Below are positions 1 to 64,000 of a DNA stretch of 64,000 nucleotides, in pieces (the stretch's first letter is position 1; each line of letters begins with the position of its first letter). The DNA comes from Candidatus Accumulibacter conexus (GTDB lineage: Bacteria; Pseudomonadota; Gammaproteobacteria; Burkholderiales; Rhodocyclaceae), in NCBI GenBank assembly GCA_017592775.1, contig JAGFNJ010000009.1, forward strand, positions 42,073 through 106,072, read 5' to 3'. A program made the position numbers and the translations under genes. The notes under the pieces were generated by a model. It was not told the origin of the DNA and did not search any database. It saw only the letters and a list, made by a program, of their open reading frames with translations.

Positions 1-1
1 A

Positions 2-382
2 CACAGCATGGGCGGGCTGGTGGCGCGCCGCTACCTGCAGCGCTGCGGCAGCGTCCGGGTCGCGCGGCTGGTGACGCTCGGCACGCCGCACCAGGGCAGC
101 CAGCTCGCCCATCTCGGCGCCGGCGAGAACGCGCGCCAGATGCGGCCGCACAGCGACTGGCTGCGGGCTCTTGCCAACCCGGCGCCGCTGCTCGATACTG
201 TGGTCATCTACAGCCCGCATGACAATTTCGTGATGCCGCAAGCCAACCTCGAGCTGCCCGGAGCCACCGCGCGGGCGATTGACGGTCTCGGTCACCTCGC
301 CATGCTCTTCTCGCCCCGTGTCGCCGTCGCGCTGCTGGCAGCGCTCGCCGCGGCCGGCGGGGCAGCGGGCAGCGGGCGATGA
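2..382 (+). CDS. Alpha/beta hydrolase (lipase-like), 3' part only
   Basis: This is the C-terminal ~126 residues of a gene that starts before the window. The first codons read HSMGGLVARRYL, the nucleophile elbow (GxSxG) of alpha/beta hydrolases, with the Ser codon at 5-7. It is followed by LVTLGTPHQGS, a block typical of triacylglycerol lipases and PGAP1-like esterases. Candidate remaining triad residues are the Asp in YSPHDNF and the His in GLGHLAML. The stop overlaps the next gene's ATG by 4 bases (ATGA), so the two are probably cotranscribed. The fold is clear; substrate and localisation cannot be judged without the N-terminus. Confidence 0.8.
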   Translation, partial: HSMGGLVARRYLQRCGSVRVARLVTLGTPHQGSQLAHLGAGENARQMRPHSDWLRALANPAPLLDTVVIYSPHDNFVMPQANLELPGATARAIDGLGHLAMLFSPRVAVALLAALAAAGGAAGSGR

Positions 383-1173
383 AGGCGCGGTTGCTGATCG
401 CCGGCTGCTGTCTGCTGCTCGCAGCGCCGGCAGCGCTGGCTGCGGACGAGGTCTTCGTCACCCATGGCGCCGGCGGCCCGGTGTTCTCCGACAAGCCGCA
501 GCCCGGTTCAACGCCGGTGCAGTTGCCGCCGCCCAACGTCATGGACCCGGTACCGGTCGGCCGGCCGCCGACGCCGGCGAGCGGCTCGCCCGGCGACGCC
601 GCCGGCCGGAGCGAGGCGGCGGCGGCAAGCTACCGCCGCCTGGCGATCCTCTTCCCCGAGGATGGCGGCGCCGTCGTCGCCAACACCGCGCTGTTCGAGG
701 TCCGCCTGGCGGTCGATCCGCCGCTGCGGCTCGGCGAGGGACACGCCTTCGTCGTCGCCATCAATGGCCGGCCGGTCCAGCAGCGCTTCACCGCCAGCGA
801 GTTCATGATTCCGCCGGAATTCTGGGGCGACACGCTGCCGCCTCCGAACCAGTTCCACCAGCTCGATGCGGCGATCGTCGACAGCGCCGACAGGGTTCTG
901 CTGCGCGCCCGGCCGGTGACCTTCCAGATGCGCCATGCGTTCATCGAGCGGCGCCGGCAGTGGCAGCGGCCACCCGCCGCAGTGCCGCCGCGGCCACCGG
1001 CGGGGCTGCAACCGTCGCCCTCCGTGCCGTCGCCGGTGGTGCATCCCGGCCTGCCGCAGCCGATGCCGTCAGCGCCGCCACTCGCTGCCACGCCGGCGCC
1101 ACCACCGCCAGCGCCAGTGCTGCATCCTGGCCTGCCGCTACCGCTGCCGCAGGCCGGCTCGCAATCGCGATGA
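379..1173 (+). CDS. Secreted proline-rich protein with DUF4124-like N-terminus
   Basis: The 264-residue product starts with a clear Sec signal peptide (MKARLLIAGCCLLLAAPAAL, cleavage probably after ALA near residue 21), so it is exported. After cleavage, FVTHGAGGPVFSDKPQPGS resembles the DUF4124 domain of small beta/gammaproteobacterial envelope proteins. Residues ~75-195 look globular. The last ~70 residues are low-complexity Pro/Ala with two near-copies of a VxHPGLPxP motif, which suggests an extended cell-wall-spanning or binding tail. It is coupled to the genes on both sides by ATGA overlaps. No enzymatic motif is visible and the function is unknown. Confidence 0.7.
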   Translation: MKARLLIAGCCLLLAAPAALAADEVFVTHGAGGPVFSDKPQPGSTPVQLPPPNVMDPVPVGRPPTPASGSPGDAAGRSEAAAASYRRLAILFPEDGGAVVANTALFEVRLAVDPPLRLGEGHAFVVAINGRPVQQRFTASEFMIPPEFWGDTLPPPNQFHQLDAAIVDSADRVLLRARPVTFQMRHAFIERRRQWQRPPAAVPPRPPAGLQPSPSVPSPVVHPGLPQPMPSAPPLAATPAPPPPAPVLHPGLPLPLPQAGSQSR

Positions 1174-1436
1174 CAGGCGCTGACCACGCAGCACGCGACG
1201 ACTGCGCGCGCGCCGTCAGGGCGGCTCTCGCCGGCGACTGGCAGCAGGCGCACGCCATCGTCCAGGAACTCGACGACCCGCTGGCGAGCTGGATCCACGC
1301 CATCCTGCACAAGATCGAGGGCGACGCCTGGAACAGCCGCTACTGGTACCAGCGCAGCGCCGGCCGCCACTACGAGGACTACGCCGACAGCGGCAGCGAA
1401 CTGCGCGCCGCCCTTGCCGAAACCGAGAGGGAATAG
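1170..1436 (+). CDS. Small conserved hypothetical protein
   Basis: An 88-residue soluble protein whose ATG overlaps the stop of the preceding gene (ATGA), which fixes the start here although the frame is open far upstream. The sequence is mostly helical, acidic and aromatic-rich (NSRYWYQRSAGRHYEDY), with segments such as AGDWQQAHAIVQELDDP that look like a helical-repeat hairpin. There is no signal peptide. It appears to be the last gene of a three-gene unit with the hydrolase and the DUF4124-like protein. I do not recognise a named family. Confidence 0.65.
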   Translation: MTGADHAARDDCARAVRAALAGDWQQAHAIVQELDDPLASWIHAILHKIEGDAWNSRYWYQRSAGRHYEDYADSGSELRAALAETERE

Positions 1437-1443
1437 CCAGCCG

Positions 1444-2121
1444 ATGGGACCACAGACGCGCTTCATCACTTCCGAGATCTGCCAGGTCGGCGGCCCGGGG
1501 CAGACTGACCAGAGCGACGCGGCGATCTATCTCGTCCACTTCGCCGATGCCGCCGTCCTCATCGACGCCGGCAGCGGCCGCGCCAGCGACCGCGTGCTGC
1601 TGAACATCGAAGCCGCCGGCGTGCTGCCGCAACGGATCGAGCACCTGCTGCTGACGCACTGCCACTACGACCACAGCGGCGGCGCGGCAAGCTTCCGGCA
1701 GCGCTTCGGCTGGCGGGTGGCGATCCACGAACTCGAGGCCGCCTGGCTCGAGGCCGGCGACAGCCAAGTCAGCGCCGCCTGCTGGTATGGCGACCACCTG
1801 AGCCCGTGTCCGGTCGACCGGCGCCTCGCCGGCGGCGACCGCATCGTGCTCGCCGGCCGCGAACTGGAGGTGATCCACATCCCCGGCCACTCGCCCGGAT
1901 CGGTCGCCTACGTCGTCGACTCCGACAATCGCCGCGTCGTCTTCGCGCAGGACGTGCACGGTCCAATCCATGCCGCGCTGCGCTCGAACGTCCGCGACTA
2001 CCGGGCCTCGCTGCGCAAGCTGCTGGCGCTCGAGGCCGACATCCTCTGTGAAGGGCATTACGGCATCTTCGTCGGCAAGGCGGAAGTCGCCGCCTTCATC
2101 GAGCGCTTCATCGATGACTGA
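1444..2121 (+). CDS. MBL-fold metallo-hydrolase
   Basis: A 225-residue metallo-beta-lactamase-fold protein. The zinc-binding signature is LLTHCHYDHSGG near residue 75, with a further metal ligand His in HIPGHSPGS near residue 148 and Asp in FAQDVHG near residue 172. Size and motif order match glyoxalase II-like hydrolases. The ATG at 1444 lies 7 bases after the previous stop. A DxH (DVHG) and a late EGHYG complete the expected metal site. Thioester hydrolase or quorum-quenching lactonase are the usual roles of this fold; nothing here decides between them. Confidence 0.85.
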   Translation: MGPQTRFITSEICQVGGPGQTDQSDAAIYLVHFADAAVLIDAGSGRASDRVLLNIEAAGVLPQRIEHLLLTHCHYDHSGGAASFRQRFGWRVAIHELEAAWLEAGDSQVSAACWYGDHLSPCPVDRRLAGGDRIVLAGRELEVIHIPGHSPGSVAYVVDSDNRRVVFAQDVHGPIHAALRSNVRDYRASLRKLLALEADILCEGHYGIFVGKAEVAAFIERFIDD

Positions 2122-2127
2122 CCAGGC

Positions 2128-3144
2128 GTGACGCGCAACCGCCAGATCCTGCTCGTCTCCCGTCCGACTGGCGAAGTCAGCCACGACGACTTCCAGCTCG
2201 TCGCGGCCGCGATCCCCGAACTGGCCGATGGCCAGGTGCTCGTGCGCCACCACTACCTCAGCCTCGACCCCTACATGCGCGGCCGCATGAACGCGGGCGA
2301 AAGCTACGCCGAACCGCAGGCGCTCGGCGAAGTGATGATCGGCGGCACCGTCGGCGAGATCGTCGCCTCGCGCAGCGACCGTTACCGTGTCGGCGACCAG
2401 GTCGTCGGCATGGGCGGCTGGCAGGAATACGAGGTCGTCGATGACGAGCGCGCCGGCGCGCTGCGCCGGGTCGACGGCGCGGCAATCCCGCTCTCGGCTT
2501 ACCTCGGCGCCGTCGGCATGCCGGGCGTCACCGCCTGGTACGGACTGCTGCAACTGATCGTGCCGCAGAGCGGCGAGACGATCGTCGTCTCCGCCGCCAG
2601 CGGTGCCGTCGGCAGCGTCGTCGGCCAGCTCGCCCGGCTGCGCGGCTGCCGCGTCGTCGGCATCGCCGGCGGGCCGGAGAAATGCCGCGCCGTGGTCGAG
2701 GAGTTTGGCTTCGACGCCTGCATCGACCACCGGCAGCACGGCGACACCCGCACGCTCGCCGATGCCATCGCCGCCGCCTGCCCGGATGGCGTCGACGGCC
2801 ACTTCGAGAACGTCGGTGGCAGAATCCTCGACGCCGTCATGCGGCGCTGCAATCCGTTCGCCCGCATCGCCATCTGCGGCCTGATCGCCGGCTACGACGG
2901 TGCGGCGATCCCGCTCCGCGAAGCGCAACGGATCCTGCTGCGGCGGCTGAAGCTGCAGGGCTTCATCGTCAGCGAGCACATGGAATTCTGGCCGCCGGCG
3001 CTGCGCGAACTCGGCGGCCTCGTCGCCAGCGGCCGCCTGCGCTACCGCGAGAGCATCGCGCAGGGAATCGAGAACGCGCCGGCGGCATTCATCGGCCTGC
3101 TGCACGGGCAGAATTTCGGCAAGCAGCTCGTGCGGCTGATCTGA
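2128..3144 (+). CDS. NADP-dependent medium-chain oxidoreductase (CurA/PTGR-like)
   Basis: A 338-residue zinc-independent medium-chain dehydrogenase/reductase. The N-terminus has the family block LSLDPYMRGRM, and the Rossmann loop is SAASGAVGSVVGQLARLRGC near residues 155-175. These features belong to the leukotriene B4 dehydrogenase / curcumin reductase group, which reduces alpha,beta-unsaturated carbonyls with NADPH. The start is GTG at 2128, six bases after the previous stop; an ATG at 2115 is out of frame and closed by a stop. It is followed by aidB after 40 bases and is probably cotranscribed. The exact substrate is not visible. Confidence 0.85.
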   Translation: MTRNRQILLVSRPTGEVSHDDFQLVAAAIPELADGQVLVRHHYLSLDPYMRGRMNAGESYAEPQALGEVMIGGTVGEIVASRSDRYRVGDQVVGMGGWQEYEVVDDERAGALRRVDGAAIPLSAYLGAVGMPGVTAWYGLLQLIVPQSGETIVVSAASGAVGSVVGQLARLRGCRVVGIAGGPEKCRAVVEEFGFDACIDHRQHGDTRTLADAIAAACPDGVDGHFENVGGRILDAVMRRCNPFARIAICGLIAGYDGAAIPLREAQRILLRRLKLQGFIVSEHMEFWPPALRELGGLVASGRLRYRESIAQGIENAPAAFIGLLHGQNFGKQLVRLI

Positions 3145-3184
3145 ACCGGAGCAGCGGCTCGGCGCAACGCAACGGACGAGGACG

Positions 3185-4852
3185 ATGGCGATGAATCCCG
3201 GCACGCATGAGGTATTCAACCAGAGCACCCCCTTCAGCGACGTCAATCTCCTTGCCGGCAACCCGGCGCTCGCCGACGCGCTGCGCTTCAACCACCCGCA
3301 GCTCGACCTTGTCGCGCTGCATGCCGTCGGCGCCGAAACGGGGTCGGTGGCGATGCAGCGGCATGCGCGGCTGGCGAACGCCTTTCCGCCGCAGCTCAGG
3401 AGCCACGACCGCTTTGGCCAGCGCATCGACCAGGTCGAGTTCCACCCAAGCTATCACCACCTGTTGCGCGCGGCGCTGCAGCACCGGCTGCACGCGACGC
3501 CGTGGACTGCCGGCACCGGCGCGCACATCGAGCGCGCGGCCGCCTTCATGCTGTTCACCGAATGCGAGCCGTCGGTCCTCTGTCCGGTATCGATGACCTA
3601 CGCCGTGATGCCGGCGCTGCGCGCCAACGCGGCGATCCATTCCGCCTGGGCGCCCGGGCTCGCGAGCCCGCGCTACGACGGGCGCTTCCTGCCGCACGAC
3701 CGCAAGACCGGCCTGATGATGGGCATGGGAATGACCGAGAAGCAGGGCGGCTCCGACGTGCGCGCCAACACGACGCGCGCCGACTTCGACGGCGACGACG
3801 CCTGGGGCCGGCGCTACCGCATCAGCGGCCACAAGTGGTTCCTCTCGGCGCCGATGTGCGATGCCTTCCTGATCCTCGCGCAGGCCGCCGGCGGGCTGTC
3901 GTGCTTCTTCCTGCCGCGCCTGCTGCCCGACGGCACGGTCAACGCGATCGCCATCCAGCGCCTGAAGCACAAGCTCGGCAACCACGCCAACGCCAGCTCG
4001 GAAGTCGAGTTCGCTGCCGCCGCGGCTTGGCTGGTCGGCGACGAGGGCAGGGGTGTGGCGCAGATCCTCGCCATGGGCGCGATCACCCGCCTCGACTGCG
4101 CCCTCGGTAGCGCCGGCCTGATGCGGCACGCGCTGTCGCTGGCGCTGCACCACGTCGGCCAGCGCCAGGCCTTCGGCCGCCGGCTGTGCGAACAGCCGCT
4201 GATGCGCAACGTCCTCGCCGACCTGGCGCTCGAGAGCGAAGCGGCGACGGCGCTGGCGCTGCGCCTCGCGCGCGCCGTCGACCGCAGCGAGAACGGCGAC
4301 GATGCCGATGGCCACGAAGCGGCGATCCGCCGCCTGCTGACGCCGCTCGCCAAGTTCTGGATCTGCAAGCGCGGCAGCCATTTCGCGCAGGAAGCGATGG
4401 AATGTCTCGGCGGCAACGGCTACGTCGAGGAGCAGGGCGAGGGCGTCATGGCGCGCATCTACCGCGAGATGCCGCTCAACTCGATCTGGGAAGGAGCCGG
4501 CAACATCATGGCGCTCGATCTGCTGCGCGCGCTGCGCCATGCCGATGCCGCCGGCGCGCTCGCGCACGAGTTGGCCCCGCTGTGCGCCTCCGGCAGCCAC
4601 CTCGCCGCCCGCGTGCACGCCGCCCTGCACGACGTCGACGGCGGCTGCGACGAAGCGCAGGCACGCACGCTGGCGCGCCGGCTGGCGCTGCTGCTGCAGG
4701 CAGCGCTGCTGCGCCAGCACGCGACCGACGCCGTCTTCGATGCCTTCACCCGCTCGCGCATCGACGCAGCGAACGACGTCTTCGGCCTGCTGCCGGCGGG
4801 CGTCGACCTCGCCGCGATCATCGCCCGCGCGGCGCCGCAGACGGTGGATTGA
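3185..4852 (+). CDS. aidB: AidB-type acyl-CoA dehydrogenase
   Basis: A 555-residue flavoprotein that follows E. coli AidB along its whole length: THEVFNQSTPFSDVNL at the N-terminus, GMGMTEKQGGSDVRANTTRA for the flavin/substrate region, SGHKWFLSAPMCDA, KHKLGNHANASSEVEF, and EAMECLGGNGYVEE near the end. AidB is a FAD-binding acyl-CoA dehydrogenase relative that binds DNA and is induced by alkylation stress in E. coli. The ATG at 3185 and another at 3191 are both possible; the second leaves the canonical NPGTHEVFNQ start. No Ada box was identified upstream. It closes the core-like run before the accessory zone. Confidence 0.92.
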   Translation: MAMNPGTHEVFNQSTPFSDVNLLAGNPALADALRFNHPQLDLVALHAVGAETGSVAMQRHARLANAFPPQLRSHDRFGQRIDQVEFHPSYHHLLRAALQHRLHATPWTAGTGAHIERAAAFMLFTECEPSVLCPVSMTYAVMPALRANAAIHSAWAPGLASPRYDGRFLPHDRKTGLMMGMGMTEKQGGSDVRANTTRADFDGDDAWGRRYRISGHKWFLSAPMCDAFLILAQAAGGLSCFFLPRLLPDGTVNAIAIQRLKHKLGNHANASSEVEFAAAAAWLVGDEGRGVAQILAMGAITRLDCALGSAGLMRHALSLALHHVGQRQAFGRRLCEQPLMRNVLADLALESEAATALALRLARAVDRSENGDDADGHEAAIRRLLTPLAKFWICKRGSHFAQEAMECLGGNGYVEEQGEGVMARIYREMPLNSIWEGAGNIMALDLLRALRHADAAGALAHELAPLCASGSHLAARVHAALHDVDGGCDEAQARTLARRLALLLQAALLRQHATDAVFDAFTRSRIDAANDVFGLLPAGVDLAAIIARAAPQTVD

Positions 4853-4996
4853 GCCGGAGCGGTCTTCGTCACCTCCGGTCGCAAGCGGCGTCTTCGTCGT
4901 TGTTCCACACTGCAGCGAAGCTTTCCTGACAGGCGGTCACGGCGTTTGACCTGGCGTGCGCGTTTCCGTACGCCTTGCGGAAATGAGGAGCCACAA

Positions 4997-5239
4997 ATGA
5001 CCATCCTGACCGCCAGCGAGGCGCGTGCAAATCTGTACCGCCTGATCGATCAAACCGCGGAGTCACATGAGCCGATCTTCATTTGCGGCAGGAGGACAAG
5101 CGCCGTGCTGGTTTCTGCAGAGGACTGGCAGGCGATTCAGGAAACACTGTTCCTGCTTGCCGTACCCGGACTCCGCGACTCGATCAAGGAAGGGATGGCG
5201 GAGCCACTCGCTGAAAGCGCCAGGGTGCTTGACTGGTGA
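4997..5239 (+). CDS. Phd/YefM-family antitoxin, orphan
   Basis: An 80-residue antitoxin: MTILTASEARANLYRLIDQT is the DNA-binding N-terminal block of the Phd/YefM family, and the tail RDSIKEGMAEPLAESARVLDW is the toxin-neutralising part seen in YefM partners of YoeB/Txe toxins. GAGGAG at 4985-4990 is a good ribosome site 6 bases before this ATG, so the longer frame from 4946 is not used. The partner toxin should begin at the overlapping GTG at 5236, where MSWQT is seen, but homology ends within a few codons. The toxin is therefore lost and the antitoxin stands alone. Confidence 0.85.
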   Translation: MTILTASEARANLYRLIDQTAESHEPIFICGRRTSAVLVSAEDWQAIQETLFLLAVPGLRDSIKEGMAEPLAESARVLDW

Positions 5240-5570
5240 GCTGGCAGACCGTTCGCCTGCACGATCGGCGAGGCCCCCACGGCAACCAGCGCGACGGCGA
5301 CCGGTTGCGGCCGAGCGACAGCGCATCGTCGCGGTCCACCGGCGCCAGCACATGGAACGCGACATGGTCCCCGGCGGCGTCGATCGCCGGCGCCAGGCGC
5401 TGCTGCAGCAGGCGCCGCTCGCGCCAGTCGCGCCAGCCTTCGCAGACGCTCTCCTGCGCGCGGCAGGCAAAGGCTTCCAGCTCGCGCACGAAGCGCCGTC
5501 CGAGAACCCCCGCCAGCCGCCGCCGGCGGCGGTCGTCGGCGACGTCGTAGACGATCACCCAGAGACGCAT
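5184..5570 (-). CDS. Chimeric Cas2 copy, probably decayed but open
   Basis: A 128-codon open frame made of the two intact Cas2 genes found at 7.2-7.8 kb. Residues 1-26 (MRLWVIVYDVADDRRRRRLA then GVLGRR) match the first Cas2. From FVRELEAFACRAQESV onward it follows the second Cas2 to VDRDDALSLGR. The join falls just after the arginine run shared by both genes, so a recombination there is likely. Past residue ~90 the frame reads antisense through the orphan toxin start and the 3' end of the antitoxin gene, giving an unrelated tail. The catalytic-type Asp9 is kept. It may be expressed, but with a replaced C-terminus it is more likely a relic. Confidence 0.5.
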   Translation of the reverse strand: MRLWVIVYDVADDRRRRRLAGVLGRRFVRELEAFACRAQESVCEGWRDWRERRLLQQRLAPAIDAAGDHVAFHVLAPVDRDDALSLGRNRSPSRWLPWGPRRSCRRTVCQLTSQAPWRFQRVAPPSLP

Positions 5571-5572
5571 CG

Positions 5573-5645
5573 TCAGCGCACCATGAACGGGCGATAGGCC
5601 GGCGCGTCGCCGCGCAGGGCCTGGATGCCGTTCGTCACCTGCGCG
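5573..5645 (-). pseudogene. Fragment of RT-Cas1 C-terminus
   Basis: Directly upstream, on the minus strand, of the chimeric cas2. It reads ALRGDAPAYRPFMVR-stop and matches the last residues of the RT-Cas1 protein (VLRGEAPAYRPFMVR). Spacing to the following cas2 start is the same as in the intact locus at 7.8 kb. Homology ends near 5645, so only the tail of cas1 remains. The 290 bases beyond it (5646-5934) hold no gene that I recognise. Confidence 0.75.
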
Positions 5646-5934
5646 TGTCGACGAGCAGAGACCCGATAGGCGGTTGATCCACATCACGGCTGAGCTTGCT
5701 GGACTGACGGACAACGTGGTTGAGATACGGACGGTGCATTGGGGCGATGCGGCCACCACCGTGATGCAGAGGCCTCCGGGGCGGTGCGCGCCAGGCCTTG
5801 GCGCAATGGCAGGTTCTCCCTGATGCCGGGCGTATGGCGTATCCTGCTGCTCTACCGGGAGAGTCTTCCTTTTCTCTCCATGCCGAACGCGTCGTGACGC
5901 AAAGCTTTGCGTCCATTCGGTTTGCGACATCCAG

Positions 5935-6180
5935 TTGGGCGCTGCTGGTGTTGAACCGCTACAACACGCTGTAGAAGAACTTGATCATGACAACCTTGCG
6001 ATCCTCGATCTCGAAAACATCCTTCTCACCAGCGAAATCGTCGAGCGCCAGCGCGACCGCAAGACCCACGAGCGCAAGTTCGTCGTCCGCGGCACCACAG
6101 TCGGCGGACTCCAAGCCGAGGCAGTCGTCAAGTTCGGCCCGCTCGGCAGTCTCTTCGTCATCACGGTCTACCTTGTCTGA
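5935..6180 (+). CDS. DUF4258-like small protein, 5' end uncertain
   Basis: An 81-residue frame whose body (HAVEELDHDNLAILDLENIL, then EIVERQRDRKTHERKFVVRG, ending GSLFVITVYLV) fits DUF4258 proteins, which often sit in toxin-antitoxin or mobile settings. The only in-frame start near the right place is TTG at 5935. The family normally has ~15-20 more N-terminal residues with a strand and helix, so the gene is probably 5'-truncated by the rearrangement seen around it. It is followed immediately by a second copy of the antitoxin tail. Possible RelE-like fold; activity unknown. Confidence 0.55.
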   Translation: MGAAGVEPLQHAVEELDHDNLAILDLENILLTSEIVERQRDRKTHERKFVVRGTTVGGLQAEAVVKFGPLGSLFVITVYLV

Positions 6181-6186
6181 ACTCCT

Positions 6187-6350
6187 GCTTCCCGTACCCC
6201 GACTCCACGACTCGATCAAGGAAGGGATGGCGGAGCCACGCGCCGAAGGCGCCAGGGTGCTTGACTGGTGAGCGGGCAGATCGTCCGCCTGGACGATCGG
6301 CGAGGCCCCCACGGCAACCAGCGCGACGGCGACCGGTTGCGGCCATGGCG
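6187..6350 (+). repeat. Second copy of antitoxin tail and toxin stub
   Basis: This stretch repeats 5158-5310 with few differences: HDSIKEGMAEPRAEGARVLD followed by TGG and the overlapping GTG of the lost toxin (MSGQIV against MSWQTV), then an identical run through GGCGAGGCCCCCACGGCAAC and on to GACCGGTTGCGGCC. The antitoxin N-terminus is missing here. It is direct evidence for a local duplication followed by loss. Confidence 0.8.
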
Positions 6351-6371
6351 CGGCAAAGCGCGCCGCAGCGC

Positions 6372-6400
6372 CCCTCACAGCAGCGCATGCCCGAACTCCT
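6372..6400 (-). pseudogene. Fragment of second Cas2, 3' end
   Basis: On the minus strand this reads EEFGHALL-stop and matches the last residues of the second Cas2 (LEDFGHALL) at 7237-7265. Reading on the minus strand, it is preceded by an inverted copy of part of the region left of the CRISPR array (see 6410-6550). Confidence 0.55.
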
Positions 6401-6409
6401 CAGGACGTC

Positions 6410-6550
6410 CGAGCCTTGCCCGTCGCTTGACCCGCGACGCAGGACGCTTACAATCCCCATAAGTACCGCCGCCGAGGCGCTTCAGTCCAACGAGGTTTAT
6501 CTGCCGCGGATGCACCAGCGGCAAGGCCGGACGCTTTCGGCGCGGCAGAT
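6410..6550 (-). repeat. Inverted copy of the CRISPR upstream region
   Basis: The reverse complement of this stretch aligns with 10249-10400. Shared blocks include CGCGCCGAAAGC, CGCGGCAGAT and GTTGGACTGAAGCGCCTC, plus a GGTACT/GGGGAT run; I judge similarity at roughly three bases in four by eye. Inside it, ATCTGCCGCG at 6499-6508 and CGCGGCAGAT at 6541-6550 form a perfect 10-base inverted repeat around 32 bases. No gene is visible between 6351 and 6624. Confidence 0.6.
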
Positions 6551-6624
6551 GAATGCTATTCCTGCGACGTTTCACCAGCCGTGGCGCGCTCTAAGTTTCA
6601 ATAGTTTCCTCTCGGAGATCAATC

Positions 6625-6834
6625 GTGAATTTCAGTATCGAATGCGAGCAAGAGGTTGATGGCCGCTGGATTGCCGAGGTTCCACAGCTTCCCGGCGTCC
6701 TGTGCTACGGCAAGACTGCCAACGACGCCAGGTCGAAAGCGGAAGTGCTTGCCCTTCGCGCCATGGCCGAGCGCCTTGAACAGAGTGAGTCGCCTCCGGT
6801 CGAAATCAGCATTTCCATTCCCCTGGCCGTATGA
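6625..6834 (+). CDS. hicB: HicB-family antitoxin
   Basis: A 69-residue HicB antitoxin: FSIECEQEVDGRWIAEVPQL then PGVLCYGKTANDARSKAEVL is the partial RNase H-like fold typical of the family. It lacks a C-terminal DNA-binding domain, as in short HicB forms. The ATG at 6625 is followed 206 bases later by hicA, whose ATG overlaps the hicB stop (ATGA at 6831-6834). CTCGGAGATC just upstream supplies a ribosome site. Antitoxin first, toxin second is common for this family. Confidence 0.88.
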   Translation: MNFSIECEQEVDGRWIAEVPQLPGVLCYGKTANDARSKAEVLALRAMAERLEQSESPPVEISISIPLAV

Positions 6835-7049
6835 GTCAATGGCCGTCCATCAAAGCCAAACGATTGCTTGCGGCGCTGTTTGGTATCGGGTGGAAACTCA
6901 AACGGCAGTCTGGCTCTCACCGTACTTTGTCCCGCGAAGGGTGGCCCGATGTCCTCTTCGCTTTTCACGACGGCGAGGAAATCGGCCCGCGAATGCTTGC
7001 TCGTCCCGAAATATGGAGACTGCTTGGCGTTTCCCCGCCGCTTCAGTAG
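6831..7049 (+). CDS. hicA: HicA-family mRNA interferase toxin
   Basis: A 72-residue HicA toxin: WPSIKAKRLLAALFGIGWKL then KRQSGSHRTLSREG contains the conserved GSHR with the catalytic His. The body continues with the family block AFHDGEEIGPRMLAR. The C-terminus (PEIWRLLGVSPPLQ) differs from the usual AKxTGLTPEDL but has the right length, so the gene looks intact. It acts as a double-stranded-RNA-binding-fold mRNA interferase held by HicB. With HicB it forms the only complete toxin-antitoxin pair in the window, beside the CRISPR adaptation genes. Confidence 0.88.
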   Translation: MSQWPSIKAKRLLAALFGIGWKLKRQSGSHRTLSREGWPDVLFAFHDGEEIGPRMLARPEIWRLLGVSPPLQ

Positions 7050-7236
7050 ACGTTTCCCGGCCCTGCCAGGTGCTCCAGGCCGGCAGTCGAACGTAGCTGC
7101 GCGAACAGCCCGCGTCGTCCGCTCACCTCCACGCGGGAAGGGGAACGGCTGTTGCAGCAGCGCCGTATCGCGCTCGCCCCGACCCGCGTGCGGACCCGCA
7201 GCGCCGCGAGCGCAGCGTGCCGGACGCCGGCGATCG

Positions 7237-7527
7237 TCAGAGCAGCGCATGCCCGAAGTCCTCGAGCGGCAGGCCGCGGCCGAGCGACAGCGCATCGTCG
7301 CGGTCCACCGGCGCCAGCACGTAGAACGCGACGCGGTCCTCGGCGGCGTCGATCGCCGCCGCCAGGCGCTGCCGCAGAAGGCGCCGCTCGCGCCCGTCGA
7401 GCCAGCCTTCGAAGACGCTCTCCTGCGCGCGGCAGGCAAAGGCCTCCAGCTCGCGGACGAAGCGCCGCCGCCGCCGCGAATCGGCGATGTCGAAGCAGAC
7501 GACGGTGAACGCGCTCGCGCCGCGCAT
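7237..7527 (-). CDS. cas2: CRISPR-associated Cas2, second copy (Cas2-B)
   Basis: A 96-residue Cas2. FTVVCFDIADSRRRRRFVRE gives the first beta strand with the conserved Asp (D13) and basic loop; AFYVLAPVDRDDALSLGRG is the later strand region. Cas2 dimers form the centre of the Cas1-Cas2 integrase. It is the last gene of the adaptation operon, and its ATG overlaps the stop of the first cas2 by one base (TGATG). The two Cas2 proteins differ over most of their length beyond the core QESVFE block, so they are not a recent tandem duplication. They could form a heterodimer. Confidence 0.85.
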   Translation of the reverse strand: MRGASAFTVVCFDIADSRRRRRFVRELEAFACRAQESVFEGWLDGRERRLLRQRLAAAIDAAEDRVAFYVLAPVDRDDALSLGRGLPLEDFGHALL

Positions 7528-7808
7528 CACGCCAGCCAGTAGTCGGACGGTCGCGCAGTCGCCGACTGCGCGCCGAGCGTCTCGCGCCGCGACGCAGTGC
7601 GCAGAGCCAGCGGATACGCGCGCACGGCGTCGGCCGCCGGCTCGATGACCGCCGCCACCTCGGCGAGCAGGGCGCGCAGCTCGGCGCCGCTCAGCCAGGC
7701 CTCGAAGACGCTCTCCTGCACGCGCTCGGCGCGCCGCCCGAGAACCCCCGCCAGCCGCCGCCGGCGGCGGTCGTCGGCGATGTCGTAGACGATCACCCAG
7801 AGACGCAT
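7527..7808 (-). CDS. cas2: CRISPR-associated Cas2, first copy (Cas2-A)
   Basis: A 93-residue Cas2: MRLWVIVYDIADDRRRRRLA has the conserved Asp9 at the end of the first beta strand, and QESVFEAWLSGAELRALLAE the helix that follows. It starts two bases after the RT-cas1 stop and ends in a one-base overlap with cas2-B, so all three are cotranslated. The C-terminus (ETLGAQSATARPSDYWLA) is longer and more polar than in Cas2-B. It is the likely structural partner of RT-Cas1; whether one or both Cas2 proteins are used cannot be told from sequence. Confidence 0.87.
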   Translation of the reverse strand: MRLWVIVYDIADDRRRRRLAGVLGRRAERVQESVFEAWLSGAELRALLAEVAAVIEPAADAVRAYPLALRTASRRETLGAQSATARPSDYWLA

Positions 7809-7810
7809 CG

Positions 7811-9889
7811 TCAGCGCACCATGAACGGGCGATAGGCCGGCGCCTCGCCGCGCAGAACCTCGATCCAGTGCGCCACCTGCGCCCGCATCGCCCGCCGGTA
7901 GTCGCCGTCGGGTCCGCCGAGCGGATGCCCGACGGCGCTCTGCAGCTTGGCTTCCAGCGCGGCGATGAAGGCCTTGCGCACCGGCAGCCCGATGCGGCAA
8001 CCGGCGTCCGCGCTGATGGCGAAATCGCCGTCGCCAATGTCGTCGCTGCCGAGCAGCCGCAGCACCACCGTGTCGACGACCAGCGCGCGGAACTCCTCCA
8101 TCAGGTCCGAGACCAGCGCCGGGTGGCCGTCGTGCGCCGCGTGCAGGCTGCCGAGATAGGGATCGAGCCCGCGCTCGGCGACCAGCGTCAGCAGGTTGTG
8201 GAAGAGCACCGCGTAGCCGTAGGAGAGCAGCGCGTTCACCGGGTCGCCCGGCGGCTGCCGGCGGCGACCCGGGAACGACCAGCGCGCCGGCAGCAGGCCG
8301 GCGAAGGCGGCGAAATAGGCGCGCGCCGCCGCCCCCTCGACGCCGCGCAGCGCATCGAGGTCGGCCGCGTGCAGCGCGTGCGCCTGCATCTCGTGCAGCG
8401 CCTCGTCGGCCGGCGACGCGCCGCCGGCGCGGAAGCGGTAATGCCGGCGCAGCAGCAGGCGGCCGTTGGCGATCTTGCCGGCGACGATGGCGCGCGCCGC
8501 GGCGAGGCAGAAAGCGGCATCCTCGCTGCGACGATACTGGCTGCGGCGCAGGTCGACGCGGCTGTCGGCGGCGCTCAGCAGCACCCCCGGCGGCGCGCTC
8601 GCCGTCCCCTGCAGCATGAAGGTCGCGCCACGCGCCAGCAGCGCCCGCAGCACGGCAAAGCTCACCGCGCCCTCATCGCTGGCGAGGATCTGGTCCACCT
8701 TCTCCAGCGGCACGCTGAGCAGCTCGTCGCCGTTCTTCAGCGCCAGCAGCCGGCCGCCGTCGATGCGCAGGTAGGTTCCCGGCTCGGCCAGGTAGAGCGT
8801 GCGCAGCAGTGGCGGCGGCGCGTCGTCGTGGCGCACGCCGCCACCCGGCGGCCGCGGCCGCGCGCGCGCGCCGTGCCCGGCGTGCCTCGCCGGTGCCGGT
8901 GCCGGCGCCGGCACCGGTTCCGGCAGCGACGCCGGCACTGCTTCCGCTGCCGCGCGCGGCAGCCCGGCCGCGGGCGGCCCGTCTGCAGCGCCGGCCGGTC
9001 GCAGGTGCGGCGGCAACAGCCAGGGCGTCGCCGCCGGATCCTCGGCACGCTGGCCGTGCGCATCGAAATGCACGCCGAGAAAACTCAGGCCATCGCGGAA
9101 AAGGACGATGCGCGTCGTGTCGAAATTGATCTCGAGGCCGGCGTCCGCCAGCCACTGCGCTGCCGCCTCGAGTGCCCGTTCGGCGCTGGCGACATCGCGG
9201 CAGGCGATGACGAAATCGTCGGCGTAGCGCACCAGGTGCCAGTCGGCGTCGGCGGCGATCGCCTCGTCGAAGCCGTCGAGATAGAGGTTCGCCAGCAGCG
9301 GTGACAGCGGCGAACCCTGCGCCACGCCCTGGCGGCAGCGCCTGTCGCCGTCGGCCGTGCGGATCGGCGCCGCCAGCCACTGCCGGACGAGCGGCAGGAC
9401 ACTGCCGTCGGGCAGCAGCGCCGCCAGCCGCGCGACGAGCTGGCGATGCGGGATGCGGTCGAAGAAGGCGCTGATGTCGGCGTGGACGACGCAGGGCAGG
9501 CCGGTGTCGCGCAGCTCGGCGACGCGGGCGACGGCATCGCGGACCGAGCGACCCGGGCGATAGGCGAAGCTCTCGTCCTCGAAATGGCGGTCGAGGATCG
9601 GCCCGAGGACCAGCCTCGCGGCCGTCTGCAGCACCCGATCGCCGACGGCCGGGACGGCCAGCAGCCGCGGCTCGCGCCCCGGCCGCGGCAGCTCGAGGCG
9701 CAACAGCGGTGCCGGCTGGTAGCGGCCATCGCGCACCTGGTCGCGCAGCCGGCCCAGTCGCAGCAGCGCGTTGCGCCCGAACTCGTCGAGGTCGATGCCA
9801 TCGACACCGGCGCCGCCGCCGTTGCGGCGCACCCGCGCCCAGGCGAGGGCCAGCGTGTCTTCGGCGAGGAGTTGGTCGAGGAGTGCCAT
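7811..9889 (-). CDS. cas1: Reverse transcriptase-Cas1 fusion
   Basis: A 692-residue fusion. Residues ~1-285 are a reverse transcriptase of the group II intron/retron-like class: motif A HADISAFFDRIPH (Asp138), motif B QGVAQGSPLSPLLANLY, and the catalytic YADD at 222-225. A Pro/Ala-rich linker (~290-360) leads to Cas1 (~361-692) with metal-ligand candidates Glu518 (VEGAAARAYF), His583 (GSLHAAHDG) and the Asp/Glu cluster SDLMEEFR near 595. No N-terminal Cas6 domain is present, and a separate cas6 exists. Known RT-Cas1 proteins acquire spacers from RNA. The start MALLDQLL is preferred; the 43 codons upstream are non-homologous filler. It heads the operon with two cas2 genes. Confidence 0.95.
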   Translation of the reverse strand: MALLDQLLAEDTLALAWARVRRNGGGAGVDGIDLDEFGRNALLRLGRLRDQVRDGRYQPAPLLRLELPRPGREPRLLAVPAVGDRVLQTAARLVLGPILDRHFEDESFAYRPGRSVRDAVARVAELRDTGLPCVVHADISAFFDRIPHRQLVARLAALLPDGSVLPLVRQWLAAPIRTADGDRRCRQGVAQGSPLSPLLANLYLDGFDEAIAADADWHLVRYADDFVIACRDVASAERALEAAAQWLADAGLEINFDTTRIVLFRDGLSFLGVHFDAHGQRAEDPAATPWLLPPHLRPAGAADGPPAAGLPRAAAEAVPASLPEPVPAPAPAPARHAGHGARARPRPPGGGVRHDDAPPPLLRTLYLAEPGTYLRIDGGRLLALKNGDELLSVPLEKVDQILASDEGAVSFAVLRALLARGATFMLQGTASAPPGVLLSAADSRVDLRRSQYRRSEDAAFCLAAARAIVAGKIANGRLLLRRHYRFRAGGASPADEALHEMQAHALHAADLDALRGVEGAAARAYFAAFAGLLPARWSFPGRRRQPPGDPVNALLSYGYAVLFHNLLTLVAERGLDPYLGSLHAAHDGHPALVSDLMEEFRALVVDTVVLRLLGSDDIGDGDFAISADAGCRIGLPVRKAFIAALEAKLQSAVGHPLGGPDGDYRRAMRAQVAHWIEVLRGEAPAYRPFMVR

Positions 9890-10761
9890 GGCGCGAGAGT
9901 CTGCCAGAGGCAGCGGCGGCGCGCACGAATGGCAAGCTTGCCATGTTGCCGGGCCGGCCGGGAGCGCGCGCGGAACGGCTGTGCAAGCTGCCGACGGAGC
10001 CGGGCGCTGCTGCCCCATCGTTGGCGCGGGTAGCGGGAAGGCGTCTGGCGGCTCGTGAAGCCCGTGGCGCCGGCCTGGATTCTTCGGAGAGTCGATGAGA
10101 GAAGGGATCGGCGATCGGCCCCGCGAAATGCCGTACCGCTCTGGAGCCCAACGAACGAGGTCAGCCGCCCGGGCGTCAGTGAGGGGCGGCTGCGATGCCT
10201 CGTTGGGCTGCGGACCTTCGGCAGGTCGTGGCGTGAGAAGTGGCGCCTGTCCGCGCCGAAAGCAACGGGGCCAAGCGCCAGCGTATGCGCGGCAGATGAA
10301 CCCGGTTGGACTGAAGCGCCTCGAGGGTGGTACTCGTGGGGATCGTCAGCCTCCGGCGCCCCGGGCCAAGCCACGGGCACGGGTCACAGCGGTTGGCCGG
10401 GTTGGCCAGCGGTGGGCGAGCGGCTTGCTGCCGTTCGTGAGAGGGTGCCAGGAAGGAACAGGGCCCTCGGGAAAACGGAAAGGACGTCGGAATGGCCATT
10501 TCGGCGCGCTGCCGACGAGGCTTCCGCTCACGACCGCAACTGCCATTGGGTACACGGGAACCTCCCGCGCGAAGCGCCGGCCGTCTTCATGGGCCGCCGG
10601 GAACCGATGCGTTCTGCGGCGTCGGCTGACGCCGACGCGGAGCCCCCTCCTTCGGCACCAGCCCTCCGCGGTCGCGGTGGAGACGGCACGCCCACTCCTC
10701 GCGGCCGACGCTGCTCGTGGAGAGCGAACTGGAGATTTTCCCACTGAGATACATCACTCTC
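9890..10761. other. Non-coding region between RT-cas1 and the array, probable leader
   Basis: About 870 bases with no supportable gene. It should hold the divergent promoters of RT-cas1 (leftward) and of the array (rightward), because the repeat's hairpin and 3' tag point to rightward crRNA transcription. The 30 bases just before the first repeat (GGAGATTTTCCCACTGAGAT and on) are the most AT-rich part. Bases 10249-10400 recur inverted at 6410-6550. A long inverted repeat lies at 10145-10209. Confidence 0.5.
10145..10209. repeat. Long imperfect hairpin, attC-like ends
   Basis: AGCCCAACG (10145-10153) pairs with CGTTGGGCT (10201-10209), AGG with CCT inside it, and AGCCGCCC (10163-10170) with GGGCGGCT (10184-10191), leaving an asymmetric bulge and a small loop. 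The ends match the attC core pattern RYYYAAC ... GTTRRRY. No integron integrase is in the window, so this may equally be an ordinary structured leader element or a REP-like hairpin. Confidence 0.4.
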
Positions 10762-12715
10762 GTCTTGATCCCCTTCAGGAATTCGGGGAGAGAGAACGAA
10801 TTGACGCATCAAGCCAGCAACATTGTTACGTCTTAATCCCCTTCAGGAATTCGGGGAGAGAGAACCGGGGACTGCTGCTTCAGCACGAACGCGCTGAGTC
10901 TTAATCCCCTTCAGGAATTCGGGGAGAGAGAACACATTGCTTGTCTCGGAATGTCTTGGTCGACAAGTCTTAATCCCCTTCAGGAATTCGGGGAGAGAGA
11001 ACACCAAGCAAGCACCTTACCAGATTCGGAGTAAGTCTTAATCCCCTTCAGGAATTCGGGGAGAGAGAACGCAATTCATGGTGGATAAAGCAATCGCTAA
11101 CAGTCTTAATCCCCTTCAGGAATTCGGGGAGAGAGAACTCCGATCGTCCGCTGCAAGGACTTGGCTCGTGGGTCTTAATCCCCTTCAGGAATTCGGGGAG
11201 AGAGAACCAATGCCAGCGACGAAAAGACCATCGACCAGTTGTCTTAATCCCCTTCAGGAATTCGGGGAGAGAGAACTAATCAGTGAAGAACAGAAAGCGC
11301 GGTACATTCGTCTTAATCCCCTTCAGGAATTCGGGGAGAGAGAACAAAACAGAGCGTTTGCAGGGAGAAACACACGTGTCTTAATCCCCTTCAGGAATTC
11401 GGGGAGAGAGAACGGAATCTTTCCACAGCGTTTAGCTGGATGTTTGTCTTAATCCCCTTCAGGAATTCGGGGAGAGAGAACCGCGACTACAATCCCAGTA
11501 CCGGCCGCCGCGAGTCTTAATCCCCTTCAGGAATTCGGGGAGAGAGAACGACATTCTGGCCAGAGCCGGAAAGACATTACCGTCTTAATCCCCTTCAGGA
11601 ATTCGGGGAGAGAGAACACAATGATAGATCCTTGTGGATTTTTGAAACAGTCTTAATCCCCTTCAGGAATTCGGGGAGAGAGAACGATCATCCCGATGAC
11701 CACCGCCATCATCACGATGTCTTAATCCCCTTCAGGAATTCGGGGAGAGAGAACCTCTGAAAGAAGTTGATACGTGGAAAGCATATCGTCTTAATCCCCT
11801 TCAGGAATTCGGGGAGAGAGAACACACATAGCCCGAGTGGTGGAATTTGGCATACACGTCTTAATCCCCTTCAGGAATTCGGGGAGAGAGAACATCAAGA
11901 TGCCTTCGTTGAGTTTGAAAAAAGATCGTCTTAATCCCCTTCAGGAATTCGGGGAGAGAGAACCGATCAACGGGGATGATGGCCCAGCGCGGCTGAGTCT
12001 TAATCCCCTTCAGGAATTCGGGGAGAGAGAACTGAATGTCAGCCCCCATCCGAAGTGCGGCTTTGGTCTTAATCCCCTTCAGGAATTCGGGGAGAGAGAA
12101 CGCTGTACCGGATTTACCGCTACTGGGGCAACAGTCTTAATCCCCTTCAGGAATTCGGGGAGAGAGAACGCAGGGCAGCAGCGGGCCGGGCGACTTGAAC
12201 TGTCTTAATCCCCTTCAGGAATTCGGGGAGAGAGAACCGCAACTCGCCACCGCCAGTCTGATCACGCAAGTCTTAATCCCCTTCAGGAATTCGGGGAGAG
12301 AGAACACCTTTCTGCCGTAGGAGAGCAGCATCCTATTGTCTTAATCCCCTTCAGGAATTCGGGGAGAGAGAACAAGACTAAAAGCGGTTCTGCGTGACGA
12401 GCTGGGTCTTAATCCCCTTCAGGAATTCGGGGAGAGAGAACGGTTGCCGCCAGGATCAAGGCGGAGATTTCGCGTCTTAATCCCCTTCAGGAATTCGGGG
12501 AGAGAGAACTTGTAGCACCTGTTACTACTATAACCGGAGCGGTCTTAATCCCCTTCAGGAATTCGGGGAGAGAGAACAAGTCAAACAGGGACTGTTGGTG
12601 GACACTGACGAGTCTTAATCCCCTTCAGGAATTCGGGGAGAGAGAACCCAGTTGAACCAGTCTAGCACCGCAGAGATCCGTCTTAATCCCCTTCAGGAAT
12701 TCGGGGAGAGAGAAC
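10762..12715 (+). CRISPR. CRISPR array, 29 repeats / 28 spacers (type III-B)
   Basis: I count 29 copies of a 36-base repeat beginning GTCTTAATCCCC and ending GGGGAGAGAGAAC, with spacers of about 32-34 bases and a period of about 68.5. Inside each repeat CCCC and GGGG form a short stem around a loop containing the palindrome GAATTC. The last eight bases, GAGAGAAC, resemble the ACGAGAAC tag of S. epidermidis type III-A crRNA, so crRNA is probably read rightward. Only the first repeat differs (G for A at its sixth base, 10767); all others look identical, a sign of an active or young array. All spacers look different from each other. Apparent reading frames through the array are artefacts of the repeats. 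Confidence 0.98.
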
Positions 12716-13610
12716 TCTAACGCTGGAAGGCCTCTTGTGGCAAGGGTTTGCGGGGCACGAATCGGCGGGCGGCAGCCGGTCAGGCCAATGGCATCATGGC
12801 GATGGGGCAAGAATGGCGCTTTCCTCATGGCAATCAGGGCGCTGCGCGTAGTGCTGCCGCCCTCGTCGGTCCCGTCGCAGGGGACAACGGCAAGATCGCG
12901 GGAAACAGCGGCACGGGATCGCCGTTGGTGCGGCTGCAGTGCAGGCGACCGCTTCTGGTGGCGCAGTGAGCAGCGACGCCAAGCGACGGTTGCCGTCGCC
13001 GCGGCGCCGCACGTGCTGCCGCGTCGTTGCCGCTTTGCGCTGCGTGCGGCGACGACCGTTGCTCCCCTCGCGACGGCCGACGACGCTGGCCGTCCATCGG
13101 GGTCGGCGTGTCCGAGCGGGAGCGCGACACCTGGCGCGCGCGCGCTTTCATGCGCCACGCCCGTCATTCCATGTTGCGGGTGGATGGGTCCATGCTCCGG
13201 ATCGACGACTCCATGTTCGGGATCGATCACTCCATGCTCCGGACGGGTCGTTCCATGCGACGAGTTCAACGTTCCAACCGGCCGGTTGATCGCTCGATCG
13301 CTTCGGTAGAAGCGAGCATCTCGAAGGTCCATCGCCTGCACCTGCATCGTTCGTGCCTGTGCTGCCGCGACGGAACGTTCGACACCGCGCATCGACAGGC
13401 GCACCCGGGCGATGCAACCTGCCATCCGCTTCAGGCAGGCCCGCAGCGGCAGGGTCCATGCTTGCGTCGCGCGCCGAGCCCCGACGGGCCGCTGAGCAGG
13501 AGAGGTGGGTGCCGGTGCATCGCTGCACCGGCCGTGACCATGCGCGCCGGGCGCGCTCCGGCCGGTCGCCCGGGCAGGGCGCGGCGAGTGCCCGGGCTGT
13601 GCCGATCGCT
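12716..13610. other. Region right of the array, no confident gene
   Basis: Nearly 900 bases without a supportable gene. Several overlapping frames are open on both strands because of high GC. The only internal structure I see is the 21-base tandem repeat at 13168-13293. It separates the array's trailer end from the small gene at 13611-14078. Confidence 0.5.
13168..13293 (+). repeat. 21-base tandem repeat, ~6 degenerate units
   Basis: Units starting at 13168, 13189, 13210, 13231, 13252 and 13273 share TCCATG(C/T)TCCGGATCGA-type sequence; the first five start TCCATG. Because the unit is 21 bases, the plus-strand frame reads as a heptad series (SMLRVDG, SMLRIDD, SMFGIDH, SMLRTGR, SMRRVQR, SNRPVDR) that fades into SIASVEA and SISKVHR. 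It could be the remains of a coiled-coil gene or a non-coding minisatellite. No convincing start, ribosome site or flanking domain was found. Confidence 0.7.
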
Positions 13611-14078
13611 TCACGGGGTGGGCGCAGCCTTCCTGGTCTTGCGCGCGAAACGGCGGCCGAGGTCGTCGAGGCTGCCCTCGAGCGCGCCGGTCGAGAGGTT
13701 ATGCAGCTTGGCATACTGGTAGACGAGCAGCGCGGCGGCGTAGGCTTCGCTGCCGGCGGCAAAGTAGGTGTCATCGAGCTTGCGGAAGACGGTTTCGAGT
13801 CGGTGACGCACCGGGTAGAGGTCTTCGACGAGAGCGACATCGGCGGCAAATTCCGGCAGGCTGAAGCCGCTCGGCAGGATTTCGGGATGGGCTTCGGCGA
13901 TGGCGAGCGCCTTGACGACGAAGGAACGGTTCATTTCTCCGAACTTCACCATCGCCGTCCGTTCGCCGTCGGCGAGGTCGATCAGGAAGGGGAGGGCGTC
14001 GGTGAGGGCGGTCAGCGCGGCTTGCGCCCTGGCGTGCTGGTCGGGAGTGATGGCGGCGTCGATGCGGTTTGCAGGCAT
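13611..14078 (-). CDS. Conserved-looking hypothetical helical protein
   Basis: A 155-residue, probably all-helical soluble protein (MPANRIDAAITPDQHARAQA at the start; KLDDTYFAAGSEAYAAALLV later; Lys/Arg-rich C-terminus). AGGAGA six bases before the ATG is a good ribosome site. It lies on the same strand 148 bases downstream of the crn2 gene, between the interference operon and the array, and may be the operon's last gene. No catalytic motif is visible. Similar small proteins occur outside CRISPR loci as far as I recall, so linkage to CRISPR is only positional. Confidence 0.7.
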   Translation of the reverse strand: MPANRIDAAITPDQHARAQAALTALTDALPFLIDLADGERTAMVKFGEMNRSFVVKALAIAEAHPEILPSGFSLPEFAADVALVEDLYPVRHRLETVFRKLDDTYFAAGSEAYAAALLVYQYAKLHNLSTGALEGSLDDLGRRFARKTRKAAPTP

Positions 14079-14226
14079 GGCAGGTCTCCTTGATCGGTCG
14101 GGCGCGAAGACGTTTCGCGCCGTGTGGAATTAGAAGGGATTTCCGGCGCAGCGGTCAAGGCCGCGCGGCGGCAGCCACCGCCGCTGCCGTGGTTGCCGCT
14201 GCCGGCTGCGGCGGCGCCGCCGGCGG

Positions 14227-14544
14227 TCATGCCAGCCGCTCGAGCCAGGCCAGCTCATGCGGGACGGCGGCGATTTCGGCGTCGGCGAGCAGTTGGCCCT
14301 CCGCCAGGCGCGTGCGGATGCGCAGGACCAGCGCCTCGTCGCCCGCTTCCATGGCGATCTCGACGCGCCGCGCCGCGACGGCGACGCCGAGCAGCGCCGA
14401 CAGCAGGCGCGCGCTGGCGTCGTGGCCGATCGCCGAGACGAAGCCGCCGGCCAGCCGCCGCCGCGCCTCGGCGGCGTCGAGCGGGCCGCTGAAGCGATAG
14501 TCGCCGTAGGCGGTCAGCACCGGTGTGTTGAGCAGGTAGATCAT
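14227..14544 (-). CDS. crn2: Crn2 / DUF1874 (AcrIII-1-like) ring nuclease
   Basis: A 105-residue DUF1874 protein. Compared with the viral ring nuclease AcrIII-1 (SIRV1 gp29, recalled from memory) the conserved segments line up at a constant offset: [16 protein letters not shown] against SIGHDSTIQLINSLCG, and TRLAEGQLL against QRLEEGKIL. The catalytic His47 corresponds to His41, and Arg85/Glu88 to Arg79/Glu82. The family degrades cyclic tetra-adenylate; host-encoded members are called Crn2. The ATG overlaps the stop of the membrane CARF gene (ATGA), placing it at the end of the type III-B operon as an off-switch. This implies that the system signals through cA4. Confidence 0.88.
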
Positions 14545-15383
14545 GTTCCCTCCCCGCCGGCGCTGCCGGCAATGACGTTGAAGGTGCGCACGCGCTTCTC
14601 GCCCGCGGTCTCGACATACTGGAACTCGATCTCGGGGTGCTCGAGGGTGACCATCGCGGCCGCGACGCTGAGCACCTTGGTGCCGCCGGTGACGTCGATC
14701 ATGATCTCGCGCTTGCGCGGCGCTTCCTCGGCGATGATTTGGCGATAGAGGGCGAGGAGTTCGTCGAGCGCTTCGAACGAGGCCTCGCGCAGTTCGATGC
14801 GTGCGGCGTCGAGTTGGGGAAAGTAATACGTGATCATCTCCCGGCAGTCCGGGAACGATGCCGCGGATCCATTCCTCCCCGGCGACCCGACGAGGATGAT
14901 GCGCTGCAGGCCCGCCCGGTGCACGTCGATCGCCCGCAGCAACTGCTCCCAGGCAAACTTGTCGCGTTCGCCGAGCGAGTCCATCGCGCGCAGCGCGTCC
15001 GAACACTGCGGGGGCAGGGGGTGCTCGGCCGAGGCCCGGGTCAACCGCTCGGGCTGCCAGTGCCACGCCGTGCGCGAGAGCGCAAGCACCAGCACCGCAT
15101 GCGGCTCGACGCGGCCCGGCTGGCCGATTCGCCGCACCGCCACCGGCAGGAAAGTGCGCCGGCGCGCGTACAGCCAGGCGGCCAGGGCGAGCGAGAGCAG
15201 CGCCATGGCGAGCATCCAACACGCAAAGCGCGCATCGCCGGCGCCCAACGCGCCGCCCGGCAGCCAGGGAAAGAGCTGGTCGCCCTTGATGCCGTCGGCA
15301 ATCCAGCTCTGCAGCAGGAGGATGAAAAAGGCGATGAGGATGTTGAGCAGGGCATCGCAACCGCCCGCTCGCGCGCGCATCAT
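14541..15383 (-). CDS. Membrane-anchored CARF effector
   Basis: A 280-residue protein with two N-terminal membrane helices (about residues 11-29, [19 protein letters not shown], and 53-72, [20 protein letters not shown]). A soluble C-terminal Rossmann domain follows: [12 protein letters not shown] near 161 and [19 protein letters not shown] at 230-248, the loop typical of CARF cyclic-oligoadenylate sensors. Such TM-CARF proteins, for example Cam1, depolarise the membrane when type III systems detect phage RNA; Cam1 has one helix where this has two. The start ATGATG overlaps the cmr6 stop, and its own stop overlaps crn2. I infer a cA4-gated membrane effector. Confidence 0.82.
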
Positions 15384-16153
15384 TCGCTGCCGCCAGCAAA
15401 GCGGCCGTAGCCCGAACTGCGCTTGCCGCCGATGCCGTGCTGCTGCAGGCCTTCCTCGAGCAGGCGGCGGGCGAGGCGGGTCCATAGCGGTTGGCCTTCG
15501 ATGACGAAATGGAAGCTGCCGCGAACGGCGATCTGCGGTGCCGGTATCGGCGAGTCGAAATCGGTCGCCGGATCGCGCCCTTCATTGCCGTAGTACGCCC
15601 TGTGGTGCACGGTGACCACTTCGGCGACGAAGGGTTTCTCCCCGCGCTCGGGCACCCACCAGGCGTCGTGGAAGATCAGGCCGCCCATTTCGGCGGTCGT
15701 TTCCTCTTCGCCGGGGTCGTTGCCGAACAACCAGCGGCGCGCTTCAGGATTGTCCAGCCATCTGCCGGCGCTGGCCCGGCAGAGCCCCTTGACCGCCGAG
15801 CCGGGGATCAACGGCATGCCGTAGGTGTGCGAGACGGTGACGCCGGTTTCGAGCGCGTTGTCGCGGACGACACCGATGTACAGCCGGCCGGCCAGCGGCA
15901 GGCGGAAGGCGGCGAAGCGCTGCGCGTCGGCAGTCGTTCTCTGCCAACGTTCGAACGCCAGCCGGTAGAAGTCGGGAACGCCGAGTTCGGCGATGGCCCG
16001 GATGTGCCCGGCCTTGATCTCGCCGGCCTTGTCGCCATCCGGAAAACTCGCCAGCCCCTTGGCGAGCAGCAGGCCGCAGTGCGGTTGGGCGCGCCTCAGT
16101 GCAGAGAAGCCATGGTCAAGCAGCCGGCTGATTGCGCTACGGCAGAGCGTCAT
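15380..16153 (-). CDS. cmr6: Type III-B Cmr6
   Basis: A 257-residue RAMP subunit at the foot of the Cmr backbone. Diagnostic pieces are [20 protein letters not shown] (the RAMP 'GsalKG' loop), [21 protein letters not shown] and the C-terminal glycine-rich [16 protein letters not shown]. It caps the Cmr4/Cmr5 filament and contacts the crRNA 3' part. The ATG at 16153 overlaps the cmr5 stop (ATGA), which rejects the longer upstream frame. Confidence 0.93.
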
Positions 16154-16548
16154 GGCGTGCCCTCCTTGTCGCTCAGATACGCTTGGCCGAAGCGCTTGAG
16201 CCAACCGGCCGCGGCGAGCGTGTCGCGCGTCAGCCGGCGGTAGTCGGGCAGTCCGGCGCCAATCGCGCGCTGCTGCAGGGCTTCGCCACCCGGCAGTCCG
16301 AGAATGCCCGCGAGGTCGCCGAGATAGCGCTTGTAGGCCTCGCCTCCCTTGTCGCTATTCGCCGCCTTGGCGCGCATGAAGCCGACCGCCTGCGCGAGGC
16401 CGGCCTGCAGCACGAGCACCGGGAAGTTGTCGGCGCGTGCCTTGTATTCCTTGCGTTCCTTCGGCGGCTTGTCGCGGATGGCTTGGATGGCCGCCAGCGC
16501 CCCTGCGGCCTGGCGCTGCGCGCGCGTGCTGCGCTGTTCGTTGCTCAT
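16150..16548 (-). CDS. cmr5: Type III-B Cmr5 small subunit
   Basis: A 132-residue helical protein. STRAQRQAAGALAAIQAI then NFPVLVLQAGLAQAVGFMRA is the characteristic Cmr5 core of helices that form the second filament of the complex. GAGGAGGATGCC before the ATG at 16548 is a strong ribosome site, so the longer frame is not used. It sits 10 bases after cmr4 and overlaps cmr6 by four bases. Role: structural support of the target RNA along the Cmr4 backbone. Confidence 0.92.
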   Translation of the reverse strand: MSNEQRSTRAQRQAAGALAAIQAIRDKPPKERKEYKARADNFPVLVLQAGLAQAVGFMRAKAANSDKGGEAYKRYLGDLAGILGLPGGEALQQRAIGAGLPDYRRLTRDTLAAAGWLKRFGQAYLSDKEGTP

Positions 16549-16558
16549 GGCATCCTCC

Positions 16559-17425
16559 TCAGAGCACCAGGCGGACGAGGCCGCGGCCGATCGTCGCCTT
16601 GCCGCCGATCTGCAGCGTCGGCGTTGCGGCAAGCCCTTCGCGAACCTTGTTCATCACTTCCCGCTCACCGAGCTTGCTGCCGTCGCGCGCCGGTCCGGCG
16701 GCAATCGCACCCCAGAGGATCGTCTCCGCCGGCAGGTTCTCCTCGTACCACAGGTGACCGTCCTGGACGACGCCGCGGCTGTCGTCGATGCGAATCCGCG
16801 CGCGCACCTCGGTCGCGGTGTCGGCGAGGAAGGAAAAGTCGTCGTCGGAGAGAATCGCGAAGCGCTGCGTGAATTGGAGCTGCCACTGCGGATGGTCGGC
16901 GTGCGCCCGGCTGGCGATGGCCCTTGCCCAGTCATCGGCGCCCGGAGCGGCGTTCAGGTCGAGGTCTTCGAGAATCATCAGATCGTCCGTTGCCCGGAGG
17001 CACGTCTCGGCAGTAACCAGGGCCGACTGTTCGCCCACTTCGGCGACTGCGGGAACATCCGCCGCTGCCGCCCCGGCGCGCCGCAGATCATCGGCGTAGC
17101 GCGCCAGGACGAAGGGACAGGTGACGAAGGCCGAGATGCCGGCGAACGAGCGCACCGGCAGGAGCAGCAGGTGCGCGTCGCCGAAGGCGAGAGCGCCGGC
17201 GTGCGCCGACGTGCCTTCGGCGATGGTCTCGGGGCCGAAAAGCGCTTTCTGGCAATCGCTGCCGGCGAACTCGTCGCGTAGCACGCCCTTGAGCGCCGAG
17301 CCGGGGACCAGCGGCAGGTTGGTGGCGCGGGCGCGCGCCAGCGGCAGATCGACGACGCCGAGCGCCTGGCCGGCGCCGACGTGCAGGGCGCTCAGCGCGT
17401 GCAGATGGAAGACTTGCGTCAACAT
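16559..17425 (-). CDS. cmr4: Type III-B Cmr4 target-RNA nuclease subunit
   Basis: A 288-residue RAMP that forms the backbone of the Cmr complex. HVGAGQALGVVDLPLARARA holds the catalytic Asp at position 26, as in known Cmr4 proteins, so cleavage of bound target RNA at 6-base steps should work. VPGSALKGVLRDEF is the RAMP glycine loop, and LQIGGKATIGRGLVRLVL closes the domain. The ATG at 17425 follows cmr3 by 17 bases with GGAG in the gap. The gene is intact. Confidence 0.94.
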   Translation of the reverse strand: MLTQVFHLHALSALHVGAGQALGVVDLPLARARATNLPLVPGSALKGVLRDEFAGSDCQKALFGPETIAEGTSAHAGALAFGDAHLLLLPVRSFAGISAFVTCPFVLARYADDLRRAGAAAADVPAVAEVGEQSALVTAETCLRATDDLMILEDLDLNAAPGADDWARAIASRAHADHPQWQLQFTQRFAILSDDDFSFLADTATEVRARIRIDDSRGVVQDGHLWYEENLPAETILWGAIAAGPARDGSKLGEREVMNKVREGLAATPTLQIGGKATIGRGLVRLVL

Positions 17426-17442
17426 GGGTGTTTCTCCTTCGT

Positions 17443-18591
17443 TCAGGGATGGTTCCAGAGACCGGGGACGACGAGGCCGAAGCCGTCGCGCCGGTCCTGC
17501 GGCTGGTCGCTGATCGGCGCCAGCCAGAGTCTGCTCGCCCAGCCGGCGGGTGGCTCGCCGACGACGTCGAACCAGTAGGTGGCGCCGGCGGCGACGGCCT
17601 TGCGCGCGCCCTTGGGGTGCCAGGCAGCGAGATCCCAACCGGAGATCCCCTGCCAGCGTTCGACTGCCGCCGCCCGCAGGCGCAGGCGCAGGCCGGCGAT
17701 TCCGGGCACCTCGCCGGCGACGTCGAGCCAGGCTGGCCGCCAGCCACCGGTGAACAGCGCCGGCGTCACGACGGTGAGGGTGATGCGCCGGCTGGCGGCG
17801 ATCGCCGCGACATGCGCGGGCGGCGCGTCGAGTGCCGCTGCCGGTGCGGGCTCCAGCCACGACAGCCGGCGCTCGCCGCCGAAGGTGACCGTGCGCGCGG
17901 CAAGCGGGCTTGCGAAGCGGCAGAGGAAGACCCAGTCGCGCGCGGTGAAGCCGCGGCCGTCGTCCTTGCGCCGGCGGGAGAAATCGAGTCCTTCGGTCTG
18001 GAACAGGCGCCCCGGGTCGGCCGCCAGGGTGGTGCGGTCAAGCGCGACATGGCTGCGCGTTTCGCTCGCCGGCTCGTCGGGCGTGGAGGGGCGGACGGCT
18101 TCGCCGCGGCGCCAGGCGAGCAGCGTTGCCAGCGGCCAGTAAGCGGGGCCGGGCTGCGGCTTGCCCTTCGGTGCGCCGGTGAGCAGCAAGGGCTGCAGCT
18201 CGGGCGGCAGGTCGCAGCCGCAGCCGTCGGGCAGCGTCCCCGGGGTCAGCCGATGGTAGGCCCTGTCGCCGCCTTCGTCGTCGAGGAGGACGGCGTCGGC
18301 GGGTCGCGGCAGCATCGGCGTGACGCGCTTGCCGTCGGCTTCGGCGAGGCGTTCGGCAAGGATCGGCCCGTGCGCGCCGAGGGCATGCAGTTCCTGTTGC
18401 TGCGCGGCGGTCAGCGGGCCGCGCCAGCCACGATCGTCCATGACCTGCGTGCGCAGCAGGCCGGCGAGCGACGACGGCCAGGGAAAGTTGGCGCCGTCGC
18501 GGCTGCCCGCGCCGAAGGGCCTGCCGGAGCGGAAGACGAGCGGCGCCTGCGGCTCGATCAGGTGGTCGTACATCGTCGGTGCGTCCATCAT
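17443..18591 (-). CDS. cmr3: Type III-B Cmr3
   Basis: A 382-residue RAMP that binds the crRNA 5' tag next to Cas10. Diagnostic blocks are EPQAPLVFRSGRPFG at the N-terminus, FPWPSSLAGLLRTQ, SHVALDRTTLAADPGRLFQT, and VTPALFTGGWRP. Length and order match the family. The ATG overlaps the cas10 stop (ATGA), which means tight coupling to the subunit it contacts. Confidence 0.93.
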   Translation of the reverse strand: MMDAPTMYDHLIEPQAPLVFRSGRPFGAGSRDGANFPWPSSLAGLLRTQVMDDRGWRGPLTAAQQQELHALGAHGPILAERLAEADGKRVTPMLPRPADAVLLDDEGGDRAYHRLTPGTLPDGCGCDLPPELQPLLLTGAPKGKPQPGPAYWPLATLLAWRRGEAVRPSTPDEPASETRSHVALDRTTLAADPGRLFQTEGLDFSRRRKDDGRGFTARDWVFLCRFASPLAARTVTFGGERRLSWLEPAPAAALDAPPAHVAAIAASRRITLTVVTPALFTGGWRPAWLDVAGEVPGIAGLRLRLRAAAVERWQGISGWDLAAWHPKGARKAVAAGATYWFDVVGEPPAGWASRLWLAPISDQPQDRRDGFGLVVPGLWNHP

Positions 18592-20429
18592 TGGGCTCCT
18601 TCTGCGGCGCTGACTTCGTCTTCGGTAGCGGCGGACAGCCAGCGGGCGAGAATCAGTTCATCGGCGAGGCGCAGCAGGCCGGTGGCGTCGGTTGCTGACG
18701 AAAAGGCGTCGCCGGCGAGTGTCGCGCGCCGCTTGTCGAGTTCCTCGCGCAGGGCCTGGTTGATCTTCTCGGCACCGCCACCCCGGCGCGCGCGGTCGAG
18801 CAGCCGGCGGAACTCGCCTTCGGCGACGCCGCTGCTGGCGCCGGTCGCCCGGCAGTGCAGCGCGATCGCTCGCGTGTCGTAGGCGAGGCGACCGGGCAGG
18901 TGCCGCTGCGTGTAGGCGGCCTGCCATGCGGCGAGCGCCGCGCGGCCGGCGAGGTCGTCGAAACGCAGTCGGAGACCGATTTCGTGCCCGGAGCGAATGT
19001 GCAGCTTGAGACCGAGGGCATTGCCCTGCGCCGGCGAGCCGGCCTCGCCCTTGGCGAACTTCTCGGCGGCAGCGGCGCGCTGACGGATGACGCCGAGCGG
19101 CTCGAGGACGTGGCAGATCGCTGCGCCGACGCGCAGCGTCGGGCGGGCGTCTTCGGCCTTGACGAGATCGGCGACGACCGCGGCCATCGCGGTCGTGAAG
19201 GCCTCGTGCAGGGCGAAGGCGCTGTCGACGAGGGCGGCGAGCGGCAGGAAGACGGTGAGATCCTCGCCTCCGGCGAAGACGCACTGGCCGCCGAAGTCGC
19301 GGGCCAACTGCGGCACACGGTCGGCGAAGGCAGCGACGGCGTCCGAGACCCGCTGGTGATCGGCCGCGGATTGCGACTGGTCGACGAAGCGCCCCATGCG
19401 GTCTCCGTCGGCGATCAGCAGCACGCCGTAGGGGCAGGGCCGGCCGTAGCGCTTCCACAGCGGCCGGAGCACTTTGCCGAGATCGGCGAGCGCCGTGATT
19501 GCGGCGGCGTTCCCTTGGCAGTCGCGCGCGGCGATGTCGTAGCGTTCGGAAAACAGCAGGCCGCCGTCGTAGGGAAAGATCCCGGCGCCGCCGCTGCCGC
19601 TGCTGCGCGTCGCCAGAGTGACGTCGTCACTGACGAGTCTTTCGTAGGCGCCAGCGAGTTCGCGACGCTTTTCCGCATCGAGCTTCTTCAGCCAGCCATC
19701 GGCGGCGAAGCGGCTCAGGGCCGTGAAGCGCTCGGTTCGCCCGACGACGCGCTTGATGCAGCCGAGTGCGTCGAGCTGCTCGCCGCGGCTGAGGCCGAAA
19801 CGGGCGGGGAACGGCTGCCGATCCCTGGGCAACACCGATTCGCGGAGGCCGTCGAACGAGCATTTCGGGACGCCAGCGCCCTTGTCGGCAGCGTCAGTCG
19901 CGAACATCGGTGCGAAGTCACGCGTGTTCTTGCGCGCGGCAAGCGCCTGCTTGAGGTGGTCGTAGGCGACGCGGTACGGGGGGCGGCCTCCCTCGCCAGC
20001 AGCGGGGATCGCTGCCCAGGCGGCATAGGCCTCGATGGCGTCGGCGACCTGGCTCTTCCACAAGTCGTTGCGCAGCGCGACACCGGCTCCTTGCCAGTCC
20101 AGCATCGCGGTGTCGGCAAAGCTGGCCAGGCGATCGCGCGCTGCCTGCTTGACCGCACTGGCAATGGCGCGGATCGCCTCCTCGTCGACGCCGTCGATGC
20201 GTGCCAGCAGGATGTTGGAGAGGTTGCTGTCCTGTTGCGGGTTTTCCCGCTGCACGCGCGACGCGAGCGGGTAGATGAGCTCCGCCCGCTGGTCGATCAT
20301 CTTCGCGGCCGCGGCGCGCACCAGTTCGGAAAGGATGTAGCTGCCCGCCCAGAGGTCGCGACTGCGCCGCGCCGCGGCGATGAATCCCTGTACCGGGCCG
20401 AGGGAAATTTCGAGGAGCCAGGAATTCAT
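18588..20429 (-). CDS. cas10: Cas10/Cmr2 without HD domain, GGED palm motif
   Basis: A 613-residue large subunit. It begins directly with the first palm segment (WLLEISLGPVQGFIAAARRS), so the N-terminal HD nuclease domain usual in Cas10 is absent. A second palm has DGDRMGRFVDQSQSAADHQR (341-343 DGD) and FAGGEDLTVFLP, where GGED at 387-390 stands in place of the usual GGDD. The Asp-to-Glu change is conservative and similar variation (GGEEF) is active in diguanylate cyclases. I therefore expect cyclic oligoadenylate synthesis but no single-stranded DNA cleavage. It is coupled by ATGA overlaps to cmr1 and cmr3. Confidence 0.93.
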   Translation of the reverse strand: MNSWLLEISLGPVQGFIAAARRSRDLWAGSYILSELVRAAAAKMIDQRAELIYPLASRVQRENPQQDSNLSNILLARIDGVDEEAIRAIASAVKQAARDRLASFADTAMLDWQGAGVALRNDLWKSQVADAIEAYAAWAAIPAAGEGGRPPYRVAYDHLKQALAARKNTRDFAPMFATDAADKGAGVPKCSFDGLRESVLPRDRQPFPARFGLSRGEQLDALGCIKRVVGRTERFTALSRFAADGWLKKLDAEKRRELAGAYERLVSDDVTLATRSSGSGGAGIFPYDGGLLFSERYDIAARDCQGNAAAITALADLGKVLRPLWKRYGRPCPYGVLLIADGDRMGRFVDQSQSAADHQRVSDAVAAFADRVPQLARDFGGQCVFAGGEDLTVFLPLAALVDSAFALHEAFTTAMAAVVADLVKAEDARPTLRVGAAICHVLEPLGVIRQRAAAAEKFAKGEAGSPAQGNALGLKLHIRSGHEIGLRLRFDDLAGRAALAAWQAAYTQRHLPGRLAYDTRAIALHCRATGASSGVAEGEFRRLLDRARRGGGAEKINQALREELDKRRATLAGDAFSSATDATGLLRLADELILARWLSAATEDEVSAAEGAQ

Positions 20430-22015
20430 TGCTTTTCCTCCACACGCAACAGGTCCTTGCCCTTGACCACCGCCACGGCGCGAAAGAAGCCACTGGCAAT
20501 CCTTTTCCTGGCTGCTGGCGAAAGGCCGCTCCAGATCTCCTGGCCTTTTTCCTGTATCGCCGTTGCCGTGCGGTTGTTCGGCCCGGTGGCTTCGACGCTC
20601 CCGTTACGCTGGTTGTACTTGATCTGTGCTTTCTCCCACGTCTCCTCTTGCAGCGGCGCGGACATCACAGCGGTCGGAGCGACTCCCGGGGGCGGCGTGA
20701 AGTAGGCGACAAGTGCAGCCAAGGGGTCGGATCCGCGCCCGGCCAGGGGTTTGATCAGCTCGCTCTTCCCTTGCCTCGCACTTTCGCCGGACGGCCACCA
20801 CTCGCCCGGTCGAAGCAGCTGAGGAAGTCCGGCGTTTCGTCCTCTTCCGGAATTGCGCAGTTCGATTCCCATGCTCCAGACGTGATCGGACGGGAGGCTG
20901 AGGATCGCGGGATGCCACTTTCCCTGTGACGCTGGATACGGACGAATGATCAGCGGCGATGCCATGCGGTCGTGCCTTTGCTCGCCGGTCAGTGGCGCCA
21001 ACTCGCTATCGGTCGGGTCATCGTTGTCCTTGAAATGGAAGATGATGGGCAGACCAAACGCAGCCCTGGGAAAGAGGTTTCCGGCGGCATGGGTTGGCTG
21101 ATGACGAGCGGAAGGGCTGCTCACCATGCGCCGAATGGCGTCAGGCTCGGGCCAGAGGCTGCGCCCCGCGGGGCTGCGCGAGTCACGCGCAGGGCCATTG
21201 CGTCCGATCCCCTGGCCCTGCCGGAATGAACGGAGTGCATCTACGGCCAGCTTCCAGGCCCCAGTCGCCGAGGCTTCGGGCGCCTTGAGCGTGAGCCGCA
21301 GTCCAGCCTGCTCGACCTCTGCTGCCGAGACGTAGGCAAAGGATCCGGGGCTGACCGACGTGATCTCTAGCGCGCCAAGGCCCCGGCGAGTGCGCGCGCC
21401 GACGCCGCCAAAGCTTGCCCACCAACGAACCGCCTCGTCCACACCATGGACCAACTCGTGACGCTGCGCGGCCTCGCGAGGGAGATCCCGGAAAGCCAGC
21501 CGCAGGGTCCACGTGAGCCCCTCTCGAGCCACCGAGCGCGGATTGTCCTTGATCTGACCGCGCTCGACCTTGCCCTGCGCCGGGAACAGCGCATAGGCCT
21601 GAGCCCACTCCTTCCACTCCAGCGTAGCCCGGTGACCAGCGTCGCCGCGCGGGTAATGTCCAACCGCTTCAGGTACAGGCAGCGACCAGTTCTCCACTGT
21701 GATCAGCACCTTGCTGGCAGCGAGATCACCGTCGCCAAGTCCACCCCAGACCGCCCTTTCGGCCGCGAAAAGGGTGCGGCTGTCGAGATGACGATGGAGC
21801 AAGCGCCACCAGTACCGCAGTTGTCCGCGGATCGCCGTCGCGCGGATCGGCATGTCGCGATCGACTTCGCCGGGGATGACGCCGCCGCCGTACATCGGCG
21901 TCACCAGCCGGCAGGTGTAGCGGCGCCAGGTTTCGCCGCTGTCACGTATTCGCTGCTCCACATCGGCCTGCAACTGCTCCAGTTCCAGATCCGGCGCCGC
22001 CTGTTTCGTCTTCAT
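20426..22015 (-). CDS. cmr1: Type III-B Cmr1
   Basis: A 529-residue two-RAMP protein. RLVTPMYGGGVIPGEVDRDM and PIRATAIRGQLRYWWRLLHR are the Cmr1 signature, followed by WWASFGGVGARTRRGLGAL. It caps the 3' end of the crRNA in the complex. The ATG at 22015 is six bases after GGAGG; an ATG at 22021 touches that ribosome site and is less likely. Its stop overlaps the cas10 start, and a 46-base gap separates it from cas6. Confidence 0.92.
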   Translation of the reverse strand: MKTKQAAPDLELEQLQADVEQRIRDSGETWRRYTCRLVTPMYGGGVIPGEVDRDMPIRATAIRGQLRYWWRLLHRHLDSRTLFAAERAVWGGLGDGDLAASKVLITVENWSLPVPEAVGHYPRGDAGHRATLEWKEWAQAYALFPAQGKVERGQIKDNPRSVAREGLTWTLRLAFRDLPREAAQRHELVHGVDEAVRWWASFGGVGARTRRGLGALEITSVSPGSFAYVSAAEVEQAGLRLTLKAPEASATGAWKLAVDALRSFRQGQGIGRNGPARDSRSPAGRSLWPEPDAIRRMVSSPSARHQPTHAAGNLFPRAAFGLPIIFHFKDNDDPTDSELAPLTGEQRHDRMASPLIIRPYPASQGKWHPAILSLPSDHVWSMGIELRNSGRGRNAGLPQLLRPGEWWPSGESARQGKSELIKPLAGRGSDPLAALVAYFTPPPGVAPTAVMSAPLQEETWEKAQIKYNQRNGSVEATGPNNRTATAIQEKGQEIWSGLSPAARKRIASGFFRAVAVVKGKDLLRVEEKQ

Positions 22016-22061
22016 GAACATCCTCCGATCGTCTGTGCGGCCGTCGCTGCCGCATGCGTGG

Positions 22062-22931
22062 TCATTGCCTTGCCTCGACTTCGTAAGCGCCAAAGCCGAA
22101 CGCCGTCTTGCCGCCGATGTGCACCTGCTGCCCGGCGACCAGCCAGGGCAGCGTCTGCGTCATCGCGCCGGCGAAGCGCAGCTCGCCCTGCAGCCCACCG
22201 AAGCGCATCTGCTGGCGCGTCCGCGCCGAGCGCCGGTCGAGCTGCTGCCAGCGGACTTCCGCCGCGAGCCGCGTGACCTGCCGCGCCTCGTCGAGGAGCG
22301 CGGCGCGGTCGCCCTTGGCCAGCGGTGGCTGGCTGCCCATGACGTGCGCCAGTTGGTCGAGGCGGCCGAACAGCCGGCGCACGAGCTGGCTGTAATCGGG
22401 TGCCTGCCGCAGCAGCTCGCCGCCTTCCTTGATGTGCAGCGGCGTCAGCAGGCGGACTTCGATCTGCCGCGGCGCCTGGGCGGCCGGCAGCCAGTCGCTG
22501 AAGTCGGTGAGCGGCGGCGGCTGCAGCAGGCCGTCGTCGGCGGTGAAGAACGGCGCTTCGCCGTCGGGCAGCAGGACGCTGGCCCGTTTGAGCTGGAAGC
22601 GGCCGGCGGGGTCGATGCCGGCTTCGCCGAGCAGGGCGATCGCCTGCGTGCACGCGAACAGGTGCTGGCTGGCGTCGCCAAAGAGCTTGAGATCGAGTGT
22701 CAGGCGGCTGCCCGGCGGGAAGCGTTCGCCGGCCGGTGCGCGCAGTGCGTAGGGGCGGGCATCGTCCTGGCCGCCGTAGAGCGCCCGGAAGGTGGCCGGG
22801 AAATGCCGCTGCAGCATCATGCCGAGGCCGCCGTGCCAGAGGCTGCCGGAGTATCCGGGAAAGACGAGACCGGCGGAGCGCAGCGTCAGTCGCAGCGGCG
22901 CGATCGGGAAGGGGGCCGGGCGCTGGTTCAT
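22062..22931 (-). CDS. cas6: Cas6 pre-crRNA endoribonuclease
   Basis: A 289-residue RAMP protein of the Cas6 C-terminal family (PF10040 type). GYSGSLWHGGLGMMLQRHFP near the N-terminus and GGLQGELRFAGAMTQTLPWL, then GGKTAFGFGAYEVEA, at the end give the glycine-rich RNA-binding loop. It should cut the array transcript eight bases from the repeat's 3' end, leaving the GAGAGAAC tag. Its ATG overlaps the csx2 stop. An associated catalytic His is plausible (several are near the N-terminus), but I cannot assign it. Confidence 0.88.
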   Translation of the reverse strand: MNQRPAPFPIAPLRLTLRSAGLVFPGYSGSLWHGGLGMMLQRHFPATFRALYGGQDDARPYALRAPAGERFPPGSRLTLDLKLFGDASQHLFACTQAIALLGEAGIDPAGRFQLKRASVLLPDGEAPFFTADDGLLQPPPLTDFSDWLPAAQAPRQIEVRLLTPLHIKEGGELLRQAPDYSQLVRRLFGRLDQLAHVMGSQPPLAKGDRAALLDEARQVTRLAAEVRWQQLDRRSARTRQQMRFGGLQGELRFAGAMTQTLPWLVAGQQVHIGGKTAFGFGAYEVEARQ

Positions 22932-24121
22932 GACGTCGATCCGGCGCCCGGCGGGAAGAGGGCCCGGCGCAGCCCCTGCAGCCGGGAGCGCAGGCGATCT
23001 TCGTCGGCGAGCACTCGTTCGCTCTCCGCGGTGTGCGGCCGGACACCGTGCGCGAGCGCGTTGCGCAGGTCGACGAGCTGGCGCAGTTTGGGAGTCGTCT
23101 TGCTCGCCGCCTTGTAGGCGCGCTTGCGGTTGCCGAAGCCGTCGGGATCAACGAGCCCCTGCTGTTTGCAGGCGCGGGTGATGAAGGCTTCGTAGAGGAA
23201 GGTGGCGGCCCGCAGGTAGTCGCGCCGCTCGAGGTAGGCGGCGGCGAGCGAGAGTTCCCAGTCTTCACGCTGCGCGCCGCGAAACCAACTGATACGCTCC
23301 TTGAGCGTTTCGCGGAAGAGCGCGCCGAGCTGGCCGGGGTGTTCGTCGACCGCGGAGAAGACCTCGTTCAGGACCTTCTGCGCCGCAACCGGGTTGCTCG
23401 TCCGCTCGAAGTACGCAGCCTGCGCCAGCCCTTGGGCACTGCCCGTCGCCATGCCGTCGGCGGCGAGCAGCGGCGCGAAGACGCCATAGTCGCCGTCCTT
23501 GTCGTAGGTGGCGAGCGCGTCGACCCAGTCGAGCATCGTCAGCAGCCCGCGCAGGGGCAGCACCGGCGTCTCGCCGGCGCTGTTGCGCATGTCGTAGGCA
23601 CCGTAATAGAGTTCCTCGATCTCGACGCCGGCGACGCGCTCGAGATAGCGCGCGGCGACCAGCGCCAGCATCGGCAGGTGACGGAAGCCGTGCGTCAGGT
23701 CGAGGCACAGCCGCTCGCCGGGGCAAACGACGGCAGCCAGGTCGTGCAGGATGTGTACCTGCTCGGCGGTATCACGGGCATAGGGAATCAGCAGGCAGAC
23801 GACGGGGATGCCGAGTTGGTCGGCGAGCCGCTGCCGCGGCAGGTCGAGCAGATCCGGCGTCACGGCCTCGCGCTCGGTGGCCTCCATCAGGCGGAGGACT
23901 TCGTCGTCGTCGTTGCCCTGGCGCTCGAAGAAGACGTCCCACATGCTGCCGCGGGTGCCGACGAGGATCAGCCGCTGCGGCTTGAGGTGTTCGGCGAGGG
24001 CGAGACCGAACCAGGCGACGCTGCGCGCGAAGTCGGCGCTGAAGCGGTAGGTGGTCTCCTGGTAGCCGGTCCGCTGGGCATCGAGGCGGCCTTTGCCGAG
24101 GAAGCTGATGAGGGTGGTCAT
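22928..24121 (-). CDS. csx2: Csx2 (TIGR02221-type) CARF-HEPN ribonuclease
   Basis: A 397-residue effector of the Csx1/Csx2 group. The CARF half has ISFLGKGR at the start, a nucleotide loop LILVGTRGSMWD near 51, and the DxTHG motif CLDLTHGFRHLPMLALVAAR at 139-158. The C-terminal HEPN domain carries the R-X4-H catalytic motif as LRNALAHG (Arg353, His358). Family members are RNases switched on by cyclic oligoadenylate, usually cA4, and cause collateral RNA decay. Starts and stops overlap both neighbours by ATGA, so it is the second gene of the operon. Confidence 0.92.
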   Translation of the reverse strand: MTTLISFLGKGRLDAQRTGYQETTYRFSADFARSVAWFGLALAEHLKPQRLILVGTRGSMWDVFFERQGNDDDEVLRLMEATEREAVTPDLLDLPRQRLADQLGIPVVCLLIPYARDTAEQVHILHDLAAVVCPGERLCLDLTHGFRHLPMLALVAARYLERVAGVEIEELYYGAYDMRNSAGETPVLPLRGLLTMLDWVDALATYDKDGDYGVFAPLLAADGMATGSAQGLAQAAYFERTSNPVAAQKVLNEVFSAVDEHPGQLGALFRETLKERISWFRGAQREDWELSLAAAYLERRDYLRAATFLYEAFITRACKQQGLVDPDGFGNRKRAYKAASKTTPKLRQLVDLRNALAHGVRPHTAESERVLADEDRLRSRLQGLRRALFPPGAGSTS

Positions 24122-25308
24122 GGGTGTTCTCCGGTGGTTGCTTCAGTCGTCGGCGCGGGCGGCGGCGCGTCGATCTCGCCGTAGCCCACCGCCGACGGCG
24201 GCAGGGCGAGGCAGTAGCGGCGTGGCCGCTTGCCGCCGTCGCTGATCCGGTACGGCGTCGCGGCGGCGCCGAGCTGCCGCTCGATGATGCGCCGCAGTTT
24301 GCTGAGATGCGCCGAGAAGTAGCCGCCATCCATGCCCTTCTTGAGCGCCGCTTCGGTCTTCTCGTGGTCCCGGAACGGGCCGTCGATCCAGTGCAGCTCG
24401 ATGCGATAGCGCTTCTTCCATTCGGCGTCGGGGACATCCTTCGGCGGCGCCGGCAGCGGCGCCTCGCCGCGCAGCGCGCGGCGGGCGAAGACGCTGAGCA
24501 GCGCGAGTTCGGCCGGCGGCAGCGCGAAGACCTTGCCGGCGGCGCGGATGCGGCGCCCGGCGAGGTCGATCGTCAGTTGTGGCGGCGCCAGCGCCCGGCG
24601 CGCGCCGGCGACCGCCTCGTTGTAGCTGGCGTGGCCGGTCAGCAGCGCTGCCGGCAGCCCGTGGCGCAGGCTGACGATCGGCAGGTCGGCAAGGGTGATC
24701 TGCGCGCTGGCGGCGTCGGCGAGGCGGCCGCCGGCGAGTTCGATGACGTGGCTGGCCGGCGTCGGGTAGTAGAAGGCGCTGCTCGCCTCAAAGGGCTCGG
24801 CGACGAGGACGTGCGACAGCCGGTCCTGCGGCCGGCCGTAGAGCGACAGCGCGTAGCCGAGGAAGAAGCCCATCGTCTTGCGGCCACCGGCGATCGAGAC
24901 GTGCAGGGCGCAGTCGGGATCGGCGGTGAAGTCGCGCACGAGTTCGGTGATGCCGTCGGCGGCGCAGCGGTTGTCGTCGGGCGAGCGGATGTCTTCGAGC
25001 GGATTGCCGTCGGCGTCCGTCAGGACGTGGATGTGCCCGGCCGCGAAGTCGATCGGCGGCAGCGCGTAGTCGCGGCAGAGGCGGTGGAACCAGCCCGGCT
25101 CGTCCGAGAGCAGCGCCAGGCGCGCCTTCTCGGCGCCGCTGCGGGTGGTGATGAGGTGGATTTCGCTCGGGACGAAGGCGCTGGCGCCCTGCGCGGGGGC
25201 GACGGCGAGCGCGTACAGGGTCTCGGTGACGATCTGCGGCGACAGGCCGGTGACGGCGAGCAGGACTCGTCGCGGGTAGGCGCCGGGGTGTTCGCGGGCG
25301 TAGGGCAT
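24118..25308 (-). CDS. NE0113/Sso2081-family CARF ring-nuclease candidate
   Basis: A 396-residue protein of the CRISPR family named after NE0113 (TIGR02584). The CARF core has RVLLAVTGLSPQIVTETLYA at the start and HVSIAGGRKTMGFFLGYALS (SIAGGRK at 138-144), then QDRLSHVLVAEPFEASSAFY. Its relative Sso2081 is a ring nuclease that linearises cA4. Residues ~240-370 (ALPPAELALLSVFARRAL, then YFSAHLSKLRRIIERQLG) look like a winged-helix domain, so DNA binding or autoregulation is possible. ATG 25308 is chosen because the family starts near PRRVLLAVTG; it heads the cas operon. Confidence 0.85.
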   Translation of the reverse strand: MPYAREHPGAYPRRVLLAVTGLSPQIVTETLYALAVAPAQGASAFVPSEIHLITTRSGAEKARLALLSDEPGWFHRLCRDYALPPIDFAAGHIHVLTDADGNPLEDIRSPDDNRCAADGITELVRDFTADPDCALHVSIAGGRKTMGFFLGYALSLYGRPQDRLSHVLVAEPFEASSAFYYPTPASHVIELAGGRLADAASAQITLADLPIVSLRHGLPAALLTGHASYNEAVAGARRALAPPQLTIDLAGRRIRAAGKVFALPPAELALLSVFARRALRGEAPLPAPPKDVPDAEWKKRYRIELHWIDGPFRDHEKTEAALKKGMDGGYFSAHLSKLRRIIERQLGAAATPYRISDGGKRPRRYCLALPPSAVGYGEIDAPPPAPTTEATTGEHP

Positions 25309-25525
25309 GGTTCGACGGGTCGGTGACGGGATGGGCCGCATTGTCGCCGTTTTCTGTCGTCAACAGGGTCTTTGGCAAGCTTGCGATGCATGCCCGGCAG
25401 CCCATCACCGCGCGCTGCTGCGTGCCACTGCGTGCTGCGATCGCGAGGCCCGATTCTTCTCCTCCCCGTGGCGATGACGGCGCTGCCTGCGGGTGGCTGC
25501 TTGGCACGCCCGGCCGGCGCCGGCG
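25309..25525. other. Intergenic gap before the cas operon
   Basis: A 217-base gap between the DUF900 hydrolase stop and the first cas gene, on the minus strand. It is the only sizeable gap in the leftward run from the CHAT gene to cmr6, so the cas promoter should lie here. I see no clear -35/-10 pair or terminator hairpin, so read-through from the CHAT-hydrolase pair is possible. Confidence 0.4.
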
Positions 25526-26860
25526 TCAGCGCGGAAAATACCAGTAGCGCGGCCGGTCGGACTGCGCGAGACCGCGCTGCGCAGCCGGCAGCCCGGCGCC
25601 GACGAGGATGCCGATGTCGGTCAACAGGCTGCGCTGGTCGGCGAAATAGCTGTGCCCCAGCCCGAGCCCGAGGACGCTCGTATCGACCGCCGTCGCGTCG
25701 ATGGTCTCGAGGCCGTCGGTGGTGAAGGGTGTGCCGTCGATGGCGCCGACGCGCTCGGCCCGGTGCAGCAGCGCGGAGAAGAACAGCGCCCGGTCGCGTT
25801 GCGAAGCGTAGGAAGTGTAGTTCGCGCCGGCGTCCCGGATGCGCGGAAACTGCTGCCGGAAGAGATCGACATAGACGTCGGCGGCGACGAAGAGGACTTG
25901 TCCGAGCTTGCGGTTCGGCCAGGCGTCGCCGGCCAGCCCGTGCAGCAGGACGCGGTTGCCCATGCTGTGCGCCAGCAGGTGCACCTGGCTCCAGGGGCCG
26001 CCGGCGAGCGACTCGAGGAAGCCGCGGAAGGTCTGCGCCGAGAGCAGCGCGCGCTCCTCGTCGGCGCCGTAGCCGAGCAGCGAGCCGCACGATGGCCAAC
26101 TGAAGAGGACGACGCGGCCGCGAAAGTTGAGATCGAAAGCCAGTTGCGCGGCGCGCCGCGCGGCTTCCTCGAAGCGCACGTTGTAGCCGTGGGTGAACAC
26201 GAGCAGGCCGTTGACGGCTTCCGGATCGCCCTCGAGCCGGCTGACGAAGGCGCCAGCCGACAGCGCCTCGATGTCGCCGAGGACGACGTAGCGCCGCTCG
26301 TCTTTCCGGTCGCCGAGAACGTTCCACCACGCGCGTTGTTCGACGTGGCCGAGACGGTGCCGATCGACCGGGATGGTGACCCGTGCCAGGCCGTACGCCA
26401 GTTGCCCGGACGGATCGGCGGTGAAGCGCGCACCGCCCGCGCTCGCGACGCACCGGTTGGTCGCAAAATAGAGCTGGATCATGCAGGGCTCGGCCTGCGC
26501 GGCGATCGCGGTGGCGAGCCGTGCGCTACCGTCGCCGACGAGGGCTGCGGCCTCGGCGATGGCAGGCGGCGCGCAGATGGCGCCGGCGCTGCCGAGTGCG
26601 CGCGTCCTGCCCGGCGCCACCTGACTGCGGACGATCAGTTCGCGGACGAAGGCGTAGGCCGGTGTTCCCTCGAGCAGGTCGAGCAGGTCGTCGAGAATCA
26701 GCGCGACGGCGTCGGCGTCGGGAGCCGCCGCGAGGCGCCCGGCGATCGCCGCCAACGACGCCTGCAACGCCGGGGCGGAATCGCCCAGGCGGATCTGCAC
26801 GCTGTCCCAGTTGCCGATCAGTGCGTCGAGCAGCGCCAGTTGCTGCAGGTCGTCAGCCAT
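25526..26860 (-). CDS. DUF900-type alpha/beta hydrolase
   Basis: A 444-residue protein. Residues ~1-120 are helical and unassigned. From ~128 a DUF900 (PF05990) serine hydrolase follows: LYFATNR, LLVFTHGYNVRFEEAARRAA for the oxyanion region, RVVLFSWPSCGS, and HLLAHSMGNRVLLHGL with the nucleophile in GxSxG form. DTSVLGLGLGHSYFADQ provides a late His. It starts three bases after the CHAT gene's stop, so the two form one operon. DUF900 proteins are esterase- or lipase-like; here the pairing with a caspase-like protease suggests a linked effector that is activated by cleavage or acts on membranes (inference). Confidence 0.85.
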   Translation of the reverse strand: MADDLQQLALLDALIGNWDSVQIRLGDSAPALQASLAAIAGRLAAAPDADAVALILDDLLDLLEGTPAYAFVRELIVRSQVAPGRTRALGSAGAICAPPAIAEAAALVGDGSARLATAIAAQAEPCMIQLYFATNRCVASAGGARFTADPSGQLAYGLARVTIPVDRHRLGHVEQRAWWNVLGDRKDERRYVVLGDIEALSAGAFVSRLEGDPEAVNGLLVFTHGYNVRFEEAARRAAQLAFDLNFRGRVVLFSWPSCGSLLGYGADEERALLSAQTFRGFLESLAGGPWSQVHLLAHSMGNRVLLHGLAGDAWPNRKLGQVLFVAADVYVDLFRQQFPRIRDAGANYTSYASQRDRALFFSALLHRAERVGAIDGTPFTTDGLETIDATAVDTSVLGLGLGHSYFADQRSLLTDIGILVGAGLPAAQRGLAQSDRPRYWYFPR

Positions 26861-26863
26861 GTC

Positions 26864-29410
26864 TCATTCCTTTCCGCAAACGATGAATGCCGCCCAGAAC
26901 CACGGTGCCGCGTACGGACGGTGGTCCGCGGCGTCCTTGCGCAACGCGCTGCGCGTGGCGGCGGCGAGCGGGCCGGCCGGCGGTGGCAGCTCCTTCGCCT
27001 CGCGCAGCAGCGCCATCAGCTCGCCGACCGTCACCGTCCGCAGCCAGCGCTGCGCGTCGCGCAACGCGCATGCCGGCGACTTCGCGCCACCGGCCATTTC
27101 GCGGTAGAAGCGGCCGACGAGGAAGGCCGACGCGACGTCGTCCACCGGCCAGAGCGAGGCGAGGACGCTCTGCGTGCCGGCGTGCAGGAAGGCGGCGGGA
27201 AATCCGAGCGACTCGTCGGGGGTCGAGGCGACGCGCGCCATCGCCGTCTCGCAGGCCGACAGGGCGAGCAGCGCCGGCGGCCGGCCGGCGAGCGCGGGCA
27301 GCAGCGCTTCGATCGTCAGCCGCTCGCCGCCGGCGAGGAAGACGCACGACTGCAGCGGGCGCTCGAGGTCGAAACGCGCGTGCGTCGCCAGATGCAGGAT
27401 GTCGACGCGGCCGAGCGCGGCGACGACCGCCGCCGGCGTCGCCTCGTCGTTGCAGAGGAGCGTGGCCGGCGTGGCGAGCGCCTGCTGCACCCAGGCACAC
27501 TCGACGGCGGCGAAGGGCAGGTCGCGCAGCGGATCGGCGACCAGCAACGCCTGCGCGGCACCTGCGCTCGCCGGGCGTGCCGCGAGCAGGGCGCCGATCG
27601 ACGGCGCGTAGCGGATCACATGCGCGTCGAGCAGCCAGCGCCGCTCGCCGTGATCGTCGGCGCACCACGCCGCGTGCAGCGGAAAGACGCTGCTGCCGCC
27701 CTGGTGCAACCACACGAGGTCGCCGTCGGCGGCGACGCCGAGCGCCGGCAGCCGTTGCAGAAGCGGCCGCCAGATCTCATCGTAGAGGACGCGGCCGGTA
27801 TCGTCGATCATCTGCCGCCACGCCGCTGCCTGCGAATGCTGCTGGTGGTACGCGAGCAGCCAGCCGCCGAGCGCCGCCGCGCTGGCTTCACCGCGCTGCT
27901 GTTGCAGCAGTCGTCGGCGCCCGAAGTGCGGCAGCCACACCGTCTCGTTGCCGCTCGCGGCGACGATGGTGACGGCGCCGGGCTCGGCGGCGAAGTTGGC
28001 GCAGAGCAGCGCCCCGCCGGCGGGAACCAGGCTGGCGAGATCGGCGGTGGTCCATTCGCGTTGATCGGTCCGCCAGAAGAGGGCCTTGCCGCGATCGAGT
28101 TCGAGCAGCGCTTCGCCGGTGCGCCCGAGCTGCAGCAGGCAGTGGGCGAGCAGGGCGGCGGAATCGCGGAACTCCCAGATCCGCTCCATGCGCCCGGCGA
28201 CGCTGCTCGCCGCGGCGAGCGCGGTCGTCGCGTCGGCCAGCGCGGCGCGCAGCGTCGTCGCAGCCTGCTCGTAACGCCCCGCCAGCAGCAGGCCGTCGGC
28301 GATCACCTGGCGCACGACGCGACGGTCGCGCAACGCCTCCGGCGCCGACAACAGTGCCAGCGCGGCATGGCCGTGCGCCAGCAGCGGCTCGACCTGCGCC
28401 AGGTCGCCGGCAGCGATGCACTCGAGGCAGATGTCGGTATGGAAGGTCTCGACCGTCGCCAGCAGCGCCGGACTGAGCGCCGGGTCGATCAGCCGCGCCG
28501 CCTCGTCGCAGAGCGCCCGCGCCTCGGCCAGCTCCGCCTCGTCGCTGCGACCGGGCCGCACGAGCACGCGCGCCAGCGCCAGCAGCGCCTCGGCCCGCAG
28601 GCGCCAGTCGTCGACCGACCGGCACGCCGCCAGCGCATCGCGGGCGTAGCTCTCGGCCGCGACGAGGTTTGCCGCCGCGTCACCCGGGCAGCGGAAGCGG
28701 TAACACTCGCTGAGCGCGAGGCGAGTCTCGATGCCCGCGCCCGCGGCAGCGGTCGGCAACGCGGCGAGCACCTGCGCATGCCGGGCGAGCCGTCGTTCGA
28801 GCGCGGCGCTGAAGTCGGCGTCGGGCTCCTCCTGGTACGCGACCGCGAGCGCGTTCATCGCCGTGGCCCAGCGGGCCGGTTCGGCGCTGCGATCGATCAG
28901 CGCCGCGTCCTGCTCGAGGTAGGCGACCCGCTGGCGCCAGTTGTCGCAGGGATCGCCCAGCGTGTGGAACTGATACAGCCGTGCCAGCACCGCCGCGAGA
29001 TACGGACGCTCGCCGACGGCGCATTCGAGGTGCTCGATCGCCTCCTGCTGCTGCGCCGGCGTCAGCGGCGCCTGCCGCGCCAGCAGCCAGCCGATGCCCT
29101 CGTGGCACGCCAGCCAGCTCTCGCGGTCGCTGTGCGGGTCCCAGACGTCGAGCGCGTCGCGGTAGGCCGCGGTGGCGGCCGGCGGGTCGACCTCTTCCGC
29201 CAGGGAAGCGTAGCGGCTGCGAAACGCCGCCCAGCGGCGCGGCTCTGCGACCCGATCGAGCAACTGTGCGCCCTCGGCCAAGAGCCCGCGCGCCCGCTCC
29301 GCGTCGCGCTGCACGTTGAGCGCCGCCAGTTCGGCAAGCAGCGACTGCAGCCGCCGTTGACGATCCTCCTCGTCGCTCGTCACGCCAACCGCTGCCGCGC
29401 CATCACCCAT
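26864..29410 (-). CDS. TPR-CHAT caspase-like protease
   Basis: An 848-residue protein. Residues ~20-440 are TPR-like helical repeats rich in Ala/Leu. Residues ~460-848 are a CHAT (caspase-HetF-associated) protease with the dyad His677 in ILHLATHARFD and Cys720 in LLALSACETAM. The tail SLGFPAAFLHAGTQSVLASL then WPVDDVASAFLVGRFY is a family hallmark. TPR-CHAT proteases act with type III-E effectors, and SAVED-CHAT with some type III-B systems; this one has no CARF or SAVED domain. It is on the cas strand, with the DUF900 gene three bases downstream. Fragments of its 5' end recur at 35.3-35.76 kb. Start MGDGAAAV at 29410. Confidence 0.88.
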   Translation of the reverse strand: MGDGAAAVGVTSDEEDRQRRLQSLLAELAALNVQRDAERARGLLAEGAQLLDRVAEPRRWAAFRSRYASLAEEVDPPAATAAYRDALDVWDPHSDRESWLACHEGIGWLLARQAPLTPAQQQEAIEHLECAVGERPYLAAVLARLYQFHTLGDPCDNWRQRVAYLEQDAALIDRSAEPARWATAMNALAVAYQEEPDADFSAALERRLARHAQVLAALPTAAAGAGIETRLALSECYRFRCPGDAAANLVAAESYARDALAACRSVDDWRLRAEALLALARVLVRPGRSDEAELAEARALCDEAARLIDPALSPALLATVETFHTDICLECIAAGDLAQVEPLLAHGHAALALLSAPEALRDRRVVRQVIADGLLLAGRYEQAATTLRAALADATTALAAASSVAGRMERIWEFRDSAALLAHCLLQLGRTGEALLELDRGKALFWRTDQREWTTADLASLVPAGGALLCANFAAEPGAVTIVAASGNETVWLPHFGRRRLLQQQRGEASAAALGGWLLAYHQQHSQAAAWRQMIDDTGRVLYDEIWRPLLQRLPALGVAADGDLVWLHQGGSSVFPLHAAWCADDHGERRWLLDAHVIRYAPSIGALLAARPASAGAAQALLVADPLRDLPFAAVECAWVQQALATPATLLCNDEATPAAVVAALGRVDILHLATHARFDLERPLQSCVFLAGGERLTIEALLPALAGRPPALLALSACETAMARVASTPDESLGFPAAFLHAGTQSVLASLWPVDDVASAFLVGRFYREMAGGAKSPACALRDAQRWLRTVTVGELMALLREAKELPPPAGPLAAATRSALRKDAADHRPYAAPWFWAAFIVCGKE

Positions 29411-29912
29411 GTCCTGCCCGCCCCGACAAACAGCGACTCGACCCGGCCGGAAAAAAGGGCGGGCGACGCTGCATGCAGCATAGGCAATGCGGCTGCCGCA
29501 GCGCAAGTATCCCGTTGCCGCGTGCCGGGATTTGCTCGTCGGCTGGTGTCGCTCGCCGCGCCGAGCCGCCAGGTGCGCCGGATCGCACGCCGTCGATCAT
29601 CTGCTTGCCGCTGCTGCCCCGGCATGGTTACACTGACGCCGTGCAGCGCGACCTGCATGACCACGAGCGAAGATTTCCCAACCCCCTCACCACTGCGCGT
29701 TCATCAGGAACCATGTGTGACAACCGGAAATGCAGCGGATCGCCATCGCCGGATCATCGTCGAGCGCACCGCCGGACTGAATGAAGCCGACTGCTGAACC
29801 GCAACTCGCCACGAATTGGCCAGCTCTGCCGGCGGCGCGGCTCAAGGCGCAGCCTTCGGCTGCCAGGACGTTGGGCCAGCGGGTCGCTCCCGTGATGGCG
29901 GGTTAGGCGGCA
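29411..29912. other. CHAT upstream region, 502 bases without a firm gene
   Basis: Bases 29411-29700 recur at 35450-35745, including GCCCCGACAAACAGCGACTC and GGCATGGTTACACTGACGC. In the first copy a small plus-strand frame from ATG 29713 (23 codons) follows the conserved part and has no recognisable homology, so a gene once there may be broken. The region should contain the leftward CHAT promoter and perhaps a rightward one. Confidence 0.5.
29605..29634 (+). promoter_or_regulatory. Candidate rightward promoter, copy 1
   Basis: TTGCCG (29605-29610), 18 bases, TACACT (29629-29634): four of six matches to each sigma-70 box. The same arrangement is kept base for base at 35656-35685 although the surroundings diverge, which favours function. 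Confidence 0.35.
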
Positions 29913-30362
29913 ATGGAATCGCTGAACCTGGGCTTCCGTTTCTTCGTCGTCGGCGACGACAACTCGATCAGCAGGATATCGCAGCGCTCCTATACCGATT
30001 TCTACATGAAGCGCAAGCCGTCGCTGCAGCGCTTTGCCGGTTCGACGATCAACGTCGCGACAGTGATCTACACGCTGGAAAACCGAAAGCCGAAGCAGAT
30101 CGTCCGAATCGACCATGTTCGCGTCCGCGTCGACAGCGAAGGTGCGCCCGATCAGGCGCAGAAGGACGAGAATCTTCGCCTCATTGCCAATCACGTCGGG
30201 AAACTTCTTGGCGACGAAGAGCCGGTCGAGACCGCGGGCAATGTCGTCAGCGCGGTGCGCCAGTTCGACGAACGGCATTGGGCACAACTCCACCCGCAAT
30301 TGCCGGGTCCCGCGCTCAAACGGATACTGGAGATCCTGTTCGGTGGCCAGCAGGCTGTCTGA
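29913..30362 (+). CDS. Hypothetical protein
   Basis: A 149-residue soluble protein, slightly basic, with alternating strands and helices (NLGFRFFVVGDDNSISRISQ, then STINVATVIYTLENRKPKQI, RIDHVRVRVDSEG). The composition is less alanine-biased than its neighbours, consistent with a genuine gene. The ATG at 29913 has only a weak purine tract before it (AGGCGG). No family is recognised. It lies at the left edge of the plus-strand mosaic next to the CHAT gene's upstream region. Confidence 0.6.
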   Translation: MESLNLGFRFFVVGDDNSISRISQRSYTDFYMKRKPSLQRFAGSTINVATVIYTLENRKPKQIVRIDHVRVRVDSEGAPDQAQKDENLRLIANHVGKLLGDEEPVETAGNVVSAVRQFDERHWAQLHPQLPGPALKRILEILFGGQQAV

Positions 30363-30468
30363 CGCTGTGGTCATCCGGACGCGCGTTCGGGTTGGCTTTG
30401 CTCCGCGCTGCGCGCTCCGGTTGTCGGATGCCCCCGCGTTGGAGCGCGAAGCGACGGGATGCAGCCGG

Positions 30469-30522
30469 CGATGTCGGAGACGATCACCCGCAGACGGTTC
30501 TGCAACTCCCCATGAACGCTCG
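30469..30522 (-). pseudogene. Fragment of Cas2-A start and RT-cas1 end
   Basis: The stretch GATGTCGGAGACGATCACCC and the following CCATGAACG match 7784-7830. On the minus strand it reads VHGELQNRLRVIVSDIAG against VHGALTMRLWVIVYDIAD. It is a short relic of the cas1/cas2 junction, here on the right flank of the CRISPR-CHAT block. Otherwise 30363-30622 holds no gene that I can support. Confidence 0.6.
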
Positions 30523-30622
30523 CTGAGTCGGCGCCGCGCCCGCAGCACAGTGGTCGCGTGCGCCACCAGCGCAGCTCGCATCGAGAGGCGGATAGCTTGT
30601 TTGTCCTCATCCTGGAGTGCCG

Positions 30623-31321
30623 ATGAAAGCCCATGTCTTGCAGCACGTTTCCTTTGAGGGACTGGGAAGCATCGATGCGTGGCTCAAGTCACGCGGTGCA
30701 GCCGTCAGCACGACCCAGTTCTTCGAATCCACCCGACTGCCGGCTGTGGCCGACTTCGATCTGCTCATTGCCCTCGGCGGACCGATGAGCGTCAACGACG
30801 AGGACGCTTTGCCATGGCTCCGGGACGAGAAGCGACTGGTCCGGGAGGCCGTTCAGCGCGGCAAGAGCGTGCTTGGCATCTGCCTCGGCGCACAACTGAT
30901 TGCCTCCGCCCTCGGGGCCCGCGTTTATCCCGGAACGAACAAGGAAATCGGCTGGTTCCCCATCTACGCGATTGACGCCAACCCTGAAGACGACCGTTTC
31001 GCCTTTCCCGACAGGACGGATGTGTTTCACTGGCATGGCGAAACCTTCGACCTGCCAGACGGCGCCGTACACCTGGCGCGCAGCGCAGGGTGCTTGCATC
31101 AGGCTTTCCAGATCGGCAGCAGCACCATGGGCCTGCAGTTCCACCTCGAGACCACGCCCGCGAGCGCTGCTGCCCTCATCGCCCACTGCCAGGACGAGTT
31201 GGTTGCGGATCGCTACATTCAGAGCGAAGAACGCTTGCGGGCAGTCGCAGCCAACCGGTACGATGGCATCAATGTGCTGATGGCCTCCGTACTCGATTAC
31301 CTCACACGCGATGTATCCTGA
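30623..31321 (+). CDS. Class I glutamine amidotransferase-like protein
   Basis: A 232-residue class I amidotransferase. The nucleophile Cys87 sits in VLGICLGAQLIASALG, and the dyad His174/Glu176 in MGLQFHLETTP; DLLIALGGPMSVND is the expected oxyanion-strand block. Free-standing proteins of this type are usually annotated as GMP synthase-like, and remove amide nitrogen from glutamine or gamma-glutamyl compounds. GGAG at 30614-30617 sets the ATG at 30623 rather than the GTG at 30617. The true substrate is unknown. Confidence 0.88.
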   Translation: MKAHVLQHVSFEGLGSIDAWLKSRGAAVSTTQFFESTRLPAVADFDLLIALGGPMSVNDEDALPWLRDEKRLVREAVQRGKSVLGICLGAQLIASALGARVYPGTNKEIGWFPIYAIDANPEDDRFAFPDRTDVFHWHGETFDLPDGAVHLARSAGCLHQAFQIGSSTMGLQFHLETTPASAAALIAHCQDELVADRYIQSEERLRAVAANRYDGINVLMASVLDYLTRDVS

Positions 31322-31482
31322 CCGCGAGCGACTGATGTGCAGCGATATGCGTCCGGTCCCTGATGCGGTTCGCTTCGCGCACTCGATTCCACGACCAGCC
31401 ACAGGCTGCCTGCCATTGCGTGCAGCGTCGCTCGCCTGGCCGGCGGCCACGGAACGTTTTCAACGCGAGATCGGAGGACGAT

Positions 31483-32247
31483 ATGCAGATCAAGGCGACA
31501 CTGGTTGATGCGGTCCGGAACAGGCAGGCGGTCCTTTTCGCTGGCGCGGGCATTTCATGGCAAGCGATCGGTTTCGGCGGTCTGCACATCCGCGACCAAC
31601 TGGGCATGCAGATCGAGCGGGATTATCCCGGGTACGACTATCGCAGCCGTTCCGTTGAAGAGGTCTGTGACGAGTACCTGGTGCTGAACGACCGGATCGC
31701 CTTGGTCGATCGCCTGGCGGCGCTCATCCCTCAGGACAGGATTCCTCAGCCGAGCCATGTCGCAGCCGTCAAGTCGTTTCGCTTCATCGTCACCACGAAT
31801 TGGGATCTTCTGTTCGAGTCGGCCTATCGACAGATCAACCAGCATTACCAGGTGCTCTCGCAAGACGCGGATGCACCCATGTTCAGCTACGACCAGCACA
31901 ACCTGCTGAAGATACACGGATCGGCCGATCGTCCCGTTTCTCTCGTCGCCACCACGGAGGATTACGAGAACTACGCGGAAACACATGCAAGACTCCTGGA
32001 CAAGGTCGCTGACCTCCTGCAGAACAATACGGTGCTCTTTGTCGGCTACGGCCTGCGCGATGAGCATGTCCGGCGCTTGCTCTCGCAGATTCGCCGACAG
32101 CGTCAGCAATGGACACGCAAGGCGTTCGCCGTCGGTTTCTTCGATGAGGTCAGAACGAAGCTGCTGGCCAGTCGGCAGATTGAAGTGATCGATGCCGACG
32201 CGGACGAATTTCTCGTCGAACTGATGAAACAGGCCGGCATCTGCTGA
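31483..32247 (+). CDS. SIR2-like (SIR2_2) protein
   Basis: A 254-residue sirtuin-fold protein of the SIR2_2 group. AVLFAGAGISW (residues 16-26) is the NAD-binding GAGxS, FIVTTNWDLLFE (101-112) the second NAD motif, LLKIHGSAD (141-149) the catalytic His145, and VLFVGYGLRDEHVRRLL the closing motif. It lacks zinc-finger cysteines. SIR2_2 domains in bacteria are frequent NAD-depleting effectors of anti-phage systems (ThsA, DSR, SIR2-HerA), but stand-alone members also occur. CGGAGGA five bases before the ATG sets the start. No partner NTPase or Argonaute is adjacent. Confidence 0.88.
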   Translation: MQIKATLVDAVRNRQAVLFAGAGISWQAIGFGGLHIRDQLGMQIERDYPGYDYRSRSVEEVCDEYLVLNDRIALVDRLAALIPQDRIPQPSHVAAVKSFRFIVTTNWDLLFESAYRQINQHYQVLSQDADAPMFSYDQHNLLKIHGSADRPVSLVATTEDYENYAETHARLLDKVADLLQNNTVLFVGYGLRDEHVRRLLSQIRRQRQQWTRKAFAVGFFDEVRTKLLASRQIEVIDADADEFLVELMKQAGIC

Positions 32248-32340
32248 CGAAAGAGCGAGCATGGCTGACCAACGACGCTGCCTCGCCCCGCCGCTGCAGA
32301 CAGGCATCGGGCTGCCGTCCGGATCGTCGGCAACCTCACC

Positions 32341-32916
32341 ATGAAAGGGCGAGAGAGCGGAATGCCGGCCGAGGACTACTGGGCGAGCTTCTTCGACCCG
32401 GATGTCACGATGGATCTCCTCGCTGGTGCAACTGGTGTGCCGGGAAATGTCATCGAGTTCGGCTGCGGCTATGGCACCTTCACGATACCAGTCGCGCGAC
32501 GTACGTCGGGTCTCGTGACGGCTCTGGATATCGAACCGGAAATGGTGGAGATCGTCCGCCGCAAGGCAGAAGGCTTTGCTCTGGGCAACATCCGGGCCGA
32601 GGTGCGCAACTTCGTCGAAAACGGAACGGGTGTCGCGGACCGGTCACAGGCACATGCCATGATCTTCAACCTGCTGCATCTCGAACAGCCTGTGGCATTG
32701 CTGCACGCAGCCTACCGCAGCTTGCAGCATCGCGGCGTGCTGTCGGTGATCCACTGGCGCAGTGACATCGAGACCCCGCGCGGTCCGTCGCTGGCGATTC
32801 GCCCGACGCCCGAGCAATGCCGGGCGTGGATGGTCGCGGCCGGATTCCGTGCCATTGAATCCGTTGATCTGCAAATTTGCTGTCCATTTCATTTCGGCCT
32901 GATCGCCAGGCGTTGA
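32341..32916 (+). CDS. SAM-dependent methyltransferase (class I)
   Basis: A 191-residue methyltransferase: NVIEFGCGYGTFTIPVAR is the SAM-binding motif I, ALDIEPEMVEIVRRKAEG motif II, and NLLHLEQPVALLHAAYRSLQ the usual post-motif region. Start may be 32341 or the ATG at 32362 (MPAEDYWASFF), which has a purine run in front. It lies 24 bases before the DsrE gene. A small-molecule substrate is likely; nothing more can be said. Confidence 0.85.
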   Translation: MKGRESGMPAEDYWASFFDPDVTMDLLAGATGVPGNVIEFGCGYGTFTIPVARRTSGLVTALDIEPEMVEIVRRKAEGFALGNIRAEVRNFVENGTGVADRSQAHAMIFNLLHLEQPVALLHAAYRSLQHRGVLSVIHWRSDIETPRGPSLAIRPTPEQCRAWMVAAGFRAIESVDLQICCPFHFGLIARR

Positions 32917-32940
32917 TTCATTTTCCCCGAGGAGCGATGC

Positions 32941-33297
32941 ATGAAAGTTCTGCTCATCTTCAATCACGCCCCATACGACTCGACCGACCTGGCGTGGAAT
33001 GGGCTACGCCTGGCGGACAAGCTGGTCGACGCGGGCAACGACGTCAGACTCTTCCTGATGAACGAAGCGGTGGACATGGCGCGCAACGCGTGCATCCCGC
33101 CAGAGGGTTACGATCAGGATCTGGTCGTGATGCTCAAGGCGCTCATCGCTCGTGGCGTGATCGTCAAGGTTTGTGGGACATGCATGGCGCGGTGCGGCAT
33201 CTACAAGAACCAGCCGTATTGCGAAGGGGCAGAAATGTCGACCATGCCGGCACTGGCGGAATGGGTCGTCGAGAGCGACAGGATCATCTCGTTCTAA
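32941..33297 (+). CDS. DsrE-family protein
   Basis: A 118-residue DsrE/YchN-fold protein: MKVLLIFNHAPYDST at the start, FLMNEAVDMARN in the middle and KVCGTCMARCGIYKN with three cysteines, one of which would be the sulfur carrier of the family. It is a small cytosolic protein in sulfur-relay or redox contexts. GAGGAG lies seven bases before the ATG. It precedes a PLP-dependent sulfur amino-acid lyase, which suggests a sulfur-linked gene pair. Confidence 0.88.
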   Translation: MKVLLIFNHAPYDSTDLAWNGLRLADKLVDAGNDVRLFLMNEAVDMARNACIPPEGYDQDLVVMLKALIARGVIVKVCGTCMARCGIYKNQPYCEGAEMSTMPALAEWVVESDRIISF

Positions 33298-33368
33298 GGC
33301 ATCCCCACCCAGCAGTGCGGCACACGCCGCTCGAGAAACCGCACCGTCAACAACCCAGGAGACGCGCA

Positions 33369-34568
33369 ATGACGAAAGTCCGCAAGCAGGGGCTGTCCAC
33401 CCGCAGCATTCATGGCCACGGTTCGAGGGATGCGCATGGCAGCCCACACGTCCCCGTGTATGACACCACGACCTTCGCGTTTCAATCGACAGCCGATCTG
33501 CTCGATGTCGTCGATGGCCGCAAGCCCGGCAGTCTCTATACGCGTTACGGCCTCAACCCATCGATCTTCGCGCTTGAAGAAACACTCGCCGGTCTCGAAG
33601 GGGCAGAAATGGCGTGGTCGTTCTGCTCGGGGATGGCGGCTGAAACGGCCTTGTTCCTGACGCATGGTCGTGCAGGAATCGTCTGTATCGGTGACGCTTA
33701 TGGCGGAACCCTGGAACTGCTGAGCAGCCAGTTGCCGTTGCTGGGAATCAAGACCCATCTGATTCTCGGAAGCGAACTGGATGAACTCGATGCCTTGCTG
33801 ACGACGGGTGCCAGGATGGTGTTCTTCGAGACACCCACCAACCCCACGCTTGAAATGCTCGACATTCGCGCCATCTCGGCCAAGGCGCATGCCTGCGGTG
33901 CGCTGCTCGCGGTCGACAACACCTTCGCTTCGCCGGTCAATCAGCGCCCGCTGGAACTGGGCGCCGATCTCATCGTCCATAGCGCCACCAAGTATCTCGG
34001 TGGTCATAGCGACCTCACGGCGGGCGCCTTGATGGGTTCGAAGGAATTGCTGATGCCGGTCTGGAACTGGCGCAAGAACCTCGGCTCGATGATCGCGCCG
34101 GCGACGGCCTCCCTGCTGGCGCGCAGCCTGCGCACACTGGTCGTTCGTGTCCGCCAGCAGAACGAAACCGCCCAGCGCGTTGCCGAATCGATGGCTCGCC
34201 ATCCGAAGGTGCGGCGGGTCTTCTATCCCGGCCTGGTCGATTGCCCCGGGCACGCGCTGGCCAAGGAACAGATGCACGGTTTCGGCGGCATGCTCAGTAT
34301 CGAGGTGGCGGGCGGCGGCGAAGAAGCGACCCGGGTCGCCGACCGCTTGAAGCTCTTCGCACTGGCACCCAGCCTCGGCGGCGCAGAAAGTCTGGTGACA
34401 CAGCCCTGCACGACGACGCACCACGGTCTGACCGCGGAAGAACGGGCTCGCCGAGGCATCTCCGACGCCATGCTGCGCCTTTCGGTCGGCCTCGAGGATG
34501 CCGAGGATCTGATCGCCGATCTGGAGCAGGCACTGGACTCTGAAATCCCTTCCATGGCGGCCACCTGA
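33369..34568 (+). CDS. PLP-dependent Cys/Met metabolism lyase
   Basis: A 399-residue enzyme of the cystathionine gamma-synthase / methionine gamma-lyase family. The PLP lysine is Lys208 in HSATKYLGGHSDLTAGAL, with Asp183 in AVDNTFASP binding the ring nitrogen and YTRYGLNPS for phosphate contact. TKVRKQGLSTRSIHG is the standard start, 5 bases after GGAGA. Reaction options are gamma-lyase, gamma-synthase or O-acetylhomoserine sulfhydrylase; residues that separate them are not decisive here. Adjacent DsrE supports a sulfur role. Confidence 0.9.
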   Translation: MTKVRKQGLSTRSIHGHGSRDAHGSPHVPVYDTTTFAFQSTADLLDVVDGRKPGSLYTRYGLNPSIFALEETLAGLEGAEMAWSFCSGMAAETALFLTHGRAGIVCIGDAYGGTLELLSSQLPLLGIKTHLILGSELDELDALLTTGARMVFFETPTNPTLEMLDIRAISAKAHACGALLAVDNTFASPVNQRPLELGADLIVHSATKYLGGHSDLTAGALMGSKELLMPVWNWRKNLGSMIAPATASLLARSLRTLVVRVRQQNETAQRVAESMARHPKVRRVFYPGLVDCPGHALAKEQMHGFGGMLSIEVAGGGEEATRVADRLKLFALAPSLGGAESLVTQPCTTTHHGLTAEERARRGISDAMLRLSVGLEDAEDLIADLEQALDSEIPSMAAT

Positions 34569-34765
34569 TCGGTCGACTCATGACCCAGATCCTGGCATTC
34601 TCCAGGCAGATTAAGTCACGGGCTCGCGTCGTCGGCGAGCGCCCGGACGATGCCTTGTCCAGGTCATTGGCGCTTTCCAGCCTGGCGACCTTGCTGTTTC
34701 GCCAGCCGGACTCGCCGTCCGTCGACCGCGGGTGAACGCCAACGTCGGAGCACGTCGAATACCCC

Positions 34766-35215
34766 ATGCACACTTACCCGCTCGTCTTCTTCTTGCACGT
34801 GCTCGCCGCCACAGTGTGGACCGGGGGGCATCTGGTGCTCGCCTTCACGGTGCTTCCGCGTGCGCTGCGTGCGCGCGATCCGGAAGTTCTGCTCGCTTTC
34901 GAATCCGGCTTCGAACGCATCGGCATGCCCGCCCTGCTGGTGCAAGTGGTCAGTGGCCTCTGGCTCGCGCACACGCTGGTGCCAGACGTGGCCGCCTGGT
35001 TCACTGCGTCCAACCCGCCCGCCCGGCTGATCGCATGCAAGCTCGCACTCCTGGCGATCACCGTCCTCACTGCCCTGGACGCGCGCCTCCGGATCATTCC
35101 TCGGCTGAGCGCACAAACGCTTCCGGCCCTGGCCCACAGGGTCTACCTGGTGACGCTGGTTTCCGTCCTGTTCGTCCTCGTCGGGGTGTCGTTTCGTGGC
35201 GGGCTGCTGGCGTGA
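34766..35215 (+). CDS. CopD-like integral membrane protein
   Basis: A 149-residue membrane protein with four predicted helices. The first holds His10 in VFFLHVLAATVWTGGHLVLA, the conserved heme- or copper-type His-x-W-GGH pattern of CopD/DUF2269-type proteins; then GMPALLVQVVSGLWLAHTL, RLIACKLALLAITVLTALD and RVYLVTLVSVLFVLVGVSF. Probably involved in copper or redox handling at the membrane. The start ATG at 34766 is upstream of the family's usual beginning by few residues. The 197 bases before it contain no gene. Confidence 0.82.
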   Translation: MHTYPLVFFLHVLAATVWTGGHLVLAFTVLPRALRARDPEVLLAFESGFERIGMPALLVQVVSGLWLAHTLVPDVAAWFTASNPPARLIACKLALLAITVLTALDARLRIIPRLSAQTLPALAHRVYLVTLVSVLFVLVGVSFRGGLLA

Positions 35216-35218
35216 CGC

Positions 35219-35760
35219 CGCCGTGCGGTCCGGAAGGCGATCGTCAGAGCAGCGCGTGCCGGAAGTCGTCGATCGGCAGTCCGCGACCCGTCGTCAGCCT
35301 CACCTCGTCGTCGTCGAGGACGCGGCCGGTATCGTCGATCATCTGCCGCCACGCTGCCAGCGCATCGCGGGTGTAACCCTCAGCCGCGGCGAGGTTGTCG
35401 GCCGCGGGCGATCCTCCGCGTCGCTCGTCACGCCAACCGCTGCCGCTGCATCGGCCATGTCCTGACCGCCCCGACAAACAGCGACTCGACCCGGGCCGGA
35501 AAGGGTGGGCGGCCAAGCATCCAGCATAGGTGCTGCGGCCGCCGCAGCGCAAGTAGCCCATTGCCGCGCGCGGGGGATTTTCTCTTCGGAACGTGTCGCT
35601 CGTTTCGGCCGGCAGCCAGGCGAGCCTGATCGATCGGCACCAATCGACTGCAGTCTTGCCGCTGCTGCCGCGGCATGGTTACACTGACGCGGTGCAACGC
35701 GGCTTGCAACAGCACGACCGAAGAACTCCCGATCCACCCAAGCACTGCGAGTTGACCAGA
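35219..35760 (-). pseudogene. Collapsed copy of the CRISPR-CHAT block
   Basis: Read on the minus strand from 35760 leftward, this stretch matches in order: the CHAT upstream region (equivalent to 29700-29411), the CHAT N-terminus (AAAAVGVTSDAEDR), an internal TPR piece (NLAAAEGYTRDALAA against NLVAAESYARDALAA, 28.65 kb), a later piece (AWRQMIDDTGRVL, 27.8 kb), and finally the Cas2-B tail (GRGLPIDDFRHALL against GRGLPLEDFGHALL, 7.24 kb). The left border GGCGATCGTCAGAGCAGCGC equals 7229-7248. The order and orientation are those of the intact 22-kb block with everything between deleted. The reading frame changes between pieces, so nothing here is functional as protein. Confidence 0.85.
35656..35685 (+). 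promoter_or_regulatory. Candidate rightward promoter, copy 2
   Basis: TTGCCG (35656-35661), 18 bases, TACACT (35680-35685), identical in layout to the site at 29605-29634. It points at the small gene starting at 35762, 76 bases on. Confidence 0.35.
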
Positions 35761-35761
35761 A

Positions 35762-36124
35762 ATGAGCCTCAGCGACGACCCGCACATCGATGTGTGCCAG
35801 GACATCGAGACCGGCCTGAAGGCCGAGTATGAGCGGCACCCCACCTTGACCGACACGATGTGCATCTTCGGGCTCGAAAATGCGAAGGTCGCGGCCAAAC
35901 AGGCATTCGGCTTCGCAAGGAACGAGAAGCTTGCGCGGACCCCGGTGACGGGTGGCATCGTGGACTGGTGCGTACACGTTGCCACCGAGCGCGTCGACAG
36001 GATCAATGCACTGACGCTCAGGGAGTTCAATGCCCGACTCGACAAGATCATTCGCTCTGTCCGGCGGCACTCCAAGGACGGTCCTCGCGCCTACTACGAG
36101 TTCATCAGGCACTATGTGCCCTGA
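35762..36124 (+). CDS. Hypothetical protein next to the relic
   Basis: A 120-residue soluble, largely helical protein (DVCQDIETGLKAEYERHPTL, then ENAKVAAKQAFGFARNEKLA, INALTLREFNARLDKIIRSV). It lies immediately after the collapsed CRISPR-CHAT copy, downstream of the duplicated promoter candidate. It ends 241 bases before the HATPase-DUF4325 gene. I do not recognise a family; the well-spread charged residues argue for a real gene. Confidence 0.65.
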   Translation: MSLSDDPHIDVCQDIETGLKAEYERHPTLTDTMCIFGLENAKVAAKQAFGFARNEKLARTPVTGGIVDWCVHVATERVDRINALTLREFNARLDKIIRSVRRHSKDGPRAYYEFIRHYVP

Positions 36125-36306
36125 GAACCGGAACCTCTCCACCGACGCCAGGACAGGTGTCGGTGCAGCGACCCGTCGCTCCGGGGAGGCCAACTGTGCG
36201 TTTCAGCCCGCCCTGAGGAGGCTCACCCCGAGCGGCAAAAGGAACTGCGGCAAATCCATGGTGGTCGAGTTCCAGCTCTCGCGCCCCTTCTCCGAGTCCC
36301 TCATTG

Positions 36307-36336
36307 TTCACAACATGAGCATCTTTAATTTACAAT
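36307..36336 (+). promoter_or_regulatory. Promoter of the HATPase-DUF4325 gene
   Basis: TTCACA (36307-36312), 18-base spacer, TACAAT (36331-36336): five of six matches to each box, in an AT-rich island that contrasts with the GC-rich surroundings. The ATG at 36366 is 30 bases downstream. TTTACAA at 36329-36335 recurs at 36351-36357, a direct repeat around the expected start point that could be an operator for the encoded winged-helix protein. Confidence 0.55.
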
Positions 36337-36365
36337 GGAACTCTCGTTGGTTTACAACCTAGGCG

Positions 36366-37400
36366 ATGGCGAAGCCCTCAAGATTCGAAGATCTGGTCTG
36401 GACCGTCACCACGGACGTTGCTGAGCACCCGCGCGACCTCACCCGGCACTACGCCGATCGCCTGGGCGTATCCCGAGTCGCCGCAAACAAGTACATCCAG
36501 CGTCTTGAGCGAGAGGGGTGGATCGCTCGCAGCGGGCCCTCGACTCATCCTGTCTTCAGCCCCGGGTACAAGCGAAAAGTCGCGCGTAGATACCCGCTCT
36601 CGGGTCTCGAGGAGCATGTTGTCTGGGAGAAGGATTTCAGACCCTACTTCAGCCTGGCCCGAAACATCCAGAGCATCGTGAGCCACGGGTTCACTGAAAT
36701 GGTCAACAACGCCATTGATCACTCGGCCGGGAAGTCGGTTTACATCGGGACTAGCCAGGATGAAAGCACGCTTCGAGTGATCATTTCTGACGATGGCGTC
36801 GGAATCTTCGCGAAGATTGCCGCGGCACTGGGTCTGCCTGACATGAGACAGGCGCTCTTCGAGCTGGCGAAGGGGAAGCTGACGACGGATCCAGGCAAAC
36901 ACACCGGAGAAGGGGTCTTCTTCACCTCGCGCATGTTTGACGCGTTCGAGATCAGTGCGAATGGTCTGCAGTTCAATCACGACGCAAGCTCGCGTCACGA
37001 TTGGCTGCAGGAAGCGCCGGGCGTCTTCCCGAATGGGACGGCGGTCTTCATGCGGATTGCACTCGACTCCAGTCGAACCACCGCGGAAGTCTATTCTCAG
37101 TTCACCGCTGCTCCTGAAGACTACGACTTCTCGAAGACCATCGTTCCAATGAGGCTTGCGAAATTCGGTGACGAACAACTGGTGTCACGTTCTCAAGCGA
37201 AGCGACTGATCGCCCGATTTGATCGATTCCGGGCGGTGATTCTTGACTTCGCGGATGTCCAGGAGATTGGGCAGGCTTTCGCCGACGAGCTGTTCAGAGT
37301 CTATGGGGACAGCCATCGAGCAGTTGAGTTGCTGCCACAGAACATGACGGAACAAGTCGAGAAAATGTGGCTTCGTGCTGTTGCGCCGCGGAGCAGCTAG
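36366..37400 (+). CDS. Winged-helix / HATPase / DUF4325 regulator
   Basis: A 344-residue protein in three parts. Residues ~1-65 are a winged helix (YADRLGVSRVAANKYIQRLE, then EGWIARSG). Residues ~95-235 are a histidine-kinase-type ATPase with N box EMVNNAIDHS, G1 IISDDGVGIFAKI and G2 KHTGEGVFFTSR. Residues ~255-335 are a STAS-like DUF4325 domain (VILDFADVQEIGQAFADELF). No phospho-accepting His was found. Such proteins resemble anti-sigma/partner-switching modules fused to a DNA-binding domain, so an ATP-regulated transcription factor is likely. Codon use is less GC-biased than in neighbours, hinting at transfer. Confidence 0.85.
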   Translation: MAKPSRFEDLVWTVTTDVAEHPRDLTRHYADRLGVSRVAANKYIQRLEREGWIARSGPSTHPVFSPGYKRKVARRYPLSGLEEHVVWEKDFRPYFSLARNIQSIVSHGFTEMVNNAIDHSAGKSVYIGTSQDESTLRVIISDDGVGIFAKIAAALGLPDMRQALFELAKGKLTTDPGKHTGEGVFFTSRMFDAFEISANGLQFNHDASSRHDWLQEAPGVFPNGTAVFMRIALDSSRTTAEVYSQFTAAPEDYDFSKTIVPMRLAKFGDEQLVSRSQAKRLIARFDRFRAVILDFADVQEIGQAFADELFRVYGDSHRAVELLPQNMTEQVEKMWLRAVAPRSS

Positions 37401-37695
37401 CGACGCGGTCCAACGAACAAGGATGGATCGTGCGAAGCCCATGTCGGTTTCGCCACCCCCGAATCCGCTTCGAGGCCGGCAAGGTCAAGGTCGAGTTGCT
37501 GCTCCGTGCCGCGTAGCCTGCTGGCGGCAAGCTGATAGCCAGGCAGGCGGGTGCGGGCGAGCTTCGGTGGCCGTGTCCGGCGCCCACGCGACTGCGCGCT
37601 GCTCGGCTCGCCAGGCGGCATGGCGCCGCGCCTGTCGGATGTCCTGCCGCTCCAGCCGGTCCCGGCCTCCGTCTCTGGCGTGCCCCATTGCCGCC
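37401..37695. other. Intergenic region, nothing identified
   Basis: 295 bases between the convergent HATPase-DUF4325 and patatin genes. GC-rich with open frames on both strands; I see no gene, terminator stem of note or repeat. Confidence 0.4.
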
Positions 37696-39900
37696 TCACG
37701 GCGTCCCGAGGAACAGGTACAGGTTCTGGTAGCCGCCGACATCGCCCGAGCTGGAATAGCCGTAGCCGAGGAAGACCGGCCCGAAGGGCGTCTCGCCGCC
37801 GACGAAGATTGCCGTCGAGTTGAGCCAGCTCTTGAGCCGCGTTTCGGTGTAGGGTGTGCCGATGCGTGCGGTCTCGAGCAGCAGGCCCATGCGCAGGTCG
37901 CCACGCAGGCCGAGCGGCAGGCGGCCGATGATGCGTTCGGCGCGCAGGTTGCCGTAGGTGATGTCGTCGCCCTTGAGCTGGCCGATGCCGAAGGCGGTCA
38001 TGTTGAACATGCCGCCGAGCTGGCCGGCGTCGTAGAGCGGCAGGTGACCGACGGGCGAGCCCTGGTAGGTCGCGCGGCCGCTCAGGACCCAGTCGCCGAC
38101 GCTGTGAAAGATGCCGGCGCGGGCGTCGAGGCGACTGTAGTTCTCGGCCGGCGACTCGAAGTAGCGCGCACCGGAGTACCAGCCGGTCGTCGGGAAGTAG
38201 AGGCGGTCGGTCTGGTCGAGGTCGATCTGGCCAAACCAGCCACCGTACACCTTCGATTCATCCGGCAGCAAGGGCGAACCGATGTTGAGCTTCGGCTGCC
38301 AGAGCCTCTGGTCCCAACCCGCGCGCATCTGCCCGATGGTGCCGAAGTTGATGCCGCCGACGACCTTGCCGCTGCCGCGAACGACCCGGTACTCGGCGAG
38401 CTGGTTGTTGTCCTGGTAGAGCGTGCTCAACTCGCTGCCGTAACGCAGGTTGGTCTCAAAGAAATAGCGCTGCGCGGGGTCGAGTGGCTGGTAGTAATCG
38501 AAGTCGAGATAGTTCTTGGATCCGATTTCCGCCCCGAACACGACTTCGCCACCGAGGCGATTGATCAGGGTCTTGTGGTAGGCGGCGCGCAAGGTGTAGG
38601 TCGAGTCGCTCTTGAAGTTGGTGTCGAGGTTGATGCCATAACGCAGGTAGTCGGGCCCCCAGCTTTTCTCCTGCGGCGTCACGCGCAGGGTGTTGCGGTC
38701 GCGCAGGGTGGTGATCAGCGAGTAATCGACGTTCTCGTAGTAGCCGTCGCCGTAGGCCTTGTTCAGCGAGTCGTTGAGCCTCTCCGTGTCCATGATGTCG
38801 CCCGGCCCGAGGCGCAGGTGCTTCTCGAGCATCACCGGGTTGACGCGCCGCAGGCCGGCGATCTCGACTTCATCGACGCGTGGCAGCGGGCCGGGAGCGC
38901 CCCGCTTCTGCGCCACCCAGGCGGCGTAATCGGACTCGCTGACCGACAGCCGGGCGAGTTGCGCGGCGACGGCCTCGGCGGCGCTGGCGCCGCGATCGGC
39001 GGTTTCGGAAGTGCGCTTGAAGTCGCCGGCAGTGATGCCTTCGAGGTCGGGCTTGATGTAGACGTCGGTCGGTTTCAGCGTCGCCAGCGAGCGGCCGACG
39101 TTCTGTTCGGTGAGGATGTTGATCATCTGCGCCGCGACGCTGAGCAGGCTGCCGATCTCGTCGGCCTTGAGCAGCGGCGAACCGACGTTGACGGCGATGA
39201 CGACGTCTGCCAAGCAGCGATCACGCGCCTCGCCGATCGGCACGTTGTCGACGAGGCCGCCATCGACCAGCCGCTGACCGTCGATGTCGACCGGCGACAT
39301 CAGGCCGGGCACCGACATGCTGGCGCGCATCGCCGCCGACAGCGGCCCGCTGCGAAACACCACCCGCGTGCCGTGCACGATGTCGGTGGCGATGATCGAC
39401 AGCGGCAGCGGCAGGTCCTCGACGCGCCGATGGCCGTACTGGTCGCCGATGAGTTGATTGAAGAAGAGCTTGATCTTCTGACCGGTGACGATGCCGGTCT
39501 GGTAACGCAGCCCGCCGCCGTCGACGCCGGTCTCCGATGCCGGCAGGAAGCGTTTGTCCTGCACCTTGTTGCGGAAGTTGCGATCGGCGAACGGCGGCTT
39601 GTCCTGAAAGAGTTCATCCCAGTCGGCGCGCGCCAGCTCGGCGCGCATCGTCGCTGGTGCCATGCCGCTGGCGTAGACGCCGGCGACGAGTGCGCCCATG
39701 CTGGTGCCGGCGACGCAGTCCACGGGCACGCGCAGCTTCTCGAGAACCTCGAGAACGCCGATGTGCGCCGCACCGCGCGCTCCGCCGCCGCCGAGAACGA
39801 GGCCGACGCGTGGTCGCGTCGGCGGCTCGCCGGCGGCGGCGAGCGCGCTCACGAGAAGCAGGACGATGAGCAGCAATCGCTGCCGGATCGGTCGGTGCAT
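37696..39900 (-). CDS. PlpD-type patatin phospholipase with outer-membrane barrel
   Basis: A 734-residue type Vd autotransporter. Signal peptide at 1-22 (RQRLLLIVLLLVSALAAA). Patatin domain follows: GLVLGGGGARGAAHIGVLEV (oxyanion loop), AGTSMGALVAG with Ser67, and RLVDGGLVDNVPIG with Asp213 of the Ser-Asp dyad. A POTRA-like linker (EVEIAGLRRVNPVMLEKHLR) leads to a ~330-residue 16-stranded barrel ending in YQNLYLFLG. The lipase is delivered to the cell surface through its own barrel. It stands alone on the minus strand. Confidence 0.93.
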   Translation of the reverse strand: MHRPIRQRLLLIVLLLVSALAAAGEPPTRPRVGLVLGGGGARGAAHIGVLEVLEKLRVPVDCVAGTSMGALVAGVYASGMAPATMRAELARADWDELFQDKPPFADRNFRNKVQDKRFLPASETGVDGGGLRYQTGIVTGQKIKLFFNQLIGDQYGHRRVEDLPLPLSIIATDIVHGTRVVFRSGPLSAAMRASMSVPGLMSPVDIDGQRLVDGGLVDNVPIGEARDRCLADVVIAVNVGSPLLKADEIGSLLSVAAQMINILTEQNVGRSLATLKPTDVYIKPDLEGITAGDFKRTSETADRGASAAEAVAAQLARLSVSESDYAAWVAQKRGAPGPLPRVDEVEIAGLRRVNPVMLEKHLRLGPGDIMDTERLNDSLNKAYGDGYYENVDYSLITTLRDRNTLRVTPQEKSWGPDYLRYGINLDTNFKSDSTYTLRAAYHKTLINRLGGEVVFGAEIGSKNYLDFDYYQPLDPAQRYFFETNLRYGSELSTLYQDNNQLAEYRVVRGSGKVVGGINFGTIGQMRAGWDQRLWQPKLNIGSPLLPDESKVYGGWFGQIDLDQTDRLYFPTTGWYSGARYFESPAENYSRLDARAGIFHSVGDWVLSGRATYQGSPVGHLPLYDAGQLGGMFNMTAFGIGQLKGDDITYGNLRAERIIGRLPLGLRGDLRMGLLLETARIGTPYTETRLKSWLNSTAIFVGGETPFGPVFLGYGYSSSGDVGGYQNLYLFLGTP

Positions 39901-39958
39901 GGTGTCTGTCCTTTTTTGGCAGGGTGTGGCGCGCGCTGCCAGTGCTGCGTGGCGGCGG

Positions 39959-40204
39959 TCAGGTGGCGGGCAGCGACGTCAGGATCGTCAGCGCGGCGCG
40001 CGCGTGTTCGACGGCGTCGCGGCCGAGGCTGGTCAGGTAGCCGCCGTCGACCTGCGTCACCAGGCCCTTGGCATGCAGCCGCCGGGTGGCGGCGATGATC
40101 GCCGGCTCGGCGGTGCTGTGGATCTTGATTCCCTGCTGCGTGCTGTCGAGGTCGAAATGCACCAGGGTGTTGAGTTCGGCGACGAGGTCGGGAGTGAAGG
40201 GCAT
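39959..40204 (-). CDS. TIGR02647-family small protein
   Basis: An 81-residue protein: MPFTPDLVAELNTLVHFDLD at the start and AATRRLHAKGLVTQVDGGYL later match the TIGR02647 family of gamma/betaproteobacteria. The second half looks like a winged-helix turn, so DNA binding is possible. It starts about 75 bases before the SelO gene's end, on the same strand. Confidence 0.88.
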   Translation of the reverse strand: MPFTPDLVAELNTLVHFDLDSTQQGIKIHSTAEPAIIAATRRLHAKGLVTQVDGGYLTSLGRDAVEHARAALTILTSLPAT

Positions 40205-40278
40205 GGCGGATCCAGGGCAGCGGAAAGAGGGCAGTGACGGGCGACGCCCGTCATTCTAGCGCCTGACGAGGGCGTTTT

Positions 40279-41832
40279 TCAGGAGCTGCAGGAAAGCATC
40301 GAGCAGCCGGCACGGTGGCGTGCCCAGTCGGGCCGCCTGGCGCTGAAGGCTTCGCGTCCGGGCTGCTCGTCGTACGGCCGGCGCAGGACTTCGAGCAGCT
40401 CATGGATCATCTGTCCGTCGCCCTGATCGGCGCGGTCGATCGCCTGCTGCGCGAGATAGTTGCGCAGCACGAAGCGCGGGTTGACGGCGTTCATCGCCGC
40501 GACACGCAGTTCCGGCGGCCGTCCGTCGAGTCGCAGGCGGGCGGCGTAGCGCTGCAGCCAGCCCGCGAGCCCGGGGCCGTGCCGCTGCCGCAGGTCGGCG
40601 CGGTAGAAGGTGTCGTCGAACAGTTGCGGCTGCGGTCGTTCGGGGTCGAGCAGCGCCAGCGAGCGGAAAAAGGCGGTCATGTCGATCTCGGCACGGTGCA
40701 TCAGGGCGAACAGATCCTCGAGCAGTTGCGCATCGTCGTGCCGCCATTCGCGCAGGCCGAGCTTGGCGGCATAGGCGGTACAGAAATCGCTGGCGTAGGC
40801 TTCGTCGTAACGTTCGAGACCGGCGAGCAGGTCGTCCGGCCGTGGCAGCAGCGCGGCGAGCGCATCGGCGAGACGTTCAAGGTTCCAGCGGGCGATCGCC
40901 GGCTGGCGGGCGAAGCAGTAGCGCCGGCTCGATGCGTCGGTGGTGTTCGGTGTCCAGCCGGGGTCGAAGTTGTCGACCCAGCCGTAGGGGCCATAGTCGA
41001 TCGTCAGGCCGATGATCGACATGTTGTCGGTGTTCATCACGCCGTGCACGAAGCCGACACGCATCCAGTGGGCGATCAGCCGCCCGGTCCGCTCGCAGAC
41101 CTCGGTGAACCAGCGAACGATTTCCACCGGCGTGTCGCTGGCGAAGCCGGGAAAGTCACGGTCGATGGTGAAGGCGACGAGCCGCCGCAACAGATCGAGG
41201 TCGTTGCGCGCCGCCGGCAGTTCGAAGTGGCCGAAGCGGATGAATGAGGGCGCGACGCGGCAGACGATGGCGCCCGGCTCGGCGACCGGATGGCCGTCGT
41301 AGAACATGTCGCGGATGACGGTCTCGCCGGTTGCGACGAGGCTGAGCGCGCGCGTCGTCGGCACGCCGAGGTGGTGCATCGCCTCGCTGCAGAGGAACTC
41401 GCGGAGCGACGAGCGCAGAACGGCGCGGCCGTCGGCGCGGCGCGCATACGGTGTCGGTCCGGCGCCCTTGAGCTGCAGTTCGAAGCGCTCGCCGCGGCGG
41501 TTGATCGCCTCGCCGAGCAGGATCGCACGGCCGTCGCCGAGCTGCCCGGCCCACTGGCCGAACTGATGCCCGCCATAACAACTGGCGTAGGCAGCCATCC
41601 CGGGCAACAGGCGGTTGCCGGCGAGGGCTTCGAGCAACATGGGCGATGCCATCGCCGCGTCGTCGAGGTCGAGCGCCGCCGCCACCTCGCGCGAATGGGC
41701 GAGCAGTCGCGGTGCCGCCACCGGCGTCGGCTCGATCGGTGACCAGAAGGCGCCATGGACCTGCCGCGGCAGCGGGCTGCGCAGCGGCTCACCGGGCAGC
41801 TCGCGGACGTAGCGGTTGTCGAAGTTCAGCAT
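40279..41832 (-). CDS. selO: SelO protein adenylyltransferase (YdiU)
   Basis: A 517-residue pseudokinase-fold enzyme that transfers AMP to Ser/Thr/Tyr of other proteins. [14 protein letters not shown] is the family start. [20 protein letters not shown] is the nucleotide loop, [20 protein letters not shown] the inverted ATP-binding segment with its Lys, and [20 protein letters not shown] the metal-binding catalytic block. The C-terminus GCSMLSCSS keeps the cysteine pair used for redox control. The start is ATG 41832; the earlier open frame is non-homologous. Confidence 0.95.
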
Positions 41833-41902
41833 CGGCCGCGCCGGCTGGTGACGGGACGCCGGGGCCGGCAGCCGCTGCCGGCGGCGGAGCGGGCGACGGG
41901 GC

Positions 41903-42892
41903 TCAGCCGCGCCGCACCAGGTCGACGATCTGCGCCGTGTCGAGCGTCCTCGCCCGCGCCTGCATCTCCGGCAGGTAACGGGTCTGCAGGCCTTTGGCCT
42001 CGCCGAGAACACGCTCGAAGCTGTCGCGCAGCATCTGTGTCGAAAAGCTGCGGCCACCGGCGTAGTAGCGCCTGGCGACGTGGCCGAGGGCGTAGGTGCT
42101 GGCGAAGCTCATTCCCGAGCTGACCGCCTGCTTGCCGATGCCACCGAGCATCTTGCCGCCGACCTTGCCGAGCAGGCCGCCGAGCAGCTTGCGGCCGGCC
42201 TGCTCGAGATACTGCGAGGTGAGGCCGACGCCGAGCGTGGCGAGAAAATCCTTGATGTGCGTGCGATCGAGTTCGAAGCCGTAGGACTTGCCGATGCGGT
42301 AGACGAGCTTCATCTGCAACGGGATGATCGCCATCGTCGACAGCGACTCGGGCAGCAGCTCGAGCGCGCCGTTGAGGATCGCGGCGTTGAGGATCGCCTT
42401 GTCGATCTCGTCTTCGCTCATCGTCGAGGCGTAGCCGGCAGCGGCGGCGGCCGGCGCCGCCGGCGAGACTGGCGGCGTCGCCGCTTCGCTGCCGGCGCTG
42501 TGGCCCCAGGCCACCGGCAGCGCGGCGATCGCCTCGGCCTGCTGCGAATACGCGGCCGACTGCTGCGCGTCGAGCGCCAGCGCGGCGCGCAGGTCGGCGA
42601 GGAACTGCTTCTCCGGCGGCGACTGGACGCCGTCGGCGTCGCAGACGCAGACCGCCATCTCGAAGGAGAGCTGGCGGGCTTCGGGGCTCGTCAGCATGGC
42701 AACCGCAGCGGGCATCGAGACGCGCTTGAGCAGCACGTCTTGGTACAGTGCGGCGAGGTTGATCGAAGCTTCACCGGCGAGCGCGTCGGCGATCCGCTTC
42801 AGTTCCGCACGCTCGGACTCGTCCTTGCTACCATCGGCGAAGGCGGCCATCAGGCTGAGGGTGAGGATGGCTTTCTGTTCCTGCTCGTTCAT
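41903..42892 (-). CDS. TerB-like / DUF697 two-domain protein
   Basis: A 329-residue protein. Residues ~1-120 are a TerB-like acidic helical domain ([20 protein letters not shown] and [20 protein letters not shown]). An Ala/Pro linker follows at ~125-155. Residues ~160-300 carry a DUF697 (YcjF-like) membrane-associating helical region: [20 protein letters not shown], then [20 protein letters not shown] and a glycine-rich hydrophobic run. DUF697 proteins work at the membrane, often with GTPases. GGAGAC precedes the ATG. Role unknown, possibly stress-related. Confidence 0.8.
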
Positions 42893-43177
42893 GCTGCACG
42901 TCTCCTGTCATCTCGACCGCTTATGGCCGCGGCCGCCGGTGGGAAGTTCCGCAGGATACAGCGCTGCGGGCGGCGAGCATAGGGCCTTGCGCGGCGTCGG
43001 CGGATTGCCGGCATCGCGGCCGCCGCCGTTGGCGACGCCGGGCTTGGCTGCCGCGCCGTCTTGCCGACATCGCGGGAATCGCTGCGCCAGCGAAGCGACG
43101 AGCGCTGCCCGCATCCCCGAGCCTTCTTGCGCGTCGGGGCGAAGCGGGGCGCGTGGTGCGCCGGCGCGACGCCCACC
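42893..43177. other. Intergenic region, nothing identified
   Basis: 285 GC-rich bases between the TerB/DUF697 gene's start and the end of the sensor kinase gene. It must contain the promoter of the former. No convincing boxes, RNA gene or repeat seen. Confidence 0.4.
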
Positions 43178-44488
43178 TCAGGCGGCCGGCAGCCTGACGA
43201 CGACCAGCAGCCCGCCGCCCGGGGCGGCTTCGAGTCGCAACTCGCCGCCGCAGCCGGCAACGATGCGGCGGACGATTGCCAGCCCGAGGCCGCAACTGCC
43301 GTCAGTGGCGCGCGCCGGCTCCAGTTGCGCGAAGGCTTCGAGCGCGCGCTGGCGGTCGGCATCGGCGATTCCCGGTCCGTGGTCGCGCACGCTGAGAAGT
43401 GCGGCGCCGTCGGCGGCGATCGCCAGTCCCACCTCGACCGGCGGCGAACCATGCTGCAGCGCGTTGTCGATCAGGTTGTCGAACAGTCGCCGCAGGTTGC
43501 CGCTGCTGATCGCCACCTGAAAACGCTCGGCGGCGTCGCTGATCGCCAGCGCCACCGGCCGGCCGAGTTCGCGCTGATGGCCGACCTCCTCGCGCAGCAG
43601 GGCAGCCAGGCAGACTGGCGCGCTCGCCGCCTCGCCGCTCTCGCTGCGCAGGAAGGCCAGGCACTGGCCGACGATGCGCTCCATGTCGTCGACGTCGCGC
43701 GCGAGGCCGGCGCGTTCGCTGTCGCTGGCGAGCAGTTCGAGACGCAGGCGCAGGCGGGTCAGCGGTGCGCGCAGGTCGTGCGTCAGGCCGGCGATCATTT
43801 CCCGGCGTTCGGCGGCGGCGCTGGCGAGCTGGCTGAGCATCGCGTTGTGCCGCTCGGCCAGTCGCCGCACTTCGCGCGGGCCCTGCGGCGTCACCGTGCG
43901 CGCCGCGCCGTCGCCGGTCGCGGCGACCGCCTCGCCGAGGCGCGCCAGTGGACCGACGATGTTGCGCACGAAGAGCCCGGCGATGAGCAGGACGGCGGCG
44001 AGAGTGGCCGCCAGCAACAGCCAGAGGTCGGTCGGCAGTTCCTGTGGTTCGAAGCGCGGCGGCGGCAACACCAGCCACCAGCGCTCGCCGGCGGCGATGA
44101 AGCCGATCCACAGGCCGCTGCGCTGCCCCGGCCCGCCGTGGCGAAGCAGGACCGGCTCGGCCAGACGCTGCGCCAGTTCGACGGCGAGGCGGCGGGCGAA
44201 GGGAAAGCGCGGCTCGTGCCGTGGCACGCCGGCACCATCGGCGCGCAACTGCAGTTCGCCGGCATCGCCCGCTCCGAGCGCGGCCCGGGCGTCGGCGTCG
44301 AGTGCCGGCAGGACGACCTGCAACAGGCGCACCTGGCCGGCGAGCAGATGCACCGTCTGGTTGACGTGCGCGCCGCGACGGAAGTGTGCGAGGAGCGAGA
44401 AGGTGGCGATCTCGGCGACGGCGATGACGGCGATCACCAGCAGCACGGTCCTGCCGGCGAGCGATGCCGGAAAGAGGCCGAGCTTCAT
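43178..44488 (-). CDS. EnvZ-like sensor histidine kinase
   Basis: A 436-residue membrane kinase. Helices at ~13-35 (TVLLVIAVIAVAEIATFSLL) and ~155-176 frame a ~120-residue periplasmic sensor. HAMP follows (IVGPLARLGEAVAATG), then the H box MIAGLTHDLRAPLTRLRLRL with His237. Next come the N box RRLFDNLIDNALQHG, G1 SVRDHGPGIADAD and G2 GSCGLGLAIVRRI. It is coupled to the response regulator by ATGA overlap. The Spy/CpxP-like gene divergent from the pair suggests an envelope-stress or metal signal. Confidence 0.93.
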   Translation of the reverse strand: MKLGLFPASLAGRTVLLVIAVIAVAEIATFSLLAHFRRGAHVNQTVHLLAGQVRLLQVVLPALDADARAALGAGDAGELQLRADGAGVPRHEPRFPFARRLAVELAQRLAEPVLLRHGGPGQRSGLWIGFIAAGERWWLVLPPPRFEPQELPTDLWLLLAATLAAVLLIAGLFVRNIVGPLARLGEAVAATGDGAARTVTPQGPREVRRLAERHNAMLSQLASAAAERREMIAGLTHDLRAPLTRLRLRLELLASDSERAGLARDVDDMERIVGQCLAFLRSESGEAASAPVCLAALLREEVGHQRELGRPVALAISDAAERFQVAISSGNLRRLFDNLIDNALQHGSPPVEVGLAIAADGAALLSVRDHGPGIADADRQRALEAFAQLEPARATDGSCGLGLAIVRRIVAGCGGELRLEAAPGGGLLVVVRLPAA

Positions 44489-45213
44489 CCGGCCGCTTCG
44501 CCAGCCGCTGCGCCGCTCGCGTCGGGGACGAAGACGTAGCCCACCCCCCAGACCGTCTGCAGATAACGCGGGCGGGCCGGATCGGCCTCGAGCAGGCGGC
44601 GCAGGCGGTGGATCTGGACGTCGATGGCGCGGTCGAAGGCTTCACTGCTGTCGCCACGGGTGAGTTCGAGCAGCCGCTCGCGCTTCATCGGCCGGTTGGC
44701 GTTCGCCACCAGCGTGTTGAGCAGGGCAAACTCGCCGCTGGTCAGCGGCACCAGCTCGGATCCCTTCGACAACTGCCGCGCGCCGCGGTCGAACAGCCAG
44801 TCGCCGAAGCGGACGACGCCGCCTTCCGGATCGGGTGCCGCCGGCGGCCGTGCGGCGCGGCGCAGGACGGCTTCGATGCGGGCCACCAGCTCGCGCGGGT
44901 CGAAGGGCTTGCCGAGGTAATCGTCGGCGCCCATCTCGAGACCGATGACGCGGTCGACCGGCTCGTCGCGCGCGGTCAGCATGATCACCGGTCGCGTCTC
45001 GCCGCGGGCGCGCAGACGCCGGCAGGCGGCCAGTCCGTCCTCACCCGGCAACATCAGGTCGAGGACCAGCAATTGCGGCTGGAAGCGTTCGATGAAGGCG
45101 TCGAGCTGGCGGGTGTCGGGCAGCAGCAGCGTGTCGAAGCCGTGACGGCCGAGGTAGGTGGCGAGCAACTGGCGCAGCTCGGCGTCGTCGTCGATCAGCA
45201 GGATCTTCTTCAT
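44485..45213 (-). CDS. OmpR-family response regulator
   Basis: A 242-residue regulator: receiver with acidic pocket LLIDDDAELRQLL, phospho-acceptor Asp52 in LVLDLMLPGEDG and Lys in YLGKPFDP. The C-terminal OmpR winged helix reads SGEFALLNTLVANANRPMKR, then DRAIDVQIHRLRRLLEADPA. First gene of the two-component operon. A 209-base divergent region to the Spy/CpxP-like gene carries its likely target sites. Confidence 0.94.
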   Translation of the reverse strand: MKKILLIDDDAELRQLLATYLGRHGFDTLLLPDTRQLDAFIERFQPQLLVLDLMLPGEDGLAACRRLRARGETRPVIMLTARDEPVDRVIGLEMGADDYLGKPFDPRELVARIEAVLRRAARPPAAPDPEGGVVRFGDWLFDRGARQLSKGSELVPLTSGEFALLNTLVANANRPMKRERLLELTRGDSSEAFDRAIDVQIHRLRRLLEADPARPRYLQTVWGVGYVFVPDASGAAAGEAAG

Positions 45214-45283
45214 GGGCGTGGCCGTGGTGGCGATGACCGGCATTCTATGCCAGGGTCGCAGGCCGGCCGTCGGCCGGCAACAT

Positions 45284-45322
45284 TTTGCAATCAGCCGCCG
45301 GGGTCGGTGCAATTCTTTGCAA
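45284..45322. promoter_or_regulatory. Candidate regulator binding site, two TTTGCAA boxes
   Basis: TTTGCAA at 45284-45290 and again at 45316-45322, 32 bases apart (about three helix turns), in the divergent region between the response regulator and the Spy/CpxP-like gene. TTGCAA is itself palindromic. The site matches the tandem-box layout of OmpR-type regulators, but the motif itself is not one I know. Confidence 0.35.
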
Positions 45323-45422
45323 CCGGCGACGCGGCAGAATGGGTCCATCGCCAGCGGGGCTGCCACAGCGCACCCCGCACCCGGGCGATCGTTCATCAAC
45401 CCGAGGAAAAAGGAGTACCGAC

Positions 45423-45947
45423 ATGAAATCGAGATTCACACCCCGTCTCATCGCCGCCGCGCTGGTTCTGTCGCTCGGCGCCGCCGGTACCGCGCTGGCG
45501 GTCAAGCCCGAGGCCTGCGGCTACGGCGGTGGCCGCATGGAGCAGCAGATGGGCCGGCACCTGCAGGAGATGTCGCGACTGCACGGCGACCTCAAGCTCG
45601 ACGCGCGGCAGGAGGCGCTCTGGCAGGAGGCGGAACAGTTCACGCGCAACGGCATGCGCGAGATGGGCGAGCAGATGCGCCGGCAGCGGGCCGAGATGCT
45701 GGCGGCGGTCAGCAAGCCGGGGGCCGATCTGCGGGCGGTGCTGGCGCAGATGGATGATCTGCGCGATGCCGGCCGCAAGCAGCGCGAGGCCGGCCGCGAG
45801 CGCTGGCTGACGGTCTACGACAGCCTCGACGCGAGCCAGAAGGAGAAGGCGCGGCTGTTCATCAAGAGCCGGCTGGAGCGTATGGGGCAGGGCGGCCGCT
45901 TCGGCCCGGGCGGACCTGGCGGACGCGGCGGACCGGCAGCCGGATAG
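45423..45947 (+). CDS. Periplasmic Spy/CpxP-like protein
   Basis: A 174-residue exported protein. The signal peptide (KSRFTPRLIAAALVLSLGAA, cleavage near ALA-VK at 26) is followed by a helical domain rich in Gln/Arg/Met: GRHLQEMSRLHGDLKLDARQ, then EALWQEAEQFTRNGMREMG. A second helix pair (LTVYDSLDASQKEKARLFIK) resembles the LTxxQ repeat of Spy/CpxP. A glycine/arginine-rich tail ends it. Such proteins act as chaperones or metal-stress sensors in the periplasm. AGGAGT before the ATG. Probably controlled by the divergent two-component pair. Confidence 0.85.
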   Translation: MKSRFTPRLIAAALVLSLGAAGTALAVKPEACGYGGGRMEQQMGRHLQEMSRLHGDLKLDARQEALWQEAEQFTRNGMREMGEQMRRQRAEMLAAVSKPGADLRAVLAQMDDLRDAGRKQREAGRERWLTVYDSLDASQKEKARLFIKSRLERMGQGGRFGPGGPGGRGGPAAG

Positions 45948-46265
45948 GTTGTCCCGGCTGTGCCGCGGGAGCTGCCCGCGGCCGCCACCTGCCGCCGGCA
46001 GCGAAGGCGCCGGCAGCAGCCGTTGCCGGGCGATGCGGGTCCGTCCTTCGCATAATCCTGCCGGACGTGGCACACTGGCGGCGTGACCAGGGGCCGAACA
46101 GGCGGTCCCTGGAGCGCGTGCGGCGAAGCCGGCAGCCGGCAGCCGGACGGCGGTCAGCGCCGCAATCGGCGTCGACGCAGTCTCGCGCGTGCGTGGGTCA
46201 GGTGGCCGCCTGGCGCAGACCTGGAGAAAACGCTGCTGCTGCGGCGCCTTGCCGACGACACCGCG
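45948..46265. other. Intergenic region, no gene
   Basis: 318 bases. The frame of the following acetyltransferase stays open back to 46083, but no family homology precedes ATG 46266. Nothing else seen. Confidence 0.4.
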
Positions 46266-48914
46266 ATGACCGTCCGTAACCTCGAATACCTCTTCCGCCC
46301 GGCTTCGGTGGCGGTCGTCGCCGAGCCGGACGAGGCCAGCCGTTACGCCGACGTGGTTCTGGCCAATCTCGCCGCCGGTGGCTTCAGTGGCCCGGTGATG
46401 TCGGTCGTTGCCCGGCAGCGCCGGCTGTTCCTGCTGAGCACCGGGGTACGCCTCGGCAAGCTGGAGGTGGTGCCCGACCTCGCCGTCATCTGTGCCTCGC
46501 TCGACAAGGTGCCGTCGATCATCGAACAGCTCGGCAGTCTCGGCACGCGCGCGGTGGTGGTCGGGCCATGGCTGTGGCACCGCATGCGCGGCGGCGAGAT
46601 CGCCGCCGCGCGACGGGGGATCCTGTCCGCCGCGCGGCCGTTCCTGATGCGCGTTCTCGGGCCGGGCAGCGGCGGCATCGTCGTTCCGGCGCACGGTCTC
46701 AACGCCAGTGCGGCGCCGGTGGCGATCGCGGCGGGCAAGATCGCTCTCGTCACGCACTCGACCGCGGTCACGGCGGCGGTACTCGATCGCGCCTGCAGCA
46801 AGGACATCGGCTTCTCGACCGTGCTGCACCTCGGCGCCGGGCTCGACGTCGATCTCGCCGACGTCCTCGACTGGCTGGCCGGCGACGACGCGACGAAGTC
46901 GATCCTGGTCCAGTTCGACACCGTGCCGGCCGGGCGCAAGTTCATGTCGGCGGCACGTGCGGCCGCCCGCCACAAGCCGGTGGTCGCCATCCGCGTGCGG
47001 CCGCTGGCGGACGGCAGCGGTGCTGCGTCACTCTCCGCCGACGAAGTCTACGCGGCGGCGCTGCGGCGCGCCGGCTGGGTCAGCGTCGACACCCTCGGCG
47101 GCGTCTTCGAGGCGGTCGAAGGCATGGCGCGCATGCGTCCGCTGCGCGGTGAGCGCCTGACCATCCTGGCCAACGGGCATGGCCTCGGGCGGATCGCCGG
47201 CGAGACGCTGCAGCGCGCGGGTGGCAAGCTGGGCAAGTTGTCGCAGGAGACAACCAAGCGGCTCGAAGGGCTGTTGCAGACGCGCTCGAGCCTTGCCAAT
47301 CCGATCGCGCTGCCGGCCGACGTGACTGTCCGGCAGTGGGCCGCGGCGCTGGCCTGCGTGCTTGCCGACAGTGGCACGCAGAACGTGCTGACCGTCTGCT
47401 CGCCGTCGCCCTTTGCCGCGGGCCCGCTGGTGGCAGAGGCGATCTGCGACGTTTCGCGGGAGAGCGAGCGCAACGTGTTCACCTGTTGGGTCGGCGGCAG
47501 CTCGATGCTCGAAGCGCAGCGGGTCGCCGCCGGCAAGGGCGTGATCAGCCACGAGTCGCCGGAACGGGCGATCGCGGTCTTTCTCGGGGTGCTGAGCTAT
47601 CTCCACAACCGCAGGCTGTTGCTGCAGTTGCCGCCGTCGCGCGCCGACGACTTCACGCCCGATCTCACCGCTGCCCGCAGCGTCATCGCTGAGGCGGTTG
47701 CGGCGCGGGCCGACAGCCTGTCGGCAGCACAGGCGGGCCGCCTGCTTGCCGCCTACGGGATGGCACTCGCCGCGCATCCGGTGAGCGCCAGCATCGATGC
47801 GGCGATCATCGCTGCCGATGCGGTCGGCTATCCGGTCGATCTCAGCCTCGTCACCGCCAGCGGACGCGACTGTGCCGGCCCCGCCCGGGGCCTCCGTTCA
47901 CCGGCCGACATCCGGCTCGCGGCGCGTGGGCTGCGCAGCACGCTGCGCACGCAGTCGACGAACGTGCGCGTCAGCGGTTACCGGGTGCGGCCAAGCGCGG
48001 CGCGCAGCGGGGCGCCGCCGCTGCGCTTCGGCGTCGCCAGCGATGCCGTCTTCGGACCGCTGATCGTGCTCGGGCCGGCACCCGGTGGCGGCCGCGTCGT
48101 CGTCGCGCTGCCACCGCTCAACCTGGTGTTGGCGCGGGACCTGGTGGCGCGCAGCGGCGTCCTCTCGGCGCTGGCGGAAGACGCGCGCGGCGAACTGCAG
48201 ACGGTGGCGAGCGAAGCGCTGGTCCGGCTGTCGCAACTGCTCACCGACCTCGACGAGGTGGTGGCCGTCGAACTCGATCCGCTGCATCTCGAGATGACGG
48301 GCGTCGTCGCCATCGATGCGCACATCGCGATCGGCCCGCCGGAGTCCAGGGGCGTCGGACACCGCTTTGCCATACGTCCGTACCCCAAGGAGTTGGAGCA
48401 GCAGCTCGAGTGGCAGGGCCGCCACCTGCTGCTCCGGCCGATCCGACCCGACGACGAGACGCTGCTCGGCGAACTGCTCAACTCGCTGGCGCCCGAGGAT
48501 TCGCGCATGCGCTTCTTCGACTCGATCAGGAACCTGCCGCGGGTGCGCCTCGCCCGCTTTGCACAGATCGACTACGATCGCGAAATGGCGCTGGTGGCAA
48601 TCGAGAAGGGTGCCGATGGCGGCGAGCGCGTGCTGGGCGAGGTGCGTGCCGTCAGCGAGCCGGGCAACGCCGTCGCCGACTTCGCCATCGTCGTTGCCTC
48701 CGACATCAAGGGAATGGGCCTCGGTGCCGCGCTGCTGCTCAGCCTCATTCGCTATTGCCGCAACGAGGGCATCGGCGAGCTGCGTGCCGAGACGCTCGAC
48801 GGCAATCTGCGCATGCAGGGGCTGGCGCGCAAGCTGGGTTTCGTGCTGCGCAGCGGATCCGATCGCGGGACGATCGATCTCCGCCTGGCGCTGGGCAGCA
48901 GTGCCGGCGCCTGA
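46266..48914 (+). CDS. Pat/YfiQ-type protein lysine acetyltransferase
   Basis: An 882-residue protein of the bifunctional ADP-forming-synthetase/GNAT family. Residues ~1-450 are CoA-binding and ligase-CoA domains (TVRNLEYLFRPASVAVVAEP, then KIALVTHSTAVTAAVLDRAC). Residues ~480-690 are an ATP-grasp-like domain. Residues ~700-882 are GNAT (LLRPIRPDDETLLGELLNSL, FAIVVASDIKGMGLGAALLL, LAETLDGN-type end). E. coli PatZ/YfiQ and relatives acetylate lysines of acetyl-CoA synthetase and others. Most members keep an intact but inactive synthetase half. The start matches the family's MTVRNLExLF. Confidence 0.9.
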   Translation: MTVRNLEYLFRPASVAVVAEPDEASRYADVVLANLAAGGFSGPVMSVVARQRRLFLLSTGVRLGKLEVVPDLAVICASLDKVPSIIEQLGSLGTRAVVVGPWLWHRMRGGEIAAARRGILSAARPFLMRVLGPGSGGIVVPAHGLNASAAPVAIAAGKIALVTHSTAVTAAVLDRACSKDIGFSTVLHLGAGLDVDLADVLDWLAGDDATKSILVQFDTVPAGRKFMSAARAAARHKPVVAIRVRPLADGSGAASLSADEVYAAALRRAGWVSVDTLGGVFEAVEGMARMRPLRGERLTILANGHGLGRIAGETLQRAGGKLGKLSQETTKRLEGLLQTRSSLANPIALPADVTVRQWAAALACVLADSGTQNVLTVCSPSPFAAGPLVAEAICDVSRESERNVFTCWVGGSSMLEAQRVAAGKGVISHESPERAIAVFLGVLSYLHNRRLLLQLPPSRADDFTPDLTAARSVIAEAVAARADSLSAAQAGRLLAAYGMALAAHPVSASIDAAIIAADAVGYPVDLSLVTASGRDCAGPARGLRSPADIRLAARGLRSTLRTQSTNVRVSGYRVRPSAARSGAPPLRFGVASDAVFGPLIVLGPAPGGGRVVVALPPLNLVLARDLVARSGVLSALAEDARGELQTVASEALVRLSQLLTDLDEVVAVELDPLHLEMTGVVAIDAHIAIGPPESRGVGHRFAIRPYPKELEQQLEWQGRHLLLRPIRPDDETLLGELLNSLAPEDSRMRFFDSIRNLPRVRLARFAQIDYDREMALVAIEKGADGGERVLGEVRAVSEPGNAVADFAIVVASDIKGMGLGAALLLSLIRYCRNEGIGELRAETLDGNLRMQGLARKLGFVLRSGSDRGTIDLRLALGSSAGA

Positions 48915-48948
48915 GCCGGCAGCGACGGGGGCCGGCCGACGACGCAGC

Positions 48949-50121
48949 TCAGCCCTGCTCGTCGCGCTCGAGCAGTTCCAGTTCGCCCTGTTGCGGGCCG
49001 CGCCGGGTGTCGTCGCGGTCAGCGGCCGTCAGTGCGCTGACGCGCACGCCGAGCAGCCGCAGCCGGTCCTCGAGCGCCACGCGACGCAGGCATTCGCGGC
49101 TGGCGCGCAGGATGTCGGCTGCCTCGGCGGTCGCCTGGGCGACGGTCAGGTCGCGCGTGACGACACGGAAGTCGGCAAAGCGCAGCTTGACGCCGATCGT
49201 CCGGCCGCGGCAGCGCTTGCGCTGCAGATCGTCGGCCAGCCTGCGGCAGAGCCCGACGAGGACGCCGCTGAGCGTCTCGCGGTCGTCGCGCGGATGCAGG
49301 TCACGCGCGAAGGTCGTCTCGCGACTGATCGATTTGGCCTCCACGGCGGTGACCAGCGGTCGCTCGTCGATGCCGTGCGCGGCGGCGAGCAGCCAGGCGC
49401 CGTAGCCGTGACCGAAGTGCTGCCGCAGCAGCGCGCCGTCGGTCTGCGCCAGCTCGCCGATGCTGTGGATGCCGAGCATCGCCAGCCGCTCGCTCGCCTT
49501 CGGGCCGATGCCGTTGATCCTGCGTACCGGCAGTGGCCAGATGCGCTGCCGCAGGTCGTCGCCGCCGAGGATCGTCAGTCCGTCCGGCTTGTCGAGGTCG
49601 GAGGCGATCTTCGCCAGCAGCTTGTTGGGCGCGACGCCGATCGAACACGACAGCCCGGTCGCCTCGCGCACCGCGTCCTTGATGCGTTGCGCGAGCGAGC
49701 GGGACTCGTCGGCCAGCGCGCTCAGGTCGAGGTAGATCTCGTCGATGCCGCGGTCTTCGCACTCGGGTGCGATGCGCGCGACGGCGGTCTTGAAGAGTCG
49801 CGAGTGATGGCGATAGGCGGGGAAATCGACCGGCAGCAGGATCGCGTCCGGCGCCAGGCGGGCCGCCTTCATGATGCCCATCGCCGACGCGACGCCCAGC
49901 GCGCGTGCTTCGTAGGTGGCGGTGGTGATGACGCCGCGGCCGACGTAGTCGCGCAGGCGTGCGAACTGCCGGCTGCCATCCGCCAGCAGCAACGGTTGCT
50001 GCGCACTGCTGCCGCCGATCACCAGCGGCTGGCCACGCAGTTCCGGGTAGCGCAGCAGATCGACCGAGGCGTAGAAGGCGTCCATGTCGAGGTGCGCGAT
50101 GCGGCGCGGCGGCGTGCTCAA
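48949..50121 (-). CDS. dinB: DNA polymerase IV (Y family)
   Basis: A 390-residue translesion polymerase. RRIAHLDMDAFYASVDLLRY holds the first catalytic Asp pair, ECEDRGIDEIYLDLSAL the second (Asp-Glu), and SCSIGVAPNKLLAKIASDLD the palm/thumb junction. A helix-hairpin-helix follows (RRINGIGPKASERLAMLGIH) and the little-finger domain ends it. The start is TTG at 50121, seven bases after CGGAG; no ATG suits the family start. Convergent with the acetyltransferase gene. Usual SOS-linked function; no LexA box recognised in the 270 bases before it. Confidence 0.93.
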   Translation of the reverse strand: MSTPPRRIAHLDMDAFYASVDLLRYPELRGQPLVIGGSSAQQPLLLADGSRQFARLRDYVGRGVITTATYEARALGVASAMGIMKAARLAPDAILLPVDFPAYRHHSRLFKTAVARIAPECEDRGIDEIYLDLSALADESRSLAQRIKDAVREATGLSCSIGVAPNKLLAKIASDLDKPDGLTILGGDDLRQRIWPLPVRRINGIGPKASERLAMLGIHSIGELAQTDGALLRQHFGHGYGAWLLAAAHGIDERPLVTAVEAKSISRETTFARDLHPRDDRETLSGVLVGLCRRLADDLQRKRCRGRTIGVKLRFADFRVVTRDLTVAQATAEAADILRASRECLRRVALEDRLRLLGVRVSALTAADRDDTRRGPQQGELELLERDEQG

Positions 50122-50391
50122 GGGTTTCTCCGTGTCGCGCTTTTCCAGGCGCAATGCCGGCTGGCGCTGATCCGTCCGGATCGGCGCGATTATGAACCAT
50201 TCTGCAGGGAGCTTTCCTGACGTAGCATGCTGCTGCCTGCGCCGCCGCGCGTCGCTCCCTGTTCCGGTGTGGGAAGGAACCGCCATGACCAGTCACCTGC
50301 TTCTGCCTGCTGCGCCGCACGGCCGCTTCGCCGAGCGGCTGCCGCCGACGCGCCGCGCCGCTGCCACCGGCAGCGCTGCCCGGGGCAGGCG
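50122..50391. other. Divergent intergenic region
   Basis: 270 bases between the start of dinB (leftward) and the transporter (rightward). It should carry both promoters; the sequence around 50190-50225 (GGCGCGATTATGAACCATTC) is the least GC-rich part. No clear boxes. Confidence 0.35.
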
Positions 50392-51696
50392 ATGACGATG
50401 CCGGTGGCCTCCTGGGTCGAGCGTTGCCGGCAACTCTCCGGCTGCCGTGCCGGTGAGGGCAGGGCACTGTTCTGGTCGTTCTGCGGCTTCTTTTTCCTGC
50501 TGGCAGGTTACTACGTGCTGCGCCCGGTGCGTGAGGAGATGGGGGTGGTGATCGGTCCGGAGAATCTGCAATGGGCCTTCAGCCTGACCCTGGGCGGCAT
50601 GCTGGCGATCGTTCCGCTCTATGGCTGGGCGGCTTCCCGCCTGTCACGCCGCAGGCTGCTGCTGACGGTCTTCGGCTGCACGACGACGGTACTCGCTGCC
50701 TTCCAGGCGTGGATCGCCGGCGGCGTCTCGTTGCCTGCGGCACTGGCACTGTTCGTCTGGATCAGCGTCTTCAACCTGGTCGTCGTCTCGCTCTTCTGGA
50801 CGGTCATGGCTGACAGTTTCGAGCATGCGCAGGCACGCCGACTGTTCGGCATGATCGCCGCCGGTGGCAGCACCGGCGCCCTGATCGGGCCGACGATCAC
50901 CGCCCTTTCCGTGCACGCGGTCGGCGTTCATGGTCTGCTGCTGGTCGCGGCGGCGCTGATCCTGTCGTCGCTGCTGTGCGTCCTGCGGGTCCGCGGCCCG
51001 AACGCGCACGGCGGCAGCGGCCAGCCGGTCGGTGGCAGCGTCTTCGCCGGTCTCGCCGAAGTGGTCGGCTCGCCCTACCTGGCGATGATCGCGCTGCTGG
51101 CCGTGCTGCAGAGTGTCGTCGGCACCTTCGTCTATTTCGAACAGGCGCGGCTCGTCAAAGCGGCCGCCCTGACGGCTGAATCGCGCACGCAGCTCTTCGC
51201 GATGCTCGACCTGGGAGTGAATCTGCTCGCTCTGGCGCTGCAGGCAGTCGTCGCCGGCCGGCTGATGCAGCGGCTCGGGCTCGGCATCACGCTGGCGGTG
51301 GTGCCGCTGCTGCTGACGCTGCCGTTGGCGGCGCTGGCGGCGATGCCGGCGCTGGCGACGGTGCTCTGCATCCAGGTCATTGCCCGGGCGGGTGGCCATG
51401 GACTGCTGCGGCCGGCACGCGAGGCGCTGTTCACGGCGGTCGACCGCGAGCCGCGGTACAAGGCGAAGAACGTCATCGACACGCTGCTCTCGCGCGCCGG
51501 CGACGCGCTCGGTGGCTGGCTGTACGCGATCGCCGGCCTCGCCACCACGGGCGTTGCCCTGGCAGCCATTCCGGGCGTCCTGACACTGGCCTGGCTGGGG
51601 CTGCAACTGGGCAACCGTTACCGGCGGCAGGCGGCCGCTCCGACTGGCGAAGGCGGCACCGGGAGACCGGCGGGCGATTCACCGACCGCGGGTTGA
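50392..51696 (+). CDS. MFS/NTT-like membrane transporter
   Basis: A 434-residue transporter with about 12 membrane helices. FWSFCGFFFLLAGYYVLRPV then REEMGVVIGPENLQWAFSLT is the start of the NTP/NDP exchanger-like MFS branch found in many proteobacteria; SRLSRRRLLLTVFG is the MFS cytoplasmic loop. GGGLxGxLIGPT-type helices are kept (GGSTGALIGPTITALS). Substrate unknown: free-living members of this group are unlikely to take up ATP. ATG 50392 or 50398. Confidence 0.82.
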   Translation: MTMPVASWVERCRQLSGCRAGEGRALFWSFCGFFFLLAGYYVLRPVREEMGVVIGPENLQWAFSLTLGGMLAIVPLYGWAASRLSRRRLLLTVFGCTTTVLAAFQAWIAGGVSLPAALALFVWISVFNLVVVSLFWTVMADSFEHAQARRLFGMIAAGGSTGALIGPTITALSVHAVGVHGLLLVAAALILSSLLCVLRVRGPNAHGGSGQPVGGSVFAGLAEVVGSPYLAMIALLAVLQSVVGTFVYFEQARLVKAAALTAESRTQLFAMLDLGVNLLALALQAVVAGRLMQRLGLGITLAVVPLLLTLPLAALAAMPALATVLCIQVIARAGGHGLLRPAREALFTAVDREPRYKAKNVIDTLLSRAGDALGGWLYAIAGLATTGVALAAIPGVLTLAWLGLQLGNRYRRQAAAPTGEGGTGRPAGDSPTAG

Positions 51697-51814
51697 GAGG
51701 TCATCAGACATGCGGTGCGAGCCCGCAGAATGGGTCAGCGTGGCAACGCGGCAGTCCGGCCGCAGGCTGGCGGCGCAGCCAACTCGTTGCCGCAGCTTCG
51801 GGAAGGAGATCGTG

Positions 51815-52750
51815 ATGCATTCGGGACCGACAGAGCCGCCCCGCGAGGGGCGGCGCAAGGCATTGAAGATGATTGCCGCGACCGGGCTTGCCCTGGCAGG
51901 CGGCGCAACGGCCGCTGCCACCGACGGGAACGTCCTCGGGAGACGCATTCCGGCGTCGGGCGAGCGGCTTGCCGCCGTCGGACTCGGCACCTACGAGACC
52001 TTCGATGTCGCGGACGCAGCGCTGCCTGCGCTGCAGCAGGTGCTGGCACGCTTCGTCGCGCTCGGCGGGCAGATGGTCGACAGCTCGCCGATGTACGGCC
52101 GTGCCGAATCCGTGCTCGGTCATCTCGCCGAGACGCTCGGCGCGCGCCAACGACTGTTCCTCGCGACGAAGGTGTGGACCAGTGGCGAGGCCGACGGCGT
52201 GCGGCAGATGGAGACCTCGTTCAACCGGCTGCGAACCAGGCAACTGGATCTGATGCAGGTGCACAATCTCGTCGACTGGCAGGTCCATCTGGCGACGATG
52301 CGCGATTGGCAACGGCAGGGACGGATTCGTTATCTCGGCGTCACGCACTATCACGCCGGCGCCCATCGCCAGCTCGAAACGGTACTGCGTGCGGCACGGC
52401 CGGACTTCGTGCAGATCAACTACAGCATGGCCGAACGCGACGCCGAAAGCCGGCTGCTGCCGCTGGCGCAGGATCTGGGGATCGCCGTCATCATCAACCG
52501 GCCATTCGCACAGGGAGCCTTGTTCACGCGCGTACGCGGCCGGCCGCTGCCGGCATGGGCGGCGGAGTTCGACTGCACAAGCTGGGCGCAGTTCTTCCTC
52601 AAATTCATCCTCGCCCAGCCAGCAGTGACTTGCGTCATTCCGGCGACGAGCAAGGTGCTGCACCTGGAAGACAATCTCGCGGCGGCGCAGGGCCGCTTGC
52701 CGGATGAGCGGCAGCTGAGCAGGATGGCCGGGTCTCTGCGCGATGCGTGA
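51815..52750 (+). CDS. Aldo/keto reductase with Tat-type signal
   Basis: A 311-residue aldo/keto reductase. The N-terminus has a twin-arginine-like signal (GRRKALKMIAATGLALAGGA), so it may be folded in the cytoplasm and exported. The barrel has the catalytic Asp/Tyr pair (VDSSPMYGRAESVLGHL), Lys in FLATKVWTSGE and His in LMQVHNLVDW. SMAERDAESRLLPLAQDLGI is the NADP region. GGAAGGAGAT before ATG 51815 is a strong ribosome site; a frame from 51710 is longer but non-homologous. Convergent with glpK. Confidence 0.88.
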   Translation: MHSGPTEPPREGRRKALKMIAATGLALAGGATAAATDGNVLGRRIPASGERLAAVGLGTYETFDVADAALPALQQVLARFVALGGQMVDSSPMYGRAESVLGHLAETLGARQRLFLATKVWTSGEADGVRQMETSFNRLRTRQLDLMQVHNLVDWQVHLATMRDWQRQGRIRYLGVTHYHAGAHRQLETVLRAARPDFVQINYSMAERDAESRLLPLAQDLGIAVIINRPFAQGALFTRVRGRPLPAWAAEFDCTSWAQFFLKFILAQPAVTCVIPATSKVLHLEDNLAAAQGRLPDERQLSRMAGSLRDA

Positions 52751-52759
52751 GGCGGACGG

Positions 52760-54268
52760 TCACACTGCCCAGTTGCGGCTGCGCTCGACCGCTCGTCGCC
52801 ACCCGCCGAGCAGCGTCGCGCGCTGGTCGGCGGACATCGCGGGCTCGAAGCGCCGGTCGGCCTGCCACAACGCAGCCAGTTCCGCCTCGTCGTCCCAGAA
52901 GGCGACCGCCAGTCCGGCGAGGTAGGCGGCACCGAGGGCCGTCGTCTCGGTGATGCGCGGGCGGACCACGGGTACGCCGAGCAGGTCGGACTGGAACTGC
53001 AGCAGCAGGTCGTTGGCAGCCGCACCACCATCGACCCGCAGTTCACGCAGCCGTTGACCGCAATCGAGTTCCATCGCGCCGAGGACCTCGGCGCTCTGGA
53101 AGGCGATCGCTTCGAGTGCCGCGCGCGCGACATGGCCGCGGCTGGTGCCGCGCGTCATGCCGAGCAGTGCGCCGCGCGCGTAGGGATCCCAGTACGGCGC
53201 GCCGAGGCCGGTGTGTGCCGGGACAAGGTAGATGCCGCCACTGTCGGGGACGGACGACGCCAGCGGCTCGATCTCGTCGGCCCGGGCAATCATGCCGAGC
53301 CCATCGCGCAGCCACTGAACGACGGCACCGCCCATGAAGACGCTGCCTTCGAGGAGATAGGTCGTCTGCTCGCGCAGCCGCCAGCCGATCGTCGCCAGCA
53401 TGCGGTGGCGCGAATTCATCGCCTGGCCGCCGGTGTTCAGCAGCAGGAAGCAGCCCGTGCCATAGGTGTTCTTCGCCATGCCGTGGGCGAGGCAGGCCTG
53501 GCCAAAGGTCGCCGCCTGCTGGTCGCCGGCGATGCCGGCGAGCGGTACCTCGGCGCCGAGGAGGTCGCCGGCGATCGTCGTGATGACGCCACTGCTGTCG
53601 ACGACCTGCGGCAGCACTGCCGGCGGGATGTCGAGCAGGGCGAGAAGCTCTTCATCCCAGCAGCGGCGGCGAATGTCGAAGAGCAGGGTACGTGAGGCGT
53701 TCGATGGATCGGTGACGTGCACCCGCCCGGCGGAGAGCTTCCACGCCAGCCAGCAGTCGATCGTGCCAAAGGCCAGCTCGCCGCGCTCGGCACGCGCGCG
53801 GGCACCGGGGATGTGGTCGAGCAGCCATTTCAGTTTGGTGCCGGAAAAATAGGCATCGACCACCAACCCCGTTCGCTGGCGGAAGGTCTCGGCATGGCCG
53901 TCGGCACGCAGCGAATCGCACAGCCCGGCGGTCCGCCGGTCCTGCCAGACGATCGCCCGGTGCAAGGGTTGGCCGCTGGCGCGGTCCCAAAGGACGGTCG
54001 TCTCGCGCTGGTTGGTGATGCCGACGGCGGCGAGCCGGCTGGCGGCGACGCCGTGCTCGCGGAGGACGCTGCGGGCAACGGCGAGCTGCGTCCGCCAGAT
54101 GTCGTTGGCGTCGTGCTCGACCCATCCCGGTTGCGGGTAGTGCTGCGGGTACTCCTGCTGCGCGATACCGCGGATCGTGCCGTCACGAGCGAAAAGGATC
54201 GCGCGTGAGCTGGTCGTTCCCTGGTCGAGCGCAAGGATCAACTGCTGGCTGGTTCTGGCTTGCGGCAT
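52760..54268 (-). CDS. glpK: Glycerol kinase
   Basis: A 502-residue FGGY-family kinase that phosphorylates glycerol with [23 protein letters not shown] is the phosphate-binding start; [31 protein letters not shown] and [16 protein letters not shown] follow. [20 protein letters not shown] and [20 protein letters not shown] are further family blocks. The start at 54268 is 39 bases after the tetR stop, so both may share a transcript. No glpF or glpD is next to it. Confidence 0.95.
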
Positions 54269-54307
54269 CGGGCAACCTCGGGCAGCGAAGAACGGAAGGC
54301 GGTGTTG

Positions 54308-54916
54308 TCAGGTGGCGGCGCCAGGCTGTTCCTGTCGCTGGCGGACGATCAGTTCGGCGATCCAGCGCTTGAACTCGGCGATTCGCGGATCATAGTTCTC
54401 GCAGGCCATCAGGCTCTGCCCGAAAACGTAGGCGTAGAGGAGAAGGCTGCGGCTCTTGGCGACTTCTTCCGACGAACCGAGAGCGACGAACAGCTTGCGC
54501 GTCGCTTCGAGGCGCCAGGTATCGACCTCGGCGACGATCGCCGCCGCCTGCGCGTCGCGCCGTGCCCATTCACGCACCGCCAGTTCGATCGACATGCCCT
54601 TGCGGTTGCGGGTGGCGGAGTAGATGTCGATCAGATGCAGCAGTTGCTGCTCCTCGGCACCCGGAGTGGCGACGGTCTGCTTCTCGATGTCCTGGATGCG
54701 GCCATCGCGCCAAGCCTGCAGAACGGCCTCGACAAGGTCGTTGCGATCCTTGAAATGCCAGTAGAAACTGCCCTTGGTGACACCAAAGGTCTTCGCCAGG
54801 ACTTCGACCCGCATGCCGTTGACGCCCTGCTCGGCAAGGTTGTCGATTGCCGCCTGAATCCACTCGTTGCGGCCAAGAGCAGCACGCGGTCGGATGTTCC
54901 GGTGCTTCATCGTCAT
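54308..54916 (-). CDS. TetR-family regulator
   Basis: A 202-residue repressor. The N-terminal helix-turn-helix reads WIQAAIDNLAEQGVNGMRVE then VLAKTFGVTKGSFYWHFKDR, and the C-terminal ligand domain is all-helical. Divergent to etfBA with 215 bases between; that gap holds two palindromes that may be its operator. Members next to etf genes commonly sense acyl-CoA, so control of fatty-acid oxidation is likely (inference). Start ATG 54916 (MTMKHR) with AGGA upstream. Confidence 0.9.
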   Translation of the reverse strand: MTMKHRNIRPRAALGRNEWIQAAIDNLAEQGVNGMRVEVLAKTFGVTKGSFYWHFKDRNDLVEAVLQAWRDGRIQDIEKQTVATPGAEEQQLLHLIDIYSATRNRKGMSIELAVREWARRDAQAAAIVAEVDTWRLEATRKLFVALGSSEEVAKSRSLLLYAYVFGQSLMACENYDPRIAEFKRWIAELIVRQRQEQPGAAT

Positions 54917-54986
54917 CTGGTCCTTTCCTGAAACGCGCGCCTCAGGCAATATTATCAGCCTGAGCCCCAAGCTGCCGGCCGCAGTC

Positions 54987-55040
54987 TTGACAGCCAGCCA
55001 TCCATACGGTACCGTACGTGTTCCATACGATCCGGTATGG
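54987..55040 (+). promoter_or_regulatory. etfB promoter/operator region with palindromes
   Basis: TTGACA at 54987-54992 is a perfect -35 box; 17 bases on lies TACCGT (weak -10). The perfect palindrome TACGGTACCGTA (55005-55016) overlaps the -10, and CCATAC-N6-GTATGG (55023-55028/55035-55040) follows. Both are suitable TetR operators between the divergent tetR and etfB genes. Confidence 0.6.
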
Positions 55041-55131
55041 TTCATTGTCTGGCCAGAATTCGGGAATGTCAAATGCCGCCCGCCGGACGGCGCCTGGCAT
55101 TGCGTTGCGTGTAGTGATCAAGGAGAAGAGA

Positions 55132-55881
55132 GTGAAGATCCTCGTTCCAGTCAAACGGGTGGTGGATTACAACGTCAAGGTTCGCGTCAAGCCGGATGGG
55201 AGCGACGTCGATCTGGCCAACGTCAAGATGTCCATGAATCCCTTCGACGAGATCGCCGTCGAAGAGGCGGTCCGTCTCAAGGAGGCCGGCGTCGCGACCG
55301 AAGTCGTGGTGGTTTCGGCAGGCGTTGCCAACTGTCAGGAAACCCTGCGCACGGCGATGGCGATTGGCGCCGATCGCGGCATCCTGATCCAGACCGACGT
55401 CGAACTGCAGCCGCTGGCTGTCGCCAAACTGCTGCAGGCGGTGTGCGCCAAGGAACAGCCACAGATCGTCCTCTGCGGCAAGCAGGCGATCGACGACGAC
55501 GCCAACCAGACCGGCCAGATGCTCGCCGGTCTGCTGGGCTGGCCGCAGGCGACATTTGCTTCGAAGCTCGTCGTTGCGGGTCAGCAGGCCACGGTGACGC
55601 GGGAGATCGACGGTGGTCTGGAAACCGTCGAGGTCGTCCTGCCGGCCGTCGTCACCACCGATCTGCGCCTCAACGAACCGCGTTACGCGACCCTGCCGAA
55701 CATCATGAAAGCCAAGAGGAAGCCGCTCGAGACGACCAACCCGGCAGCGCTGGGGGTCGACGTCGCGCCGCGACTGAAGACGCTCAAGGCAGCCGAGCCG
55801 CCGAAGCGGTCCGCCGGCATCAAGGTGGCTGATGCCGCCGATCTGGTACTGAAACTCAAGACTGAAGCAAAGGTGATCTGA
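55132..55881 (+). CDS. etfB: Electron transfer flavoprotein beta subunit
   Basis: A 249-residue Etf[21 protein letters not shown] start, [20 protein letters not shown], then [20 protein letters not shown] for AMP binding. [20 protein letters not shown] is the recognition loop that docks to dehydrogenases. The start is GTG 55132 with AAGGAGA upstream. With EtfA (3 bases later) it carries electrons from acyl-CoA dehydrogenases to ETF-ubiquinone oxidoreductase. Its partner dehydrogenase is encoded at 59.4 kb. Confidence 0.95.
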
Positions 55882-55883
55882 CC

Positions 55884-56816
55884 ATGGCCATTCTCGTTAT
55901 TGCGGAACACGACAATAGCTCGATCAAGGCGGCAACCCTCAATACCGTGACCGCGGCGACGAAACTGGGTGGCGAGATCCACCTGCTGGTGGCCGGCAGC
56001 GACTGCGCCGATGCCGCCGCGGCAGCGGCGCGGATCAGCGGCGTCGGCAAGGTGCTGCTGGTGGACGCGCCGCATTACGCGGCGCAGTCGCCGGAGAACG
56101 TCGCGGCACTGGTGGTCGGCATGGCCGCTGGCTACTCGCATCTGCTGGCGGCCGCGACGACCGTTGGCAAGAACTGCATGCCGCGCGTCGCAGCGCTGCT
56201 CGACGTCGCGCAGATTTCGGAAATCTCGGGAGTCGAATCGCCTGATACCTTCGTTCGCCCGATCTACGCCGGCAACGTCGTCGCGACCGTGCAGTCGGCC
56301 GATCCGGTGAAGGTCATCACGGTACGCGCGACGGCTTTCGAGGCGGCGGGCGAGGGCGGCAGCGCTGCCATCGAGACGGCGCCTGCCGGCGCCGATCTCG
56401 GTCTGAGCCGCCTCTTGGGGCGCGAACTGACCAAGTCCGAGCGGCCGGAGCTGACGGCAGCGAAAGTGATCGTCTCGGGTGGCCGCGGCATGGGCAACGG
56501 CGAGAATTTCCACCGCCTGCTCGAACCGTTGGCGGACAAGCTTGGTGCAGCGCTCGGTGCTTCGCGGGCCGCGGTCGACGCCGGCTTCGTACCGAACGAT
56601 TACCAGGTCGGCCAGACGGGCAAGATCGTCGCGCCGCAGCTCTACATTGCCGTCGGCATCTCGGGCGCCATCCAGCATCTCGCCGGGATGAAGGACAGCA
56701 AGATCATCGTCGCCATCAACAAGGATGCCGAGGCGCCGATCTTCCAGGTCGCCGATTATGGCCTGGTGGCCGATCTCTTCGAAGTCGTGCCGGCACTGCA
56801 GGCGGAACTCGGCTGA
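55884..56816 (+). CDS. etfA: Electron transfer flavoprotein alpha subunit
   Basis: A 310-residue EtfA. FAD-binding C-terminal half: [40 protein letters not shown], and [20 protein letters not shown] with the flavin-contacting [26 protein letters not shown] closes it. Starts two bases after etfB. Intact and of normal length. Confidence 0.96.
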
Positions 56817-56840
56817 ACGCCGGCGGCCAGGGCAGGCAGC

Positions 56841-57506
56841 ATGAACTTGCCGGATGGTCTGCTGGGCACGGCCTGGACGGTGTTCGCCTGGTTCGCCTAC
56901 GCCGCCGCGGCGGTGCTGGCTGCCCGGCGGGCACCGTGGCGCCTGCTGGCGGACAGCGCTCGTCTGAATGCCTTCCTGGCGCTGATCGTTGCGCTGATCC
57001 TGCTCTGGCACCTGCAGGCCGGCGTGAAGCCCGGCCTGTCGCTGCACCTGCTCGGGGCGACCGTGTTCACCCTCTGCTTTGGCTGGCCGCTGGCTTTTGT
57101 CGGTCTGAGCGTGGTTCTGCTCGGTGTCACGCTGAACGGCGCTGCCGGCTGGCAGGTCTTCGCGGTGAACGCCCTGCTCATGGCGGGCGTCGGTGTCGCC
57201 GTCAGTCACGCTGCCCACCGTCTGGTCGACCGTCTGCTGCCAGGCCATCTTTTCGTTTTCATTTTCTGCAAGGGTTTCTTCACCGCCGCGCTGGCGGTGA
57301 TCGCCGTCGGCCTGGCATCCAGCCTGTTGTTCGCGCTGGCTGGCACCTACGCCGGCCACTACCTGGCGGACGAGTATCTGCCGTACTTCTTCCTGCTCGG
57401 TTTTTCCGAAGCCTGGCTGTCGGGAATGCTGAGCACCCTGCTGGCTGTCTATCGACCGCACTTGCTGGCAGACAGCGGCGACGCCCTCTTTCCTGGACGC
57501 AAATGA
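56841..57506 (+). CDS. CbiM-like membrane permease
   Basis: A 221-residue polytopic protein of the CbiM/energy-coupling-factor permease family (PF01891). [20 protein letters not shown] starts it (family: xIPDGxL), and six or so helices follow; [20 protein letters not shown] holds a conserved Asn. Adjacent ECF ATPase or T subunits are missing, so it may work alone or with distant partners. Cobalt/nickel substrates are typical; not shown here. Confidence 0.82.
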
Positions 57507-57549
57507 GCCCACCGAACAACGCCTCCCCGCGCCAGCGCGAGCCTTCCTG

Positions 57550-59382
57550 ATGCGTGCCGGCATGCCGCGATCTGCGCCGGTCCTCTTCCTTCTGCTGCTT
57601 GCCTTCGATGTTCCACGGGCGAATGCCGCCGTGCTCGGGGAGTTGCGCAGCTCGGCGCGCGTTGGCCAAGTGCTGCAGGCCGAGATCGAAGTCAGCGAGC
57701 ATTCGGCCGAGCGGTTCGACCCGGCCTGCCTGAAGCTCTTCCGGCCGCAGTCGGCAAGCGATGATCTGCCGTGGATCACCGAGGCGCGCCTGAGTTATCG
57801 GCGTGAGGGGGGCCACGGTCGGCTGACCATCGTCTCCCGGGCAGCGATCACCGACCCGGCAGTACGCCTGGGCGTTGGTTCCGAATGCGCCGCTGGCGCC
57901 AGCAGACAGTACACGATCCTGCTCGCCGACCCGATGGGCGTGGTCGCGTCGCCGCCGACGCCCGGCGCCGCTCCGGCGACGGCTCTGGGCAAGACCGACA
58001 GCCGGCCGGCAGCGGTTGCGGCGGCGCGGCCGCCGGCGGCGGCTGTCCCGCCACAGCGGCCGCCGGTGGCAGTCGGCGAGAGCGTGCGCGCCGGCCGCGC
58101 GGCAGCGGCGAAGGGAGAAGCCGCGCCACTGAGTGCGAGCGACGAGTTGTCCGAGCCGGTGACGACGAGCGGGCTGGGGCGTGAATTGCTGCGTCTCGAA
58201 CAGCGGGCCCTGGCAATGCTCAACGACCCGGCCGACGATCCGGAGACGATGAGCAACAAGCTGGCGTGGCTGGAAGCCAACGTCGCCGAACTCAAGCGAG
58301 CGACGGAGAGGCTGCAGGGCGGGGCAGCGGCGCTGCCTGGCGGCGACCCGGGCGGCGAGCCGCGGCTGCCGGCAGCGGCGGCCGGCCCAGCGAGTGCGCC
58401 GCCGTCCGTGGCTGCACAGGGCGGTGCACCGCTGGCTGCGGCGACCGTGCCGGCGCCAGCGCTGCCGGCGGGCAGCGAAGCGCCGCCGAGCGCGCGTGCG
58501 CAGCAGGCAGCGCCGGCCACGACTGCCGAATCCGGTTCCTGGCTGATTTACGGGGCGGTGGCCCTGCTTCTGCTGCTCTCACTGTTCCTCGTTCGCCGCC
58601 GTCGCAACACAGCCATCGAGCCACTGCAGCCGGCGACGGCGGAAGCGCCTGCGCGGGCAGCGTTCGGCGACTCGCAGTTCTCGCTGACGCCGGATGCGGC
58701 AGCAGCAGTTCCGATCGAGCAGTTGCCGCGCCGCGCCATCGCGCCCTCCACCGCGCCCTCCACCGCGCCCTCCGCGGCACCCGCCGCCGCACCCGCCGCA
58801 CCCGCGGCAGCCGCTGCGGCTGCCGCCCCGTCAGCTGCAGCAACGCGCGAATCGACGCTTGCGGCAGCGGCAGCGCCTACCCTGCCGGTCGATGACGGCG
58901 TCGGCGGCGCTGCACCGGCGATGGAACTGGCGGAGATCATGCTCTCCTTCGGACGGGTCAGCGGTGCCGCCAGAACGCTCGAAGAATACATCGCGGCGCT
59001 GCCGCAGGAATCGGCCAGGCCATGGATCAGGCTGCTTCATCTCTACAGGCGCAACGGCATGCGCAAGGAGTTCGAGGCGCTGACGGTGAAGCTCAACCGC
59101 AATTTCAACGTCGAGATTCTCGCCTGGGAGACCGGGAAAGCGAGCGGCGAACTGGAACTGGTACCGCTCGCGGGCGCCCCGGCCAAAGCCGAGACGCTCG
59201 AGGACATCCCGCGCCTGCGTGACGAGATCATCGCTCTGTGGGGGAAACCGGAGTGCCATGGCTATCTCGAGAAGCTCCTGCGCGACAATCGGCAGGGCAA
59301 GCGCAAGGGTTTCCCGTTGGCAGTTGCCGAGGAAATCCTGTTCCTGATCGATCTCGCGGCGGCGCGCGACGCCGCCCGTTGA
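57550..59382 (+). CDS. FimV/HubP-like protein
   Basis: A 610-residue protein. Signal peptide (RSAPVLFLLLLAFDVPRANA). N-terminal periplasmic FimV domain (VLGELRSSARVGQVLQAEIE). Long Ala/Pro linker (~135-320) with a helix near residues 210-255, then a transmembrane helix at ~333-350 (LIYGAVALLLLLSLFLVRRR). Cytoplasmic low-complexity Ala-rich stretch, and a TPR-like C-terminal domain (AEIMLSFGRVSGAARTLEEY). FimV/HubP proteins organise the cell pole and type IV pili/twitching. No LysM motif seen, and the linker is repeat-rich. Confidence 0.8.
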   Translation: MRAGMPRSAPVLFLLLLAFDVPRANAAVLGELRSSARVGQVLQAEIEVSEHSAERFDPACLKLFRPQSASDDLPWITEARLSYRREGGHGRLTIVSRAAITDPAVRLGVGSECAAGASRQYTILLADPMGVVASPPTPGAAPATALGKTDSRPAAVAAARPPAAAVPPQRPPVAVGESVRAGRAAAAKGEAAPLSASDELSEPVTTSGLGRELLRLEQRALAMLNDPADDPETMSNKLAWLEANVAELKRATERLQGGAAALPGGDPGGEPRLPAAAAGPASAPPSVAAQGGAPLAAATVPAPALPAGSEAPPSARAQQAAPATTAESGSWLIYGAVALLLLLSLFLVRRRRNTAIEPLQPATAEAPARAAFGDSQFSLTPDAAAAVPIEQLPRRAIAPSTAPSTAPSAAPAAAPAAPAAAAAAAAPSAAATRESTLAAAAAPTLPVDDGVGGAAPAMELAEIMLSFGRVSGAARTLEEYIAALPQESARPWIRLLHLYRRNGMRKEFEALTVKLNRNFNVEILAWETGKASGELELVPLAGAPAKAETLEDIPRLRDEIIALWGKPECHGYLEKLLRDNRQGKRKGFPLAVAEEILFLIDLAAARDAAR

Positions 59383-59438
59383 GTACCTCGAACCGCCACG
59401 ACGGATACCCCAAGAAACAACCATGAAAGGAGAAGCAG

Positions 59439-61232
59439 ATGAGTGAATACATTGCCCCGGTACGCGACATGCAGTTCGTTCTCAGGGAACTCGCCGGACT
59501 GGAACAGGTGGCGCAATTGCCCGGCTGCGAGGAAGCGACCCCGGACCTCGTTGACGCGGTCCTCGAGGAAGCCGCGCGCTTTGCCGAGGAGGTCCTGTCG
59601 CCACTCAACTGGCCCGGCGACCAGGAAGGCGCACGCTGGCACAACAAGACGGTGACGATGCCGGCCGGCTTCAAGGAAGCCTACAAGCTGTTTGCGGACA
59701 GCGGCTGGACAGCACTCAGCAGCGAGCCCGAGTGGGGAGGGCAGGGGCTGCCCAAGGTCGTCGCCGCCGCCGTCGGCGAGATGTGGAAATCGGCCAATCA
59801 CTCGTTTTCGCTGTGTCCGCTGCTGACCAGCGGGGCGATCGAGGCACTGGTCCTTTCCGGCAGCGACGAACTGAAGCGAACCTACATCGAGAAGATGGTC
59901 AGCGGCGTCTGGACCGGGACGATGAACCTGACCGAGCCGAACGCCGGCTCCGACCTCGCCGCCGTCCGCACGCGCGCCGAGCCGCAGGCCGACGGCAGCT
60001 ACCGCATCTTCGGGCAGAAGATCTTCATCACCTACGGCGAACACGACATGGCGGAGAACATCATCCATCTCGTGCTGGCGCGGACGCCAACCGCTCCAGA
60101 AGGGGTGAAGGGGATATCGCTGTTCGTCGTGCCAAAATTCATGGTCAACGCGAACGGCACCCTGGGCGAGCGCAACGATGCGTACTGCGTGTCGATCGAG
60201 CACAAGCTCGGGATCCATGCCAGCCCGACGGCCATCATGGCCTTTGGCGACCACGCGGGAGCAGTGGGATATCTGGTTGGGGAAGAGAATCGCGGCCTGG
60301 AGTACATGTTCATCATGATGAATGCCGCCCGCTTCGGCGTCGGCCTCGAAGGTGTTGCGGCTTGCGAACGCGCCTACCAGCGTGCACGCGACTACGCCCG
60401 CGATCGCATCCAGTGCACCGACATCGGTGTCCGCGGCGGAGCGAAGGTGCCGATCATCAGGCACCCGGATGTACGCCGCATGCTGATGACCATGAAATCG
60501 CGTGCCGAGGCGACGCGGGCCCTCGCGTATGTGGTGGCAGCAGCGCACGATGCCGCCGTGCACCACCCGGATGCCGGTGAGCGCAAACGAAACCAGGCTT
60601 TCGTCGACCTGATGATTCCGGTGGTGAAGGGCTGGAGTACCGAATCCGGGGTCAGCATGGCTTCGATCGGCGTCCAGGTGCACGGTGGGATGGGCTATGT
60701 CGAGGAAACCGGAGCCGCGCAGCACCTGCGCGACGCGCAGATTTCGACGATCTACGAAGGCACTACCGGCATCCAGGCGAACGACCTCATTGGCCGCAAG
60801 ATGGCGCGTGAGGGCGGTGCGACGCTGCAAGCGGTCATCGGCCTGATGCGTGGCGTTGCCGGCGAACTCGGCGGTTGCCCGGGCGACGACTTCGTTGCGC
60901 TGCAGCGGCGTTTCTCGGTGGCGATCGATGCCCTCGCCGAGGCGGGTGAATGGCTCGTCGCCAACTACGGCAAGGATGTCCGCGCGGCGTCTGCCGGCGC
61001 CGTGCCTTTCCTGATGCTGCTGGGCGTCGTTGCCGGCGGCTGGCAGATGGCGCGTGCCGCGCTGGTCGCGCAAGCGAAGATCGACGCCGGCGACGCCGAT
61101 CCGTTTTACCCGGCGAAGATCGGCACCGCCCGCTTCTATGCCGACCATGTCCTGTCGCAGGCCAGCGGCCTGGCCAGCAGCGTCGCGGATGGTGCCGCCG
61201 GCGTGCTGGCGCTGCCGGAAGACATGTTCTGA
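59439..61232 (+). CDS. Acyl-CoA dehydrogenase (DmdC-like, long C-terminus)
   Basis: A 597-residue acyl-CoA dehydrogenase of the type with an extra C-terminal domain (PF12806), as in 3-methylmercaptopropionyl-CoA dehydrogenase. MNLTEPNAGSDLAAVRTRAE and FGQKIFITYGEHDMAENIIH bind flavin and substrate; IMMNAARFGVGLEGVAACER is the helical core. The catalytic base Glu lies in YEGTTGIQANDLIGRKMARE. AGGAGAAGCAG before the ATG. Delivers electrons to EtfAB encoded just upstream. Confidence 0.93.
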   Translation: MSEYIAPVRDMQFVLRELAGLEQVAQLPGCEEATPDLVDAVLEEAARFAEEVLSPLNWPGDQEGARWHNKTVTMPAGFKEAYKLFADSGWTALSSEPEWGGQGLPKVVAAAVGEMWKSANHSFSLCPLLTSGAIEALVLSGSDELKRTYIEKMVSGVWTGTMNLTEPNAGSDLAAVRTRAEPQADGSYRIFGQKIFITYGEHDMAENIIHLVLARTPTAPEGVKGISLFVVPKFMVNANGTLGERNDAYCVSIEHKLGIHASPTAIMAFGDHAGAVGYLVGEENRGLEYMFIMMNAARFGVGLEGVAACERAYQRARDYARDRIQCTDIGVRGGAKVPIIRHPDVRRMLMTMKSRAEATRALAYVVAAAHDAAVHHPDAGERKRNQAFVDLMIPVVKGWSTESGVSMASIGVQVHGGMGYVEETGAAQHLRDAQISTIYEGTTGIQANDLIGRKMAREGGATLQAVIGLMRGVAGELGGCPGDDFVALQRRFSVAIDALAEAGEWLVANYGKDVRAASAGAVPFLMLLGVVAGGWQMARAALVAQAKIDAGDADPFYPAKIGTARFYADHVLSQASGLASSVADGAAGVLALPEDMF

Positions 61233-61295
61233 CCGGTTGTGCGGCGCGGGTGAGCGACCGGCCACCGGCCAGGCCATCGGAACCATGGAGAAGCA

Positions 61296-61706
61296 ATGAT
61301 GCAGAGTCAGAGAAAGCTCGTCCAGACGTGCCTGATCCCCATCCGCTGGGGTGACATGGATGCTTACGGGCACGTCAACAACACGATCTATTTTCGCTAC
61401 ATGGAGCAGGCCCGGGTCGAGTTCCTCGAGCGGCTTGGCTTCCCGGTCAGGCCGCACGGTTCGGCGCCCGTGATCATCAACGCCAGTTGCACCTTCCTGG
61501 TGCCGCTGAACCATCCCGGCGTGGTCGAGGTCCGGATGTACTGTGGGCATCCGGGTCGCAGCAGCGTGCCAACGCATTACGAGATCGGCCTGCAGGGATC
61601 GCCGACGATCTACGCCACGGGCGACTCGAAGATCGTCTGGATGGATGTCGCGAGCGGCAAGTCGGTGCCGATTCCCGAGACCCTGCGGGCCGAACTCCCG
61701 GCCTGA
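61296..61706 (+). CDS. Acyl-CoA thioesterase (4HBT)
   Basis: A 136-residue hot-dog-fold thioesterase. [20 protein letters not shown] has the catalytic Asp and the HVNN substrate loop of the YbgC/4-hydroxybenzoyl-CoA group. Lies between the dehydrogenase and the acetoacetyl-CoA synthetase, and likely hydrolyses acyl-CoA produced in the same pathway. Start ATG 61296 (MMQ), with ATG 61299 as an alternative. Confidence 0.93.
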
Positions 61707-61722
61707 GGGAGGAGGAGGGGAT

Positions 61723-63702
<1,980 letters not shown>

Positions 63703-64000
63703 GAGACCAACGGTCGCTTGTCGCGATCGCAGGCCATTCGGCATCTGCCGGCAGCGTGCCGCGGGAAGAAAGCTGGCGCAACGGTATCCGGCGTGAAGCC
63801 AGCTGGCCAACAGGGCAGCGATCGACCGGATGAGGCCGGGAATTCGCGCCCGGCGCCCTGATAGCAAAAGTTGACATAATACAAAGCCGCCGCAGTGGGG
63901 GTGCTTTGTGGCGCGAGTGCCTGGGCGACTTCATGCCAGGTGGTTTTCACGGCTTGGGATGTGGCAACGTCGGCGCTGAGGGCGGCGAGAAGAAATCCGG
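63703..64000. other. Window edge, no confident gene
   Basis: 298 bases after the synthetase. TTGACATAATACAAAG (63871-63886) is an AT-rich promoter-like spot, but no good -10 box or start follows within the window. A minus-strand frame enters from the right but has no recognisable homology. Confidence 0.35.

Follow-up and report, generated by a model that had tools for sequence, protein, structure and literature searches.

The window analysed here, a stretch of 64,000 nucleotides from Candidatus Accumulibacter conexus, covers a chromosomal site that we interpret as an island in which CRISPR blocks recombine along with a semi-independent protease cassette. Next to a complete CRISPR block it contains a relic of about 0.9 kb (35236-36124), which consists of a Cas2-B tail, three CHAT pieces and the intact gene ORF120. 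In the explanation that we consider likely, the ancestral island carried more than one RT-Cas1/type III-B block together with two protease cassettes, recombination and deletions left differing remnants, and the relic would be the remnant of the right-hand block. The case illustrates well how a defence island decays and recombines repeatedly, and the CHAT-hydrolase cassette is moderately interesting.

The composition of the relic was analysed by local alignment of positions 35000-36000 against the whole window, which yielded four pieces in front of ORF120:

35236..35288, minus strand: relic piece 1, Cas2-B 3' tail and about 8 bases downstream (BLAST to 7229-7281, 89%)
35308..35357, minus strand: relic piece 2, internal CHAT (BLAST to 27777-27826, 94%, 47/50)
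35346..35406, minus strand: relic piece 3, internal CHAT (BLAST to 28619-28679, 84%, 51/61)
35401..35762, minus strand: relic piece 4, CHAT 5' end and CHAT/ORF120 intergenic region (BLAST to 29353-29710, 79%)
35762..36124, plus strand: ORF120, intact, 120 aa, divergent from CHAT, third gene of the cassette (homologues beside CHAT in relatives)

The four pieces are collinear with their counterparts in the window, all in plus/plus orientation, and the remaining relic matches in the window were weak (E of at least 0.015). In a search of the complete own genome (4.87 Mb, 102 contigs), the E-values of pieces 1 to 4 were 2.6e-12, 9.4e-15, 3.1e-11 and 3.2e-82, and the relic matched itself, the four counterparts and one 31-base stretch elsewhere. 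Because all four pieces have one strand and one order, chance similarity was ruled out, in line with the E-values. The first-pass annotation had reported two internal CHAT pieces in the right order and strand, and these were recovered. It had also reported an exact Cas2-B tail at the start of the relic; the tail is present, but 47 of 53 bases are identical to 7229-7281 and six are mismatched, and the identity to the Cas2-B tails of the relatives G014, G016 and G027 is 94%. Thus, the four ordered pieces stand, whereas the tail is inexact and the right end had been misplaced (see below). Pieces 2 and 3 overlap across a 12-base imperfect repeat (one mismatch) at the deletion junction. Decayed Cas2 remnants are dispersed in the window at 5.3, 30.5 and 35.2 kb, the other two being:

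5307..5644, minus strand: second relic, Cas2/Cas1 tail, left of the block (93% to 7276-7467, 91% to 7714-7882)
30466..30572, minus strand: third relic, Cas2-A/Cas1 tail, right of CHAT (76% to 7775-7882)

The intact block comprises the following features:

7237..7527, minus strand: Cas2-B (PADLOC Cas2 on residues 177-255 of frame 7237-8037)
7527..7808, minus strand: Cas2-A (likeness to Cas2-B, 7341-7431 versus 7635-7724, 77%)
7811..10018, minus strand: RT-Cas1 fusion (Pfam Cas1 and RVT_1)
10762..12715, no strand assigned: CRISPR array, 29 repeats of 36 bases (repeat detection)
14227..22093, minus strand: type III-B effector operon with Csx16 domain, Cmr6, Cmr5, Cmr4, Cmr3, Cas10/Cmr2 and Cmr1 (PADLOC, Pfam)
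22928..24121, minus strand: Csx1-type CARF-HEPN protein (PADLOC 5e-151, TIGR02221)
24118..25341, minus strand: CARF protein of the NE0113 family (Pfam 1.5e-44, PADLOC CARF5, TIGR02584)
25526..26860, minus strand: DUF900 alpha/beta hydrolase (Pfam DUF900 5.6e-40; AHSMG motif)
26864..29410, minus strand: TPR-CHAT protease, 848 aa from the likely ATG, longest frame to 29506 (Pfam CHAT 5.3e-53 on the 880-aa frame)

Below DUF900, the operon runs on one strand in the order NE0113-type CARF, Csx1, Cmr1, Cas10, Cmr3, Cmr4, Cmr5, Cmr6 and Csx16 domain, followed by the array, RT-Cas1 and the two Cas2 genes. Judged by gene content, the locus is a type III-B CRISPR-Cas locus: PADLOC and Pfam revealed a complete gene set (Cas10/Cmr2 with Cmr1, Cmr3, Cmr4, Cmr5 and Cmr6), and the adaptation set of array (29 repeats), RT-Cas1 and Cas2 is present. 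Cas10 has GGED in place of the GGDD of the cyclase motif, and its cyclase activity is putative. Both CARF genes belong to families that sense cyclic nucleotides. With RT-Cas1 type III-B loci in general the window shares the RT-Cas1 fusion, Cas2, the array, Cmr1-6 including Cas10/Cmr2, Csx1 and a CARF gene; it differs in having two Cas2 genes, an extra DUF900-CHAT pair heading the operon and an adaptation end that recurs in several decayed copies. One study describes RT-Cas1 as a horizontally spreading module (PMC5513706), and the scattered Cas2/Cas1 remnants of the window are consistent with such a spread.

The DUF900 start codon lies 3 bases beyond the CHAT stop. Pairwise dN/dS values were low for both genes (CHAT 0.27-0.31, DUF900 0.16-0.27), which argues that they are under constraint. 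In CHAT, His677 and Cys720, which we assume to be the caspase-like His-Cys dyad of the CHAT domain, are invariant in three genomes. The TPR solenoid arm was well modelled in the predicted structure and the CHAT domain poorly. Pfam gave no further domain for CHAT beyond a weak TPR, and none for DUF900. The best PDB sequence match (4.9e-5) was Csx29 of the type III-E Craspase, in which a TPR arm is likewise followed by a CHAT domain. However, CHAT reached 34.6 bits versus a cut-off of 300 for the NCBIfam model NF041237, and therefore it is not a Csx29. Next to a Csx29 one would expect gRAMP/Cas7-11; the genes that PADLOC names at the window locus are separate Cmr1, 3, 4, 5 and 6 and Cas10, and the partner is the DUF900 hydrolase. 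BovA (PADLOC) matched weakly within the CHAT domain (6.2e-6 and 1.3e-4, 23 and 19 bits), but the match spans about 70-100 of 880 residues in a comparison of the CHAT gene alone. A SAVED domain, for which Pfam presumably contains a model, was not found in the window CHAT at a Pfam E of 1e-3. SAVED-CHAT effectors resemble the present case in that a CHAT protease gene occurs at a type III locus, and they are described as rare in type III loci, with three loci known (PMC11229360). In the open-licence literature, no publication was found on CHAT in Accumulibacter type III CRISPR, on DUF900 with CHAT in defense, or on Accumulibacter CRISPR with reverse transcriptase and Cas1.

The relatives that explain the relic all belong to the same genus, Candidatus Accumulibacter; G014 corresponds to Accumulibacter sp. 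SCELSE-3, G027 to Candidatus Accumulibacter adjunctus. CHAT protein matches occurred in 34 of 101 genomes, the window's included, mostly to the protease domain only. Full-length CHAT was present in three of the 101 (the window's and, at 87%, G014 and G027), with a fragment in G016. A contig scan, which found close relatives only, yielded five CHAT loci, two of them full-length, and full-length CHAT outside the genus was not found in these searches. The right flank 37696-39900 was matched in 27 of 28 genus genomes, in 25 of them over a long stretch. The left and right flanks are 46 bp apart in G020 and 88 bp apart in G025, and the region from about 4.8 to 37.7 kb of the window occupies the chromosomal site that is empty in these two genomes.

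In G014, read in window orientation, the left half consists of left flank, DUF900-CHAT-ORF120, spacer, Cas2/Cas1 relic, Cas2-B, Cas2-A and RT-Cas1. After a contig break in cas1, the right half continues with the array, Cmr genes, CARF genes, the DUF900 3' part, a piece of DUF900 start and CHAT end, and the right flank from 36306. The spacer matches window positions 29692-29900, 30937-32541 and 29819-30383. G016 has the left flank, a DUF900 3' piece, 3 kb, Cas2-B, Cas2-A, a Cas1 tail joined at 8018|23929 to the Csx1 start, CARF, DUF900 and CHAT pieces in relic-like order and strand, and the right flank from 36197. G027 has the left flank, intact DUF900-CHAT-ORF120, 2 kb, Cas2-B/Cas2-A/Cas1-tail, 6.6 kb and the right flank from 36769. 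In G024, at a contig end, Cas2-A is joined at 7807|24113 to CARF, followed by 800 bp and the right flank. The cassette-spacer-Cas2 order with common sequence and a left cassette edge just past the DUF900 stop are found in G014, G016 and G027. In G014, Cas10, Cmr3, Cmr5, Cmr6, the Csx16 frame, Csx1 and CARF5 are 89-97% identical to the window and have no stops. The open frame of G014 Cmr4 (95%) is interrupted once, by a stop at residue 102, which precedes the Cmr4 domain (150-430). The matched part of G014 Cmr1 is free of stops, but its identity to the window is no more than 45%, amid neighbours of 90-97%, and DUF900 of G014 is cut short by a stop 19 residues from its end. The relic pieces with their order and positions, these sister remnants and the empty sites are direct observations. 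G014 and, in part, G016 have cas genes at the position of the relic, so the relic lost its cas genes, as the first-pass annotation had proposed. That related genomes would have the same block within the same two borders was borne out for same-position Cas2-to-CARF blocks in G014 and G016; the right border, however, differs, and in G027 the cassette stands alone.

The relic had been thought to end with the CHAT 5' flank, near 29700. In contrast, its alignment to the CHAT flanks of G014 and G027 runs from 35401 to 36117 (78% and 75%) and spans ORF120. Two further features are needed here:

29692..29729, plus strand: ORF120 3'-end remnant beside the intact CHAT (80% to 36093-36133; aligned with G014 and G027)
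36197..37439, plus strand: right flank of the relic, DUF4325/HATPase gene (Pfam; common to G016, present from 36306 in G014 and from 36769 in G027)

Of ORF120, the intact CHAT copy of the window retains no more than roughly the final 26 bases, within 29692-29729, and therefore the apparent border near 29700 is a deletion in the reference copy and not the edge of a unit. This shows that relic edges can mimic block borders if the reference copy itself carries a deletion. ORF120 shares 85% (G014) and 77% (G027) amino acid identity with the CHAT-adjacent gene, and its pairwise dN/dS is 0.17-0.27. It had no match in Pfam, PADLOC or NCBIfam, and its predicted structure (pLDDT 72) gave a best PDB match with E 1.0, which is uninformative on function. 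A relative of ORF120 in G004 adjoins a kinase-like gene, as judged by eye.

On the left, homology begins some ten bases beyond the stop of Cas2-B, both in the main copy of the window and in the relic, G014 and G016, and near there in G027. Of the two relic edges that had been taken for the outer edges of the whole block, the left one, common to G014 and G016, is thus supported, whereas the right one lies past ORF120. Further homology edges occur at or near stop codons (left flank 3144, cassette 25470-25506), and hence such edges, taken by themselves, are a poor argument for a moving unit. They may merely reflect fast change of intergenic DNA. Ten deletion junctions in the relatives, judged on the window's sequence, have 0-4 shared bases, which rules out microhomology as a general cause of the deletions.

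Identity patterns were used to assign the relic to one of the copies. The Cas2-B sequences form two groups. One comprises the window main copy, the 5.3-kb relic of the window and the G014 relic (88-93% mutually), the other G014 main, G016 and G027 (92-95% mutually). Identities between the groups are 80-84%, and pairs with G027 reach 84-90% (overlap of 89-134 bp only); the groups are not cleanly separated, since G027 is 90% identical to window main over 134 bp. The relic tail (51 bp) is 94.1% identical to each member of the second group, 88.2% to window main and 84.8% to the G014 relic (46 bp), which corresponds to 3 mismatches to the right-hand blocks versus 6 to window main. Judged by these 51 bp, the window's own block is probably not the source of the relic, which would rather derive from an older resident second block. 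From Cas2-A onward, the identity between window and G014 is 91-100% in each 75-base bin; the two groups are thus confined to Cas2-B, and the blocks have recombined. CARF5 distances show no two-group split. The cassette is a mosaic: at 26.59-26.93 and 29.14-29.36 kb the window most resembles right-hand copies, at 25.5-25.8 kb the left-hand copy of G016. Within the CHAT 5' region (29.35-29.71 kb) it is nearer to the left-hand G027 (86%) and G014 (83%) copies than to its own relic (81%), a value qualified by the relic being a decayed gene. A single clean crossover point was not found in the identity profile of the cassette.

In the explanation that we favour, the ancestor of the small clade of the window, G014, G016 and G027 would have had an island with at least two RT-Cas1/type III-B blocks and two DUF900-CHAT-ORF120 cassettes, one by the left flank and one behind the right-hand CRISPR block. 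Each genome would then have been left with a remnant of its own, owing to recombination between these repeats and to recurrent deletions with short junctions. The window would have kept a complete left-hand block, its right side would have been joined to the spacer that belongs to the left-hand cassette in G014, and the stretch 35236-36124 would be the residue of the right-hand block. The coexistence of both blocks and the path of recombination are what we infer here. The same-position remnants in G016 and G014, with the same gene order and differing junctions, argue for this course, as do the cassette-spacer-Cas2 order, the empty sites, the two Cas2-B groups and the mosaic identity of the cassette. 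Against it stand the reading of G014 across a contig break inside cas1, the short 51-bp tail, the imperfect Cas2-B groups, the unsplit CARF5 distances, the affinity of the CHAT 5' region to left-hand copies and the position of homology edges at stop codons.

Quantification of divergence between window and G014 bears on an import of the complete block. The dS values were 0.10 for Cas10, 0.11 for CARF5 and 0.16 for Csx1, versus 0.23 for CHAT and 0.27 for DUF900 of the G014 left-hand copy. Nucleotide identity was 93-95% from Cas2 to Cas10 (array excepted), 92% at 21.8-25.8 kb and 83-86% in the flanks. These values indicate that the CRISPR core moved or recombined later than the compared cassette, although non-equivalent copies were compared because the right-hand cassette of G014 is broken. 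The low values of the core would fit a complete window block that came from a relative by horizontal transfer and entered the left-hand cassette by recombination once the resident right-hand block had decayed. The chimeric window CHAT-DUF900 pair, flanked on the left by a CARF gene, like right-hand blocks, and on the right by the spacer of the left cassette of G014, would also fit such an import, which we regard as a real, if minority, possibility. However, a donor that carries this chimeric joint was not found. The DUF4325 gene (36.3-37.4 kb) likewise reaches 94% identity, so that the exchange may have spanned the island as a whole. Furthermore, the deviant Cmr1 among conserved neighbours argues that the operon itself is mosaic. 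Window and G014 have no spacer in common (0 matches, 28 x 52), which is neutral for an import.

The chimeric context and the mosaic identities could be the outcome of unequal crossing-over between the two cassettes, which would have duplicated the spacer and the CRISPR block before the outer copies were lost. This is a special case, within one genome, of the favoured explanation. We regard it as somewhat unlikely, because several unseen intermediates would be needed and the identity profile has no single crossover point. It is improbable that the window's own 22-kb block was duplicated whole and the second copy collapsed, so that CHAT and DUF900 would be members of the CRISPR system, as the first-pass annotation had concluded. 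The collinear relic pieces and the cas genes between Cas2 and CHAT at that position in G014 and G016 agree with a duplication, but the relic tail is closer to the right-hand blocks of others (94% versus 88% to the window's, 51 bp), the true right edge lies past ORF120, and the cassette occurs without cmr genes. The tail affinity and the mosaic identities thus favour an older second resident block. Least probable is a small Cas2-beside-CHAT locus that never had cmr genes, since G014 has Cmr genes at the relic position and G016 has a Cas1 tail, the Csx1 start and CARF between Cas2 and CHAT, even though the relic itself holds only Cas2, CHAT pieces and ORF120 and Cas2 remnants are scattered at three places.

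Assignments of genes to CRISPR systems mostly rest on neighbourhood. In the five genomes (window, G014, G016, G024 and G027) one locus decayed and different parts were kept, so that co-travel can be separated from co-survival. A functional tie of the protease and the hydrolase to CRISPR, deduced earlier from their supposed joint duplication, was not supported. The cassette has its own left edge, and next to the left flank DUF900-CHAT occurs on its own in G014 and G027, and in pieces in G016. In G027, DUF900, CHAT and ORF120 are all open, but none of three Cas10-palm matches was above the family cut-off (lenient, E. coli passes; genome 93% complete), and the window Cas10 as query had no match. 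The cassette, intact in this genome, therefore fails the expectation that a CRISPR-dependent effector occurs only with Cas10. Conversely, G021 has at another site a 63%-identical Cas10 with Cmr1, 3-6, RT-Cas1 and Cas2, and its genome has no DUF900 or CHAT match. In favour of a tie, a close Cas10 at this site is found in the window and G014, each also with an intact CHAT, and G016 lost both. CHAT and DUF900, in one operon, may form a putative protein-degrading or cell-damaging arm that heads the CARF/Cmr operon but is independent of it. The TPR arm might sense a partner or signal and thereby switch on the protease, the DUF900 hydrolase could be its co-effector or substrate, and in the window the pair could be co-expressed with the CARF/Cmr operon. 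Only tentatively, and with considerable doubt, can the DUF900/TPR-CHAT/ORF120 cassette be viewed as a defence module of its own, a plug-in protease arm beside type III-B whose repeated copies would serve as recombination handles for the exchange of CRISPR blocks. Its intact state in G027 suggests a testable case, namely defence by the CHAT-hydrolase pair without Cas10.

At an E of 1e-20, the window Cas10 was matched in only 2 of 369 class genomes, the window's own and the distant G465. For distant DUF900 genes, 10 of 14 places were fetched, five of them within about 1 kb of a contig end, and none of the ten loci had a match to six window cas proteins at 1e-4. In three of the ten (G003, G008 and G034) a CHAT gene lies near DUF900 in one stretch, as in the window, but with identities of only 33-35% for DUF900 and 28-39% for CHAT.

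Local alignment revealed two relics of the Cas2/Cas1 tail in the window:

5307-5644, Cas2/Cas1-tail relic
30466-30572, Cas2/Cas1-tail relic

Together with the Cas2-B tail piece at 35236-35288, these indicate that the island contains at least three decayed copies of the adaptation end. Positions 5151-5312 and 6183-6344 form a 94% repeat that includes the tail of a gene for a PhdYefM antitoxin, and this repeat adjoins the Cas2 relics.

To the right of the window CHAT gene lies a gene for a SIR2-domain protein:

31363-32247, SIR2-domain protein, resembling the ThsA and PDC-S25 models (PADLOC)

The surrounding stretch (30937-32541) is retained at 92% in the relative G014, where it adjoins the left-hand DUF900-CHAT-ORF120 cassette.

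In the effector operon, Cas10 (18588-20429) lacks the HD dipeptide and carries GGED where GGDD is expected. Cmr1 (20426-22093) is only 45% identical to its counterpart on the G014 contig with the array and Cmr genes (C44), whereas its operon neighbours reach 89–97%; judged from these sequences, Cmr1 is a swapped subunit. The window array (10762-12715) and the C44 array have an identical 36-base repeat, but none of the 28 and 52 spacers compared was common to both. A related RT-Cas1/III-B locus lies at another chromosomal site in a second relative (G021:C100, about 213-224 kb), adjoining homologues of window 52.8-63.7 kb.

An ORF120 relative (55%) was found at 9207-9566 of locus L083 (G004:C119), a contig on which a search with the window CHAT protein gave no match. 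By eye, the neighbouring gene is Ser/Thr-kinase-like. Two distant DUF900 genes are adjoined by CHAT genes:

L072 (G003:C89), 490-3678, CHAT gene
L074 (G034:C3), 11591-14650, CHAT gene

Inspected by eye, the N-terminal residues of both resemble secretion signals, in contrast to the window CHAT.
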